Assembly (NCBI GenBank): GCA_028554795.2
Contig: CM068825.1
Span: 97,395,451 to 97,459,450, forward strand
Length of the DNA: 64,000 nt
Source of the DNA: Sinohyriopsis cumingii
Lineage: Eukaryota; Mollusca; Bivalvia; Unionida; Unionidae
Direction: 5' to 3'
Shown: piece after piece, positions 1 through 64,000 of the stretch
Layout: the number at the start of each line of letters is the position of its first letter
Position numbering within the stretch: position 1 is the first letter of the stretch
Program-made: the position numbers and the translations under genes
Notes under the pieces: model-generated
Told to the model about the DNA's origin: nothing
The model's database searches: none
What the model saw: the letters and a program-made list of their open reading frames with translations, nothing else

Positions 1-484
1 CTAATTACTACAATAGTCCGTACTGAATGCCCTCTCATGTCCTGCATGATTCGTACTTTAACTGGATACTAACAACCATACACAAATGTACTAAACATAA
101 ACATATTAAATGACTGTTGACAAACGATATTTCATCCACATTACTGTTATATAAATCATTGACTGATAGTCCGAGTTCGTTATGGGCCGAGAATGCTAGT
201 CGGCCGACTCTGCTATGGGCCGAGTAGTCCCGTATTCTTAGTTTAAAAAAAAAATCCCAACAAAACACCGAAATATCTAACAGGGCATCTAAATTTAGGT
301 AAGACTAAAGTCAGGTTGGATGATGAATGCTCAGCAAATGATGTTACATAATTTTGTCCGTGATTTTAATGTCTAAACAGTTGTTTTCGTAGGAGGATGC
401 ACTCTTTGAAGAAGTATATTTTTGTTGCACCGGTTTTAATCTTTAAGGAAAGATTTTTATCATCGCACAGAAACCGGAAACAAT

Positions 485-522
485 ATGGTGTACAATGGAA
501 GAGTTAGAAACTGAACGTTAAA
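485..522 (+). promoter_or_regulatory. two overlapping short upstream ORFs before PIGH
   Basis: An ATG at 485 opens a 9-codon ORF ending at 514, and an ATG at 496 opens an 8-codon ORF ending at 522. Both close before the PIGH ATG at 543 and lie in other frames. If the 5' end of the mRNA lies upstream of 485, they would dampen translation of the main ORF. The transcription start is not visible. Confidence 0.35.
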
Positions 523-542
523 GTTGTTGAGCAAACATTGTT

Positions 543-707
543 ATGTTTACCCAAAAATATAAGCTGAAACATGATCATTTTGGAGAGCATGGAAGCATAT
601 TTACGCTAGAAAGATCAAATACCAATGCGGCTCATTTCTATGTCATAGCAGCTGCAGCTATTGCAGCGGTTACAGGGGTTCTAAGCTTTACTTGGAAATT
701 ATCTCAG
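543..707 (+). CDS. PIGH: PIGH coding exon 1
   Basis: ATG at 543 opens 55 codons ending WKLSQ, followed by the donor CAG|GTGACG at 708. It encodes the N-terminal cytosolic part and the first hydrophobic segment (FYVIAAAAIAAVTGVLSF). Phase 0 at the donor. Confidence 0.82.
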
Positions 708-3700
708 GTGACGCCCTGTTATTCTAGCAGATACGTGTCATGAAGCATGCAAACTTTATTCTGCAAGGCGAGAAGAAAAAGCAAAGTTGTAACTTCTTTC
801 CTTTTGGTACCATATAGAGACTGAAATAAACTGCCCATTCGTTTAGTCCTACATTGTAAGACGCCGCCCTGGATATTTGTGTTTTTGGGGTCGCCTTCTT
901 ACTGCCTAAATAACGGCGCTGTGTAGTGTGTTTCGATGTTGACTAACATCAGAACCGATGTTGACTAACATCGGAACGTGAAGTCAAGGTGACCACAAGT
1001 ACACTGAAGTGGCGTCTTACACTGTGGGACTATCCATTCATTAAGGGCTATTGGTAATACGAATTGGCTTAATAGGTGGGTATCCGTTGTTTTCACGTGA
1101 CGTCACAAATCGTGTGTACTTCCATATCCGCCATTTTGAGCCTGTAGCCCCTCAAATTGTCACCTAATAACATTGTTCTTCCTGCATAATTATGAAGGCA
1201 CGTCTCTTTTTGTGTGTAAGAATATAATAATACATCACATTCTGTTGTGCATGTCAACTGCACGAGACAGAATGCATGACTTTTCTACTTGTTTTCTTAA
1301 CCCTTTACCTCATACAAGCATCTTTGGACACCTTTACTCCATTTGCATGGAAGCGCCTATTGATGCCTTTACTCCTTTCGCATGGAAGCGCCTTTTGATG
1401 CCTGCTGTAAACACCTGCAGTAAACATCGGTCATTTTGACCTGGTTTTCGTAGCACTACCTTTGGGGAAAACCCCCCATTAGATACTACATTCATTTGTG
1501 CGAATGACAATTACGTCAGATCACGTGGTTGCTATGTATGCACTGGTCAGTATCTGCTATTTAAAGTAACTGGGTCGTAATCTCCACTCTCCAAAATGGC
1601 GGTCACGGATTTCATTCAGTACGTACGAAGTTTTCAAGATTAGAATAACAACTATGAAAGATTCAATAACTTAGGTAAAGGCTCTGATATTGATGTAGGC
1701 AGCAATTAGTTTTTATAAATTATCAAATTCAGATGACTTAGTGATGTAGACGCAGACGAAAACCTTGTAAATTTCGAGTATCGGAAATGGCTGCTACGGT
1801 TGGTCATGCAGCTTCATTGACATGATGGTGAACGAGTTCTCTCTCGATTTTGAAGCAATAAAAAATTCTTCCGTGAAAAATAATTACACAGCTATAACAA
1901 TCGGACTTTACTCTTAAATTTTTCCACATATAATAGATGTGTACCAAAAATGTAAAATGGTTACAATTGCTGTTCAATGTATCATACACTACATTGCTTA
2001 ACAGTTCACAGGCAGGATTTCATTCAGTACTTACGAAGTTTTCACGATTAGAATCACAGCTATGAAAGATTCAATAACTTAGGCATAGGCTCTGATATTA
2101 ATGTAGGCAGCAATTAGTTTTTATTGATTATCAAATTCAGATGACTTAGTGATGTAGACGCAGATGAAAAACATGTAAATTTCAATTATGGGAAATGGCA
2201 GCTACGGTTGGTCATGCGGCCTCACTGACATGACGGTGAACGAGTTCTCTCTCGATTTTAAAGCACATAAAAAATTCTTCTGTGAAAAATAATTACACAG
2301 CTATAACAATCGGACTTTACTCTTAAATTTTTCCACATATAATAGATGTGTACCAAAAATGTAAAATGGTTAAAACTGCTGTTAAACGTAACATACACTA
2401 CATTGCTTAACAGTTCACAGGCAGACCTATGCGTATGCTGTCGACTAGGTAACAGGTGTTCTATTTATAGCACGCTGCACTTTGTCACTATGCTCTATGA
2501 GGTAAAGGGCTAAAGTAAAATGTTTAAATTTCAACAATCTTTGTTATTCTTTCATAAACAAATAAATCTATCGATAAACAAATGCATAAACAAATGGATA
2601 CACAAACAAGTAGAAACATTGAATGATTTTCAATTTTCATGGGATGAAATCAATCATTTGGTTATCTTTCAAGTTAATAAACTAATTGTTAATATATAAT
2701 TTCATTTTTCTAAAAGCATTTCAGGAATACTTCGTTTTGACATTTGACACAAAGTCATGTTCCGTTTTGCACATGTTTTGTTTGAATATGTTGAAGATGG
2801 AATTTTCTTTTTGAACGGTTATCGCTTTCATTCAGTATCATCCTACGTCCATCATCTCCACAACAAATACAATATTTGACCATTCTAATTAAACTGGTTT
2901 GTCAACTGTCTTTGGCTCAAACACCTGTTATCGTGAAAAGTATTTATACATGAAAGTTCTGGCATAAAACACATGCTATGAAATTTTAATTTATAACTGA
3001 TATTATATCCCGAAAATCATTGTCCGGAAGATGACAAGCTTAGGGATATGATACGACACACTTTTAAAAAATGTCAATATTGTCTGTTTGTAAAATAAGA
3101 ATGCATTTCTATTTGATAGCAATATACATGATTACGGTTCAGCTTCACTATTATGTCTTTCGATAAAAGCAAGGGAACTTCCAGCCTTATTTTTATTTCA
3201 TTCTGTATGGCACTTAATTTCAAGTTTAATCTATGTATTGTTTCAATGAAGTAAATGTCCTTATCGACAGTTAAATCAGATTATTATCTTGAATATACAT
3301 GATGACTAATGTTGACAAAGGTTTGTTAGGGACTCAAAATGGCGGCGCAAGTGTGCGTGCATTGCATTGTGGGTATTTGCGTACTCAATCATGACGTCTG
3401 TGAAAACAATGCATAGTATGGTCATATACCATTTATGGTATATAATGATATGCAGAGATCTCGCCCCATAGAGAACTCCCCCTGGGAGAACTCGCCCCAA
3501 CGCATCTGGAGAAGTCGCCCCAGAGTGGTTGGAGAAGTCACCCCACTTTGTCTGGAGAAGTCGCCCCAAAACCCAGATAACCTTTTTATAGCAGAATTAA
3601 AACATCTTTAACGTGATTCATATTTAGATTTTTATTTATATGCAGTCACAAAAGAGATATTAACTGGTAATCATAAAAAGCAATATCATTAGTAATATTT

Positions 3701-6700
3701 CTAACACGAAATTAAGTCTTTATATAATCTAATGAATGATGACAGTATAGTGATTAAAAAAGATGATTAGTGAAACACTATTATTATTATGAATCAAGAA
3801 GATTATATTAAAGAAGTTAAACATCAATTATATGATGAAAACTACTACAAACATATTGTCGAAGATCTGTCAATAGAAATTAAATAAAAAATTTCAACAT
3901 GCATTAATGAGATGGTAAAAAAAAAATTCTGTATATGAGGAATTTGATACTTTCCCTCATAACATGCGTACACCTCAATTCTACATATTACCCAAAACTC
4001 ATAATGAAATCATACATTAAAGATACAACAACATTCATTAAAAAGTTGAAGTATATTCCACAGCTATCTGTTAATTTCAATCCTGGTATTATTAGATGTA
4101 ACATCACTATATACCAACTTTCTGCATGCAGTTGGTATTGAAGCATGTAAATATTTTCTTGATAACAATCCTAATAATAGCACACTATCTTGTGAAGATA
4201 TTGGTATAATAATAAAACTTATCTTGGAAAATAATTATTTTCAAATTAATAATATGAATTACAGACAAATAATGGGTACGGCAGTGGATATTAATATGGC
4301 TCCTTCATACTCTTCCCTTTCATGGGTAAATTTGAAAAGGATTTTCTTCAAAACAAAATGTTTAATCCATCTATTTGGTTCAGATTTTTCGATGACATAT
4401 TTATATCTGGAAGCAGTCAACTAAAGAGCTGAAAAAATTTATTGATCGCCTAAATCATTTTCATCTGACAATTAAATTTACTTATACTGCATCTGGTACG
4501 CATGTTTCATTTTTAATTGTAAATGTGATATAAAATATTGATAACACTATCTCTACAAATATTCATATCAAGGAAACTAATATCCACAAATATGTGGAAT
4601 ATTCTTTATGTCATCCCATGTCATGTAAAAACGGTAAACCATATAGCCAGTCAAAAAGATACCGACGCATTATTTCAGATGATTGTCAAGTGCAAACATA
4701 TTTACAAAATAGAAATTATCCTACACATATAATTGATTCTGCGCTGAACAAAGCCTGTAATATTACTCAACATGAGGCTTTAAACACAGCAGAATGTAAA
4801 ATAGAGATGTAATTCCTTTCACAATACAATCAAATCCTTTATTATCTAATCTACATTGTATAATTAATAAATTGTATAGTCTCCTAAATTTATAAAATAA
4901 AACCAGCGTAAAAGCACTTTACAAAAATAAATCAATTATTGCTTAAAGAAGACCCAAGAATTCGCAAGATTTTTTTTATTAGTATCAAACAGAAAGAAAA
5001 GAATTTTTTTTGGTCATCTAAATGTAACATAGACCAGCACTTTTTTGTATCTCCATCTTTTAATTATAACAAAAATAATTCCAAATGAAATACCATTAAA
5101 GACCTGTTCACACTTTTTGCATTCAGTGTTTCCAACATCAATTTGTTTATGCACCTTTCGGATGAATATGCGTTTTTCTTCCACACTTATGTGCAAGACT
5201 GTTTTCCACTCGTATAATAAACCCTTCCTTCCCAATTTTCATTACAACCCATGAACATCACAACATATGGCACTTTAAAAAATGATATGCATCAACAATA
5301 ACCATTTATTTGGTTATTTTTTTTAAATAATAAAATGTGCAAGTAAATTTTGAGCGCCTTTTATACTCCCTAAAACCCTTGTTTTACACACACAAAAACG
5401 CCACGCATAAAAAGAGTTACATATGTGTCATGACCTTGGCGACCTACATTCTGAATCCTCATGAATGAATGTTCAGGGTATAATTAATCAAAATTTGCTT
5501 TTAGGTTTCTCAAAGATTATGCACTATTAATTTAGAGACTTTTTAATTCAATCTAAAGTTTTATTTTTGATCTTTATCTGATAGAACTAGCTCGTAATTA
5601 CACTGGCAACAGTAATGTAGGTATTGATATACACCATTTAGGTTGCAATATTTTCAAATCCAAGCTTTATTTATTGTTTACATTGAATTTTTTGGAATGA
5701 TAGACGTATATTGATATAGCAAAAGTGTATGCATTAAGGAAAGAAACATATATAATGAGTTAACATATCAGCGACATTGATTTGTGCCTCATTAGTGAAT
5801 TTGGGTCTAGTACGCGTGAACGGTGATCATGGTGTTATTATATATTACAAAATAATGTAATCTTGTTTATTTTGCATCGGTAATGTAGTTTGTGAAATAT
5901 TTTTTAAACTTCTCGTTCAACTTGAAATAGTTTATTATTATTAAGAAATAATATAATTACGAACACTGACAAAAAAGAAATAAACTAAGGGATCTTTCAG
6001 AAACCGTCTGAATTATGCGCATTAGCCATGATGATGAACTTGGTAGCGACCATATTTCTTGAGTAGGCATCAGAGACGCTTTTTATTGAGTTCAAGTATC
6101 ATTTGTCAATGGTTAGCAAATCTCAATGAAAATCAGATTAAATTGTTCAGTTAGAGAGATAATGACATAACCCTTTGGCTTATTGATGGTCAGCACCAAT
6201 TCAGTCGATTTCTAGTTATAGAAGTCAATGCCATAAAGTAATCTCAAGATGACTTAGGTTATTAGGTTGGAACCATTTTATATATAAAACTGCAGACATC
6301 ACATCATGCTTACATCCTCTCTTATTTTTCCAAATAAAATGCATCTAATGATTTGAAGAGCAGAGCGAAAGGGACAGATAATACTTATTTTTCGTTAAGT
6401 ACAGAAGTAGAGTTGATCAAATGGAAAACTTTAAAAAATTTCACATTTTATAGATTTAATAAGTTATTAAGTTGAAGAAAAACAACAATAAATAAAGCCT
6501 TAACAACCATGTGGTGACATCTCAGAATTACTATATATTATCCTTGGGGCGACTTCTCCAGGCGAAGTGGGGCGACTTCTCTAGACGAAGTGGGGCGACT
6601 TCTTCGACCACCATGGGGTGACTTCTCATGACACCTGGGGCGAGTTCTCCCAGGGTGAGTTCTCCATGGGGTGAGTTCTCTGCTATTCGTATATAATTCG

Positions 6701-9700
6701 TTTAATGTTATATATTATTAATGTAAAAAATTGTCATTGAAATGTTCAGAAACAGTCTTAGCTGTGATGTAGTCCAGCAATGTAAGACATCACATGATAA
6801 ATTTTTTTGGAGACTGACATTCAAAGTTTTTATTTCACACATTAATTTTGTGTAAATACAATGTTCCCTATTTTTCCCGTCACTCAGTAAAAAGTGCTTT
6901 AATTCACAGTGGTTTCTGGCTTGTCTTAAATAAAAATGAATTCCAACTTGATATTCATCATGACTGCCACTACTACTTCCTGGATGGAAAGTCATATCAG
7001 CATTGGGTTTTCACCAGAAGATGATATTTTGCTGGTACAAAATAAAAATCGTGCCTATCTGACATTCATTATGGTTACCATGGCAGCCATCTTGAAAATC
7101 GTTTTATTGCTACTCCTAGATAGAAAAGTCATGTTAGCATGGAGTTTTCACAAGAAGACTTATTATGATATCTAGTTGGTCCTGAATAAAAATGATGCCA
7201 ATCTGACTTCAGATATGGCTGCCGCTATCAATATATTGAAAATCTTGTCACTTTCTATTGAATGGATGGTCATATCAACATGGGGTTTCTACCAAAAGTC
7301 TTCTAATAATGTTAAGTTTGTCCTGTATGAAAGTGGTGCTGATCTTAATATTCAGTTTGGCTGACAGGGGGACTAATTTGTAAATTGTATTGCTTAAGAA
7401 TATCAGAAATAGTTTGAAAACTCAGCAATTAAAAAGAAGAAATGGTCTTCTTTTAAATTCCAGGAAACTATTTTTGGATAGTAAGGCATCAATCTCTTCA
7501 AGGGACTCTTGTTGTTCTAGCGAAACTAAGTTGTAATTTGGATATTCTGGCCTGACTATTGACATTAGGAATCAAATTATTGAAAGAGTCAAAAGATATA
7601 TTTAAATAGGAATGTTTTGAAATACATTAAGAGTCTATGAAAACACTGCCAGATGTGAATGTCATTTACACATTGTTTGTCAAGTACAAATTGTTGATAG
7701 GATTTACTCAGGCTACCAAACACACTTTTGTGTGAAATGTTATTTAAATATTTTACAAGCATTCAAATCTTATTAATTAGCATTCAAACCTTATTAGCAT
7801 CAGTGAACTAGCAGACAATGTACAGAAGTGTTCTTAATGTGCAAGTTTATGCTTATTGTCAAGACCATGAGTTTTATATAACAACTATATAATTTTCGTT
7901 GCAAATTTAATTGTCATCAAAATAATTCCATTTTCCTACACATATATGAAAGTAGTAGGATAACGTTTTTCCTTGCTGAAATTTCAGTAACAACTATTTT
8001 AATGTTACTTACTTCCTACTTCAGTATTTTATTTTTCAGCTGATTGTGATACCTGGAAATCACCTGTTTATCTTCTGTGCAGTCTCCTTTGGTCTTTTCA
8101 TCACCTTTTTCAACAGAAAGCAAACAGGTTAGATGCTTCATTGATATACTTATTTTAAGTTGTTGTGGTGGGGTTTAATGCCATTTTTCAGCACACGATA
8201 GGCTATACATGGCGGCCAGTATTAATGGTGGAGGAAGAACCCAGGAAAATCCTGGAAAGAACCAGCAACCCACGAGAAGCTACTGGCAAGCTCTCTCACA
8301 TACCCACATTGGCCGAATCTGAGACTCGAACCCACACAGACAGAGGTGAGATGGCAGTGATCCGTAAAGTAGAGCGCTTTAAACCACTCGGCCACTTGGG
8401 TCCCCTCTTATTTTAAGTAATTGTAGATCTGGAATCAATTGTGTAATTTGTTTGGGTCATTAGTAAATGTAATACAGTGGAACCCCGCTATAACGCGATG
8501 ATCGGGGTCCATAAAATCGGATCGCGTTAAAAGCGGGGTCGCGTTAATGCGGGGTTTTACAATATTTAACTTTTTTTTCCGAGAACATATACGTGTATAC
8601 ATGTACAATGATCAAAAGTCGGCTTATCATCAGATGAATATTAACTGGAATGCATTAATTAAGATATATTCAAAATAATCGAAGGCTAATATATTTATAG
8701 GTTATTACTGTGCATTAAAAACATTTACTAATTTTTATTTGTTTGAACGATAATACAGATTGACCGATAATACCAGACTATCGCTATATCATGAAAAGTG
8801 TATCAACACCGTATGCTACCGTGCCGTCGTGGCATGCAGTTCATCCATAATGGATGTAATTTCATTGAAAATCGTACAGATTTAAAATATTCAATAATTT
8901 TGTAATAGTCTGAATTTGTCGTGTAAAATATAGGATGAACAAAATATTGAAACCGTTTACTTGCCGTCTGATATCGTACGGTCATTGCATGCAGCTATTC
9001 CCGGGTCTACATACGGTGTCTGTACAAATTTCATACCGCTAAAACTTTATCGTATGCGACAACTGCAAGAATAATTAACAATCAACGCATGATTTCAGCG
9101 TGCAAATAACTTTTATTTCAGATTTTGTGAACATCAAAAGAAACATGTGAAAACTGCTAAATTAATACTTCTTTTAAGTTGAGTAATGCCAATGATGTGT
9201 CGACGGATGCGTTATTATCTGCTACCATTCCCTTTATCTTTTCACGGCGATAATTTTGTTTAAATATGGAAATTATGCCTTGGTCAAGTGGCTGGATTTC
9301 TGACGTAGTGTTTTTCGGGAGGTACGAAACTTTGATCTTGCCATCACTGCTGACAAGATTTTCCGCTGGGGGGTGGGCAGGGCAATTATCCAGCAGGAGG
9401 AGAGCTTTTTCCTCCAGCTTGAGTTTTCGTAAATGAGCCCGAACATCTGGAACGAATGTTTTGTGAAACCAGTCGTCAAATATGGAGCTATTCATCCAAG
9501 CATTCTTGCTGTTAGTGTACTGAAATGGAAGTGCCTTCATATTTACATGATGAAAACATCTGGGAGCTTTCGATTTTCCAATCATCAGAGGTCTGACTTT
9601 GTGGCTGCCAGACTTGTTAACACAAAATAAGAGAGTCACTCTGTCCTTCCTCTTCTTGAAACCTTCTCGTTTGTGACTGTCAGTCTTGGTTGCAAGGGTG

Positions 9701-12700
9701 CGATCGGGTAACATTTTATAACATAAACCAGTCTCATCGCAGTTGTAAACTTGGTCGGCTGTGTAGCAACCGTCCTCCAGCAACTTTTTAAGCCCAATCG
9801 GGTAGGAATTCGCAGTCTCTTTGTCAGCGGAGCGGATTTCCCCAGACACAATAACTTGGCTGATAGCGTGCCTTTTCTTGAATCTGTCTAGCCAGCCATT
9901 ACTCACCTTAAATTTGGAATCATCTCCATTGATACGGCGATCAAATTTCTCTGCTTGGGCTTTCAGAATTGGGCCAGAAATTGGAACACCTTCTGAGCGA
10001 GCTTGTACAAACCATTGGTACAAAGCTGAATCTAGGACATTGTCATTAGCTAACTTAACCCTTTTACGCTGTAAACCAGTTTCCTCTTCAAGAATGTTGG
10101 GTAGACTACGGAGCTTTCCTTCATCTGTTTTCCACCCTCGCAAAGTGGACTCGCTGATTCCTAGATCTCTGGCAAGCTGAGTTTGTTGTTTGCCCTTCTT
10201 TAGTTGATCTAGGGCATACAGTTTCTCTTTAGCAGAAAACGACTTGCGTTTTTGAACTTGCTTTTCCATAACAGTAAAATATTTTTTTATATAAGCAAAC
10301 AACGTACACAGATAAAGCTCAATAACTAAGTAATGAAGGCCTGCAATGGTTACGAATCACTTTTTATATAAAACAAAATTAAGCTGAACGGATGTACAAT
10401 TTCATACCCTTTTAATTTACAGATAATAAAGTGGATATTATTTACTTTGAACTGTTTGTTGTTTGATCACACCGCCAAGCACAGCATACATGTTGGCGGC
10501 TTTCGTCCTTTGATGTTTATTAAATTGTGCGACTCTTGTATCAACCACAACTTTGTCTGCTGCTTGGCTGTGATTGCAGTTAAATAAGAAGCCCATGTCG
10601 GCTATTGTTTGAGCAACGACTGTATACAGAATTCATGGAAGACAATCACAAAGACGATTTACTGGCTTTACTCATGGATCCGTAATAAGTAACACTTCCG
10701 ATAATGTTTACTTCGGCTTAACAATTCAAAAACCTAATGAAACCAGTTTTCTCTTCTAGAGTAGAATACGGAGCTTCACCACAACCTGTTCAAATTGATA
10801 AATTTCAGAAGCCAAGCGTTGTACACACTATTTCTCATACGTTATATATATCGTATTATTTTAGAATTCATACACGATCACTTCTCCAAAATAACTTAAA
10901 GAACCAGGATAAATTGTTAAGTTCCGATCGTTTATTATTAAAAGTCATACGCGAATTCTTCCACCAAATTATAATAAACGTTTTACACACTATTTCTCGT
11001 ACGTTAAACAAATATTTTCACGGTCCGATAAAAATACACGTAAATGAATTTCAAATTTCAGGAACCATGCCACGATCATATTATTTTAAAAGTCACAACT
11101 AATCTCATGCCCAAAATGAAGTTAATTTCTTGTTTTGTTTTTTTTTTACTTTTCTCCAAATTTTTTTTCTCCATGTGTGAATGAATATACGAAATTTTGG
11201 GAGCCATGCTACGACCGCGTTATATCCGAATTCGCGTTATGGCGGGGCGCGTTATAGCGGGGTTCCACTGTACAAGTATTTTACAATAAGACGATAAAAT
11301 AAAATTTCTAAATATACTGCATCCAGATAATGTGCAATAGGTTATAAGGAAAATGGGATCCAACAAGTCTTGTGCCCAGCCCAGGAGCTACTGGACTGTT
11401 GGATCTTGGCTACCATTTATTAAAGTCAAGTAGCCCAGTAGGCTCCTGTATGATAACATTAATTTTATTGTTTCAAAATTTCTTAAAGAAATTCTTTAAA
11501 AAATTAATAATTGTTAAGAACACATGAATGCAAAGGGATTGTCAGTTTCACCAATTGAGCATATTAAGTACTGGAAAGCTTATGAGATGACTCAGGTGGT
11601 GTCTCCATTGGCATCAGCATTAGTGGATATAGACATCTAGTTAAAGTTTCTGTTTGAAGTTTTGATTATGGCTCATTTGAAGGAACCAATATTAACCATT
11701 TGACTGTACTTGTATGATCACTGACCATATGCCAAACGTTAAAGAGGTCAATGATGTGTGAAATGTTGGTCATGCTGATCAGCTTTATGCCTGACAGCTT
11801 AGTTATCTCAAAGTTGGATCCCACACTAAACTAAAAGACCCAATATGTAGGTGAGAGTGCCTGAAACATTCACTTAAAGCAAAACAAAACTAAACAAGCA
11901 CTGATGGAGAGGGCTGACAGATGAGTAGGCAAATGAGGTTAACACTAAATGACATTTTCGCTTTATTAAGGATTATGCAGAAATGGTTTGTGCCCCATAA
12001 GCCATCAAATAGTTGCCCTTTAGGTAACAGAAAAGAATACTTCTTCTTCACAGAGCAAATATAAAACTTGAATTGCATACTCTTCATTTTAAATTGTTAT
12101 AAAAATGTAACATTTTTTATTTTTGGTATGGATCATAACATAATTAAAGAATAGGTCAATCTGACAAATATTTCATATTTTATTACCTTTGTTTAGAATC
12201 AGTCTGTTGTGCACTGTTTACAGGTAGATGTGAATATTTGGTTATTGATCATGGTGAGTTGTAATCATGTAAATCCCCATTAGTGTGTGCTTTGTGTATA
12301 TTGCCTCATTTACTAGTTCTTACAGTATGAGACATTGACCCTAATGGTTATGATGGTTTAGGGAGTGAAGTGAGTCCATCCCTCCCTCAGTGTAGCTATT
12401 ACAGTCTTTGTCTTACACTGTATGACTATCTGATTCACTTACTTTTGCTAATTTGCAGAAATTAATTACCAGATGCCCAGTTAATAGTGTACCAGAATGA
12501 AAGCTCAGCTTTCATTAGGGTTTTATGATGCTATACTTTATTATGAAAAAAGACCTAATTTAATTGCACTGCAGTCTAGGATTTCTGTAGAAATTGGAAC
12601 AGTTTGGTATTTTATCAAATGTTACTAGATGACATTGGTATACAGATATGGTATTTGGTCTTTTGAGAGCCTTTTTATGGGGCTGCCGAATTTAAACTCA

Positions 12701-15700
12701 TCAATAGAGTTCTTTTTCTGGTAGCCCCTCCATCTATATTGCCATCCAATGATTTTGATGTTTGTTTACATTATGTTGGTCTTACTGGTACTTTTAACAT
12801 CTTATTGAAATCTTTGTGCATATTAGGCCACTTGTTCTTAATGGCTGGCTTCCATAGGCCCCCTTTATTCATTTATATATAATTCACTATACATTTACCC
12901 ATAAATGAAGACCACCTACTCATAAAAACACTTCTGTATAATTATCCCCCCTCTTAGAGTTCTTTATACAGTCAATTGTAAGCAAATCTTTTATTGAAGC
13001 TGATATTGAGCCAGTTGAACATACTTAGATATTGAGTCTTTCATTGTGTAATTCTGTATACTACGGTATATTGAATCCTTTTGTGTAAGTCAGCTTAGTT
13101 ACTTAGATTTATGGAGCTTTTCTTTGCGCAAGGCTGCATACTTAAATATATAGGGAGTCCTTCCTTGTGTAAGTCAGAATACTTATGTATATAGAGTCCT
13201 TCTTTGTGTATTAGTATACTGGATGTATGGGTCTTTCTTTGTGTAAGTCTATATTCTTAGATATATGGAGTCCTTCTTGGTGTAAGTCTGCATACTTAGA
13301 ATCATGGAGTCTTTCTTGGTGTAAGTTGTAATAAAAGTATCATACTCTCTTACTAGTGTTTCATGGGAACAACAGAGTATACTGCCTTACAAATGAATTT
13401 GCCTAATAATTATATACATTAAACACATAATTTTACCTAGATGTAATAAAATGGGATCCATGACTATAACTACTAAAAGAGCTGGGTAAAAATGAAGTGC
13501 TTTTGTCAGAAAGCGCTGTGCATGCACATGTATACCTCATAATGGGGAAAAATAGATTTCTAATGAAGTAGATCAGGATGGTATTTTATACATAACTTCA
13601 GAAAATGTTTTATTTGCACATTTTTGTAGAAATGCTTTTGAGAAATTCTTATTTTTGTATTTAGTTTTAAAAAAGTAGTTTTGAAACAAGCTTTAATCAT
13701 ATTTGTTCTTTTTACACATGTATAGACTGTTTGATATAATTTTGGTTGGGTTTCAAATTTCATTTGTTGTAAATAGCCCATTTCATATCAAATTTAACAG
13801 AGTTGCTCCGTAATTATCCGAATAATCTCCTGAGTTACTTTATACTCCAGCCAATCAAACGCTGGTGGGCACATGTACTTAACAAAATGGCGTCCATTGT
13901 TGTTTAGAAATATTTCAAAAATAAAATTAATTAAATGATTGAAATTTATATGTAAATTATCCACAGACTTTCAAAAACAAATCTGATAAACTCATATGAA
14001 ACGCATTTTATTATAGTGACGTTTCGGATGTGCAGAAATAGTTTGAACAACTTGCTCTTTGCCTGTCAGGATTAAATTTGTTTACTTCGACACCGTTTCC
14101 TTACATGTACATGTCCAGATGTAAACAGCTCAAAGCTACTCTCTCGTATGGGTCGTATGGGTTTGAAATCCACCCTGGTTTCCAGAAAATAAGACAGGAT
14201 GGTTCCAGTATTAAATTTCATCAATATCTGTGGCAGCATCGCTGTTAAATATGCATTTTTCAACTTGATAACTCATGTTGAAGTAGTTACAGAAGTTGAT
14301 GCTGATGCTGAAGCGTCCGTCATATTTTGCCCACCACCTATTGAGTGCCTATTACAGTCAGCTGACCACCCGCCACGTGATCGAAATTCTGAGCAAATTA
14401 CAAAGTTCACCGAAGTCTGCATGAAATGGGGTATTGCTAAATAGTTTCACGTATAATGCAGTGCTAATCTAAACTATTCAAGGATACATCAGTATTTTTG
14501 AATTAATTGGGAATTTTACTAGGCATGGATTATCAAAGGATGTAAATGTATATGCTGTTGGTTGTGGTTTAAGAGCTGTCCTGCTTTTATTATTTTGTGA
14601 TTTAAACCAGTGATCCTGTTTGGAAAATATAAAACCTCATCTACAGTCATAAAACATCAAGCCAAATCGTAGAAAATTGGCAATAAAATTTATTGTGAGC
14701 TAATATTACAATGTCAGCAATTTCATGTTTTTTTTGTGTGGAATTTTGCTGATTTTATCATTATTTTGAATATTGTGACCTAATCTTACAATGTCAGCAA
14801 TTTCCTGTTGTTTTTTTTATTTAAAAGAAAATTTGTATGCAGAATCTGCTGATTTTGTCATCAGTGGGAATATGGTGACCTAATGTTACAGTGTCAGCAA
14901 TTTCATGTTTTTTGTTTTTGTCTTTTTGTTGTTGTTTAGAATCGCTGCTGATTTTATCGTCATTGGGAATAGCTATAACAAGATCAGGAGTTTTCAGAGA
15001 CTACAATAAGTTTGTGGACATTGCAGAAATAGATGACATCGTCATATTGGAAGTGGTCACGATGGTAAGACATAATTCTGAAGTAAAGATTTTGTCTAAA
15101 AAAATTTGATGTTTGACAGTATTTTCATCAGTGTCCCATATCTACTTAACCTATCATCATTTGTCACTCAGATGCAAACATTAGCCAGTTCTCATGGATC
15201 ACTGACAACAGACCAATACTTTTGTTGGCAAAGGTGTGAGGCATTAAATCAAGAGCTCACTGAAAGTTTAATGGACATGAGGTTTGATGTCCGTCATCTA
15301 TTAGGCTGTCCATGTGCATCAGACTCAAATATTTATATCTTCAACATTTTTCTGCCATTTTGCATGACACTTCATGTATGTGTGTGTGATTTCGAGTTTA
15401 AACATAACTTTAAAAAGTTTTCAGTCATATCACTTTGATGTCTGCAGTGTGGTTGTTTATAGTGATGTCTAGCACTGTGGCATCATGCCACAGACATGTA
15501 GCATGATGTCCCAACCAAGCACATTATCCTGACACCAGGCTGACCAGTCCTAGCATTAACCTCTTAATGCTGAGCGCCTAGTGAGGTAGCTGTTAGTATC
15601 ATTGTTATAAGTCTCTGGTATAACTCAGTTGGGGTTTAAACCTGCGACTTCTCACATCCGAGGTGAACACTCTAACCACTAGGCCACCAGAGTGGTCACA

Positions 15701-18700
15701 TTTCATATATGCTAGTGTTCCGGTGAGAAGTTGTCAAGTAGGTTTCTAACATTTTATGGCTGCCAAGTGATTTCCAATTTTCAGAACTTGGAACCTGATG
15801 AAAGTTCTTGTAAAGAACTTTCTGCATCCTTTGCAGGTATGTTTGACATGTGAGTTGTTCTGCTGCTTATTGTATACCATAGTATCATTGAAGTATCCAT
15901 ATTATCTTTAAAAATTGCCTTGAAATATCATGTGGGTTATTACTTGTGACCACAAATACATTTAGTGGGCATAATAAAAAACAAATTTATATATGCAGCT
16001 GATGTTTGTCCCATTCAAATGAATTTAGTCCATGGGTCATAGTTTGAAAACTATCAAAGTAAGATTCTTATACCATAACCATGTAAATATATACTCTACA
16101 TGTAAAACAACCGATGCACATATCAACTGAAATTTACCCCTACCGGAGTCCTTATCTTCAGAGATCTGCCTAAGAGGCTCAGAGCTTTGGGGTAGTGGTC
16201 AAAACAGGCAAGCATGCAAGATACATGTTTTACAGACACAAAAGAATATTTTAGTTATGCTAGGTCTTCAACCATGTGAAACATTTGAAAAGATTTTAAA
16301 TCTGTCCAATAGTTTTACATGTTACAGTTTTAGATTACTGGTATTCCCAGTTCTTCATCTTGTTATTGCAGCAGAGTGTAAGATGCCAGTTGGTTGTACT
16401 GCTGAAGGAAGACAACATGGTTGAGAAGTCCAAGACAAAGATATTACCCATTTTTCAGGTATTACAATTTATTACAAAAGTTTTGTGTGTGTGTGTGTGT
16501 GTTAGAACTCGTTTCATGTAGTCACCCAAATTTGGCCTTAGAAACATGTGTATTGCATGATTATTGTGGAAAAAGAGTTGTTGTTGTTGTAGGGTTTAAC
16601 GCCATTTTTCAGCACATGATAGGCTGTACATGGCGGCCAGTATTAATGGTGGAGGAAGAACCCGGGAAAACCCCGGAAAGAACCACTGACCCATGAGAAG
16701 CTACTGGCAAGCTTTCTCACATACCCACATTAGCCAAATCCGAGACTCGAACCCACACAGACAGAGGTGAGATGGCAGTGATCCGTAACAGAGAGAGCTT
16801 TAGACCACTCGGCCACTCAGGGCCCCGAAAAGAATTGTACTTTGGAGTTTTCCATTTGGAATCTCACATTCATTAAACTGTTGCCATTAACTAATAACTA
16901 TTACTAGTAGTGTTATCTTTGATTATTTTGCTCAGTTTCATAAATTATTCTTTGCAAACTAGTTTGTATTATATATTGATATTATATGGTGCATTTTTGC
17001 AGTATCTCCAAGGCAGAATTGATGGACAACTGGACAAGCCTCACAATTTTCAGTTATTTTAATCCTTATAGATAACATAATATAAAATATGGAAGGTGCC
17101 CAGTCTAGATGTGTAGGGGCCCCTTGCATCAGGTTGTTAAATTGATTGAGCGCTGCTTGTACATACAACATGAAAGCATGCATTCCTAACACCCTAGGTA
17201 AAAATGACTGAGATAAAATATAGATTTCTCTTCAGTCACCAATGGCCAGTCATATGCAGCTGTTTAGTATGATTATATTTTTGACTAGTAGAAAACTTGG
17301 GTACAGTAATATTGTAGTACACATTTGACTCATGTACTGTGGCACTGTTGCATGGGTACTCTGCTTAGCAATTCCAATAAAGCAATTGATTTCATTGATC
17401 AAGTACCAAAAATAATGTCCTGTGTGTATTGTTATATAATAGCAAAAGGTCATTATGATGTAACTCTTCCATATGTTAGATACATAACAAATTTTTCAGA
17501 ATTGAAGGATCTTACGAAAAATTAACTTTGTCTAGGATATACACCTTATCATAACTGGCATAATTTGGCCTGTTTACAGCAAGGAAGTGGGGAAGCATGG
17601 CACACTATATATGCAAAATTTCTAATGGTCCTTTCACTTTGCATGGACATGAAAAGCAGTGTTTGCACAGTACGTAGAAACTGCATTATCCCAAAACCTG
17701 AAGATCACAGACTGTGCATATCCCCACACCTGAAACTCCTCCAAGAGTGCCAATATTTTCTGATTAATGGTATGATGAAGTGCACTTATAACATTTGTAA
17801 AGATACACAGTTGCTGGACTGCAAATTCTTTTAACAACCTAACTCTGCCATACTATGGCTGGAACGATACAAGTTATTACTTCTTCCATGAACCTTTTAA
17901 AGATCTAGGAAAGCTTCCGGCTGTCAGTACTTCAAATACAAGAGTCAAACCTTGCAATTCACTGTTGTTTTTGTGGTACAGGAAGCATAAATATCAGAAT
18001 CGGCCATGAAATCGTACAATCGTGCAACTCCACAAAATTTTCTAACATGTGCAGTTTAGCAACAAAGATCATCACGACAGTGGAAACAAATTCACTTGTT
18101 AAAGTCCTTTTAGCAATGACCATAGGTCTGTTGGTCCATAGTTTGAATGGCATACTGCTGTGCAAGAGCTACATTGTTTATATTTTAGCATTGTAGTATG
18201 GACTGGGCATGCATGATTGCTTGGCATCCACTGGTGGCACATAAGCAACAGTTGTGTATGTGGTTGTCTTTTTAGTCAGAAATTGATTGCACTCAGTCCA
18301 TAATACATTTACTGTGTGACTTTTCTTTTTCATGCTTCTCTGATATTTCTAGGAAGACAGAGGTTGTTTTTCATGCTTTACTGATATTTCTAGGAAGACT
18401 GAGTGTTTTTTTCATTCTTCACTGATATTTCTGGGAAGACTGAGTGACTTTTCTTTTCGATGTTTCACTGATATTTCTCGAAAGTTTGAGTGACTTTTCT
18501 TTTCCATGCTTCACTGATATTTCATGGAAGAGCAAGTGGCTTTTCTTTTTCATACTTCACTGATATTTCTTGGAAGACTGAGTGACATTTTCCCCCATGG
18601 TTCACTGATATTTCTAATGTTCCTGGGCACTCTGCACACTGTTTTAAAAAAACCACCGTGACCATTAAATGGAAGGAATTTTTTTTTACATCATTAGTGC

Positions 18701-19138
18701 ATAGATGAAACTTTGCATGTAAGTATATCATGACATTATCAGAGACGAGTCTTGTGATTTTCTGTGAGATCAGGTTCATTGTCAAAGGCCATGACAAGTA
18801 CTTTATATTTCACTTATCTTGCTTGTGAATTAATTCAGATATATGAGAAAATATTTTATTTGCCAAATATGGTATGTTGGAATTTGTCCACATGAATATT
18901 TCAATACTTGGCAGCTGAAAAGAATAAAGAGGCAAGAAAAAGACTTTTGGCCATAGTCTCTTAAAGGGTCTTGCATTTTAAAAGATGTTGTGAATTCAGA
19001 TACTGTATAAAACATTTTTTGACAGTTTATATTTTACTTCTCTACTTTCAGAAATTTCGGCCTAGGATAGAAGACCTACGCATTATCTACAAGGATGCAC
19101 AAGTGAAACTTTTTAACCAGCTTTTACAAAAAAGATGA
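543..19138 (+). CDS. PIGH: PIGH, phosphatidylinositol N-acetylglucosaminyltransferase subunit H (five coding exons)
   Basis: Exons 543-707, 8040-8127, 14940-15064, 16372-16458 and 19052-19138 join without frame conflict into 183 residues, close to the 188 of human PIG-H. PIG-H is a small ER-membrane subunit of the complex that transfers GlcNAc to phosphatidylinositol, the first step of GPI anchor synthesis. Visible support: two hydrophobic segments (about residues 33-50 and 62-78) forming the family's hairpin, then the conserved cytosolic part with ESLLILSSLGI, DDIVILEVV and LVVLLKED, and a C-terminal KFRPRIEDLRIIYKD that matches the family's KPRL...IYRSCQE region. All introns are GT-AG. The call rests on my memory of the family plus the exact exon phasing. 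Introns of 7.3, 6.8, 1.3 and 2.6 kb are filled with repeats. Confidence 0.88.
844..1032. repeat. short palindromic MITE with TA target sites
   Basis: About 20 bp at 846-865 (GTCCTACATTGTAAGACGCC) are mirrored at 1011-1030, giving terminal inverted repeats of a 185-bp element flanked by TA (844-845, 1031-1032). An inner repeat, GATGTTGACTAACATC, occurs twice. This looks like a non-autonomous Tc1/mariner-type element, in PIGH intron 1. Confidence 0.6.
1290..1430. repeat. small tandem duplication (about 45 bp)
   Basis: The sequence around CCTTTACTCCATTTGCATGGAAGCGCC is repeated immediately downstream as CCTTTACTCCTTTCGCATGGAAGCGCC. No coding content. Confidence 0.5.
1607..2424. repeat. 408-bp direct tandem duplication
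   Basis: Positions 1607-2014 and 2015-2424 are near-identical copies, each starting GATTTCATTCAGTAC and ending AACAGTTCACAGGCAG. Differences are scattered substitutions and small indels, so the duplication is fairly recent. No ORF is shared by both copies. It lies in PIGH intron 1. Confidence 0.8.
2425..3448. other. intronic sequence, nothing recognised
   Basis: AT-rich part of PIGH intron 1. I see no ORF, inverted repeat or known element in it. Confidence 0.5.
3449..3575. repeat. left inverted repeat of a 3.2-kb composite element
   Basis: GC-rich block with five iterations of the form GGAGAACTCGCCCCA / GGAGAAGTCGCCCCA. Its reverse complement is found at 6543-6690, including the outer CAGAGAnCTC. 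Together they bound a 3.24-kb segment that contains a Penelope-like RT remnant. Confidence 0.65.
3789..4812 (+). pseudogene. Penelope-like element reverse transcriptase remnant
   Basis: Successive + strand fragments read like a Penelope-type RT in order: MNQEDYIKE (3789, N-terminal NxEDYxxE pattern), then IKDTTTFIKKL, then NNYFQINNMNYRQIMGTAV (matching NxFxFxxxxYxQxxGTAMG), then a RFFDDIF-like box near 4390, HFHLTIKFTYTASG, and a C-terminal SLCHPMSCKNGKPYSQSKRY-like stretch. Stops and frame changes separate the pieces, so it is dead. I saw no GIY-YIG endonuclease. It lies between the GC-rich inverted repeats at 3449 and 6690. Confidence 0.6.
6543..6690. repeat. right inverted repeat of the 3.2-kb composite element
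   Basis: Repeats of GGGGCGACTTCTCCAG type ending in GGGTGAGTTCTCTGCTA. This is the inverted partner of 3449-3575. Confidence 0.65.
6930..7460. repeat. dispersed repeat, related to 26690-27290
   Basis: Contains iterated CAGCCATCTTGAAAATC-like segments about 170 bp apart, and ends with an AAGAAGAAA...TTCCAGGAAA block. The same series and end block occur at 26690-27290. The apparent short ORFs are repeat artefacts. Confidence 0.5.
8040..8127 (+). CDS. PIGH: PIGH coding exon 2
   Basis: Acceptor TTTTTCAG (8032-8039), exon of 88 nt, donor ACAG|GTTAGA. It encodes LIVIPGNHLFIFCAVSFG and onward, the second hydrophobic arm, and leaves one base (G) for the next codon. Confidence 0.83.
8161..8406 (-). 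repeat. tRNA-derived SINE, full length, 12-bp target duplication
   Basis: On the - strand it starts GGGGACCCAAGTGGCCGAGTGG (A-box-like), has a GGGTTCGAGTCTC B box, a conserved middle region and a CCACAACAA tail. CTTATTTTAAGT flanks it on both sides (8149-8160, 8407-8418). It is the same family as copies near 16.6, 21.8, 24.7 and 28.4 kb. Confidence 0.85.
8475..11270 (-). mobile_element. Tigger/pogo-type DNA transposon
   Basis: Terminal inverted repeats CAGTGGAACCCCGCTATAAC (8475) and its complement ending at 11270, flanked by TA at 8473-8474 and 11271-11272. Length is 2,796 bp, with one transposase gene on the - strand. It is inserted in PIGH intron 2. The strong TIR match and a transposase with all three acidic residues suggest a recent insertion. 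Confidence 0.9.
9157..10269 (-). CDS. Tigger transposase (CENP-B/DDE type)
   Basis: The ATG at 10269 (MEKQVQKRK) opens 370 residues. The N-terminus (about 10-50) is a psq-type helix-turn-helix (LARDLGISESTLRGWK), followed by a CENP-B-like DNA-binding region (about 75-140, FKVSNGWLDRFKKRH), then the DDE core. Candidate catalytic aspartates are D178 (YNCDETG), D294 (LLLDNCPAH) and D329 (QPLDQG). It cuts and pastes the element at TA sites. The C-terminus stops soon after the last motif, shorter than typical Tigger proteins of about 450-600 residues. It may be a compact member or slightly truncated. Confidence 0.85.
   Translation of the reverse strand: MEKQVQKRKSFSAKEKLYALDQLKKGKQQTQLARDLGISESTLRGWKTDEGKLRSLPNILEEETGLQRKRVKLANDNVLDSALYQWFVQARSEGVPISGPILKAQAEKFDRRINGDDSKFKVSNGWLDRFKKRHAISQVIVSGEIRSADKETANSYPIGLKKLLEDGCYTADQVYNCDETGLCYKMLPDRTLATKTDSHKREGFKKRKDRVTLLFCVNKSGSHKVRPLMIGKSKAPRCFHHVNMKALPFQYTNSKNAWMNSSIFDDWFHKTFVPDVRAHLRKLKLEEKALLLLDNCPAHPPAENLVSSDGKIKVSYLPKNTTSEIQPLDQGIISIFKQNYRREKIKGMVADNNASVDTSLALLNLKEVLI
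11273..14690. other. PIGH intron 2 remainder with a 48-bp tandem repeat
   Basis: AT-rich intron. About seven diverged iterations of a roughly 48-bp unit (GGAGTCCTTCTTTGTGTAAGTCTGCATACTTAGATATAT-like) lie at 13022-13327. No exon or element was recognised elsewhere in this stretch. Confidence 0.5.
14699..14976 (+). repeat. tandem duplication spanning the exon 3 splice acceptor
   Basis: TTACAATGTCAGCAATTTC begins near 14706, 14786 and 14885. After the first two copies comes an exon-3-like segment (GCTGATTTTATCATTATTTTGAATA near 14747; TGCAGAATCTGCTGATTTTG near 14838). The third copy leads to the real acceptor at 14938-14939 and exon 3. The intron therefore holds two decayed copies of the acceptor and exon start. 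Confidence 0.7.
14940..15064 (+). CDS. PIGH: PIGH coding exon 3
   Basis: Acceptor TTGTTTAG, 125-nt exon, donor GATG|GTAAGA. With the carried G it encodes ESLLILSSLGIAITRSG and onward to DDIVILEVVTM, the most conserved block of the PIG-H domain. Confidence 0.88.
15455..15700 (-). repeat. second tRNA-derived SINE family
   Basis: On the - strand it starts with CCACTCTGGTGGCCTAGTGG (A-box-like) and has AGGTTTAAACCCC (B-box-like), like a tRNA with the anticodon arm decayed. The rest of about 240 bp has no coding content. It is a different family from the (AAC)n-tailed SINE. Confidence 0.6.
16372..16458 (+). CDS. PIGH: PIGH coding exon 4
   Basis: Acceptor TTATTGCAG, 87-nt exon in phase 0, donor TTTCAG|GTATTA. 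It encodes QSVRCQLVVLLKEDN to KILPIFQ, matching the family region before the last helix. Confidence 0.85.
16579..16826 (-). repeat. tRNA-derived SINE
   Basis: Same family as 8161-8406 on the same strand, with A and B boxes and a CAACAACAACAA tail. The flanks share only GAAAA(A)GA. Confidence 0.8.
18313..18617. repeat. about 48-bp tandem repeat in PIGH intron 4
   Basis: Seven imperfect copies of TTTTCATGCTTCACTGATATTTCTAGGAAGACTGAGTGAC-like sequence. Confidence 0.65.
19052..19138 (+). CDS. PIGH: PIGH coding exon 5 and stop
   Basis: Acceptor CTACTTTCAG; encodes KFRPRIEDLRIIYKD to LLQKR and the TGA stop at 19136-19138. The 3' UTR follows; an AATAAATAA near 19468 is a possible poly(A) signal. 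Confidence 0.85.
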   Translation, partial: KFRPRIEDLRIIYKDAQVKLFNQLLQKR

Positions 19139-21740
19139 CCAAGCTTTTATTTTTAACCATTCAAACTTCATTTAAAAGTGTGCCACTAGTATATTGCATA
19201 CCCCTTTGTATCATGACCCCCTTGTTTGATAAAACAGCCAATCTATATGCATTGGTTTATCATTAGTCAATTGGTCGCAACTGAAAATAGAAATTAAGTC
19301 AGTTCTTTCACTGAAAGGGAATCAGGAATCAAGCTTGAGGCAATGACATAGTTTGCAAAAATATATTAGTCGATGCCAGAAGACATAAATCATAAACTTT
19401 TCGCATTTTGGCTTAATTTTTTTCTCCAAAACTCTTTGTACAAAAGTGGCACATTATTACAAAATGATGAAAAATAAATAATATTATGTTTGAAACATGG
19501 CATTCAGGACGAAAATATAGTCAGACTTCCGTAAACTGGAAATTTTTAAGACCAAAGAATTTGTTCCATCAAGGTGGCAAGATCAGGATTGAAACATCCT
19601 ATATGGTCAGCCTGCCAATTATTTCTAGGTTACACACATGCCAGCGTATGGCAGTTTCATTGCATTTCTCACTTATTTGTTATATGTTCTACCAAAATTG
19701 CATCATGTACAGAGTTGTTGAGTTTTTTTTCTTCAGAATGTAGTTTGAAAACCTGGAGATACTTGTTTAGTGTCTTTCAGAATGTATTTTTGAAAAAATG
19801 TAGAGAGTTGATAAGTGTTTTTCAAAATGTATTTGTGAAAACCTGTAAAGTGTTGTTCAGTGTTTTTCAGAATGTATTTTTGAAAACCTAGTCATCATAA
19901 CTGCATACATGTACTTATTATTGTGCTGATCACATGATCTAGCCAAAGTGTAACAACTTAGAGTAAGTTTATTGGAAATGGGTAGTAGCATAATGTGCCT
20001 GCAGATAATGGTATGTGTTATTTGTTCTACTGATTACTCCTAACAAACTGTACAGGCCCAGATCTGCTGACACATTATGCAACAGCAGATCTGGTTATGT
20101 GCAGTTTGCAGTTGACTCCTCTTATAAGTGAGGATATACGGTATTATTTTTAGTTATCTATTTAAGTTGTAGAGAAATCTGTTGTTCAAATTCATCAAAC
20201 AAAATGCTAGTTTATAGTTTTAAGTAGTCATAGAAAGTGAAGATGTGGTACGCTGCAAGTCATGGACATCAGATGCCTATCTTGCTTCTGATGTGTGTCA
20301 GTATGTGCCAGTTTTGTTAATTTCTGTTATTTACAAATCACTATGGCATTTATGTTGGGGATGCATCTAAAAATTATACTTTTTTGATTACTTTATTAGC
20401 AATTAAGGATAATGTGTTTAAATGATGTGATTCAGCTTGGATTATCTTAGCAATTGTGATAATTTGTTTTTATATACAAGTCTTTCAATAGAAGTAGAAA
20501 TCGGATTATAGTTTTTGCTAGTTTTTATTATTGATTTTTATTTTCATATGCGTCATAAAGATAATATAATGGATAATGGCATACAAATGATGATCATAGC
20601 GGTAATTGAATCTATAGATTATTAGTTATTGGAAGTATACTTATGTGATGAGCAATAGAATACATAGACCACAGCTCTTCCAAATTCAGTTATATTTATA
20701 TAGATGTATGCAGGGTGACCAGACTTGCTTTGAGAAAAGTCAGCAATTCAAAATTTCAGAGTGGTAAAGTTTTCCACACAGGACTTGAACCAGAATTTTA
20801 AAATCTTTCTGATTCATTGTTGGTTTTAAATGAAACCTTGTTTATCTATTATTTCTATAATGAAACTAAGAATGACTGATGAAGCAATAATAGTTATCAC
20901 TAGAATTTTTGAATGTTTGGACATAAGCATGTACAAATGGTGAGAGTATACTTCATTACTGACATTAATACAGATATGGCATATTGACTTCCTGTTATTT
21001 AAAATATTGTTTATAAACAGTTATATTAGTTTTTAGAAGTAAGCTTTGTTGTATGGTAGAAGTTTCAGAAGATGTGATGGAGCAATCAAGTTAAGATGAA
21101 AGGGCAAATATGCTGTGATGGTAGATAGAGCAAACAGGAAGCTAAGTTGTTCAACTTCAGGTTGCAGGTCGGTGGAGAGCACTCATTGATAAAGCATACA
21201 TGACTGGCAGCATACTTATCAAATGCATATGTTGATGTTAATAAAAAGCAGTGAAATAAAGTTTTGGTCAGACAGGTTTACATTGCAAGAAAATCTACAG
21301 AAATGCTATTTTTGTCTAAGTCTACCTCAGTAACTGAATTTCTGCAATTTGCAGACAAATCTACAAGTATGGTAATCCAGATCATGTGAAATGGGACATT
21401 TCTTACATATTGTTATTCCAGTTCAGTCTATATTTTTTTAACGGTATTGTCAGAACAAATTTTTGTGTTTTTGTCTGTATGATTTTATTTGAAGTCTTCA
21501 CGTACGATGAATTCATGTAAATTTGAATCATCCATTTGCAATTGCACTTTATATTGTATATTGGAAGAATTGACCATTCAATGTCATTTTGCAACAAAAT
21601 TGGATAAAATTGTTTTGATGATAGTTTCGTAATTTTATTCCATTCCACATATGAAGTGGTGAAAAAGGACAGTGCTATGATTTGTTTTAGACATGTCTTG
21701 GACTGCAGATTTTTGGAATAGAAAAGAGATTTCATTACAA
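19139..21740. other. PIGH 3' UTR/intergenic with minor repeats
   Basis: No gene recognised. At 19735-19890 three copies of a roughly 51-bp unit (TTCAGAATGTATTTTTGAAAACCT) form a small tandem repeat. At 20040-20111 there is an imperfect palindrome (see the entry there). Confidence 0.5.
20040..20150. repeat. palindromic MITE-like repeat, copy 1
   Basis: CAAACTGTACAGGCCCAGATCTGCTG is followed after about 15 bp by its near complement, CAGCAGATCTGGTTATGTGCAGTTTG. A related copy is at 25045-25200. Confidence 0.55.
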
Positions 21741-21743
21741 ACA

Positions 21744-21909
21744 AGGATTCGGCAAATGTGGGTATGTGAGAAAGCTTGCCAGTAGCTTCTCGTGGGTCGG
21801 TGGTTCTTCTCGGGGGTTTTTCTGGGTTCTTCCTCCACCATTAATACTGGCCGCCATGCATAGCCTATCATGTGCTGAAAAATGGCGTTAAACCCCACAA
21901 CAACAACAA
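21744..21909 (+). repeat. 5'-truncated SINE with 12-bp target duplication
   Basis: Contains the 3' two-thirds of the (AAC)n-tailed SINE and lacks the tRNA head. TCATTACAAACA flanks it at 21732-21743 and 21910-21921. Confidence 0.85.
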
Positions 21910-22599
21910 TCATTACAAACAGTTTGAGTCCAAGAAAAAGTGATTGATACAAATTTTACTAATTTATCACATCTAGTCAAAATGTAAAAATGTAACTGTT
22001 TAAATATGTTTGAGTTTCAGATTGTTTTTAATATAGAAAATCATGATTATATTGACACTGCATATAATGATAAATCAAAATATGTCATTAAGTCTTGTAT
22101 ATTACATAAAGCACCTGTTATTAGGATATTCATCAAGCCTTATATATCATTCAAAACACTTATTAGGATATTTGGATATCACAGCATACAGTATTTTTCC
22201 CATAATAAGCCCAGCAGGGACAGCCATGTACATTTCTTGAAATGTGGGCTAGGACTTTTTATCAGATAAAGTTTTCTTAAATTTATAATTATGCAGATTT
22301 TGTTAAAGATGTGGATGGTCATATCTTGGGGGAAAATAACAGCTATTTTGGAGATGCGCTTTTGCATTGGAATCTTCAGTTTAGAAATGTAGCTATAACT
22401 GTGTCCATCTATCTGTCTGTACACATTTTCATTTCTGAAGAATAATGGCCAGATTGATCAAGGTATCTCTGTGAAATTTAGTACTAGTAATCCAGATATG
22501 CCTAAGCTTGTGGTTGAATTTCCATAGGGTCAGTTTTGATTATTAGGGCAGCATGTTGCATATACAAGCAAGAGGGTGTGGTATAGAGAAGACAGGGTG

Positions 22600-23260
22600 C
22601 TTCTTCATGTTGTTTCTTACACAGGTCAACAAGGTAACTGTGTGCATTCTAAAGTGTGAATCCATAGTTTGTAACAATCTAGTATGATATATTGTTATAA
22701 TTGTGTGCATTCTAAAGCATGAATCTGTAGTCTGTAACAGTCTGGTATGAAGCACTGTTGTAATTATGTGCATTCTAATGCATAAATTATTAATTTGTAA
22801 CAATGGAATATGTTACTGTGTTGCTTATTTCATTTTACTTGTAATAACATGCATGCTAATGCATCAATCTTAGTAACAGTCTGGTATGATACAGTGTTGC
22901 AGTTGGTGCTGATTTCATTTTACTTGCCTTCTCTGTGCCTTTGGTACTAATTTCTTTTTCCTTGCTTATGCTTTGTTTTGATGCTAATATTTTTTCCTTG
23001 CCTGTTCTTTGCTTTTGGTGCTAATTTCTTTTTTTACTTGCCTGTGCTTTGTTTTGGTGCTGATTTCTTTTTTCTTGTCTGTCCGTGCCAGTTTTATGTT
23101 CTGGTGTGATTTCTTGTTTCCTTGCATGTGCTTTATTTTGGTGCTAATTTACTTTTCCTTTCCTGTTCTATGCTTTTGGTGCTAATTTCTTTTTCCTTGC
23201 CTGTTCTTTGTTTTGGTGCTAATTTCTTTTTCCTTGCCTGCTCTGTACTTTTGAAGAGAA
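22600..23260. repeat. two adjacent tandem repeats
   Basis: 22620-22890 has about four copies of a roughly 70-bp unit (GTGCATTCTAAAGCATGAATCT...GTAACAGTCTGGTATGA). 22920-23255 has about eight copies of a roughly 42-bp unit (CTTTGTTTTGGTGCTAATTTCTTTTTCCTTGCCTG). Confidence 0.6.
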
Positions 23261-24330
23261 TTTTTAAAATAATATATTTATGGTGACATAATGATTGAGA
23301 TGGTTTATTCTTGGCTGAAATTTTCCCCAAGTTTGATTTTTTTTAGTATGAGCTTACTAGAAAAGTTGATTTTACTGAACTTTTGCTGATATCCAAAAAG
23401 GTATAATGCTTTTGATACAGTTCTATTTTGGGCATTTCAGCATATAACTGAGTTAATTTTAATGTAAACTTTTATGATAATGTATATAAAGACTGGAATT
23501 TGAACAAACATGCTTGTAACTTTGTAATCAACATTATCACATACTATACAGTTCTGATGGTTTGCTCAATTAAAAGACAAAACCTTGATGTATGTTAAAC
23601 TAATATTTGTTACCTGTGCAGAAGACCATCTGTGTAACTACTATTTTTAATTGTTATACTCAAATCTCTATTTCTTAATCAGTACTAAATTGAAGTATGG
23701 TAAATAAAAAAATGTTTGCAAAAATCAAATATTTCAAATATTACTAAATTGGGCTTGGAGAGTAATTCTGACTAAAGTTATACTCATGTTTCATTTTGTG
23801 ATCAAAGATCATGGTATATATTACATGAACTTCAACTGGCTATCAGATCTGATGTGACTGAAGTTTTGTAGCAGGATTATATTGCATTGGTCATTGTTTC
23901 TGTTATACTTAAAATATCAAATTTAACAGCAGGATTAAGTAATATAATGTTAGTCATAGAGAAATATTATTTTAATTTTCTTAAAAGAACACAGAAATGT
24001 AAAACATAATAAAAATTAAAATATTTTTGAATGGGTGAATTGCTAAAATTGTATGCTCCTAATATGTAGAATTTAATGATTCACTAAGATAAATGATGCT
24101 AAATATTATATATATTTAACCACATAACATTAGAGTAACTTTGTTAGATATATACCATTTCATTTGTTATTACATATTGCCTACCACAGCCCCACCCAAC
24201 CTTCAAGTTTCTCCAAGAAGGAAGTAAAAATCGATCCCATTGTCTTACTGATTATCATTTCAACAACTAATGTATCAAGTTTGATCAATTTTCATGTAGC
24301 AGTTTCATAGTAGATGGTTACAGATGTGTA
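23261..24330. other. AT-rich intergenic, nothing recognised
   Basis: No ORF, repeat unit or element signature could be supported here. Confidence 0.45.
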
Positions 24331-24430
24331 TCATAAAGGCTTTTTCAGGCCTTATTCAACACATTACCAATTAAGATGAACATGACATGGAAACCTTCAT
24401 CTGACCAAGAAAAGAGCAAGTGTAAAAACT

Positions 24431-24550
24431 TAACGTACTGCAGTACAGTTTTGTGGAATACTCTTCCACTGCACCTTAAATCTGTCACAAATATGACAGT
24501 ATTTAAAACAAGATTTCATGAGCATGTATATATTAGGAACAGGTTTTAAT
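24431..24550 (+). pseudogene. LINE reverse transcriptase C-terminal tail fragment
   Basis: Reads TYCSTVLWNTLPLHLKS then FKTRFHEHVY then a stop. The pattern LWNxLPxxL...FKxxLxxHL is the usual end of Jockey/CR1-type LINE RT proteins. Only this tail remains. Confidence 0.45.
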
Positions 24551-24703
24551 ATAATTTTTGTATTTATAAAACTTCAGACATGTCAGACTAAATATTAATT
24601 ACTTATAAACTTGTGTGTGATGTACAAGAGTAATGAGAATGTAGCTATAACTAACAGAGTATACTAGACATTAGTATTCTTAAGATGTGTTAAACTAAAT
24701 AGT

Positions 24704-24962
24704 GGGGGCCCCGAGTGGCCGAATGGTCTAAAGCACTCTCCGTTATGGATCACTGCCATCTCACCTCTGTCTGCATGGGTTCGAGTCTCGGATTTGGCTA
24801 ATGTGGGTTATGTGAGAAAGCTTGCCAATAGCTTCTCGTGGATCGGTGGTTCTTTCCGGGTTTTTCCCGGGATCTTCCTCCACCATTAATACTGGCTGCC
24901 ATATATAGCCTATTGTGTGCTGAAAAATGGTGTTAAACCCTACAACAACAACAACAACAAAA
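24704..24962 (+). repeat. full-length tRNA-derived SINE with 12-bp target duplication
   Basis: Best reference copy: GGGGGCCCCGAGTGGCCGAA head, box B GGGTTCGAGTCTC, conserved core, (CAA)n tail. AAACTAAATAGT flanks it at 24692-24703 and 24963-24974. Confidence 0.9.
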
Positions 24963-25044
24963 AAACTAAATAGTAATTAGGGCCACACTCAGCAAAGTTG
25001 ATTGAGCCCTATAGTACCACCTTTACTCATAAGTCAAATTGCAA

Positions 25045-25200
25045 ACAACAAAGATCCTGATCTGCCTTATCAAACTGCACCTGCAGATCTGGGTCTGTGT
25101 TGTTTGTTCTTCTAAATAATAATAACAAACTGCACAGAACCAGATCTTCTGGTGCATTGTGCAATGGCAGGTCTGGGTCTGTGCTTGCAGCCTTGTAAGT
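25045..25200. repeat. palindromic MITE-like repeat, copy 2
   Basis: Shares AACAAACTGCACAG...CCAGATCT...CTGGTGCATTGTGCAA with 20040-20150, and has a similar tail (GTAAGTAAGTATATATGGTGAT). Confidence 0.45.
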
Positions 25201-26689
25201 AAGTATATATGGTGATCATGCTCTGCTTTAAAAACAATTGGTTTCCACAAAACAACTTTTCTGGGATTTAACCAAATTGGGCATGGAGTTGATGAGATTT
25301 TTTAAAAGTTTCACTTCCAGTGTTCTCTGAGGTCTGCCTAATATTGTTTTTTTTTTTTTGGCAGTTTAACTTTAGCAACATTCATTGGATTGCAACTCTA
25401 AATAAGTTGTTTTCAGCATACCATGACATTTTCCCCCCAGGAATTATGCCCCCCCACCCCACCTTTAGCAAATCTCTGTTGTCCTGATGTTGGTTTTATC
25501 AACAGAACTTTATCAAGAATTGTTGTATGTTAAGTCAGATTTGGTATGCAAATTTATATTGATGAATCCTTGAATTAGTTCATTTTCCACCATTACTGAA
25601 AATAATTTACAGGAAGAATACCCCCGACTTCCTGCCCTCACTGCAGAACTTTTCTAAGGTTTATTGGATTTCAATCAGTTTTTGTATTGGTCACAATGAC
25701 ATCTTGAATTTTGGTTCAGCAGAATGACTTTACCAAGGATTGTTGGATTTCAACCAAATTTCACATGCAACTTCATGATAGCAGGACATTGTCTTTTTTA
25801 GTTTCCACATTATTTGAAAGTGTTAAGGTTCCTGATTGCCCCTCCTCATTTGGTTTCCACCACATTACTTATATACTAAAGTATTTCAGCCAAATGTATC
25901 CTGTACTTTTATATTTATGGACCTTGAATGAGTTGGATTTCCTTCATTCCACATCTTGATATAGAGAAATTATCTCCCTGACTGCCCATTCATTATTGCT
26001 TTCCAAACACAAGTTCCTCTGTTTTAAGCTCTGCTGAGCAAACTATAGTGAACATGGCCATGACAATACTTCACTAATATCTCTAGTTTCTAGTTATATG
26101 ATGTACATTATTATACTTAAAGGGAGAATAGTTGTTGACTAAATAAGTCACTCTCTTTGAACAAACTATTATTATTATTGTTGTTGTTGTTATTATTATT
26201 ATTATTACTATTATTATTATAAAAATATATAATTGTCAGGGACTACGACTTGTCTAATTTGACACAATATTGCTCTTATTGTATCAGTTGAGAATTAGGT
26301 ATTGTGCAAAATCATCATTCTGAACACCGGGTCTCCAAGAGGGGATATAAATATCTCCAGTTATATGATCAAAATCATTTTATCTATAGAACATAGAATT
26401 TCTATGATTTTACTTGTTTTAGAGTCACCATTTAGCAGCTTTTTCAGGAATGATAGTTAGACAAATGTTATGCCATTAAAATTGATTTGTCATTATTTCT
26501 ACATGTAATCCAGATTATTTTCATAATCCTTTTAGCTCTGTTAGTCATAGACCAGAAGAGCTTAAGGGACAGCCTGTCGTCTGTCATCCACCTGTACAGC
26601 ACAAGTTTATTATTGCTACTCTGAAGAAACTACCTCAAGGATTGCCATGAAATGTCACATGCACATTAATTGCACTGTCTAGTTGATTC
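25201..26689. other. intergenic, nothing recognised
   Basis: AT-rich sequence with a short (TTA/TTG)n microsatellite at about 26165-26220. No gene or element was supported. Confidence 0.45.
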
Positions 26690-27290
26690 TACTTGGACAT
26701 TCAAATATGGCTGCCATGGTTGTTATTTTGAAAATCTTAGCAATACATCTCCTGAATGAAGGGTCATATTAACATTGTGTTTTTTGCAGAAAGACCTCTT
26801 ATACTGTGTAGTGGCTTCTGAGTGAACATGTTGCACTTCTGACATCCAATATAGCCAACACAGCAGCCATCTTGAAAAATTATTTTATTGCTATTCCTTC
26901 ATATGATGTCAAGTTACTCCAGAATAAAAATGGTGCTGCTTGGGCATCCAATATGACCACTATGGTGGCCATCCTGAAATTCTTATTATCTTTATTCCTT
27001 CCAAATTTATGGCCATATTGATATAGCTGGCCCTACATGCAAATGGTGCCATTTTTTTTTAAATCAAATATGGCTGAAATGATGGTCACATTGGCATGGG
27101 TTTTCACCAAAATGATATGGATGATATGCAGTTTATCCTGGTTGAAAATGGTGCCAATTTTATGCCTTATATGGCTGCTACAGCCACTAATTTTAAAATA
27201 TTGTTATTGCTTTAGAATATCAGAAATGGGTTCAACTCAGCAGCTAGTAAGAAGAAACAGTTTCCTCTTTGATTCCAGGAAATTCTTTTA
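26690..27290. repeat. dispersed repeat, related to 6930-7460
   Basis: Iterated CAGCCATCTTGAAAAAT and ATGGTGGCCATCCTGAAA segments with the same end block (AAGAAGAAA...TTCCAGGAAA) as the copy in PIGH intron 1. Confidence 0.5.
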
Positions 27291-27834
27291 GGAAAGTATA
27301 GTCTCAGTCACTATTACCTGTATTTGTGCCATTTCTACTTGATATAACATTGGAAATACTATAATAAAAAGCATGATATGAAATAAGTAAATCAAATTTC
27401 TGTTTGTATGTTGGTCAGTTGGTTGATTTTAACAGCATTTTTAACACATCATTGACTATATTATACTGAGGAAATGGAAGCTAAAGACCTTTTTCAAGTC
27501 AGCTTACCAGGGCAGTTGGTGAACCAGCAACCCTTTGATTGTGAGTTTGACATTCTACCAACTTTTCTCTGGCAGTTCACTGTATATGTATATACATTAA
27601 ACAATCAAAACTAATTTTTGTACACTTCTTTGATTTGGGTATCATCAACAGTTGGTAATTTTAAAAAATGTTGAATGTGATTCATCATAATTTTTCCAGT
27701 ACCTTTCATAAAGAATCTTTTTCATTCAATATGCATTTTTGTAAGTTTTTAAATAAATATTTATTAATAAAAATCTACTAATCAGGATGAGTGTATTTTC
27801 AGCATTTTATGTTTCTATGCTTGCATACAGATAT

Positions 27835-30800
27835 CCATGGTTCTACACAGCCATCCATGTGTATACTTATACCAAAACAATTTACATATGACATCCATGT
27901 ATGCAGTTATACCCAAATTTTATGCATGACATTCATGTGTACACTTATACAAAACCAATTTACATTTGACATTCATGTATACACTTATACCAGAACAATT
28001 TACATTTGACATCCATTTATACACTTATACCAAATCATTGTACATATGACATCCATGCATACACTTATACCAAATCATTGTACATATGACATCCATGCAT
28101 ACACTTATACCAAAACATTTTACATATGACATCCATGTATGCAGTTATACCCAGATTTTATGCATGACATTCATGTGTACACTTATACAAAACATTGTAC
28201 ATACAACATCTATGTGTACACTTATACCAAACCAGTTTATATTTGACATCCATGTGTACACTTATACCAAAACATTTTATATATGACATCCATGTGTACA
28301 CTTATACCAAAACATTTTACATATGACATCCATGCATACACTTATACCAGCGGCCCCAAGTGGCAGAGTGGTCTAAAGCATTTATTGTTACGGATCACTG
28401 CCATCTCGCATCTGTCTGCGTGGGTTTGAGTCTCACTCTTGGCCGGTGTGTGTATGTGAGAATGAATGCTGGTAGCTTCTTGTAGGTCTGTGGTTCTTTC
28501 CAGGATTTTCATGTGTTCTTCCTCCACTATTTATACTGGACACCATGTATAGCCTACCTTGTGCTGAAAAATGGCATTAAACCATATAACAACAATAACA
28601 ACAACACTTATACCAAAACATTTTACATATGACCTCCTTATGTACACTTATAGCAATGCATTTTACATATGACATCCATGTATACACCTTTACCAAAACA
28701 TTTTACATATGACATCCATACATGCACTTATATATTACTATATGACAGTAATGCATACACTTATACCAAATAACATATTTCAAATGACATCCATGCATAC
28801 ACTTATACCAAATAACATATTTCAAATGACATCCATGCATACACTTATACCAAATAACATATTTCAAATGACATCCATGCATACACTTATACCAAATAAC
28901 ATATTTCAAATGACATCCATGCATACACTTATACCAAACATTTTACAAACGACATCCATGCATACACTTATACCAAATAACATTTTACAAATGACATCCA
29001 TACATACACTTATACCAAACAACATTTTACATATGACATCCATGCATACACATATACCAAACAACATTTTACAAATGACATCCATACATACACTTATACC
29101 AAACAACATTTTACAAATGACATCCATGCATACACTTATATATTACTATATGACATCCATGCATACACTTATATATTACTATATGACATTCATGCACACA
29201 CTTATACCAAATAACATTTTACAAATGACATCCATGCATACACTTATACAAATAACATATTTCAAATGACATCCATGCATACACTTATACCAAACAACAT
29301 TTTACATATGACATCCATGCATACACTTATACCAAATAACATTTTCCATATGACATCCATGCATACACTTTTACCAAACAACATTTTACAAACGACATCC
29401 ATGCATACACTTATACCAAGCAATATTTTACATATGACATCCATGCATACACTTATACCAAACAATATTTTACATATGACATCCAAGCATATACTTATAC
29501 CAAACAACATTTTACATATGACATCCAAACATACAATTATACCAAAACAATATTTTACAAATGACATCCAAGCATACACTTATACCAAACAACATTTTAC
29601 ATATGACATCCAAGCATACACTTATACCAAACAACATTTTACATATGACATCCAAGCATACACTTATACCAAACAACATTTTACATATGACATCCAAGCA
29701 TACACTTATGCCAAACAACATTTTACATATGACATCCAAACATACACTTACACCAAACAACATTTTACATATGACATCCAAACATACACTTATACCAAAA
29801 CAACATTTTAGTATATGACATTCATGCATACACTTATACCAAAACAATATTTTACAAATGACATCCATGCATACACTTATACCAAACAACATTTTACATA
29901 TGACATCCAAGCATAACTTATACCAAACAACATTTTACATATGACATCCAAACATACACTTATACCAAACAACATTTTACATATGACATCCAAACATACG
30001 CATATACCAAAACAACATTTTAGTAAATAACATTCATGCATACACTTATACCAAAACAATATTTTACAAATGACATCCATGCATACACTTATACCAAACA
30101 ACATTTTACATATGACATCCAAACATACACTTATACCAGAACAATATTTTACAAACGACATCCATGCATACACTTATATATTACTATATGACATTCATGT
30201 ATAAACTTATACCAAAACAATATTTTACAAATGACATCCATGCATACACTTATTCCAAACAACATTTTACATATGACATCCAAGCATACACTTATACCAA
30301 ACAACATTTTACATATGACATCCAAGCATACACTTATACCAAACAATATTTTACAAATGACATCCATGCATACACTTATTCCAAACAACATTTTACATAT
30401 GACATCCAAGCATACACTTATACCAAAACAATATTTTACAAATGACATCCATGCATACACTTATTCCAAACAACATTTTACATATGACATCCAAGCATAC
30501 ACTTATACCAAACAACATTTTACAAATGACATCCATACATACACATATACCAAACAACATTTTACAAATGACATCCATACATACACTTATACCAAACAAC
30601 ATTTTACATATGACATCCAAACATACACTTATACCAAAACAATATTTTACGAACAACATCCATGCATACACTTATACCAAACAACATTTTACAAATGACA
30701 TCCATGCATACACTTATACCAAACAATATTTTACATATGACATCCAAGCATACACTTATACCAAACAACATTTTACATATGACAACCAAGCATACACTTA

Positions 30801-33435
30801 TACCAAACAACATTTTACATATGACATCCAAGCATACACTTATACCAAACAACATTTTACATATGACATCCAAACATACACTTATACCAAACAACATTTT
30901 ACCTATGACATCCAAACATACACTTATACCAAAACAACATTTTAGTATATGACATTCATGCATACGCTTATACCAAAACAATATTTTACAAATGACATCC
31001 ATGCATACACTTATACCAAACAACATTTTACATATGACATCCAAACATACACTTATACCAGAACAATATTTTACAAACGACATCCATGCATACACTTATA
31101 CCAAACAACATTTTACATATGACATCCAAACATACACTTATACCAAACAACATTTTACATATGACATCCATGCATACACTTATACCAAACAACATTTTAC
31201 ATATGACATCCAAACATACACTTATACCAGAACAATATTTTACAAACGACATCCATGCATACACTTATACCAAACAACATTTTACATATGACATCCAAGC
31301 ATACACTTAAACCAAACAACATTTTACATATGACATCCAAGCATACACTTATCCAAACAACATTTTACATATGACATCCAAACATACACTTATACCAAAC
31401 AACATTTTACCTATGACATCCAAACATACACTTATACCAAAACAACATTTTAGTATATGACATTCATGCATACACTTATACCAAACAACATTTTACATAT
31501 GACATCCAAGCATACACTTATACCAAACAACATTTTACATATGACATCCAAGCATACACTTATACCAAACAATATATTACAAATGACATCCATGCATACA
31601 CTTATACCAAACAACATTTTACATATGACATCCAAGCATACACTTATACCAAACAACATTTTACATATGACATCCAAACATACACTTATACCAGAACAAC
31701 ATTTTACAAACAACATCCATGCATACACTTATATATTACTATATGACATTCATGTATAAACTTATACCAAAACAATATTTTACAAATGACATCCATGCAT
31801 ACACTTATTCCAAACAACATTTTACATATGACATCCAAGCATACACTTATACCAAACAATATTTTACAAATGACATCCATGCATACACTTATTCCAAACA
31901 ACATTTTACAAATGACATCAATGAATACACTTATACCAAAACAATATTTAACAAATGACATCCATGCATATACTTATACCCAACAACATTTTACATATGA
32001 CATTCATGCATACACTTATATATTACTATATGACATTCATGCATACACTTATATATTAATATATGACATTCATGCATACACTTATACCAAAACAATATTT
32101 TACAAATGACATCCATGCATATACTTATACCCAACAACATTTTACATATGACATTCATGCATACACTTATATATTACTATATGACATTCATGCATACACT
32201 TATACCAAAACAATATTTTACAAATGACATCCATGCATACACTTATACCAAACAACATTTTACATATGACATTCATACATACACTTATACCAAAACAATA
32301 TTTTACAAACGACATCCATGCATACACTTATACCAAACAACATTTTACAAATGACATCCATGCATACACTTATATATTACTATATGACATTCATGCATAC
32401 ACTTATATATTACTATATGACATTCATGTATAAACTTATACCAAAACAACATTTTACAAACGACATCCATGCATACACTTATACCAAAACAATATTTTAC
32501 AAACGACATCCATGCATACACTTATATATTACTATATGACATTCATGCATACACTTATATATTACTATATGACATTCATGTATAAACTTATAGCAAAACA
32601 ATATTTTACAAATGACATCCATGCATACACTTATACCAAACAACATTTTACATCTGACATCCAAGCATACACTTATACCAAACAACATTTTACATATGAC
32701 ATCCAAACATACACTTATACCAAAACAATATTTTACAAACGACATCCATGCATACACTTATACCAAACAACATTTTACAAACGACATCCATGCATACACT
32801 TATATATTACTATATGACTTTCATGTTTAAACTTATACCAAAACAATATTTTACAAATGACATCCATGCATACACTTATACCAAACAACATTTTACATAT
32901 GACATCCAAGCATACACTTATACCAAACAATATTTTACAAATGACATCCATGCATACACTTATGCCAAATAACATTTTACAAATGACATCAATGAATACA
33001 CTTATACCAAAACAGTATTTAACAAATGACATCCATGCATATACTTATACCAAACAACATTTTACATATGACATCCATACATACACTTATACCCAACAAC
33101 ATTTTACAAACGACATCCATGCATACACTTATATATTACTAATAATGACATTCATGCATACATTTATATATTACTAATAATGACATTCATGCATACACTT
33201 ATATATTACTATATGACATTCATGCATACACTTATATATTAATATATGACATTCATGCATACACTTATATATTACTATATGACATTCATGCATACACTTA
33301 TACCAAAACAATATTTTACAAATGATATCCATGCAGCCACTTATACCAACTAACAATTTACAAATGACATCGAAGCATACACTTATACCAAACAATATTT
33401 TACAAATGACATCCATGCATACACTTATACCAAAC
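27835..33435. repeat. 5.6-kb minisatellite, 42-bp and 33-bp units
   Basis: More than 120 head-to-tail units built on CATCCATGCATACACTTATACCAAACAACATTTTACATATGA (42 bp), with 33-bp variants (CATACACTTATATATTACTATATGACATT type) and 43-bp variants with one extra A. The first kilobase is more diverged. Because most units are multiples of three without stops, both strands show long repetitive ORFs. I regard these as by-products, not genes. A SINE interrupts the array at 28350, and a Gypsy-like element separates it from a remnant near 36.6 kb. Confidence 0.92.
28350..28603 (+). repeat. tRNA-derived SINE inserted in the minisatellite
   Basis: Same family as 24704-24962. The duplicated target ACACTTATACCA (28338-28349, 28604-28615) is itself minisatellite sequence, so the array existed before this insertion. 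Confidence 0.85.
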
Positions 33436-33481
33436 ATTTCACTGTTTTAATTTGGAGACATTGAGCTTTTTGGACACTTTT

Positions 33482-34266
33482 TTACCTAATGGTCAGCTGC
33501 TCCACCTTTGACTTCTCAGGGGACAGCATGCCTTGACTCAGAGTGTGTCCCAAAAAGTCCAATGTCCGGAACCCAAGGTGACATTTGCAAGGGTGAGCCG
33601 TCAATCCTGCCTGATGTAGCTGTTCCAAAATGTCAGCTAGGAGAGTAAGGTGCTCACCCCATGCTTCTGTGGCTAGCAAGAGATCATCCATGAAGTTGTG
33701 AACAACCTATCGTGCAAGGGCTCCAACAACTTCTGCATCATTCTAGTGAAGATGCTGGGTGCATTCTGGACTCCAAACAACATGATTAACCATAGGTAGG
33801 TCCCATCAAAAGTAGCAAAAGTGAGCTTTGCTCTATCCTCCTCCCTTACAGGAATTTGCCAATAGCTCCAGGATAAATCCAACTTTGAAAAATATTTCGC
33901 TTTCAAGACTGAAGTGAAAATATGTTCTGGGAAAGGTAATATTTCAACTTTAAATTGCGTCACCTGATTCAGCTTCTGGTTGTCAACACAAAACCGATGA
34001 TTGCCATTCTTCTTCTGCACAGGAGAGCTGTATGGAGAATCAGCATTCACCTGGTTCTGGCTGCCCTTGTGACAGTCCCTTGAAAAATGCCCCGAGAGCT
34101 TGTCGTCGTAGCATCTCAGTGGTCCTCGCCATTCTGCAAGGCTCGTTTTCATGGGTGAGGCCTGTCTTGGTCTATGGGTGGCATCCTTACCTCTAGATCC
34201 CCCTCCGACCTTCCTGTCACCCTGACGGTTACGGAGAGCCAACTTTCTCTCAACCACACGGCACAA
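33482..34266 (-). pseudogene. Gypsy-like pol fragment: zinc knuckle remnant and reverse transcriptase
   Basis: Leftward reading gives a decayed CCHC knuckle (RCYDDKLSGHFSRDC), then RT motifs: SPYSSPVQKKNGNHRFCVDN, FSKLDLSWSYWQIPV, FATFDGTYLWLIMLFGVQNA, and after a frame change near 33680 MDDLLLATEAWGEHL and FLGHTLSQGML. This order and wording is Ty3/Gypsy RT. The protease between knuckle and RT is missing, and RNase H and integrase are absent because the copy ends at the minisatellite. Confidence 0.8.
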
Positions 34267-34500
34267 CTCAGTGGGTCGGGGTTGGTCTGTACACCCGGGA
34301 CCTCCACTCTTTGAGTGTGCCTACTTGTATCTCTCCATCATGCTGGCAATCTTTTCAAGAGTCTGGTGCTCTCTCTTCGCTAGGAATAATGTCAACTCGC
34401 GACGGTAAGTACTCAAGATATACTTTTTGAGTAGGACCTCGCATAGCCCGTCATACGATCATTTAACTTCTGCCATCTTTATCCATTTCTCAAATAACCC

Positions 34501-34908
34501 TCAAAAACAGGTGTGGAATTGAGAGTGGGTTTTCGTTGCTTTTTTCGTTGAGTCCCAAAAACGTTTACGGTACGTTTCGACAGTCAGCCGATAATGGCAA
34601 AGAAGGGCCTTCTTGAGCGCCTTGTAGTCGTCAGCTTCTTCTGCAGCCAAGTTATGGTAAACTTCGCAAGCTGCACCTTGCAACATGGCTAAGATGTTAA
34701 TCGCACAATGTTGCTCATGAATTTTATGAACAAACGCGAGTTTCTCAAATTGCAAGAGGAAATCGTCAGTGAACTCTTCTTTGTCGTTGAACCACAAAAT
34801 ACTTATCTGTACCATTCGGTGGTCGATAATCGGTCGTACGCTCCTTCTAGAACTCACGCTGGAGTCATCCCTGTTGGTGGTCCTTGCTTCTACCCTTAAT
34901 TTCTCCAT
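34501..34908 (-). pseudogene. Gypsy-like gag fragment
   Basis: About 135 residues with an LQFEKLAFVHKIHEQHCAIN stretch and ALLCHYRLTVETYRKRFWDS, a capsid-like pattern of retrotransposon Gag proteins. It lies upstream, in the direction of reading, of the knuckle/RT piece, as expected for gag-pol. The region to 34270 is out of frame. Confidence 0.6.
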
Positions 34909-35603
34909 TTCAGGAGCATGAGCAAGCTCTCTTTCTCTAGCGGTTGCTGATATCCTGGCCAGCTCCAGCTCCTCCTGGGTCTCTCTGTCTGCTCCTATCT
35001 TGGCCAGCTCTTTCTATGTCTCTCTTTCCGGTACTTTCTTCGCCAACTCCTTCTGTGTCTCTCTGTCCACTGTTATCTTGGCCAGCTCCAACTCTTTCTC
35101 TCTTTCGGCTGATTTTTTGGCCATCATGGCCACCCTTTCTGGACCTCTCTTTTGGCTGTTTTTTTGGCCCTCCATTCTCTGATTCTTTCCTCTATGAACG
35201 CTGCTGGGTGATTTCCTTCGTACCCTAGATATTCCGAGCCCATGGGGCGATACTCTTTAATCATCTGTCTATCTGTAGCCATTTTATGATGATACTAACA
35301 ATAATTGATACCATGTTTCGACTTACTAAACAATTGACAGAAGTTACACGTTTCTAACCCAATACTTACATGTTGACAATAACTAACTTCGCTCAGGTAA
35401 GATATTTTGCCCAATATTTGCTTCACAATTACTGCAAGAAACTGAAATCTTCCAAGCGTGTAAATATCAAAATATAACATACACAAGTTGAAAAATCATA
35501 AACATTCACATTCGCAGGATGGAAAATATCTCACAACTGTTCACTAATACCTCCTGACAAATAAAACTTTAGGTGGTAAAGATAATATTTATGTCTAATT
35601 TAG

Positions 35604-35622
35604 ATCCCAGACGAAGCCCCCA
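35604..35622 (-). promoter_or_regulatory. putative tRNA-Pro primer binding site
   Basis: On the - strand TGGGGGCTTCGTCTGGGAT lies directly inside the presumed LTR end. It differs from the classical tRNA-Pro primer site (TGGGGGCTCGTCCGGGAT) by one inserted T and one change. Confidence 0.6.
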
Positions 35623-35623
35623 C

Positions 35624-36515
35624 TGTGGCGTGACAGATTATTATGCCGCCGCTGTAGTAGGTGTGTTATGGTTGGGATGAGATGCTCCCAATATACTATT
35701 TAAATTATTATAGAAGTCCCACCCAGGCTTGATTTTGGTTGGAACTTAAATTAGTAAAAGATAGATGTAAAGCTCCGAGCCCCCAGTCACTTGATTACTA
35801 GTGTGAGATAGAGTTCCATCTGTTCTTGTATTCTGCTCATCTATGTGTTCTTCTCTCCTATTCCTCCAATTCCTTCTCCTCGTCCTCACAACTTTCTCAA
35901 AATTCCTCTTTCATCTTCGACTTCTCTATACTCCTCCTCCTTCTTCACTCTCTCCTCCTCAACTCCTTTTCCTCCTCCTCCACGACATTCCACTGACTAG
36001 ACTTTTCGACTCCGACTGCTCTGCTAGTCTTACTTCTCTTAGAGACCCGCGGCTTGACTGAACCGGAAGTTCTGTCCCCCCAAAAAGCTTCCTTTACAAA
36101 GCTTTTTCTTTACTTAGAATCAACTCTCTAAGTTTTACCGCCAAATTACGAGTGTCTCTCTCAGAGTAACCCTATATTGCTCAACAATCTTCCTAGGCGA
36201 GACTAAATTTTCACTTGCTAGTTAGAAGTTATAATTCGGATCGAAACTGTTATAACACCCTCCATCTCAATTCTGATGGATGTCACTTTGACCCAATCCA
36301 ATCAAACTTAGCAAATGTCCTTCTCGCTGTCTGTTCACGTGGAGATGGATTTGGAACAAGCCCCGTTTCCCTCTCACGGGTTTCTCTGATTTTAGAACTA
36401 AACTGTAACACATAGATGTGAAGTCGCTCGAAGCTAAAGCCGATGCCAATTCAAGATGCCAGATCTTCTCTGTGGTCATGGTAACCTTGCGTAAGGGATT
36501 AACTGTAACCTGCGA
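35624..36515 (-). repeat. probable 5' LTR of the Gypsy-like element
   Basis: The inner edge reads ...GTCACGCCACA on the - strand, next to the primer site. The outer edge is uncertain, near a TGTC...at about 36515. No second LTR is in view, so the length is inferred. Confidence 0.45.
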
Positions 36516-36554
36516 CAATGTTCAGACATCAAACATGGTTTGTAATAATTCCTT

Positions 36555-36640
36555 AATTTATACACGACTTTTAACAACATAACACTTTACATATGATGTG
36601 CATGCATACACTTGTCCTAACACAATACCATAAATATAAC
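36555..36640. repeat. minisatellite remnant beyond the Gypsy-like element
   Basis: Reads AACAACATAACACTTTACATATGATGTGCATGCATACACTTG, clearly a diverged unit of the 27.8-33.4 kb array, so the retroelement lies inside the array. Confidence 0.6.
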
Positions 36641-36789
36641 ACGCATGCCTCAGACATGGCAAAATGCGTCTGCCAGATGCTTGCAGCCTCTTGATGCCAT
36701 CTCAGAAAAATGCTGATATGTATCCACTTAGGCAGCTGGAACTAAAATGAACTGGTCAGCTTAAGGACCCTCATCATCATTTAAATTAT

Positions 36790-37020
36790 AGACCTTTTTG
36801 CCCATACGGGCATGTACGTCTGGTTAATGTCCATAAGAAGGCCATTTAATTGATCCCAGGGGAAGGAATTAAAGCCCCATCTCCCAGGCATTACTGTGCA
36901 TAAAAGGCAGTATTTAATTGAGCCGTCAGGTCTTGGGTCAATATGACTGGCTTCATAGACCCTAGTGAATGTAAGGCTATACTCCAGTGGGGATAGACCC
37001 AGCACACACTCGAGTTAAAG
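36790..37020 (+). repeat. dispersed repeat related to 63530-63800
   Basis: Shares GGGGAAGGAATTAAAGCCCCATCTCCCAGGC and CCCAGCACACACTCGAGTTAA with the copy near the right edge. Function unknown; SINE-sized. Confidence 0.5.
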
Positions 37021-37443
37021 GTAGCAATTCAGTCTGCATTAGCTGCGCTAGGAGAGAGGAAAAATTGCTTCTCCCATCATGTATTTAATATGTACTATGC
37101 ACGTTTATTAATTTAATATCAGGTGGTGGCGAGGAGGAAGGTTCAGTCAGGGAGGAGCCTGCTCACTAGGAAGGCACATTGGTTTATGCAGGGTATAATT
37201 TTTTTTACTCCCTTGCCAAAAGGTTAATGAATTGTCGTCTTGACGGATTTTTGGAGATATATTCTGTGCTGTTTTTATCAAAGATGGTACCGCACCAGTG
37301 ACCGCTTAGTAAGAGTATGTAGGGTTATTTAAACTTTATCTATTTAGTCTGCTTTGGGTGGGGTGGTTTTTGGTTTGGGTTCTCCCTTTTGTGTATGGTT
37401 ATTTAAACTTTCCTAGGCTTAATGGTGTGCCGCTTTGTGCAGC

Positions 37444-37449
37444 CAGGCC
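37444..37449. repeat. Polinton target site duplication, left (CAGGCC)
   Basis: Identical to 57431-57436, directly outside the two inverted repeats. Six bp is the length Polinton integration gives. Confidence 0.92.
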
Positions 37450-37863
37450 AGTAGTGAAGTGGGTCACCCTAGCCTCAATGGGAATTAGCATTACAGGACA
37501 CCCCTGGGTCACTCTAGCCTCAATGGAAATTTAACATGGGAAAAAATCATGGGTCACTCTAGCCTCAAGGGGAATTTAACATGGGAAAAAGTCTTGGGTC
37601 ACTCTAGCCTCAAGGGGAATTGAACATGGGGAAAAAGTCTTGGGTCACTCTAGCCTCAAAGGGAATTGAAAATGGATTAGGGTCGGGAACCTATTTTAAT
37701 AGGGTCCCGACCTGAGGGGTCTATGAAAAGGGAACAGGCGAAAACTGAAACAGGGAGGATTCTCTATTTTTTTTTAAAAAAATAAAAAAATAAAAAAGGG
37801 TAGGCAATTGAAAGTCAATCTCTTTTCGAGACCTATGAGTGGCCCTGAAAATGGCCTTTGGGT
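37450..37863. repeat. Polinton left terminal inverted repeat
   Basis: About 413 bp matching the complement of 57018-57430. It holds five tandem copies of a 44-46-bp unit starting GGGTCACTCTAGCCTCAA (37461, 37505, 37551, 37596, 37642), a 32-bp hairpin (37681-37712, GGTCGGGA...TCCCGACC), and at its inner edge a histone-like stem-loop. Confidence 0.93.
37841..37856 (-). terminator. histone-like 3' stem-loop after accessory unit A
   Basis: On the - strand GGCCATTTTCAGGGCC, preceded by CCAAA and followed by ACTCA, then TCTCGAAAAGAGA. One mismatch in the 6-bp stem. It lies about 20 nt after the stop of unit A. Confidence 0.6.
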
Positions 37864-37874
37864 TTCTTCTTCTT

Positions 37875-38459
37875 CTAACTCCTCCACTTCTTCCACCATC
37901 CCCTTATCTTTCCCAAAATTCCTTTCTTCTTCCTCTTCTTCTCCTCTTCTGTTATCCAGTCAGGATGGCCCATCTCTCTAAATTTCTGTTGGATCTTCAT
38001 CCAGTTGTTATTTAATCTTTCAAACTCTAATTTCTTCTTCTTATTCTCTTCTTCCTTTCTCTCTTTGTTCCATTTTTCTTTTATCTTCATCACTTCTACT
38101 TTCATTACCTCTCTAATTAGTTCTTCTGCTTTTATCAACTGGTTACAACCCCACTTTACGTACCACCAGTCAGTCCAATGAAAGTTATTTTCTAGGAAGC
38201 TCCTGACTTCTATGATATGATCCAAGGCTTCCTTTAAAGTACCTACTCTCACTTAAGGTGGGTCAATGAATCCTCTGATTCTTTCTACGTCTTCTTCAAT
38301 CATTCCCCCTATTTGATCTTTTGCTACTCCAAGACTCGTCACATTGTTCAGGCTACCTTCAAATCTTCCTTCCTTATTCAATCTTTCTACTACATAAGTC
38401 CCATCCATGATCCAAAAATAGCTATGTCTCAAATCGTTAAATAATTTTGTCACCTCCAT
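37875..38459 (-). pseudogene. Polinton accessory protein, unit A (charged coiled-coil), one in-frame UAA
   Basis: ATG at 38459 (MEVTKLFNDL) opens a frame that meets TAA at 38253-38255 and continues open in the same frame (VRVGTLKEALDH) to 37875. The second part resembles unit C: a LKEA...VR segment, then EELIRE...EKWNKERKEEE, a Lys/Glu-rich coiled coil ending KIRGWWKKW. TATA lies at 38510-38515, and an upstream box shared with units B and C at 38521-38546. Function unknown. It could be two small ORFs, but shared architecture and frame favour one interrupted gene. Confidence 0.55.
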
Positions 38460-38520
38460 CTTCTTTGTTTATTCCTTAGAATGGTGCGAACGACTAATAC
38501 TGTGGGTTCTTATAGCGAAA

Positions 38521-38546
38521 GCGCGGACGTGATGGAAAAAATCCCC
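38521..38546 (-). promoter_or_regulatory. shared promoter box of the left-arm units (copy A; repeated at 38588-38613)
   Basis: On the - strand GGGGATTTTTTCCATCACGTCCGCGC, with a second copy 40 bp upstream. The same box precedes unit B (39341-39366) and unit C (40205-40230). It contains a CRE-like TCACGTCC and sits just upstream of TATA. Confidence 0.6.
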
Positions 38547-38794
38547 CTAAAACAAAATTTTTATTACCTAGATCATAACCAAACAACGCGCGGACGTGAA
38601 GGAAAACATCCCCTACTTTTCTCATTTCATATGATATACCATCCACATACGTGAAACAGCAATAAACAAACCCCTAATCTACTATCCACACACGCAAAAC
38701 ATTAAAATGAAACCCGAATCTACTATTCACATGAACCAACTTAAGCTCTTACATAACCCAATAATCTACTATCCACACAAACGTACGTGAGCGC

Positions 38795-38801
<7 letters not shown>

Positions 38802-38833
<32 letters not shown>
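38802..38833. repeat. (AC)n microsatellite
   Basis: Uninterrupted CA repeat in the spacer between units A and B. Confidence 0.9.
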
Positions 38834-38835
<2 letters not shown>

Positions 38836-38920
38836 TAAAAAGAGTAAGTGTTTATATTCACACTACTCTACCTACACACATTGGCAAATCGATTACTATA
38901 TCTTTTCTAGAGATTGGGGT

Positions 38921-38936
38921 AGCCCTGAAAAGGGCT
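38921..38936 (-). terminator. histone-like 3' stem-loop after accessory unit B
   Basis: On the - strand AGCCCTTTTCAGGGCT, a perfect 6-bp stem with the TTTC loop of histone mRNAs, preceded by AACA and followed by ACCCCA and TCTAGAAAAGAT. It lies about 90 nt after the unit B stop. Confidence 0.75.
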
Positions 38937-39025
38937 GTTTGTTTTTATGAACTCCATGACACCTGGTTAATTATGGCACCTTCCAGGCCTGGCACCACAC
39001 ACACATCTTCTTCCCCAGTCTCCTT

Positions 39026-39274
39026 TTACCTTTTTTCTTGGGAGTGCAGAGGCGGGATAAGTGGCTCAGAATCCCAATTTTCTGTCTCTGGGATTCTGAA
39101 ATTTCCTCTCTCCTCTTCTTTGTTTCTTCTCTCCTCCTCTTCTTTGTTTCTTCTCTCCTCCTCTTTCATCCTTCCCTCTTCTACGATGGCCTCTGCAGCC
39201 AGCTTATTCACTATACGCCTGGCATATTACAGGTGTACATGAAGTTCAAGCAGTTTAGCTAGTCTGGTGTTCAT
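39026..39274 (-). pseudogene. Polinton accessory protein, unit B, one in-frame UAA
   Basis: ATG at 39274 (MNTRLAKLLELHVHL), TAA at 39227-39229, then the frame stays open through a charged stretch (MKEEERRNKEEEERRNKEEE) to TAA at 39026. The start resembles unit C (KLAKLNEAYVNLH). The promoter box, TATA (about 39329-39335) and 3' stem-loop match units A and C, so it is a third, shortened paralogue. Confidence 0.5.
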
Positions 39275-39340
39275 TCTGGTGGTGTTGATCAATCAACAAG
39301 GGTAGCTAGACTGCCGAACGATTTTTAATTTATACTTAAA

Positions 39341-39366
39341 GCGCAGACGTGATGGAAAACATCCCC
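39341..39366 (-). promoter_or_regulatory. shared promoter box, unit B
   Basis: GGGGATGTTTTCCATCACGTCTGCGC on the - strand. About 70 bp upstream of it matches the unit A upstream region closely, including CCTAGATCATAACCAAACAA on the + strand. Confidence 0.6.
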
Positions 39367-39730
39367 TAAAACAAAATTGATCTTACCTAGATCATAACCA
39401 AACAACGCGCGGACCTAAAAGAAACACTCACTCACTTTTTATACTACCCATCACTATTCTTAAAATTTTTATTAAACAAATAATATACTATCCACATACG
39501 CAAAGCAATCTAATCAATCCCCAAATCTACTCTCCCCACACGTCAAACAACAAAAAACACATGATCATAATCTACTATCCACACAAACTTACGTGAGCAC
39601 TTACAAACACACAATCCTATACACAAACACATACACTCAAACTATAAAAAAGAGTTAGTGTTTATATTCACACTACTCTACATACACACATTGGCAAATC
39701 GATTGTTATTTCTTTTCTAGAGTATTGGGT

Positions 39731-39745
39731 AGCCTTGAAAAGGCT
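39731..39745 (-). terminator. histone-like 3' stem-loop after accessory unit C
   Basis: On the - strand AGCCTTTTCAAGGCT (3-nt loop variant), followed by ACCCAATAC and CTAGAAAAGAAA. It lies about 32 nt after the unit C stop. Confidence 0.6.
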
Positions 39746-39777
39746 GGTTTTTTTTTTTTGTTTGCTATGGCAATCTT

Positions 39778-40137
39778 TTAGTTTCTAAGAATGCGACGTC
39801 CTCTGAGGATAGACTTTCTGACGATAGGTCTGCTTCTTCGGAAAGAGAAGAAGAACTCTTTGGTGTCGATACGACAATCGACAAAGCCTCTCTCAGGTTC
39901 AGGTTCCTGCTGCTGTTGCTGCTGTTGCTGCTCTCTCTGCTGTTTCTGAAGTCTGTACTTCTCTGTCCATTCTTCTTTCTCCCTGTTCACTTCTTCTCTG
40001 AAGAGCTCTTCTATCAGGTCTTCAGTGACTTTTAACATTCTCACATTCTCTATCTCTTCAGGCTTCGGTATCAGACTGTGTCTGACCCTATGCAAATTCA
40101 CGTAGGCTTCGTTTAGCTTAGCTAGTTTGGAGCACAT
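39778..40137 (-). CDS. Polinton accessory protein, unit C (Q-rich coiled coil), intact
   Basis: I take the ATG at 40137 (MCSKLAKLNEAYVNLHRVRH), which gives 119 residues. The frame is open further upstream, but only through the promoter box. Residues about 35-85 are a charged helix (EDLIEELFREEVNREKEEW) running into a Gln tract, and the tail is basic (RRSRPIVRKSILRGRRI). It is the undamaged member of a three-copy tandem family. Function unknown. Confidence 0.6.
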   Translation of the reverse strand: MCSKLAKLNEAYVNLHRVRHSLIPKPEEIENVRMLKVTEDLIEELFREEVNREKEEWTEKYRLQKQQREQQQQQQQQEPEPERGFVDCRIDTKEFFFSFRRSRPIVRKSILRGRRILRN

Positions 40138-40204
40138 CTTCGTAGGAGGATGAGTCGACAATGGATGGTTAGACTGGAAACTCCCCCCGGTTCTTAAAGT
40201 CAAA

Positions 40205-40230
40205 GCGCGGACGTGAAGGAAAACATCCCT
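40205..40230 (-). promoter_or_regulatory. shared promoter box, unit C
   Basis: AGGGATGTTTTCCTTCACGTCCGCGC on the - strand, about 70 nt before the ATG, with a TTTAAG element between. Confidence 0.6.
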
Positions 40231-40359
40231 CTACGGTTTTCGAGCCGCAACGTTCAATGAGTGTCATGAGAGGGATAGTAAGAAGTCAAAGAGCATGAAT
40301 CAACATTCTTATAGCCAAACAAAAGACAAAGGCATTTTTTTTTCAAAACACAACATTTT

Positions 40360-40368
40360 TTTATTCAA
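40360..40368 (-). terminator. poly(A) signal of the capsid/protease transcript
   Basis: AATAAA on the - strand about 100 nt after the protease stop. This contrasts with the stem-loop ends of the terminal-arm genes. Confidence 0.5.
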
Positions 40369-40467
40369 AATCACTTAACACTAACAAACAACTATAACAT
40401 TTTTAACAATAATCCAACAATATAACATCAAACATTTTTTTCAATTCACACTCTACTTTAAACAGGG

Positions 40468-41013
40468 CTAACAACGTTGTGAATGAAATTGTGATTTCCA
40501 CTGTTGGAAGTCATTAGGCCATTGATGGACACTACGTTTCCTAGCTTGAGACAAAAGATAAGCATAATGGTCACAAAACCATTGATCTACTTTCACATCG
40601 TTTCTAGAAGAAGAACGAGGATCAAAATGAGTCACTAAATGTTCTAAGGAATAGCCCAGGCTGCGATGATGCAGAAAATACACACAATATTGTCCACACA
40701 CCAAGGAATCTGTGCTTTGTAATTTCACATTATTGAATCGGGTGGTCTAGGCATTTCTTCTCATAAAGTCAATGATATCGTCTTCCAAAGGAGGCAATCC
40801 GTACGAATCGAAATATTCCACACATCCTTCTTGAGGAAAGTAGACGGCTACCCAGTGGGTTCCTGGGAGATGACTGTCGTCCGTGTTGATGGCATAAGCT
40901 AGATGGTCTTGAGGTTTGCGATGAGACAGTTCATCTTTAGCACAGACGACACTTTTCCAAGAAGCCGTGTACAAACTGTGGTTCAAAAGATAATAAAGTT
41001 CCCAGGTATCCAT
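40468..41013 (-). pseudogene. adenain-type cysteine protease with one in-frame UAG
   Basis: A 181-residue frame from ATG 41013. Adenain-like active site: His53 (GTHWVAVYF), Asp69 (EYFDSYG), Gln99 (LQSTDS) and Cys106 (VCGQYC), with the Gln-Cys spacing of 7 seen in adenovirus protease. It would mature capsid proteins. A TAG at 40747-40749 (codon 89) separates the His/Asp half from the Gln/Cys half, and the frame is open on both sides. Either the copy is dead or the stop is read through. Transcribed with the capsid genes upstream. Confidence 0.85.
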
Positions 41014-41035
41014 TGATTTGTGTTGTTTTTTTTGT

Positions 41036-41539
41036 TCACAGGTAATGATAAGTCATCAATTCGATCCTGACTTTTTGCTTGAAAATGTCTGACAAGTAAA
41101 AGTCCTTTAGATCCGACTTCTTACTCTGGTCAAAGAGAGATTCGATGCGACGGCGCTCCAGAGACGTTAATGGAGGAGAAGAATGTTTATCCAAGCCTTT
41201 ATACCACTCGTTCAACACGAATTCTATCTCCATGACACCCCAAGCTTTGTCCAGATATTCGTCCAATTATTCTTCTTGGCTCAACATCAGACATTTGTCG
41301 TGTTGAATTTGACTGGGATGATCGTTTTGACATCCATAGCATTCTTCCTTGATCAATTCTTTCATTACATCTGTCAGGAATGTAGCAAAACAGGAGACTA
41401 AATGGGCTTCTTGTTCTGGCCATCTTGACTTCATCATGATAACTTCTTCGTCTTGGGATTCTTCTTCTTCTTCCACGGTCTCCTCACATTCCATTTCCAA
41501 AGTTTCTCCACTAGGTAAAGAGGGATAACAGTCTTCCAT
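41036..41539 (-). pseudogene. Polinton CYGC-motif protein with one in-frame UAA
   Basis: ATG 41539, five bases after the capsid protein stop. An acidic N-terminus (EETVEEEEESQDEE) is followed by ELIKEECYGCQNDHPSQIQH and a CLM. From memory, a CxGC...HPSQ...H...CLM pattern recurs in uncharacterised Polinton proteins beside the capsid gene and may bind zinc. TAA at 41267-41269 (codon 91), then the same frame continues LDEYLDKAWGVMEIEFVL to TGA at 41036. Function unknown. Confidence 0.6.
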
Positions 41540-41544
41540 GGCTT

Positions 41545-42861
41545 CTAATAGTCTAGAATGACTTCTCTCAAACTGTTGATTTCTATCGTATTATCGAATT
41601 CTGCATACAGGAGGACGTTCACCGTCTCTGGTAGATTTGTAGTAAACTGAATTTCCACACGAATCTGGCCAGATTTTATAGGGTGGAAATGTCCCTCGTC
41701 GCTGCCTTGGTCTGGAGTGAAATCGAAAGCCCAAAAAGCGTAGCCTCCTGCGTAATCCTCGTACGTAATGCCGTGACTGGTGTTGGTTCCTAACTGACCG
41801 GTAGCTTCGTACAGGGACAAGTACGACCTCAAGTAATTCTTCGCGGCACCAAAGTTAGGTTCGAAAGGTCGGGTACACAAGGTTTTGCCATCGCGACTGA
41901 CTTCAATTTTGGACACATTGAAGGGTTGAAACTCAAAAGGGTTTTCGTTGTAGGCTGCGTTGAAGGCTGAATTCTTGACGATACCAACGATTAAACGCTT
42001 GGGTAACTGTCCTTGGAACAGATAATCTTCGATCATGGATCGCTGTCCAGTGGGAATCGTGAACGTTTTCACTTCCACTCGTCGGATCGGATACTTGGCG
42101 GTCGTTCTGCTCAACGTCTGACTGATGTCGTTTCCCACTTTAGGCAACACTTCCACACGACGCACGTAGAGTCTGGCTTCTTGAATGATAGTTTTGTAAG
42201 TGGCATCAGCAGCAGCCATTAAATGGAAAGAGGCACTGCTACGATTCAGTCTCAGGCGGATATCCACACCGTTCAACAAATATTTTTCTTGTAACCACAT
42301 GTCTAGATGCAAGCGATCCATCAGTTCTAAACTACGACGTTGTGCAATTTTCGTTCTTCGTTCTACAAATCCCGTTAAATTTGAATCATTCCCAGCAATT
42401 GCAATGGCGCCAAACTTAGTCGCCTTGTCAGGTTTCCATACCACGCAAGCATCCAGATGAGTGTTCTTGGCTTCTTTTCCGTACGTCAAGAGATTTTCCA
42501 GGTAGGCCCGATAAGGGTAAGTATCCATGCTGCTGCTGACCAGTTTGTTATTCAAGTACAAGTCCACTTCGCTAAACAAGGAATGGATGAAATTATTGAC
42601 GGGAGCTACTGCTTCATCAGCGTCTAGGTTAGCGTTGGGTGGTTCGATCACTTTCACTTTCAAGTACAGGTAACTGCTATTCAGATCGATGTAATCTTCG
42701 GGCTGTCCTTTGATTTCAAACTCGATGGGAGCGGAATCCGTCAAAGAGGAGACGGGATGAAATTCCACCCACTGGGATTCTTGTATGGTCATCATGGTGG
42801 GGGGCATGGCAAACAGTTCCAGTTCTGACTTGGAACAAGCGCAGGACTCTCGGTGCATCAT
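41545..42861 (-). CDS. Polinton major capsid protein (double jelly-roll)
   Basis: 438 residues, intact. Typical Polinton hexon-like features: N-terminal QWVEFHPVSSLTDSAPIEF, YLYLKVKVIEPP, NNFIHSLFSEVDLYLNNKLV, YPYRAYLENLLTYG near residues 125-140, and a conserved C-terminal end in ILDY. It forms the capsid shell. It starts 13 nt after the preceding gene's stop and is followed five bases later by the CYGC gene, so it probably lies in a polycistronic late transcript. Confidence 0.93.
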   Translation of the reverse strand: MMHRESCACSKSELELFAMPPTMMTIQESQWVEFHPVSSLTDSAPIEFEIKGQPEDYIDLNSSYLYLKVKVIEPPNANLDADEAVAPVNNFIHSLFSEVDLYLNNKLVSSSMDTYPYRAYLENLLTYGKEAKNTHLDACVVWKPDKATKFGAIAIAGNDSNLTGFVERRTKIAQRRSLELMDRLHLDMWLQEKYLLNGVDIRLRLNRSSASFHLMAAADATYKTIIQEARLYVRRVEVLPKVGNDISQTLSRTTAKYPIRRVEVKTFTIPTGQRSMIEDYLFQGQLPKRLIVGIVKNSAFNAAYNENPFEFQPFNVSKIEVSRDGKTLCTRPFEPNFGAAKNYLRSYLSLYEATGQLGTNTSHGITYEDYAGGYAFWAFDFTPDQGSDEGHFHPIKSGQIRVEIQFTTNLPETVNVLLYAEFDNTIEINSLREVILDY

Positions 42862-42874
42862 TTTTTTCTGTTTT

Positions 42875-43300
42875 TCAATAATCGAAAACGTCTAAGTCTC
42901 GAACGGTTCTTCTTTTCTTTGTTTTTCTAGCTTTAGACGTGTGAAGTCTGGTGAAAGGGTGTTTTCTTCGTCGTCTCTTTCTGCCTTGTCCTTGCTGAAT
43001 GCCTGACTCGGTAGCGTGCAGGGCATTTATAGGTGTGTCTCGTCGACCCAAAAGGTCTTTACCCGTTTGCAGCAAGACATTTTTGCCTGCCCTCAAGAAA
43101 GCTTCTTTGGGGTTTTGTTTGTCGATGATGACATTTTGGAGAAATTCTTTGCCATGTGTCAATGCCGCATCTTTCAAGGCGTGCAATCCGCGTGTCACCA
43201 TCGGTTTCAACACCGGGGCCACCGAACGAAAAGCCGATTTTAGCATATCTCCTAAACCGTGTCCTCGCTGTCGAGCAACGCCTCGGTACACTGGATACAT
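42875..43300 (-). CDS. pVI/pX-like minor capsid or core protein
   Basis: 141 residues. The N-terminus has RQRGHGLGDMLKSAFRSVAP followed by LKPMVTRGLHALKDAALTHG, an amphipathic helix region like the small protein beside the Polinton capsid gene, and the C-terminus is a basic tail (RKRRRRKH, RKTKKRR). Probably membrane-active or DNA-binding inside the particle. It starts 3 nt after the penton stop, in the same frame. Confidence 0.65.
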   Translation of the reverse strand: MYPVYRGVARQRGHGLGDMLKSAFRSVAPVLKPMVTRGLHALKDAALTHGKEFLQNVIIDKQNPKEAFLRAGKNVLLQTGKDLLGRRDTPINALHATESGIQQGQGRKRRRRKHPFTRLHTSKARKTKKRRTVRDLDVFDY

Positions 43301-43303
43301 GAC

Positions 43304-44239
43304 TTACGAGTCGTGAGAGAACCGTTTTCGAAAATGGAGTTTCACCGTGACTTTTCCTTTGGTGAATGGAATATTTTGTCCCAGATCTCCTTTTATAGCA
43401 ATGTTGACCGTGTCCAAATACGACTTGCTGACAGGCAAATAGTGAGGATGTACAAATTCGCGGTGGACGTGGTAAGTATTTCCACCTTCCTCGTCAGCGA
43501 CCGTGGTAGAATCCACTTTGAAAGGAATGACAAGCAGTAACGGTACGGAGGTGTGTCCCACCACGTTGTACTCCACCACATGTGAGTACACAAATATCAA
43601 ATTCAGTCCTTGGTTCAGTTCTACCGGGGCAGGAAAAAACTTGGCAAAAGAATCGTTGTCGTAAATGACTGCTGATTCGAGTTTTTGTTCTACTATCTTC
43701 CTCAGCTCCATGTCCCCGCCCAACATGTCAAACAATTCAGGACAAAATAAAATGGACATGATTTTACCCCTTCAGGAAATTTCATGAGGAAGCGACGAGC
43801 TACTTTATGGTACTCCAGGGTGACACTTTTTTTTGACACTCTCCAAAGCTTTCAGAAACACGACATTAAATCTGGAGGCTATGGTGCTCACCAAATGTTG
43901 ACCACTAAAATAATAGCCTGGAGGAATGAACAAGTGATAGGTGGTCCACTTTTGATTTTTTGTGCTAGGGGTTTTCTTGTCATATTTGACATGGGTGTCC
44001 AAGTACTGTTGCAATGAATCGTCATGAACTTCCACCGTAAAAAATTTTTGATTGGGAAGTACATTGAGGACTTGGGTTGGGTGAATGATTTTTACTAAAG
44101 CCACTTCCCAATGGGCTTCGTGATCTAATGGGATGGCCTGAGGTAATTTGGCCGTGTAACAGCACAACGTGTTGTTGGGAAACACCTCCATGGAACTGTC
44201 ACTGGGTAAGCTTAAGTAAAATTGGTTTTGGTGACTCAT
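43304..44239 (-). pseudogene. penton (minor capsid) protein, frameshifted
   Basis: The N-terminal half (44239-43805) starts FYLSLPSDSSMEVFPNNTLC and has WEVALVKIIHP, the usual Polinton penton start. The C-terminal half (43759-43304) has FCPELFDMLGG, YSHVVEYNVVGHTSVPLLL and the terminal GKVTVKLHFRK. The linking segment (about 43835-43765) is coding in another frame, entered at an A8 run near 43827 and left near an A4 run at about 43762. Two compensating single-base indels in A runs therefore explain the split. This is either decay or assembly error. It forms the capsid vertices. Confidence 0.8.
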
Positions 44240-44649
44240 AATTCCAGAGTTCTGTGGCTGTCCGAGGGGTTACTGGACGTCAGAGGCGTGTCTCCGCCTA
44301 AAATGGGGTTGTTGTTGTTGTTATTGGAGTGGTGACTGGCACTGGCACTGGACACAAGGTTCCCGTGGTTCCCGTTAGAGGAGAATTTCAGGGAGGGATT
44401 GGGAAGCAGGTAACCGATGCAACTGCTCAATAAAATGGTCCACAATTGTTTGTTTCCTTGTTGCAAACTCAAATTGGCAATGGCTGCCCCGATGACACAA
44501 TACACCACGAAGATTTGGCAGAAAAAGACGATTTGCGTTTTAGGCACACGTTCTCCACGCCATACCCACAAGGGTTGTTTTTGTAAATCTTGCACAGAAG
44601 AACTGGGTGAAGGAGTGGTCGACGTATCTGCGTCTGTGTGAAAGGGCAT
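44236..44649 (-). CDS. two-transmembrane Polinton protein
   Basis: ATG 44649 (MPFHTDADT). After a Ser/Thr/Pro-rich start come two hydrophobic segments: VFFCQIFVVYCVIGAAIANL (about residues 43-62) and LWTILLSSCIGYLLPNP (about 70-86), then a Ser/Asn-rich tail. A VFFCQ...LSL...LW..LLSS.IGYLLPNP pattern is familiar from Polinton/adintovirus membrane proteins. Its stop overlaps the next ATG as ATGA. Role unknown; possibly membrane remodelling. Confidence 0.65.
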   Translation of the reverse strand: MPFHTDADTSTTPSPSSSVQDLQKQPLWVWRGERVPKTQIVFFCQIFVVYCVIGAAIANLSLQQGNKQLWTILLSSCIGYLLPNPSLKFSSNGNHGNLVSSASASHHSNNNNNNPILGGDTPLTSSNPSDSHRTLEL

Positions 44650-44654
44650 GATGG

Positions 44655-45764
44655 TCACTTCTTTTTATAGTCGATGACTTGCGAAGCGTCGATCCAAGAA
44701 TCAAAACTGGGTGGATATCCTTTCCAACGTACTTTGACTTCTTTGACACGTCGTTTGCCTACTTTACGGGTTCTGCGTTCGAGAATGCTTTCGATGTCGT
44801 ACACGTCGTCTTCTTTTTTGGTGACACGTTGTAACTCGGGCAAAATAAACGTTCCTTTGAGCACTTCTCCGTTCATGTCTTCCAATTTATAGACGGCAGG
44901 ATGACGGCCATGCACTCGTCCAGTGACACGAAACAATTCGGTCGTCCAGTTAGGTAAGTAACCTTTGTCGAAAGTGCGTTTGGTTTTGCCAATGCTCCCC
45001 CAATCTCCTACGTCCAACACTCCACTTTTCTTGGGGACAGCCCTCGTCGGGGACGTACCAAACAGGCGCTCAAACACCATCACTTCGTTCTTGGGAGTCA
45101 CTTCTTGCGGGACACGTCCAACGCTTCGATGGTAAGATTGGTTGTACGCTTACACCAGGTGTGGTAAGATGTCGATGTACTTCAGAGTGTGGTGATGCGT
45201 AAAATATTTCCACATGCGTTCTTTCAAAGTGCGTTGAAAACGTTCCATGATGCTGGCTTTGGTTACGGGATTCTCCGTGGTAAAAAAATGAATGTCACGT
45301 TTCTTTAATTCTTTTTGCAAAGCTTGGTTCAGAAATTCGGTACCTTTGTCCGTTTGCCATCGAAGAGGGTGACGACCGCTTTCTTTCAACACCCGTTGCA
45401 GGGCTCGCACTAACACGCTGCTCGATTTGGAAGTCAAGGGTACGACCCAGGCAAATTTGGAAAAGACGTCGATGACACAAAACAAATATTTGTAGCCGCG
45501 ATTGTAGCTGGCCAAATGAGAGACATCGGCTAAATCGGCTTGCCATTGATGATCGATGCCTTCCACTTGGATGCGACTTCTGGTAAACTTGCGTCGAATG
45601 GGTTTGTGTAAAGTGTAGGTAGCTTGTTCTGGCAACAATCGTTGCACTTGAGGTAAACGGAGACTTTTCAGTCGAGTTTTGGCAGCACGATACAATTTTT
45701 GAACTCCTGCGTAACCTGCAGGATGGGAGGGATCGTAGTAAATGCTGGCTAAGACTTTTTCCAT
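44655..45764 (-). pseudogene. DD35E integrase with chromodomain, one in-frame UAA
   Basis: 370 codons from ATG 45764. The N-terminal HPAGYAGVQKLYRAAK region is followed by the rve core: D77 (WQADLADV), D139 (RWQTDKGTEF) and E174 (SIMERFQRTLK), giving D-62-D-35-E. The C-terminal part has VYDIESILERR...VKVRWKGYPPSFDSWI, a chromodomain that may steer insertion to chromatin. TAA at 45150-45152 (codon 205) falls just after the core, where related integrases continue AYNxSYHRS; that sequence is present after the stop in frame. It integrates the element and makes the 6-bp duplication. Confidence 0.88.
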
Positions 45765-45785
45765 TTTTTTGTGTTTGTTTGTTTG

Positions 45786-46418
45786 TTAATAAGACACCCA
45801 CTCTTGGAGGATGCTACTCTTTTTCTCTTGGGGTACTTTCTTGGATTGCAATGCTTTGCGTGTGCGACCGGCAATACGTGTTGAAGAGGAGGATGTCTGA
45901 ACAGGGGATATCGGTTCTTGTTTCACTTCTGTCTTCACTTCTGTCTTCACCTTCTTTTTCTCTTCTGATGAAGAAGGAGTGGCCATCATCTTTTTAATCC
46001 ATCCAATTCTGGAGGTAGGTGGTGTTGTTAACTTGCGCACTTTTTCTGGTGGAGTTTGAAACCCTTCTTCTTCTTCTCCTTTTTCTGTCTTGGTCACTGG
46101 CAGTGGTGGTGGTAGTGGTGATGGTGATGGTGCTGGACTTTTCATCAAGGTCTTAAAATCTTTCAGAATGGGAAGAGCTGTTTCGTCTAAAGCTTTCTGG
46201 TGAAAGAGTTGCAGTCGTTGCAAGAGTTGACCGTACTTTTGCGATTTTTCTGTTTCGGACAAATCTTGGCGATCCATCAAGGACTGTAATTCGTGTTGTA
46301 ACTGGGACATCTCGCTCAAATGGGTATTGGGAGGTAAATGCGGGGTGCGTTGTTCTTGCCAACGATGGTATTCAATCCATCGTTTGTAAGGCACTAAAGC
46401 TAGTTTTCGTCCTTCCAA
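45786..46418 (-). CDS. LVPY-motif coiled-coil protein, start codon apparently lost
   Basis: About 210 residues. The N-terminus KLALVPYKRWIEYHRW matches the LVPYxxY motif that begins a coiled-coil protein common in Polintons and adintoviruses, followed by a Gln-rich helix (about 40-80), a Pro-rich middle and a basic tail. The expected start is TTG at 46418. The first ATG in frame is 36 codons later and would remove the motif. So an ATG to TTG change or a non-AUG start is likely. Confidence 0.55.
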   Translation of the reverse strand: MEGRKLALVPYKRWIEYHRWQEQRTPHLPPNTHLSEMSQLQHELQSLMDRQDLSETEKSQKYGQLLQRLQLFHQKALDETALPILKDFKTLMKSPAPSPSPLPPPLPVTKTEKGEEEEGFQTPPEKVRKLTTPPTSRIGWIKKMMATPSSSEEKKKVKTEVKTEVKQEPISPVQTSSSSTRIAGRTRKALQSKKVPQEKKSSILQEWVSY

Positions 46419-46467
46419 GGGGTTGTCACGGGTCGATTCTGAGATCTTGGGACTTCCGAGGGCCTTT

Positions 46468-46872
46468 TTATCTTGCTCCCACCAGTCCTCCCAACATGGT
46501 TCCCAAGACTCCTTTCAGTAAGGGGCCTAACAAGAGGGGTAAAATGCCTCCACGTTGGACCAACATCTTCTTCTTTTGACGAATGGGAATTTTCTTTTGA
46601 ACCATTTGGCGCAGAACGTGACGATGTTTGCCTAAGCATTGTTTCTGGTGTTTGGACAAAGGGATCGTGCCTTTCAAGACGTTCAAACAACATTCGCACA
46701 CGGTATCGATAACCTCTTTGGAGGCTGATTGAATGAGTTTTTTTCGTAGGGGTGGAGAAGCTTTGGACAGGACAGATAATATGTCCCCATGTTTGACTAA
46801 ACGAGGAGGCAGTCCTTTCCTTTTCTTTCCTTTGGGCTGTTTAGAAGAGGGATGTTTTCTGGAGGGTGACAT
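46468..46872 (-). CDS. Polinton basic protein with C-terminal hydrophobic helix
   Basis: 134 residues. Pattern: KHGDILSVLSKASPPLRKKL, then TVCECCLNVLKGTIPLSKHQ, KHRHVLRQMV, a KKKMLVQRGGILPLLLGPLL turn and a Gly/Leu-rich end. This pattern is common in uncharacterised Polinton/adintovirus proteins and recalls membrane-lytic or core peptides of adenoviruses. It starts 11 codons after the upstream gene's stop. Confidence 0.65.
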   Translation of the reverse strand: MSPSRKHPSSKQPKGKKRKGLPPRLVKHGDILSVLSKASPPLRKKLIQSASKEVIDTVCECCLNVLKGTIPLSKHQKQCLGKHRHVLRQMVQKKIPIRQKKKMLVQRGGILPLLLGPLLKGVLGTMLGGLVGAR

Positions 46873-46905
46873 CTTTGAGTCTTCAGCACCAAAAACACTG
46901 ATACC

Positions 46906-47748
46906 CTACTTGGTCACAGGCCTTTTTGATACTGGAACGCGTCGCCACTGATTGTCTTTACGTCGTATCAACTTCAGGACAGGCATGACACGTCGTACTG
47001 GGGTACGTAACGGACTAAATCGAGCCAGTTCTTGCTTGGACAAATCCAGTAAACTTTGTAACATGCCCGATCTTTGTTGAACTTTGATTTTGGGAGCAGG
47101 TACTTTGTGAGCAGCAGCCACTGCCACTAAATTGGAGGGTCCTGCCACTGGGGAAGTTCTTGGGGTCATCAGCGGAGAAGTTCTTGGTGTGATCAACGTC
47201 TCCAAGTACTCTTCAGTTCTTGGTGTCATCAACGGGGAAGTGGATGAACGTGAGGCTGCCGAAGACGCGGTCACCGCCGTGGCACGTCGTGGTTTGCGAG
47301 TGTAAGGTTGCGTCCTGGCCGAAGTGCCTCTCTTGCGACTAGTTTTCTTCTGTGGGCTTTTCTTTTTCTGGGGACTTTTTCTCTGTTTCTTTTTCTGGGG
47401 GCTTCCTTTCTTTTTCCGGGGTGGTGTCTGGTAAGAGGAATGTCCCGCCACTGGAGAAGTTCTCCTTGGGGACCTGGTCTTTTTCTTCTTCTTGGAGCTT
47501 CGTTTGACTTTTTTCTTGGGGAGAAGTTTGGGGGCATTAGGATCCCATCTTAAGAGAGAGCGAATGATGACCCCTCCTAGAGTACCGCTCCCTCCAGGTT
47601 TCAAAATGATTTGTTTTTTGGTTTGAGTATCGATGCGGGGATCGGCCATTTGGGTCAAAGCGACTTTGTTTCGATCAAAAAAGCGTTTGGTTTGATGAGG
47701 AATCTGAATGACCCTTGGAGTAATTGACGTGCCGTCACCGTGAACCAT
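46906..47748 (-). CDS. highly basic core-type protein
   Basis: 280 residues, Lys/Arg/Ser/Pro-rich, with repeated KKKSPQKK and TPRTSPVAGP-like segments and LLRWDPNAPKLLP near residue 70. Probably a DNA-condensing core protein comparable to adenovirus pVII, by composition and position only. Its start overlaps the end of the 47655-47870 ORF. Ends in TAG. Confidence 0.55.
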   Translation of the reverse strand: MVHGDGTSITPRVIQIPHQTKRFFDRNKVALTQMADPRIDTQTKKQIILKPGGSGTLGGVIIRSLLRWDPNAPKLLPKKKVKRSSKKKKKTRSPRRTSPVAGHSSYQTPPRKKKGSPQKKKQRKSPQKKKSPQKKTSRKRGTSARTQPYTRKPRRATAVTASSAASRSSTSPLMTPRTEEYLETLITPRTSPLMTPRTSPVAGPSNLVAVAAAHKVPAPKIKVQQRSGMLQSLLDLSKQELARFSPLRTPVRRVMPVLKLIRRKDNQWRRVPVSKRPVTK

Positions 47749-47870
47749 CGTAAGACTTCTTTGAGACTAGCTTCTAAGTCACGAGCTCGTGTTTGTGGAT
47801 TTTTTTCTCGACTGATGCCATACAAGGCACGAATCAGTTTGACGGGAAGATGCGACTGAAGGGACGTCAT
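47655..47870 (-). CDS. small Polinton protein
   Basis: ATG 47870 gives 71 residues: MTSLQSHLPVKLIRALYGIS and LKEVLRWFTVTARQLLQ. A TATA box at about 47907-47916 precedes it, so it probably opens the core-gene transcript. It overlaps the next ORF in another frame by 94 nt. Not recognised; one ancestral frame split by a frameshift is possible. Confidence 0.45.
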   Translation of the reverse strand: MTSLQSHLPVKLIRALYGISREKNPQTRARDLEASLKEVLRWFTVTARQLLQGSFRFLIKPNAFLIETKSL

Positions 47871-47935
47871 GTTCAAACTGTGTGAGACAGACGAAAAGGG
47901 TCTGAGGTTTTTATAGATTTTTTTGTGGAGTGAAG

Positions 47936-48664
47936 TTAAGTCGAGGACGGAGACGTGTACAGGACAGGCCCTCCGTCTTGGCACCAGTGGTGAAACAAGT
48001 GGGTACGAAATCGCAAATCCTCGGGGGTCGTAGGTTTCAAATCGACGAGTAAATAGGCGTGTGGAGTTTGAGTGGCATCGTCGTACGCCTGAGTCAGCCA
48101 AGGCGTTCCTAACTGTTTGGCTAAGACTTGCACTTGCGATTTATCTCGAGGGCTTTTAAACAAGACCACGTAATGCGCATTGAGACTGATGGTGCGATGG
48201 GCTTTACTTTGTTGAAACAAATTTTGAGTGATGTAAACGACACTGGCATTACGATGATGCCCTTTGCGCGTGAACCACAGTTTAATTTCTTCTTCGTCTT
48301 CTCCTAACATGTCGTCGAAAATGACCAAATGGGTTTGACGGGAGTCAGAGACGATGCCGTCGTCTTCTTTAGGAATGTCTTCCACAAACACGATGGAATC
48401 GCCTTGACTTTCTCGCAAGAGGTTGTACGCCGATTGCCACTCTTTGTAACACCACACGATGCGCTGAGGTGGTCGATCGATCAAATGATGTTTATGTTCG
48501 ATCAAACGTTTGACGAATTCGGTTTTGCCTGAACCGCTAGGTCCAGCAATGAGCATGTTAAAGGGATGGCGAAGATACAAAGCCTCCCAACTGGCACGAT
48601 CTAAGTGTTCGTCGATGACTTTGACAGTAGAGGAAGAGGGAGCAGAGACAGCAGAGGTAGTCAT
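47936..48664 (-). CDS. genome packaging ATPase (A32/FtsK-HerA type)
   Basis: 242 residues, intact. Walker A GPSGSGKT at 41-48, Walker B LVIFDDML at 113-120, and the sensor-like YITQNLF at 144-150. This ATPase would pump DNA into the capsid. TATA (AGTATATAAA) lies at 48711-48720, about 48 nt before the ATG. Length and motifs are normal for Polintons. Confidence 0.93.
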   Translation of the reverse strand: MTTSAVSAPSSSTVKVIDEHLDRASWEALYLRHPFNMLIAGPSGSGKTEFVKRLIEHKHHLIDRPPQRIVWCYKEWQSAYNLLRESQGDSIVFVEDIPKEDDGIVSDSRQTHLVIFDDMLGEDEEEIKLWFTRKGHHRNASVVYITQNLFQQSKAHRTISLNAHYVVLFKSPRDKSQVQVLAKQLGTPWLTQAYDDATQTPHAYLLVDLKPTTPEDLRFRTHLFHHWCQDGGPVLYTSPSST

Positions 48665-48732
48665 AGTGTTAGGAATGTCACTTGTGACACGAAAACAAAC
48701 AAGACAAGAGTTTATATACTTTTTTTCAGGAC

Positions 48733-48738
48733 ACGTTT
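48733..48738 (-). terminator. poly(A) signal AATAAA
   Basis: Follows the stop of the membrane protein gene (48749) by 10 nt and lies just upstream of the ATPase TATA box. It separates two transcription units. Confidence 0.55.
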
Positions 48739-48748
48739 ATTGAATGTT

Positions 48749-49048
48749 TTAAACATGAACACGAAAGAGAAAAATACATAAAAGCCAAAGGCTTAAGTAC
48801 AAGGATAAAAGGCACATGATAACCATGAACGTGGAATAAACACAAGTGTTTGTACAACATGTTTTGGGTAATGTTCTGACCAGTTCTATAGGGGGTAAGG
48901 TCACACAAGTGTCCTCCCGAAAGGGTCTTTCAGGCATGTCCACGACAGTCCTGTCCTGGGTGACGGGTTCTTCTGGTACTGTCACTAACACAGGTTGAAA
49001 AGTAACTTTTTTCTTTGGACGTTGAAAGGAAGGATCACAACTCACGAG
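48749..49048 (-). CDS. small tail-anchored membrane protein
   Basis: ATG 49048 gives 99 residues. Hydrophilic N-terminal part (FQRPKKKVTFQPVLVTVPEE), then one C-terminal membrane segment (FMVIMCLLSLYLSLWLLCIF, about 72-92) and a short RVHV tail. It overlaps the preceding gene by 14 nt. Function unknown; position beside BIR and F-box-like genes suggests an accessory role. Confidence 0.5.
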   Translation of the reverse strand, partial: LVSCDPSFQRPKKKVTFQPVLVTVPEEPVTQDRTVVDMPERPFREDTCVTLPPIELVRTLPKTCCTNTCVYSTFMVIMCLLSLYLSLWLLCIFLFRVHV

Positions 49049-49280
49049 CATACTGGGCCACTTCTTGGGTCCAAGCCTCAAAATCCCATTTTCTCCAGGC
49101 ACGGACATCTGTCCAATGGGGGTGTAAGTCACAAGCTACACACACATCGTCATACACGTCTTGGGTAGCTAAAAGTTGACGAATCTTTTTTTCCCGTAGA
49201 GGTCGAGAAGTATCCAGATGAAAACGTAAGGCTTTGAGCAAAAGAAGTCTCTCGTGAACATTTAAAGGCACCACTTTCAT
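49035..49280 (-). CDS. small accessory protein, possible LPxEL-family paralogue
   Basis: 81 residues (MKVVPLNVHERLLLLKALRF). RPLREKKIRQLL and a C-terminal WRKWDFEAWTQEVAQYA recall the WQWSEITYYVDYF end of the protein at 49985-50377. Its ATG overlaps the previous stop as ATGA. Confidence 0.45.
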   Translation of the reverse strand: MKVVPLNVHERLLLLKALRFHLDTSRPLREKKIRQLLATQDVYDDVCVACDLHPHWTDVRAWRKWDFEAWTQEVAQYAREL

Positions 49281-49501
49281 GTTGAATGGGGTGGTAAATA
49301 CTGTTCGTAAAGAGTCCACAAGGAATCGGCTGGTAAACGAAATCCCAGAAAACAAGTCACTAAGACACACACCACTTGTCGACCCAAATTGAATGGATAC
49401 AGTTCTTGTAATAATCGATAGTAATGATCCACGGTTTGAAAATGGTCATTGAGTTCCTTCCACGGAATCTGTTCAATCACATGTGATAAAAACCTCGGCA
49501 T
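49277..49501 (-). CDS. small accessory protein, unknown
   Basis: 74 residues (MPRFLSHVIEQIPWKELNDH). It lies between the paralogue-like genes and is in the same frame as the upstream ORF, separated by TAA and four codons. A TATAAAA overlaps the upstream stop but is only 12 nt from the ATG, too close to serve it. Confidence 0.4.
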   Translation of the reverse strand: MPRFLSHVIEQIPWKELNDHFQTVDHYYRLLQELYPFNLGRQVVCVLVTCFLGFRLPADSLWTLYEQYLPPHST

Positions 49502-49513
49502 GACAGCCTGTTT

Positions 49514-49963
49514 TTATATTCTCTTTTTTCGGATGCAATACACGTACTTTCTAGCCAGACATCTTCGTTCTCCAGTAGGAAATTTAAATGCTTCAAATTG
49601 TAACCTAAACTTCAAACTTCGTTTAGGAGTTTCGTCTTTCGCTAAGTAGATTCCACGTAAAATATGTTTGTAATCCTTTAACTTGTCTTCTTCAATGCCT
49701 TGCACTAGGTGAATCTCGAAGTAACCAAAATTATGAACATGTCGATCATTGGCGACCTCAAAATTTTGAACAATGTCTGACCACTGAAACAAATTCTGAC
49801 GAATCAGTTATTTTATACCATTCAGGTACCAGTGGTTAAAGATCTGGTGACGTAACGAATGCAACTGTTCTTTACGTTTGACTTGTATTTTGACCAGCTC
49901 TCGGTAAATGCGTTCTCTTAACTCCACAGGCAAGGCGCGAATGTTCTCTTGTAAAGTATCCAT
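49514..49963 (-). pseudogene. LPxEL/F-box-like accessory protein with one in-frame UAA
   Basis: ATG 49963 (MDTLQENIRALPVELRERIY), TAA at 49808-49810 (codon 52), then the same frame runs LIRQNLFQWSDIVQNFE to 49514. IRALPVELRERIYREL parallels IESLPKELQEKIYKEV of the next gene, and QWSDIVQNF parallels QWSEITYYV, so both halves belong to one paralogous gene that has been interrupted. Confidence 0.55.
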
Positions 49964-49984
49964 GAATAGGTCAGTCCGTACAAT

Positions 49985-50377
49985 TCACAATCTTCTTCTA
50001 GAGCAAAAGTAATCCACATAGTAAGTAATTTCTGACCACTGCCATTCAGGGTAACGTCCAAGAATCTCACTGAACTCTTTTGATGTAAACGGTCTAGAGT
50101 GATATAATAGGACGAATGCACACTTGACCCAGAGAAATCTAACACACTGGTTGACTTTTTTCACTTTCCTCTTATGAATTTCTCGGCACAAAAGTTCTAC
50201 AGTCACCCATTGAGATTTCACTCTGGCAAACCCATGCCAAACTTCCTTGTAAATCTTCTCTTGCAGTTCTTTAGGTAATGATTCAATATCTTTTTTGAAA
50301 TGAAGTTTAAATACTGGTCTCGGTGATGTCCAACATTTGATTCCTAGCCAGTCTGGTTTCTTCTTTGTCAACGACAT
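49985..50377 (-). CDS. LPxEL/F-box-like accessory protein
   Basis: 130 residues. DIESLPKELQEKIYKEVWHG (about 30-49) resembles the first helices of F-box-type motifs, which would recruit an SCF ubiquitin ligase; the match is short. The C-terminus has PFTSKEFSEILGRYPEWQW. It lies right after the BIR gene, and the two could act together on host cell death, by inference from context. Confidence 0.5.
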   Translation of the reverse strand: MSLTKKKPDWLGIKCWTSPRPVFKLHFKKDIESLPKELQEKIYKEVWHGFARVKSQWVTVELLCREIHKRKVKKVNQCVRFLWVKCAFVLLYHSRPFTSKEFSEILGRYPEWQWSEITYYVDYFCSRRRL

Positions 50378-50388
50378 GGTAAGTTACT

Positions 50389-51024
50389 TCAATGTCTCGG
50401 TCCCACTAAGGGTAAGTAATGACAATTCGGTGACCATCGAGCATGTTCTACGTAGGCCGAATCTTGCGGTTCCCAGTGGTGAAGTGACACACCGCAACTG
50501 AAGCACTTGACTTTATCTCCTTCGCCCAAGTAGAAAAATCCCGCTCTGGCTAATTCTTCGGGGGTCGGGCCTCCCAGATACTTAGGCCATTTTCCTTTGA
50601 ACGATTGCAGACGATTTTCAAAGTCGTAGTATTCCGACAAACGCACAGGGAACGAATATTCATCTTTCACAGGTTCGTTTCGATGAGGGTTGGGTGACAT
50701 GGACAGGACATTGCTCAGGGCTGGATGACATCCGTAGGGAGGTAGACGTGAAGGTAGACATTCACCTTTAAAACGAAACCCAGTAAAGTATCCCAGAAGA
50801 CGAGTGGCATCGCTTTCGCATCCCTCAGGTTTGACACGCACAGCATCACTTTCCATGATAGGGGTAGTGAGAACAAAGTTCCCATGATGCTTTACGGCAT
50901 CGCGAAGGTCACAACGTACAGCATCGTTCCCATCGCAAGGCTCACAATCGCATTCCACTTCAGAGCCCCCAAACTTGAATTGTGCCTTTCTAAACTTGTT
51001 TTGTGTTTCTCTGAAAGTATTCAT
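50389..51024 (-). CDS. BIR-domain (IAP-like) protein
   Basis: ATG 51024 gives 211 residues. A single BIR domain at about 136-209: FENRLQSFKGKWP, LARAGFFYLGEGDKVKCFSC, and zinc ligands C174, C177, H194 and C201 (CX2C-X16-H-X6-C). No RING follows. The N-terminal 130 residues are Cys-poor with acidic and Pro-rich parts and are not recognised. BIR proteins of insect DNA viruses block caspases, so this may delay host apoptosis. A TATA box (TATATAAAAA, about 51081-51092) lies inside the end of the polymerase gene. Probably acquired from a host. Confidence 0.88.
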   Translation of the reverse strand: MNTFRETQNKFRKAQFKFGGSEVECDCEPCDGNDAVRCDLRDAVKHHGNFVLTTPIMESDAVRVKPEGCESDATRLLGYFTGFRFKGECLPSRLPPYGCHPALSNVLSMSPNPHRNEPVKDEYSFPVRLSEYYDFENRLQSFKGKWPKYLGGPTPEELARAGFFYLGEGDKVKCFSCGVSLHHWEPQDSAYVEHARWSPNCHYLPLVGPRH

Positions 51025-51056
51025 CTTGTTCACTTGGTCTTGGTAGTCACAATGAA

Positions 51057-54000
51057 CTATCGATCTTGCCTAGGGTTCCTTTTTATATACAGACCAATAC
51101 CGACGTGTCCATACGGTAAGGTGAAATGATTGGGAAGTCGCACTCGCTTCTGGTACACGATTTGATAGACTTTTTCCAAGGGTCGACTGACGATGTGGTG
51201 AGTGGGTAAACGTACAATCTTGTTCGGTTGATAGGTGGTCACTTTAAAGTGCTCATCCTCTTTCAATGCCCCAAAGTTGACCACACGACTGGTACGATAA
51301 TTCAGAGTCAATCCTTTCACTTTACACTTCGTGTACACTTCTCCTTGTGGGTCCCGGTATTCGTAGCCGTAATTTTTTGGATCGCCACTGACGAAACTTA
51401 GAATCTTGTCGTCGGGATGCTCGTCTGTCCAGACTCTTAAACGGTCTCCTTCGATGTCAGGGTGCCGTTGACTCGGGTGATGGGTGTGAATGCAACTGTC
51501 CGTGTCAAAGTACAGGATGCGTTCCCCTAACAGTTCTAAAGCTTCGTACAATTTTAAGCGAGCATGAGCTGTCACGTAAGCCGCAATGATGACATTTCCA
51601 AAAGGGTCGTCTTGTACAAAGTCCAGATCTTCTTCGTAATTGACCAAGACCAAGATCAAATCCTCGCGAACGACGTCCACGTGTTTCATGAATTTGGTTT
51701 TGTCGTGAATCATCTGAAAGTAGCGGGAAGGTTCTGTCAAATATTCCGTCTTGGGTAAACACGGTCGTTGTGCCATTTTTCCCCACAAGCAATTTAACAT
51801 CACTTTGGCAAACGATCGCCTGCCTTCGTTTTTCTCGATGTGGTCTAAAGTGATGCCTTCTTGTTCCCGGTATTTCTCTTTGAATTTCTTTTGGTCTTCG
51901 GGAGTGTGACACCAGGAAGAATAGCCGCTGGCTTCTTGTTTCAGTTTCAAAAAGGCATCCACGTAGTCGGCGAAAATGCTTTTCTGCGTGGGGTCACCCT
52001 TGTGGTATTGTTGTGTCTTGGGAAAGTGACAAATTTCGTACACTTCTAACAGTTGATATCCCATGTCCAGAGCTTTGAACAATTCTACGCTGACCCACGT
52101 CCCCGTCAAGGCGCGTTCTTCCTGGGTGTGATGGCAAGGTTGGTCTTGGTTGCACGTGTCGGCACAAGTACGGCACAAAGGAAACATCAGTTTGCCTTGA
52201 CAATGGTGAGGTAAGACGGGATGGCACAAGTCCGTGGGAGGCAAAACTTTGCACTTGATCAAGCCTTCGTATTGTCGAATGTTTTTCAGGTCGATGTGTT
52301 CCGTGAACAATTGTGGGTGCCCTGCAGGAAAGCAACAATATTTGCACACGTAGGGATACAGCGAACACACGTCCAAATATTTGATTTCTTCCCCTTTCTC
52401 TTCGTCGGCTTGGTACAGCAAACAGGTGGCATTGGTCCTTCCTCCGTACAAACTATCCCTCGGGTTCAGGGGGTCCATGAACTGGTAACTTTCCACGAGG
52501 CGTTTAAACTCGGGATCGGTTTTCTAACGGTGGTCGTATTCGTGTTCCCACATTTCCACCACTTGGTATCCTTCCTGTTCTAACTTTAGGCGTCGCTGAC
52601 AAGTGTCCTGGTACAAGTCTTCCATGGTTCGTTGTAAAAACTGATTTTTAGTGCCACGGTCAGAATAACAGACGGGACATCCGTGAAATAAGCAACCGTT
52701 AAACTCGTACACGATCTTGGGGTTTTCTAAGTCCCAGCCATCGACCGAATGCGTTCCGATGGTCTTTTCGCCCCCTCCGTTGCGGGCATGCTGAATCCAC
52801 TTGTCTTCCTTGTCGCACAAGTAATGTAACCAGCGTAGGGCTTTGACCGAGTATTGACGTTTGACATAGTTGGTCGTTTGAGGACTGATGACAGCCACGG
52901 TATTTTCAGGCATGAATCGTTGTCGATACACTAAGGAACACGCTTTGGCAATGGTGCAAGCTTCTTTTAAAGGATCGACCCCTCCGTGTTCCATGAACAG
53001 TTCTCGAAATTTTCCACAGCAACGTCGTAAAATGTCCACGTCGGAACGACAATACTTTAACATTTCTTCCTGAAAGTCGAAAGGGTCGGAGGCGTGAGCC
53101 TGGTACCAAGCGTAGAAAGCTTCTCGTTGTTCGGTACGCATGTTGTCGGGGTCGTAATAGTGAGTCTCATGTAAATGGGGTAGAACGACGTGTTGATTGG
53201 CTTCCGTATTGAAAAAGTGTGGAAAGTACCCTTTAGCCATTTCTGTCATTCCAAACGTTTTAGGCATTCGACTCAAAGGCATGGCCAAGTAACTCATCGA
53301 ATCTTTAAACTGCACTTGTCCCACTTGCATGAAAATGATTTTGGCTCCGTTCAAAATCACTTTAGGACGTTCGGTGCCATGTTCCGTATAGTACCTCAAA
53401 AGAAACTGTCCATCGTATCCGGAGAAATTGTGAGCCATCACCGTGGCATGACGATGACAATCTCCGTAACGTTCGATGTCCTCTTGGCTCCACGTCTTGT
53501 CGATGGGGTCTAAGACCAATTGGGCAAAATCAGCTAGCGTGTTCGATCCCCGAAAGATTTTTTCACGCCCTCCAGGAATCTTGCTGCAGTGAGGGCAATG
53601 ACTGAAGATAGGTTCCTGAATGCACTTCTCGCACGCTCGATGAGCCACGCAGAAATTAGGAACGTGAATGCCAGTCTCTTGCATGCATTCGAAATCGAAA
53701 AAGATGAAATTGCCTTTCTTCTTGTGTCCATCCTCTTTCTCTGGTTGGGGTTGGTATTTTTGCACGTAGCATTGGTGTTGCAGGTCCACGATGTGGTGAT
53801 AAATGTGACATTTTTTCTTTCCTGAACATAGGTGTGCCTTGGCATTATTGGCACGTAGGCCTTGTCCACACGTGGGGCACAATCTCAGCAGTTGACAAGC
53901 GCATTTCTTCTGTGAACCTTGCGTCTTCAAATGCTGTTGGTAACAGGTAGGGCTGACAAACGTGCGCAGACAAGTGAAACAGTGCACTGGTTTTTGTCCT

Positions 54001-55112
54001 TCGCTCTACCAGGGTGGAGAGGCCAAACATCCTGAGCATTTCGATCCACACTGCTTGTGTTGTTCTCGATTGTTATAGCCATAGTCACATTTTTCACAGT
54101 AATAAACATATCCCAGGAATCCAGTGATAGTGGTAATGGTATCGAAATGGTCATCGTGATGATAAAGGTGAATGTATTTTCCATCCTTAAAATCTTGACC
54201 TCGAAACAACAGAGGCCCACGCATTTCTTGAGGATGCACTTTCAAGGTGTAGCGTGGAGCTAAGGCATCTTGCAATTTTTGCATTTCAGGAATGCCACAG
54301 GGTTTGTCTTTGGGCAAGCCAGCTTGTCGTAACAGGAGTTCTGCTTCGTTTCGTTGTTTGGCTCTGTCCGATTGTCGAATAGTTTTCCAGGCTCTTTTCC
54401 GTTCTACCGTGTAGTTCTTGTTAACATAGGTTCGTCCCACCAGGATGGCCCTAGCTAAACACATCTGGTCTTGAGGGTTGTGAATTCGGACGAGACTTGT
54501 TTTGGTGCTGCGAAGCTCGTCCACCAATAACATCTTTTTGCGTCCAGTCCCTTGAGGAGGAGAGACGTGGGTCATGTCCAGTGTGGCTTTTCCATCGGTG
54601 ATGTCAAACTGGTCATTAGATTGTTGCACATGTTGAATGTTGTCCATGACTTTGGAAGCGGTCAATTCTGCAGGGGTGCTAAACTCGATCCAAACAGGGG
54701 ATTTCAAACCGTCGTGTTGTATGGAGAGTCTCAAGCGATCGTCTTCTTTGGGCTGACATTGTCGCTTGAGTGTGGTGAGCAAAGAATCCCACACCCCGGT
54801 GATGAACCCTTCTGCTTTCTCTAACGGTACTTCGGACTTGAAATCTTTAAACTTCACCGTGTATTTGTAATCCATGGTTCTAAATTTTCTAGAGGAGCGC
54901 TTTTCCGTCTCTCGAATGGAATAGTATTTTTCAGGGTTGACTAAGGGTGGCGAACTTTGTTTAGAGGGCTTGGATTCTGGTTCACTCATGTCCTCTTCAA
55001 AATCACTGGCATGAATTTGTGCCAAGACTTCAGCCCTGGTACGAGGCGATAGATCACGTTTCTGCCTCTTACTTTCTTCTTCTTTCTTCTTAAATGAATT
55101 GGATCGTTTCAT
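51057..55112 (-). pseudogene. protein-primed family B DNA polymerase with two in-frame UAGs
   Basis: A 1,351-residue frame from ATG 55112. The N-terminal region (1-370) is of Polinton type, then comes a Cys/His-rich segment. Exonuclease motifs: DFE at about 473-475, HNFSGYDG at about 561, YCRSD at about 687. Polymerase motifs: DVCSLYP (914-920), KVMLNCLWGK (1103-1112) and YFDTDS (DTD at 1203-1205). TAG codons at 54006-54008 (codon 369, inside the Cys-rich segment) and 52524-52526 (codon 863) break it, with the frame intact on both sides. It would replicate the element from its protein-capped ends. Confidence 0.93.
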
Positions 55113-55245
55113 CTTGAGTGAAAACGTCAAATGACTCAAGTTTAAACACCATGGACTAATTTATAGTCGTGACAGACCAGCGTATATAAAAGGGCGTGTG
55201 TCTTGTCCTTTCACTATTCATTTCACTCTCAAACCGAGCACAACG
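55113..55245. promoter_or_regulatory. divergent promoter between PolB and the zinc-knuckle gene
   Basis: A leftward TATA (CTATAAATTA, about 55158-55167) lies about 48 nt before the PolB ATG. A rightward TATA (TATATAAAAG, about 55182-55191) lies about 58 nt before the ATG at 55246. The two core promoters are back to back. Confidence 0.65.
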
Positions 55246-55740
55246 ATGGAAGAGACTACCCAGATGGAACGTTTCATCAGAGCTTTGCGAGGGGTCATTA
55301 GAAAATTCTCTTCAGACCAGCCGACGGACTACTCTCCTTCCTTTCGAGATAAAAGTCAAGATACTTGCTATATCTGTCAGAAGAAAGGGCATTGGTCTTC
55401 AGAGTGTCCAGACCGTCAAAAAAGAAAAAAGGGGTTAGAAAAGACAAAAGTCAAGATACCTGTTATTATTGTCAAGAAAAAGGACATTGGTCCCCAGATT
55501 GCCCAAAAAAGAAACAAGAGGAGTCAGAAGAAGAGAGGGATTCTTCAGAGAAAGAAGAAGAAGAAGAGGAAGAAAGCAGACATGTGAAAAAAAAAAAAGA
55601 AAGAGGAGAAGAAAAGAAGAAGGGAAGTAAGTGAGGAGGAAGAGGAGGAAAAGACTGTGACGGTGAAGAAATTGAAAAAAAAAGAGAGACTAAACAAAGA
55701 AACTGAAGTAGTGTATGAAGTTTTTAAAGTTATTGGGTTG
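55246..55740 (+). pseudogene. double zinc-knuckle (CCHC) Lys-rich protein, frameshifted
   Basis: ATG 55246 (MEETTQMERF). First knuckle CYICQKKGHWSSEC in this frame. A second, CYYCQEKGHWSPDC, is 90 bp later in the +2 frame, so a shift lies in the A-rich run at about 55417-55440. A second shift near 55590-55640 would lead to the final frame ending VFKVIGL at 55740. The two knuckles are a recent DNA duplication. It probably binds single-stranded nucleic acid. Cause may be decay, homopolymer error, or (less likely) programmed slippage. AATAAA at 55776-55781. Confidence 0.6.
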
Positions 55741-55775
55741 TGAATTGTGAATTGAATTGTAACTATTGATAAAAG

Positions 55776-55781
55776 AATAAA
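55776..55781 (+). terminator. poly(A) signal of the zinc-knuckle gene
   Basis: AATAAA, 35 nt after the last frame's stop. Confidence 0.5.
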
Positions 55782-55940
55782 TTAGGTAAAAAAGGTAAGT
55801 GTCTTTGGGTTTTGATTTTAAAATAAGAACGTACACTCACACACACTCATACACGCGTACTATAGGGGTAAAATGGGTTGTTTTTTAGTTTGAATGGATG
55901 TTGGCAATTGAAAGTCTATCTGTTTTCGAGACACGTGGGT

Positions 55941-55956
55941 GGCCCTGAAAAGGGCC
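55941..55956 (-). terminator. histone-like 3' stem-loop after the right-arm leftward gene
   Basis: On the - strand CCAAAGGCCCTTTTCAGGGCCACCCA: perfect 6-bp stem, TTTC loop and the ACCCA tail of histone mRNAs, then TCTCGAAAACAGA about 10 nt on. It lies about 25 nt after the stop at 55982. Confidence 0.82.
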
Positions 55957-55981
55957 TTTGGTTTTGGGTGTAGGGGTGAGC

Positions 55982-56548
55982 TTAAGCAATCAACTTTAAC
56001 TGCCTTAAGCCTTTGCCACGGCCAAGGCCTGCTGCTGGACTGCGTACTGTTGATGATGATGATTTGGTTGAAATCACTAAGGGTGGTACGGTAGACTTAG
56101 TCACAGAGTTGGCGTGTTTTGCTCGGGAAGGTCGTATTCTCTTCGGTCGTAATAAAGAAGTCTGATACATTTGTTTCAGACTTCTTAACGCCGCTAAAAT
56201 GTCTAACAGTACCGTGACCGTTTGATTTTCACACCCTTGTTTCTTTGCTGCTGCTTCTTCTTGTTGCTGTTTTTTTCTTACCTCTTCTTCTTGCTGTTGT
56301 TGCTGTAGGAGAAAAGCTTGTTCCGCTTCCTTTTGCTGTTGTATAAATTTCTCCAATTCTTCTTTCTGTCTCTGTCTAAAATTCTCCACGTGCGGTAATG
56401 AAGGAGACGAAGGTTCCGGAACAAATTCTTGCGAGGTAAGAAAATCCACAAAATCCCAGTTCACCTCTTCTGAAAGTAAGTCCGGGTTCCCTTGGGCGGT
56501 CTCCACTGCTGGTGCATCCCAATGGATCGTTTTCTGAGTTTCCGTCAT
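55982..56548 (-). CDS. Polinton right-arm accessory protein (Q/E-rich coiled coil)
   Basis: 188 residues from ATG 56548 (MTETQKTIHWDAP). An acidic N-terminus is followed by a long helix (RQRQKEELEKFIQQQKEAEQ through QQQQQEEEVRKKQQQEE, about 57-104), a LLDILAALRSLKQMYQ segment and a basic Ser-rich tail. Not recognised. Composition and 3' stem-loop resemble left-arm unit C. TATA at 56597-56604, about 50 nt before the ATG. Confidence 0.6.
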   Translation of the reverse strand: MTETQKTIHWDAPAVETAQGNPDLLSEEVNWDFVDFLTSQEFVPEPSSPSLPHVENFRQRQKEELEKFIQQQKEAEQAFLLQQQQQEEEVRKKQQQEEAAAKKQGCENQTVTVLLDILAALRSLKQMYQTSLLRPKRIRPSRAKHANSVTKSTVPPLVISTKSSSSTVRSPAAGLGRGKGLRQLKLIA

Positions 56549-56596
56549 GTTGAAAAAACTGTCACATGGATTGCCTACACACAGGCGCTAGCGAAT

Positions 56597-56725
56597 CTAT
56601 ATAGACCACTTGACGTCACAGACTGCTCTCTTCCGATTGGACGTGGGCTGACTGAATTTTGTAACGCGTGTTTGGATTGGTCAATGAACTCAATCCGTTT
56701 CAATCCTTCCTCTACCTATAAATAA
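56597..56725. promoter_or_regulatory. divergent promoter with CRE and inverted CCAAT boxes
   Basis: Leftward TATA CTATATAG (56597-56604), a perfect CRE TGACGTCA (56611-56618), two ATTGG boxes (about 56635-56639 and 56675-56679) and a rightward TATA (CTATAAATAAGG, 56716-56727). This arrangement resembles replication-dependent histone promoters. Confidence 0.65.
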
Positions 56726-56768
56726 GGGCAGTTCACTGCATTGATTCACCTGTTCTCGGCGCCTCAAG

Positions 56769-56999
56769 ATGTGGACCACAGTCGAATCATCCACCCTTGT
56801 TTCTTCAGTGATGCTTAGGACGGACATGCTAATGTATGTCCGATCCAAGTGGACAGTTGTCCACAAGTCAGACACCAGTCTGTGGATACGAAGAGTATAT
56901 GTGGAAAGACAATTATGCCTCAAGAGGACTCTGATTTATGGCTATGCAGTAAGACGCAGCTTGAGGACAAGAAGATGCCGCAGATGCCCTTTATGTTAA
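56769..56999 (+). CDS. small right-end protein of the Polinton, unknown
   Basis: 76 residues (MWTTVESSTLVSSVML), Val/Leu- and Arg-rich, ending RRSLRTRRCRRCPLC. No family recognised. Supported by TATA 52 nt before the ATG and a histone-like stem-loop 24 nt after the stop. An overlapping ORF from ATG 56910 (MPQEDSDLWL) is an alternative. Confidence 0.4.
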   Translation: MWTTVESSTLVSSVMLRTDMLMYVRSKWTVVHKSDTSLWIRRVYVERQLCLKRTLIYGYAVRRSLRTRRCRRCPLC

Positions 57000-57017
57000 G
57001 GGCATATTAACATAAAT

Positions 57018-57430
57018 CCAAAGGCCCTTTTCAGGGCCACTCATAGGTCTCGAAAAGAGATTGACTTTCAATTGCCTACCCTTTTTTTTTTTTTACTTTT
57101 TAAAAAAAAAATAGAGAATCCTCCCTATTTCAATTTTCACCTGTTCCCTTTTCATAGACCCCTCAGGTCGGCACCCTATAAAAATAGGGTCCCGACCCTG
57201 TTCTATTTTCAATTCCCCTTGAGGCTAGAGTGACCCAAGACTTTTTCCCCATGTTCAATTCCCCTTGAGACTAGAGTGACCCAAGACTTTTTCCCATGTT
57301 AAATTCCCCTTGAGGCTAGAGTGACCCATGATTTTTTCCCCATGTTTAATTTCCATTGAGGCTAGAGTGACCCAGGGGGGGTCCTGTAATGCTAATTCCC
57401 ATTGAGGCTAGGGTGACCCACTTCACTACT
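57018..57430. repeat. Polinton right terminal inverted repeat
   Basis: Complement of 37450-37863. It contains the five-copy 44-46-bp repeat and a hairpin at 57166-57197. Confidence 0.93.
57023..57038 (+). terminator. histone-like 3' stem-loop after the right-end gene
   Basis: GGCCCTTTTCAGGGCC, perfect stem and TTTC loop, preceded by CCAAA and followed by ACTCA and TCTCGAAAAGAGA. It lies at the inner edge of the TIR. Confidence 0.82.
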
Positions 57431-57436
57431 CAGGCC
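57431..57436. repeat. Polinton target site duplication, right (CAGGCC)
   Basis: Copy of 37444-37449. Confidence 0.92.
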
Positions 57437-58690
57437 TGATGGTCCTTGGGGTTTGGACCACCTTATAGGTGTTAATTTTGGGTTTATAGTAAGTTATCCT
57501 ATCTTGATAGACTTAGCCGCCTTATGCAGCGGGGCCTGATGGTTTTGGGCTTTTTAGACCACCTGATATATTCTAGTTTTTGGGGTCTTATCTAGGTGTT
57601 CTAATTGTTTTTAGTGCCTTGAGGAGAGGCTGTGCCTTAGTGCAGTTGCGTTTGTTGTACTTCAGATAATCTGCGGTCACCTTGCGGCAGGAAAAGATGT
57701 TAATGTTATTAATTTTATGTTGTAGGATTGTCGCGCCCTAGAAAAATAATAAAAAAAATTTTTAAAGAAAGAAAGAAGACAAAATTTATTTAAAAAATTA
57801 GATTAAGGGTTATTGCAGTTTATTTGTTTCTATATGTGTGGGTTTAGGGCTGGGCTAAGTACTTGCTAATCTATCTTTATGTTTGATTTATTTTTCCTAG
57901 TTTTTTGGATGAAGCTATTAGTATGTTGTTATTTTATTTTCAGGCTAAGTCTATTTGATTAAGACATACATCTTTGCTGAATACTCGGGTTGCTAAGACA
58001 TGTCAAAGACATCTGTTCTTATTTATTCCCTAATTTTAAGTTTATTAGCCTGTCTACTAGTTATGATAATTGTTCCTATTTTGTTTTATTTATGTGATGT
58101 TATTTTATTTTCATGCTAAATCTATTTTGTTAAGACAGATATCTTTGCCTAATACTCGGGTCGCTAAGACTTGTCAAAGACATCTGTTCTTATTTATTCC
58201 CTAATTTGAAGTTTGTTAGCCTGTCTACTAGTTATGGTAGGTTTGGACTTATTCTGTTTTGAATATTATCCTAGCTTGTGGATAGCATTATTTATGTGAT
58301 GTTATTTTCAGGCTAAATCTATTTTGATAAGACATATATCTTTGTCGAATACTCGGGTCGCTAAGACTTGTCAAAGACATCTGTTCTTATTTATTCCCTA
58401 ATTTGAAGTTTGTTAGCCTGTCTACTAGTTATGGTAGGTTTGGACTTATTCTGTTTTGAATATTATCCTAGCTTGTGGATAGCATTATTTATGTGATGTT
58501 ATTTTCAGGGTAAATCTATTTTGATAAGTTAGATATCTTTGCCGAATACTTGGGTCACTAAGACATGTCAAAGACATCTGGTCTTGTTCCTTACATTTAG
58601 TTTGTTATCCTGTCCCCTAGTTGTAATTAATTGAATGGTAATTTATTTATTGTTTATCGGGTCATACACTTTTTCTATAAAAAATTTTTT
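57437..58690 (-). repeat. LINE 3' region with about 170-197-bp tandem repeats
   Basis: Four copies of a unit containing AATACTCGGGTCGCTAAGAC (about 57978, 58148, 58346, 58544) fill 57930-58640. The first 100 bp repeats a GCCTGATGG...GGACCACC motif, once at the Polinton junction and once at about 57527. Confidence 0.6.
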
Positions 58691-61600
58691 TTTCCCCCAA
58701 TGTCAGTGAGGAAGTTTATAATATTTTTGTAAGTAATGCCCGTATCTAAGTTTTGTTCTTTGAGGAAATCTGGATAGGTCGGTAAAGGACCATATTTTAT
58801 GTTGTTTAGTCTTAAACCTAGTTCTTTGGGTTCCATACTTATGGCAGGTGTTAAAACATGTTCTAAATCTTATTGGAATGGACAGTGTGGTCATTTGCCA
58901 TTTGAGCTTATGTTGATTGTCAAATATTTCCCAAAGCTGCTGGCTAATTTAGTTTTACCTATTAGTATCCTATTGATAAGTTTATGATCCTGACTTCTAA
59001 CAAGTTGTGGTGGGTTGGTATGTCTTGCGACCTTATTTAGTATGGAGTATAGCTTGAGTCTCTTTTTGCTGCTATCCCATTGTTGTTGCCACTTACTGTC
59101 GATTTTAATTCTGATGATGCTATACGATTCTTGGACGCTGTAGTATAATGCTATGGAGTCGGGTTCATGGAGATATTGTTTAGCTACTTGGTCTGCTTTA
59201 TCGTTACCTGCTAGTCCCCGATATGGGAGGGCAACCACATGAACTCTTTTATATGTTTGTTATTTAGCAGTTGTTTAATTAAGTGGTTGGTTTCCTTCAG
59301 GAAGTTGCTTCTTGTGATAGAGTGGTTTGATTTAATCGAGTTGATGATGCTAAGGGAGTCGCTAATGATATCTGCTTGTCTAGTGTTTGTTAGTTGGATA
59401 CATTTTAGAGCTTCAATAATGGCCCAGAATTCGGCTGTGTAAATGGAGCAGGTGTCGGGTAATCTAGCTCCGAATTCTGTGTTGGTTTCAGGGATTACTA
59501 TTGCCGCAGCAGTTTTGTATGGTTTAGTAATTTTTGAGCCATCGATGAATATCTTGGTGTACCCTATGTATTTTTCTTCAAGCTCGGCTAATATTTTTGT
59601 CCTTATATCATGTACCTGGTCTTGTTTGTTGCCATAAGTAAGGGCTACAGTATTGTGTTACAATTAGGGTTACCTCCCATCCATGGTGTTGGGTCGGGGT
59701 AACTGCATTGTTCAGCTTGTAGAGTGGGTAGGATAAGATCTTTAGTTAGTTTATGATTTTTTTTGTGTGCATCGGGTGGTTGTGGTTTCAGTTTTTTTAA
59801 TGATAGGGATATTACTTTGTTGGATAATTTTCCTGGTGGGGTCGCTTATTTTGTGGATTGAAACTCGTGCGGCATATCTTAATATGCTTTCGTTTCTTTT
59901 TAGTTGCAGTGGTAGTTCTCCTGCCAGTATTTTGGAGCTCTTCTAGGGAGGTTGAGTTTAGTGCTCCAGTGCAAATGATTAGTGCCATATGTTATACGGA
60001 ATCTAGTTTATTAAGTTATGTCTGGTTAGCTTATGCATAGACTTGGCATCCGTAATCTATTTTTGCTCTTATAAGTGCCTTCTATAGTGTTAAAAGCGTT
60101 TGTTGGTTGGCCCCTCATGTAGTTCCCTTGAGGTTTCTTAATAGACTAAGATCAGCTGTACATTGTTGGATAAACTCTTTAACGTGGTGTTTCCATGTTA
60201 GGTTTTTGTCAAGGAACATTCCTAGGAATTTGGCTATTTTGACAAATTTTATTATTTTCCCCTGTATGTGCAGTTTAGGGTATTCTGTGGTATTTCTGTT
60301 GTGTGATGAGAACATGGCTTCTGTTTTAGTGTTGGATAGTTAAAAACCCCATTTATCTGCCCACCGACCAATTAGGTTAAGACTATCTTGTATTTGCCCT
60401 ATGACTGTTTTGCTGTTTGGATTGCTTGCTTTCTTAATCCCACTATCGTCAGCAAATTGGGATAGATCTACCTTATTTTTGTTAACTATAGTGTCAAGGT
60501 TGTTTACCATGATGTTGAATAAAGTGGGGCTAAGCACGCTACCTTGTGGGGTACCGTTTTAAAGGTATATCTGAGTATTGATCCTCTACTTTTGTCAGTA
60601 TCTTCCGATCTGTTAGGAAGTCTGCTATCCAGTTATGTATGTGGCCAGTTATTTTGTAGAGAATAAGTTTCGCAATAAGACCTTTTGTTCAGACCTAATC
60701 AAATGCTTTTTTTAGATCGAGAAATACTGCGATTAGATGTCTATTGCATTTGCGTTCTGCATTAAATGCTAGCTTGATGCTTGCTTTGAGTGTGAACAAT
60801 TGGTCCAGGGTGGATCTTTTGTTGCGAAAGCCGCTTTGTGTTTCTGCAATGTAGTTGTTGCTTTCTAGATGGCATTTTAGTCTGTCATTAATCATTGTTT
60901 CCATTATTTTGCATATGTTATCAGTTACAGATATGGGTCTATATGCACTGATGTCGTTTGGGTTTTTGCCAGGTTTGGGTATTGGAATGACGATAGCTTT
61001 TTTTCCAACTTTTGATTAGTTGGCCCTTCTGCCAGCTATTATTAAGTAAATCTAGTATGATTTCGGTTATGTTGTCTGGGATGTGTTTGTACATTTCATA
61101 GCCAAATTGGTCTTCTCCGGGTGAGGTTGCCTTTTTCTTAGCAAGTGCAGCTATCCATTCTACTATTGTGAAGTCCTCATTTAATTTAGATTGTTTGGAT
61201 CCTAAGTCGGAGAAGAGGTTTGGATACTTTTGTTCTAAATTTTGGTGGTGCTCTTGGAATTTTTGGGTATGGTTGGAGTTGCTGCTCATGCTTGCAAAGT
61301 GTAATGCCAAAAAGTTTCCCTTTTCTTTGTTGGTTAGATTTCCAGTCAATTTGAGAGTTGGTTGCTTGCTTTTCCCCTTTATTGCTTTTATCTTGTCCCA
61401 TACCGTATTGCATTGGTTTTGAAGTTTATGTTAGAGCAGAAGGCTTGCCAGGATTTTTCTTTTGCATTTTGGATTATTCTTTTCATTTCTTTTTCCCCAT
61501 TTTTGTAAATCCTAAAGTCATTGGAGTTTCCTGTGTGTTTAAATCGATTAAGGGGCTTTTTTTTAAATATTTTTTTTGGCGCTACTTTACATTCTTCATT

Positions 61601-62542
61601 TCACCATGAGAAAGTGGGTCTAAGTTGTTGTCCTCCTGTTCTAAGCATACTTATTTTAGCTGCCTCAGTTAGGGCATTCATTACATTTAGATTGTATTGA
61701 TCAATGTTATCATAACAAGGATCTGCTAGAGTTATTGTAGAGAGGGCGATGTTGAATTTATCCCATTCGGCTTTGTCACACCTCTACCTTGGTATGTTGT
61801 TAGTTGGGAGTGTTTGTGTCATTATATTGAGGGTGAGTAGGATAGGGAAGTGATCGCTTCCAAGGGTGCTGCTTTGATCAATTTCCCATTCTGAGATTTG
61901 GGCCAATTTAGGACTGACTATGGTGAGGTCGATTGCTGATAGTGCACCTTTGATGGGTCTAATCTTGTTCCTCCTCCATTGTTACGGTTAACTAGATTGG
62001 ATTCGGTTGTCCATTGTTTAAGTAGTTTTCTCCTTAGGTTTTGCGTTATTCCTCCCCACCTTATGCTATGGGTGTTAAAATCCCCGCATATGATAAGATT
62101 TTCCTCTTTGTCAGTGGTCATTTTCGTAATTGCTATTGGATTATCTCCCCTTTGGTCATATACGTTTAGTAGTTTTATAGTATGCTGGCCAGTGTTAATC
62201 ATGATGGTTTGAATTTCTGTTTGTTCAGGTGCGTCTTAGTTTTGATCTGGAGTAACTTCTGATGGGTTTGGAAGTGAGTCAATAATATAGGTTCCCCCCC
62301 CCCCCTTTTAATTTACCGTCTGTTCTATTTTTAGTATATACAGTTGAGTATCCTGGAATTTTAAGGGTGGTCTTAGAGGCCCGAGTTAGATGGGTTTCTT
62401 GTGAGCAGATAATGTCAGGTTTAGGTCTGTCGGATTTTTTTTTTTTTTTTTTTTTTTTTTTGATTAGCTCTGGCATATTCTTAATGATCCCGCGGCAGTT
62501 CCACTGCCACAATATCAAACATTTACGTTGATTGGAATACAT
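58690..62542 (-). pseudogene. LINE ORF2 (endonuclease, reverse transcriptase, RNase H), decayed
   Basis: Read leftward from ATG 62542: APE endonuclease (LWQWNCRGI, DIICSQETHL, LIICGDFNTHSIRWG near 62085), RT (QSGFRNKRSTLDQL, AVFLDLKKAFD near 60700, LSPTLFNIM, QFADDSG near 60450, FLGMFLDKNLTWKHH), then RNase H (FIDGSK near 59550, YTAEFWAII near 59430, IISDSL near 59370, GLAGNDKAD near 59215). RNase H places it in the I-type group. Many frameshifts and a T-run (62440-62461) mark it as dead. The Polinton inserted into its 3' region. Confidence 0.8.
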
Positions 62543-62587
62543 ATTGATTATTGATATTTACTATTGTTATGATTTGGGTATGGTTTA

Positions 62588-62798
62588 CTATGATCTCGAG
62601 TTTTGATTGGGAAAGAATTTGTTTATTAATTTGGTTAGCACTTGATGAGTCATGTTGATTGGGACATGATCATTCTTTGTATTTTGTACAATGCTATTAG
62701 CAAATTCACTAGTAAATCGAAGGACAACATTTGTAGAGTACCTATTTGATTTGGTGGCTTGATTATTCCTTTCCTCTGGTGTGCTCGTGGATTTGGGT
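62588..62798 (-). pseudogene. LINE ORF1 C-terminal fragment
   Basis: An open stretch of about 65 codons (STNVVLRFTSEFANSIVQN, INMTHQVLTKLINKFFPNQ) ending in TAG 46 nt before the ORF2 ATG. It fits the end of a LINE ORF1 by position only. The element appears 5'-truncated near 62800. Confidence 0.4.
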
Positions 62799-62829
62799 AA
62801 TTGCTTAAGGACCCTTTATTTATACTACT

Positions 62830-63240
62830 ATTTATATTACTGGAAAGTTCTAGAAGTTACTTCGAGTTTACTCAGCACTGAATTTATCTAGAATGTTCTC
62901 GAAAATAGGCAATTTTCAAAATATCACTGTCCTGGTCACCAAAGCAAAGTTTGTGGCTAAAAATAGCCATTTTCTGTCCTTTTGAGGCATAAGCAATTAG
63001 GAAATAACACTTACTACGCAGGAACCCCCCAAAAAACTATTACACGGTATTATAATAGTAGCAGCAACAACATCTACTACTACTATAAATAATTAAAATG
63101 GGTAGAAAAAAACCAGACACAAAATGTAATCTTTATCCCTATTATTAACACCTAACAAACTTAATAAATTTTCATGTCACATGCCTGCAGCAGACACGCC
63201 AATGTCACTGAAATTAGATTGGATATTTTTGACCAATCAA
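62830..63240. other. intergenic, nothing recognised
   Basis: AT-rich host sequence between the LINE and the candidate exon. Confidence 0.4.
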
Positions 63241-63288
63241 AGTGCAGTAAATGATACCGACGAATAACGCGGGGAAAATGTAAACAAG

Positions 63289-63363
63289 ATGTTGGCAGAA
63301 AAAGCATTAGAGCTTATTCGAGAGCTTGAGAGATCGATTGATGGATCTTTGCCGCCGTACAAT
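63289..63363 (+). CDS. possible first coding exon of a host gene
   Basis: ATG 63289 gives MLAEKALELIRELERSIDGS then LPPYN, an amphipathic helix, with a possible donor AAT|GTAAAA. A GC-richer, CpG-containing stretch precedes it. No family recognised, and no second exon is in view. Confidence 0.25.
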
Positions 63364-63509
63364 GTAAAATTATTTCATTTTTATTTTTGTTTGCTGCAAT
63401 TGATAGATACATGCCTACAGTTGTCGAGTAATAGATACGTGCCAATGGTTGCCGACATAATTTTACAATGGGGGTGGGGGTGCGTTGGAGCTCGAATCGT
63501 TGTTGATTG

Positions 63510-63800
63510 ATTGATTACTTAGATTTACGTCGCGTGCGCCCAAAAGGGTATGTGCAACGGTTTATTCCCGCAAAGTGGGATGCTAAATGTTCCTGGGGGA
63601 AGGAATTAATGCCACATCCCCCAGGCGTTTATGTGCCCAAGGAGCACTTCTAATTTAGACGTCATGTCGTAGACTATACTGTACAGTACAGTTTGTCTCT
63701 AACGACCTGAATGAAGGGCTTTCACGAGTGTGACATTGGCCCAACACACACTCATATTAACAAAGAGTTGATTTCAGTCGGTTATTGACTGTACTAGGTG
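63510..63800 (+). repeat. dispersed repeat related to 36790-37020
   Basis: Shares GGGGGAAGGAATTAATGCCACATCCCCCAGGC and CCAACACACACTCATATTAA with the copy left of the Polinton. Confidence 0.5.
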
Positions 63801-64000
63801 TCGATCCAAGCAGTATGTAACGCCCGTTGTTGGAATCATTGTTCGCAATCACATTTATTTTGTGCATTTAATATATGTACTTTACATATTAATACGAATT
63901 AAAACGAATTATTAGCAATTATACGAGCAATTATTAGCAATTATACGAGCTACTGTTGACTGCGTCATATGTATTTATACAGGTCAGTAAATTCGAGAAA

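Follow-up and report, generated by a model that had tools for sequence, protein, structure and literature searches.

The window, by which we mean the whole stretch of 64,000 nucleotides from the bivalve Sinohyriopsis cumingii that was analyzed, carries an element that we assign to the Polintons/Mavericks and whose limits are as follows:

37450..57430, no strand: Polinton/Maverick element, 19,981 bp
37444..37449, no strand: left copy of the 6-bp target-site duplication CAGGCC
57431..57436, no strand: right copy of the 6-bp target-site duplication CAGGCC
37450..37865, no strand: left terminal inverted repeat, inner edge just upstream of stem-loop a
57014..57430, no strand: right terminal inverted repeat, inner edge just upstream of stem-loop e

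Besides terminal inverted repeats of ~416 bp and the CAGGCC that flanks it on either side, the element has genes for a type-B DNA polymerase, an rve integrase, a packaging ATPase and a capsid protein, the combination by which we recognize a Polinton/Maverick. DNA_pol_B_2, rve and Pox_A32 all score above their own Pfam cut-offs. The capsid protein is without a Pfam match and its identity rests on its 867 homologs, several of which are named "F54H12.2-like", a name that we take to go with Polinton capsid proteins.

Three genes at the left end of the element and two at its right end, here called arm genes a to e, are the subject of this report:

37875..38252, minus strand: arm gene a, a basic open frame of 125 codons; median dN/dS 0.22 (open reading frames of copies)
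38971..39165, minus strand: arm gene b, a 3' open frame that is short or worn in the window copy; median dN/dS 0.22 (open reading frames of copies)
39778..40137, minus strand: arm gene c, 119 aa; median dN/dS 0.24 (open reading frames of copies)
55982..56548, minus strand: arm gene d, 188 aa, conserved, with 20 database homologs; median dN/dS 0.48
56769..56999, plus strand: arm gene e, 76 aa, strongly basic; median dN/dS 0.12

PHROGs (searched with four arm proteins) and Pfam gave nothing convincing on their function, and the LxCxE motif, which would tie the arm proteins to cell-cycle control, is absent from the window's five arm frames. We had also considered genes a and c as paralogs; the BLASTP match between them spans only 21 residues (E 0.023), and we made no use of it.

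Replication-dependent histone genes are marked by a stem-loop and a downstream element, and in histone pre-mRNA this purine-rich element is where U7 snRNA pairs. The original prediction placed a stem-loop of the histone consensus after each arm gene, with a purine-rich element about 10-15 nt further downstream. Both were found, position and strand included, two of the five loops exceeding the cut-off of Rfam model RF00032 (Histone3; 34 bits) and all five being followed at 13 nt by GAAAAGA or, after d, GAAAACA:

37841..37856, minus strand: stem-loop a, after arm gene a; RF00032 match 37816-37861, 26.6 bits, below cut-off
38921..38936, minus strand: stem-loop b, after arm gene b; RF00032 match 38895-38941, 31.1 bits, below cut-off
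39731..39745, minus strand: stem-loop c, after arm gene c; RF00032 match 39706-39750, 18.7 bits, below cut-off
55941..55956, minus strand: stem-loop d, after the 188-aa arm gene; RF00032 match 55916-55961, 35.7 bits, above cut-off
57023..57038, plus strand: stem-loop e, after the 76-aa arm gene; RF00032 match 57018-57063, 37.5 bits, above cut-off
37821..37827, minus strand: HDE-like GAAAAGA of a, 13 nt 3' of the stem
38901..38907, minus strand: HDE-like GAAAAGA of b, 13 nt 3' of the stem
39711..39717, minus strand: HDE-like GAAAAGA of c, 13 nt 3' of the stem
55921..55927, minus strand: HDE-like GAAAACA of d, 13 nt 3' of the stem, one mismatch
57052..57058, plus strand: HDE-like GAAAAGA of e, 13 nt 3' of the stem

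The TTTC-type loop, the A-rich 5' flank, the ACCCA-type 3' tail and the GAAAAGA element all lie on the coding strand of the gene concerned, and the distance from stop to loop is 18 nt for a, 34 or 89 nt for b (depending on the frame), 32 nt for c, 25 nt for d and 23 nt for e. Could such hairpins have arisen by chance? The strict histone consensus occurs twice in the window versus a mean of 0.05 in 100 shuffles, and the pattern RGCCNTTTTCANGGCY, which was drawn from the loops themselves, occurs four times versus 0 in 100 shuffles; these counts, with the reversed-pattern counts from the genome given below, exclude chance. Loops a and c look worn in the window copy, the former having one broken pair and the latter being a 15-nt hairpin with a 3-nt loop. 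The five loops correspond to about three lineages, because the terminal inverted repeats contain a and e, one each, and a duplicated block (a 150-nt repeat, 83% identical) contains b and c, and we therefore exclude five independent origins, as terminal-repeat and arm duplications explain the copies.

The siting of two loops within the terminal inverted repeats, and the conservation of the surrounding block to ~45 nt past the stem, are features that might be expected if the block were a cis element of the DNA acting in replication, transposition or packaging, that is, a hairpin close to the ends that serves as a protein site and was copied along the arms. However, three of the five sites are internal, each window loop is oriented to its gene with the asymmetric features on the coding strand and 18-34 nt past the stop, the layout and spacing equal those of host histone genes, and a match to the histone loop is unnecessary for a DNA site. 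We consider a DNA element of this kind very unlikely.

Poly(A) signals are distributed differently from what had been predicted, namely that capsid and ATPase genes have AATAAA in place of the stem-loop. No AATAAA lies within 500 nt of the stops of these genes, so the claim fails for individual genes and holds at most for gene clusters, at whose apparent ends the motif does occur; accordingly, we dropped a strict contrast in which AATAAA follows every central gene. The sites are:

40360..40365, minus strand: AATAAA where the leftward capsid gene cluster appears to end
48736..48741, minus strand: AATAAA where the polymerase/BIR gene cluster appears to end
55776..55781, plus strand: AATAAA after the zinc-knuckle gene 55246-55587

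Since AATAAA is also found 304 nt past the stop of c and 405 nt past that of b, and ATTAAA 174 nt past that of a, a poly(A) fallback for arm genes is possible.

To what extent is the signal a property of the Polinton family rather than of one copy? The loop core has 40,568 exact matches in the host genome searched (2.9 Gb), 37,955 of them (94%) with GAAAAGA at the right spacing, while the reversed patterns gave 0 in both cases. All 75 loci scored with RF00032, out of 589,472 first-look candidates, were above the cut-off (best 45.6 bits), and each of the 30 that were cut out had Polinton-arm flanks by flank class. The first 100 matches of contig 1 are spaced in a way that resembles the window: 21 of 24 short same-strand gaps measure 768-919 nt (810 between b and c of the window), three of five divergent (-+) gaps measure 1,092-1,106 nt (1,082 between d and e of the window) and 34 gaps span 13.3-18.1 kb, i.e., arm to arm. 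Extrapolation from this spacing puts the family at roughly 12,000 copies. The accompanying features are equally regular, with GAAAAGA (at most one mismatch) 13-15 nt past the stem in 99 of 100 loops versus 0.7% in shuffled sequence, 5' flanks of CCAAA (47 of 100 sites), AAAAA (18), AAAAC (15) or CAAAC (10), and 3' tails of ACCCA (76), ACCCC (9), AGCCA (5) or ACTCA (4). At 65 of 93 sites an open frame of at least 60 codons ends no more than 40 nt from the loop, versus 9% of 3,944 random places; at 10 of the 93 there is no such frame within 150 nt.

Counts of this kind begin with the loop, and for a loop-independent view we took 42 arm 3' ends of copies found through upstream gene sequence alone. 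The loop was exact in 32, differed at one position in seven and was missing from three (39/42 with at most one difference). Among the b, c and d ends, which lie outside the terminal repeats, 30/30 had at most one difference, and 12 of 13 c ends of other copies, anchored upstream, had the exact 16-nt loop. On this evidence the histone-type signal is fixed in the Polinton family. It may be argued that what remains is a relic of an old capture of 3' ends from host histone genes, which then multiplied with the copies through duplication and hitch-hiking, and that the arm mRNAs are polyadenylated today; the copies are indeed related by descent, conservation of a repeat can reflect recent spread, and AATAAA motifs lie 300-400 nt past the b and c stops. 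However, the loops are exact in 26/30 of the b, c and d ends despite an upstream identity of 71-95%, and in a and e mean pairwise identity is 0.99-1.0 in the loop versus 0.40-0.48 at 45-100 nt downstream, for loci that were partly chosen by their loops. AATAAA is also rarer past the loops than in shuffles, lying within 300 nt of 9/100 loops versus 17. A relic therefore strikes us as markedly unlikely.

The sheer number of loops, ~40,000 exact cores and thus far above the 662 host histone gene candidates from a first look, brings to mind another role, in which the loops act mainly as post-transcriptional signals or decoys, SLBP binding to them steering translation or titrating the histone machinery while 3' ends are formed otherwise. 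Against this, the purine element kept at the correct distance by 94% of exact cores serves U7-directed cleavage and would be needless for SLBP binding alone, making this role extremely unlikely in our view.

Comparison with the host's own histone genes was made using H3, H4, H2B, H2A and H1 from one repeat, which score 35.0-39.4 bits with RF00032 and have GAAAAG 13-14 nt past the stem. The Polinton purine element is identical to that in four of the five genes read. Sequence strongly supports the reading of the loops as histone-type signals for 3' processing, because the signal is fixed genome-wide, retained in ends chosen independently of the loop, and nearly identical in sequence and spacing to that of the host histone genes in this one repeat. 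The Polinton tail is ACCCA in 76/100 loops whereas the five host genes have ACACA, ATACA, ACAAA or ACTTT, and for this reason a recent capture from the host's own histone genes is not favored.

The host factors gave no clear matches by the methods used. For U7 snRNA, the best Rfam match had 29.3 bits (E 0.27) and was without the expected anti-HDE, and one guessed pattern produced 69 matches versus 39 when reversed, with no clear gene among them, and another pattern none; searching for U7 at E <= 10 also gave matches in 12 of 14 control genomes, making weak matches uninformative. An exon-wise Pfam search for SLBP gave no clear hit either, its best fragment scoring 21.4 bits (E 0.72). Beyond the host, a viral contig collection matched neither the capsid and d proteins nor the loop patterns. 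In 210 genomes of the G001 family (G001 included) no loop appeared at E <= 1e-5, and the control was equally silent. Four related capsid loci (L001-L004) had no loop at E <= 0.5, and their arms appear missing or decayed; the four genomes bearing them gave one match, of 24.6 bits and below the cut-off. These loci come from symbiont-type genomes with probable host contamination.

We conclude that Polinton gene expression is very probably split between two host mRNA 3'-end pathways, with the histone type used by the five arm genes. Each of these has a complete histone-type signal a few tens of nucleotides past the stop, with the purine element at the place of U7 pairing in histone pre-mRNA. Host SLBP would bind the loop, U7 snRNP would pair with the purine element CTAGAAAAGA, and CPSF73 would cut the transcript after the tail, so that the arm mRNAs would exit without poly(A). 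Such mRNAs would be made, stabilized and translated mainly during the cell's DNA replication, when the element may also replicate; this link to S phase is probable but wholly inferred. The remaining genes appear to be clustered, the clusters ending in AATAAA. Since the outermost signals sit in the terminal repeats, both end genes share one 3' end module. The original prediction had the arm genes processed by SLBP and U7 snRNP and expressed in S phase without poly(A); its histone-type signal is borne out by fixation, retention and host match, and from that signal we infer cleavage, poly(A)-less ends and S-phase expression.

What would this mean for element and host? Our reading, toward which we lean with some reserve, is of a virus-like element that divides its genes, five arm genes using the host's SLBP/U7, non-polyadenylated, S-phase pathway and the other clusters poly(A), and whose histone-type ends, at ~12,000 copies, outnumber those of the host and, once expressed, could make demands on SLBP and U7 snRNP. 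If true, this would be a clear example of entry into the histone mRNA pathway by a selfish element, with a complete and host-matched signal on five non-histone genes. It would tie element expression to DNA replication in a way that can be tested, explain a possible absence of the arm genes from poly(A)-selected RNA-seq, and provide a large natural sequence set showing which positions the processing machinery requires.

The element is like other Polintons/Mavericks and adintoviruses in its terminal inverted repeats, 6-bp target duplication, type-B polymerase, rve integrase, chromo domain, packaging ATPase and capsid protein. The open-access literature searched, including an extract of PMC11071296, did not mention Polinton genes with histone-type 3' ends. 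In the bivalve Lucina pectinata a similar stem-loop lies near the stop codon, with a purine-rich element nearby in some genes, but there it is in histone genes proper (extract of PMC6210712). Within our host, the Polinton loops share their loop type with the histone genes and their spacing with H3, H4 and H2B, although the b/c loop class begins with an A-T pair whereas the five histone genes read have G-C. The signal has all the parts of the replication-dependent histone 3' signal, i.e., a stem-loop of 6 bp and 4 nt, an A-rich 5' flank, an ACCCA-type tail and a purine element 13 nt past the stem, but in the Polinton it follows genes that encode no histones and belong to a virus-like element, which also has gene clusters terminated by AATAAA.

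Five arm genes of the Polinton in this part of contig 2 of the 2.9-Gb host genome carry histone-type cis signals at their 3′ ends. We infer that their mRNAs are processed by SLBP/U7, lack poly(A) and are expressed in S phase, and the best reading of the sequences is that the Polinton family would rely on the host histone 3′-end machinery for these five and on polyadenylation for the remaining gene clusters. We found no account of histone-type 3′ ends in Polintons in the open-access literature searched, a body that leaves most subscription journals outside its coverage. Features of the element are listed here, with a to e denoting the stem-loops and the arm genes they end:

37450-57430: Polinton, with terminal inverted repeats of ~416 bp and a 6-bp target duplication, CAGGCC
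37841-37856 (-): stem-loop a, left arm
38468, gene strand: AATAAA
38560, gene strand: AATAAA, spacer after b
38921-38936 (-): stem-loop b, left arm
39468, gene strand: AATAAA, spacer after c
39731-39745 (-): stem-loop c, left arm
40360, gene strand: AATAAA, apparent end of the capsid cluster
44655-45764: integrase core and chromo domain, in two reading frames
48736, gene strand: AATAAA, apparent end of the polymerase/BIR cluster
51057-53684: type-B DNA polymerase, in two reading frames
55776, gene strand: AATAAA, zinc-knuckle gene
55941-55956 (-): stem-loop d, right arm
57023-57038 (+): stem-loop e, right arm

The element encodes an rve integrase, chromo domain, type-B DNA polymerase, packaging ATPase, BIR-domain gene, zinc-knuckle gene and capsid protein, the last with 867 relatives (among the 120 listed, those named are mostly bivalve proteins, e.g., of Mercenaria and oysters). 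These relatives make a bivalve host probable. Because the polymerase and the integrase/chromo region are each broken over two frames, this copy looks defective. The BIR domain (50389-51024, -; Pfam E 2e-24) is of the inhibitor-of-apoptosis type. The terminal repeats hold about five tandem units of 45-46 nt with the motif TGGGTCACTCTAGCCTCAA (37450-37680, 57194-57420), and outside the Polinton a long short-tandem-repeat array (30231-33177) reads as repetitive open frames (MTSMHTLIPNNIL).

The stem-loops of the original prediction were all confirmed at these five positions, as was a purine element downstream of each (GAAAAGA 13 nt on; GAAAACA in d). Against RF00032, the Rfam Histone3 model with a cut-off of 34, loops e (37.5) and d (35.7) scored above and b (31.1), a (26.6) and c (18.7) below, and a and c look worn in this copy; the strict histone consensus matched twice in the window versus 0.05 expected. 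Each loop lies 18-34 nt past the stop of its arm frame, the distance for b being 34 nt in one frame and 89 nt in another. They cannot be counted as five independent loops, because a and e occupy the two terminal repeats and are copies of each other, b and c lie within a duplicated block, and d and e have a 66-nt block around the loop in common.

On dN/dS the five arm frames look like real genes. Medians were 0.12 for e (18/21 ORFs, 125 pairs), 0.22 for a (20/26, 37 pairs) and b (14/18, 84 pairs), 0.24 for c (7/10, 20 pairs) and 0.48 for d (11/18, 49 pairs). The ORFs were used as they stood if their length fell in a set range, only pairs with dS of 0.05-1.5 were kept, and some of these are near saturation. 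Every one of the five frames in the window is basic (pI 9.0-11.2). Twenty homologs of the d protein were found in the databases, and the arm proteins matched no convincing family in Pfam or PHROG. A repeat of GCGCGGACGTGATGGAAAACATCCC type occurs in four copies upstream of the left-arm genes (38505-40233) and is perhaps a shared promoter element.

Are the loops retained across the family? An RF00032 search of the host genome gave 589,472 first-look candidates, of which 75 were scored, all above the cut-off; the 30 loci cut out and read from these 75 all had Polinton-arm flanks, and with the window's five they yielded 62 loops, which their flanks sort into four classes: 14 a, 20 e, 16 d and 12 b/c. 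Loci chosen by their loops are unfit to measure loop retention, and therefore we fetched the opposite-end stretches of 20 of these elements and placed gene 3′ ends from upstream gene sequence alone, the arm being absent or truncated in some stretches (L040, L047, L050). Among 42 such ends, 32 had the exact loop, seven differed at one position and three had none. The b, c and d ends, which lie outside the terminal repeats, had at most one difference in 30/30 and none in 26/30, at 71-95% identity in the upstream sequence. Of the b loops, whose upstream sequence averages ~78% identity, 11/12 were exact, versus a chance of ~2% by our own arithmetic that a 16-nt stretch stays unchanged at that identity.

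The original prediction also held that the capsid and ATPase genes have AATAAA instead of loops. Gene by gene this failed, as neither has AATAAA or ATTAAA within 500 nt past its stop; at most it stands for clusters, at whose apparent ends AATAAA occurs. AATAAA followed within 300 nt of the loop in 9/100 copies versus 17 in shuffles. A poly(A) fallback may be available to genes a, b and c, judging from ATTAAA 174 nt past the a stop and AATAAA 405 and 304 nt past those of b and c.

The family has undergone a very large expansion in the host genome, with 28,748 capsid first-look candidates (96 scored, 89-100% identical, 76 without an internal stop by eye count) and 40,568 exact loop cores (GCCCTTTTCAGGGCYAY), 37,955 of them followed by GAAAAGA at the right distance, both loop counts taking in host H2B copies, which fit the pattern. 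Reversed patterns, with or without GAAAAGA, gave no match across the genome. The longer pattern fits two of the five window loops, b and e. Histone-like first-look candidates numbered 662 (150 scored). In the first 100 pattern matches along contig 1 (6.23 Mb), short same-strand gaps measured 768-919 nt in 21/24 (window b-c, 810) and 1,031-1,365 nt in the other three, divergent gaps 1,092-1,106 nt in 3/5 (window d-e, 1,082) and 2,065 and 18,215 nt in the remaining two, and 34 gaps of 13.3-18.1 kb ran from arm to arm. Joining gaps below 18.5 kb gave 31 clusters, which extrapolate over the 37,955 matches to an estimated ~12,000 elements.

Searches for the trans factors in the host genome returned an Rfam U7 match of at best 29.3 bits (E 0.27), which lacks the anti-HDE that U7 should carry, no clear U7 gene by guessed sequence patterns, and for SLBP, searched exon-wise, just a fragment (E 0.72). 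On two host contigs (C12:94561922-94980150, C17:3028640-3354310), one of the guessed U7-like patterns turns up repeatedly, at steps of ~139 kb and ~163 kb. Four capsid loci from symbiont-type genomes, which appear to lack complete arms, had no loop, and the four genomes carrying them gave one match, below the cut-off; 210 genomes from the family to which one of these four belongs gave none, in a search whose control was silent too.

How, then, do the Polinton signals compare with those of host histone genes? In one host histone repeat (H3, H4, H2B, H2A and H1, named by eye), every gene has an RF00032 match of 35.0-39.4 bits, and the Polinton loops d and e are identical to that of H2B. Four of the five genes have CTAGAAAAGA as their purine element and H2A has CCCGAAAAGG, with GAAAAG starting 13 nt after the stem in H3, H4 and H2B and 14 nt after it in H2A and H1. 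Among 100 Polinton sites chosen by loop and not by purine element, GAAAAGA with at most one mismatch lay 13-15 nt after the stem in 99 and at exactly 13 nt in 91, versus 0.7% in shuffled sequence. According to one paper, ACCCA is the tail remaining after the loop, and the histone complex is active in S phase (PMC9756948). The Polinton signals show these cis features, with an ACCCA tail in 76/100 loops. That tail differs from those of the five host histone genes read, and recent capture from those genes is therefore not favored; an older capture, or convergence, may instead have given the Polintons a 3′ end with the cis features of a histone gene.
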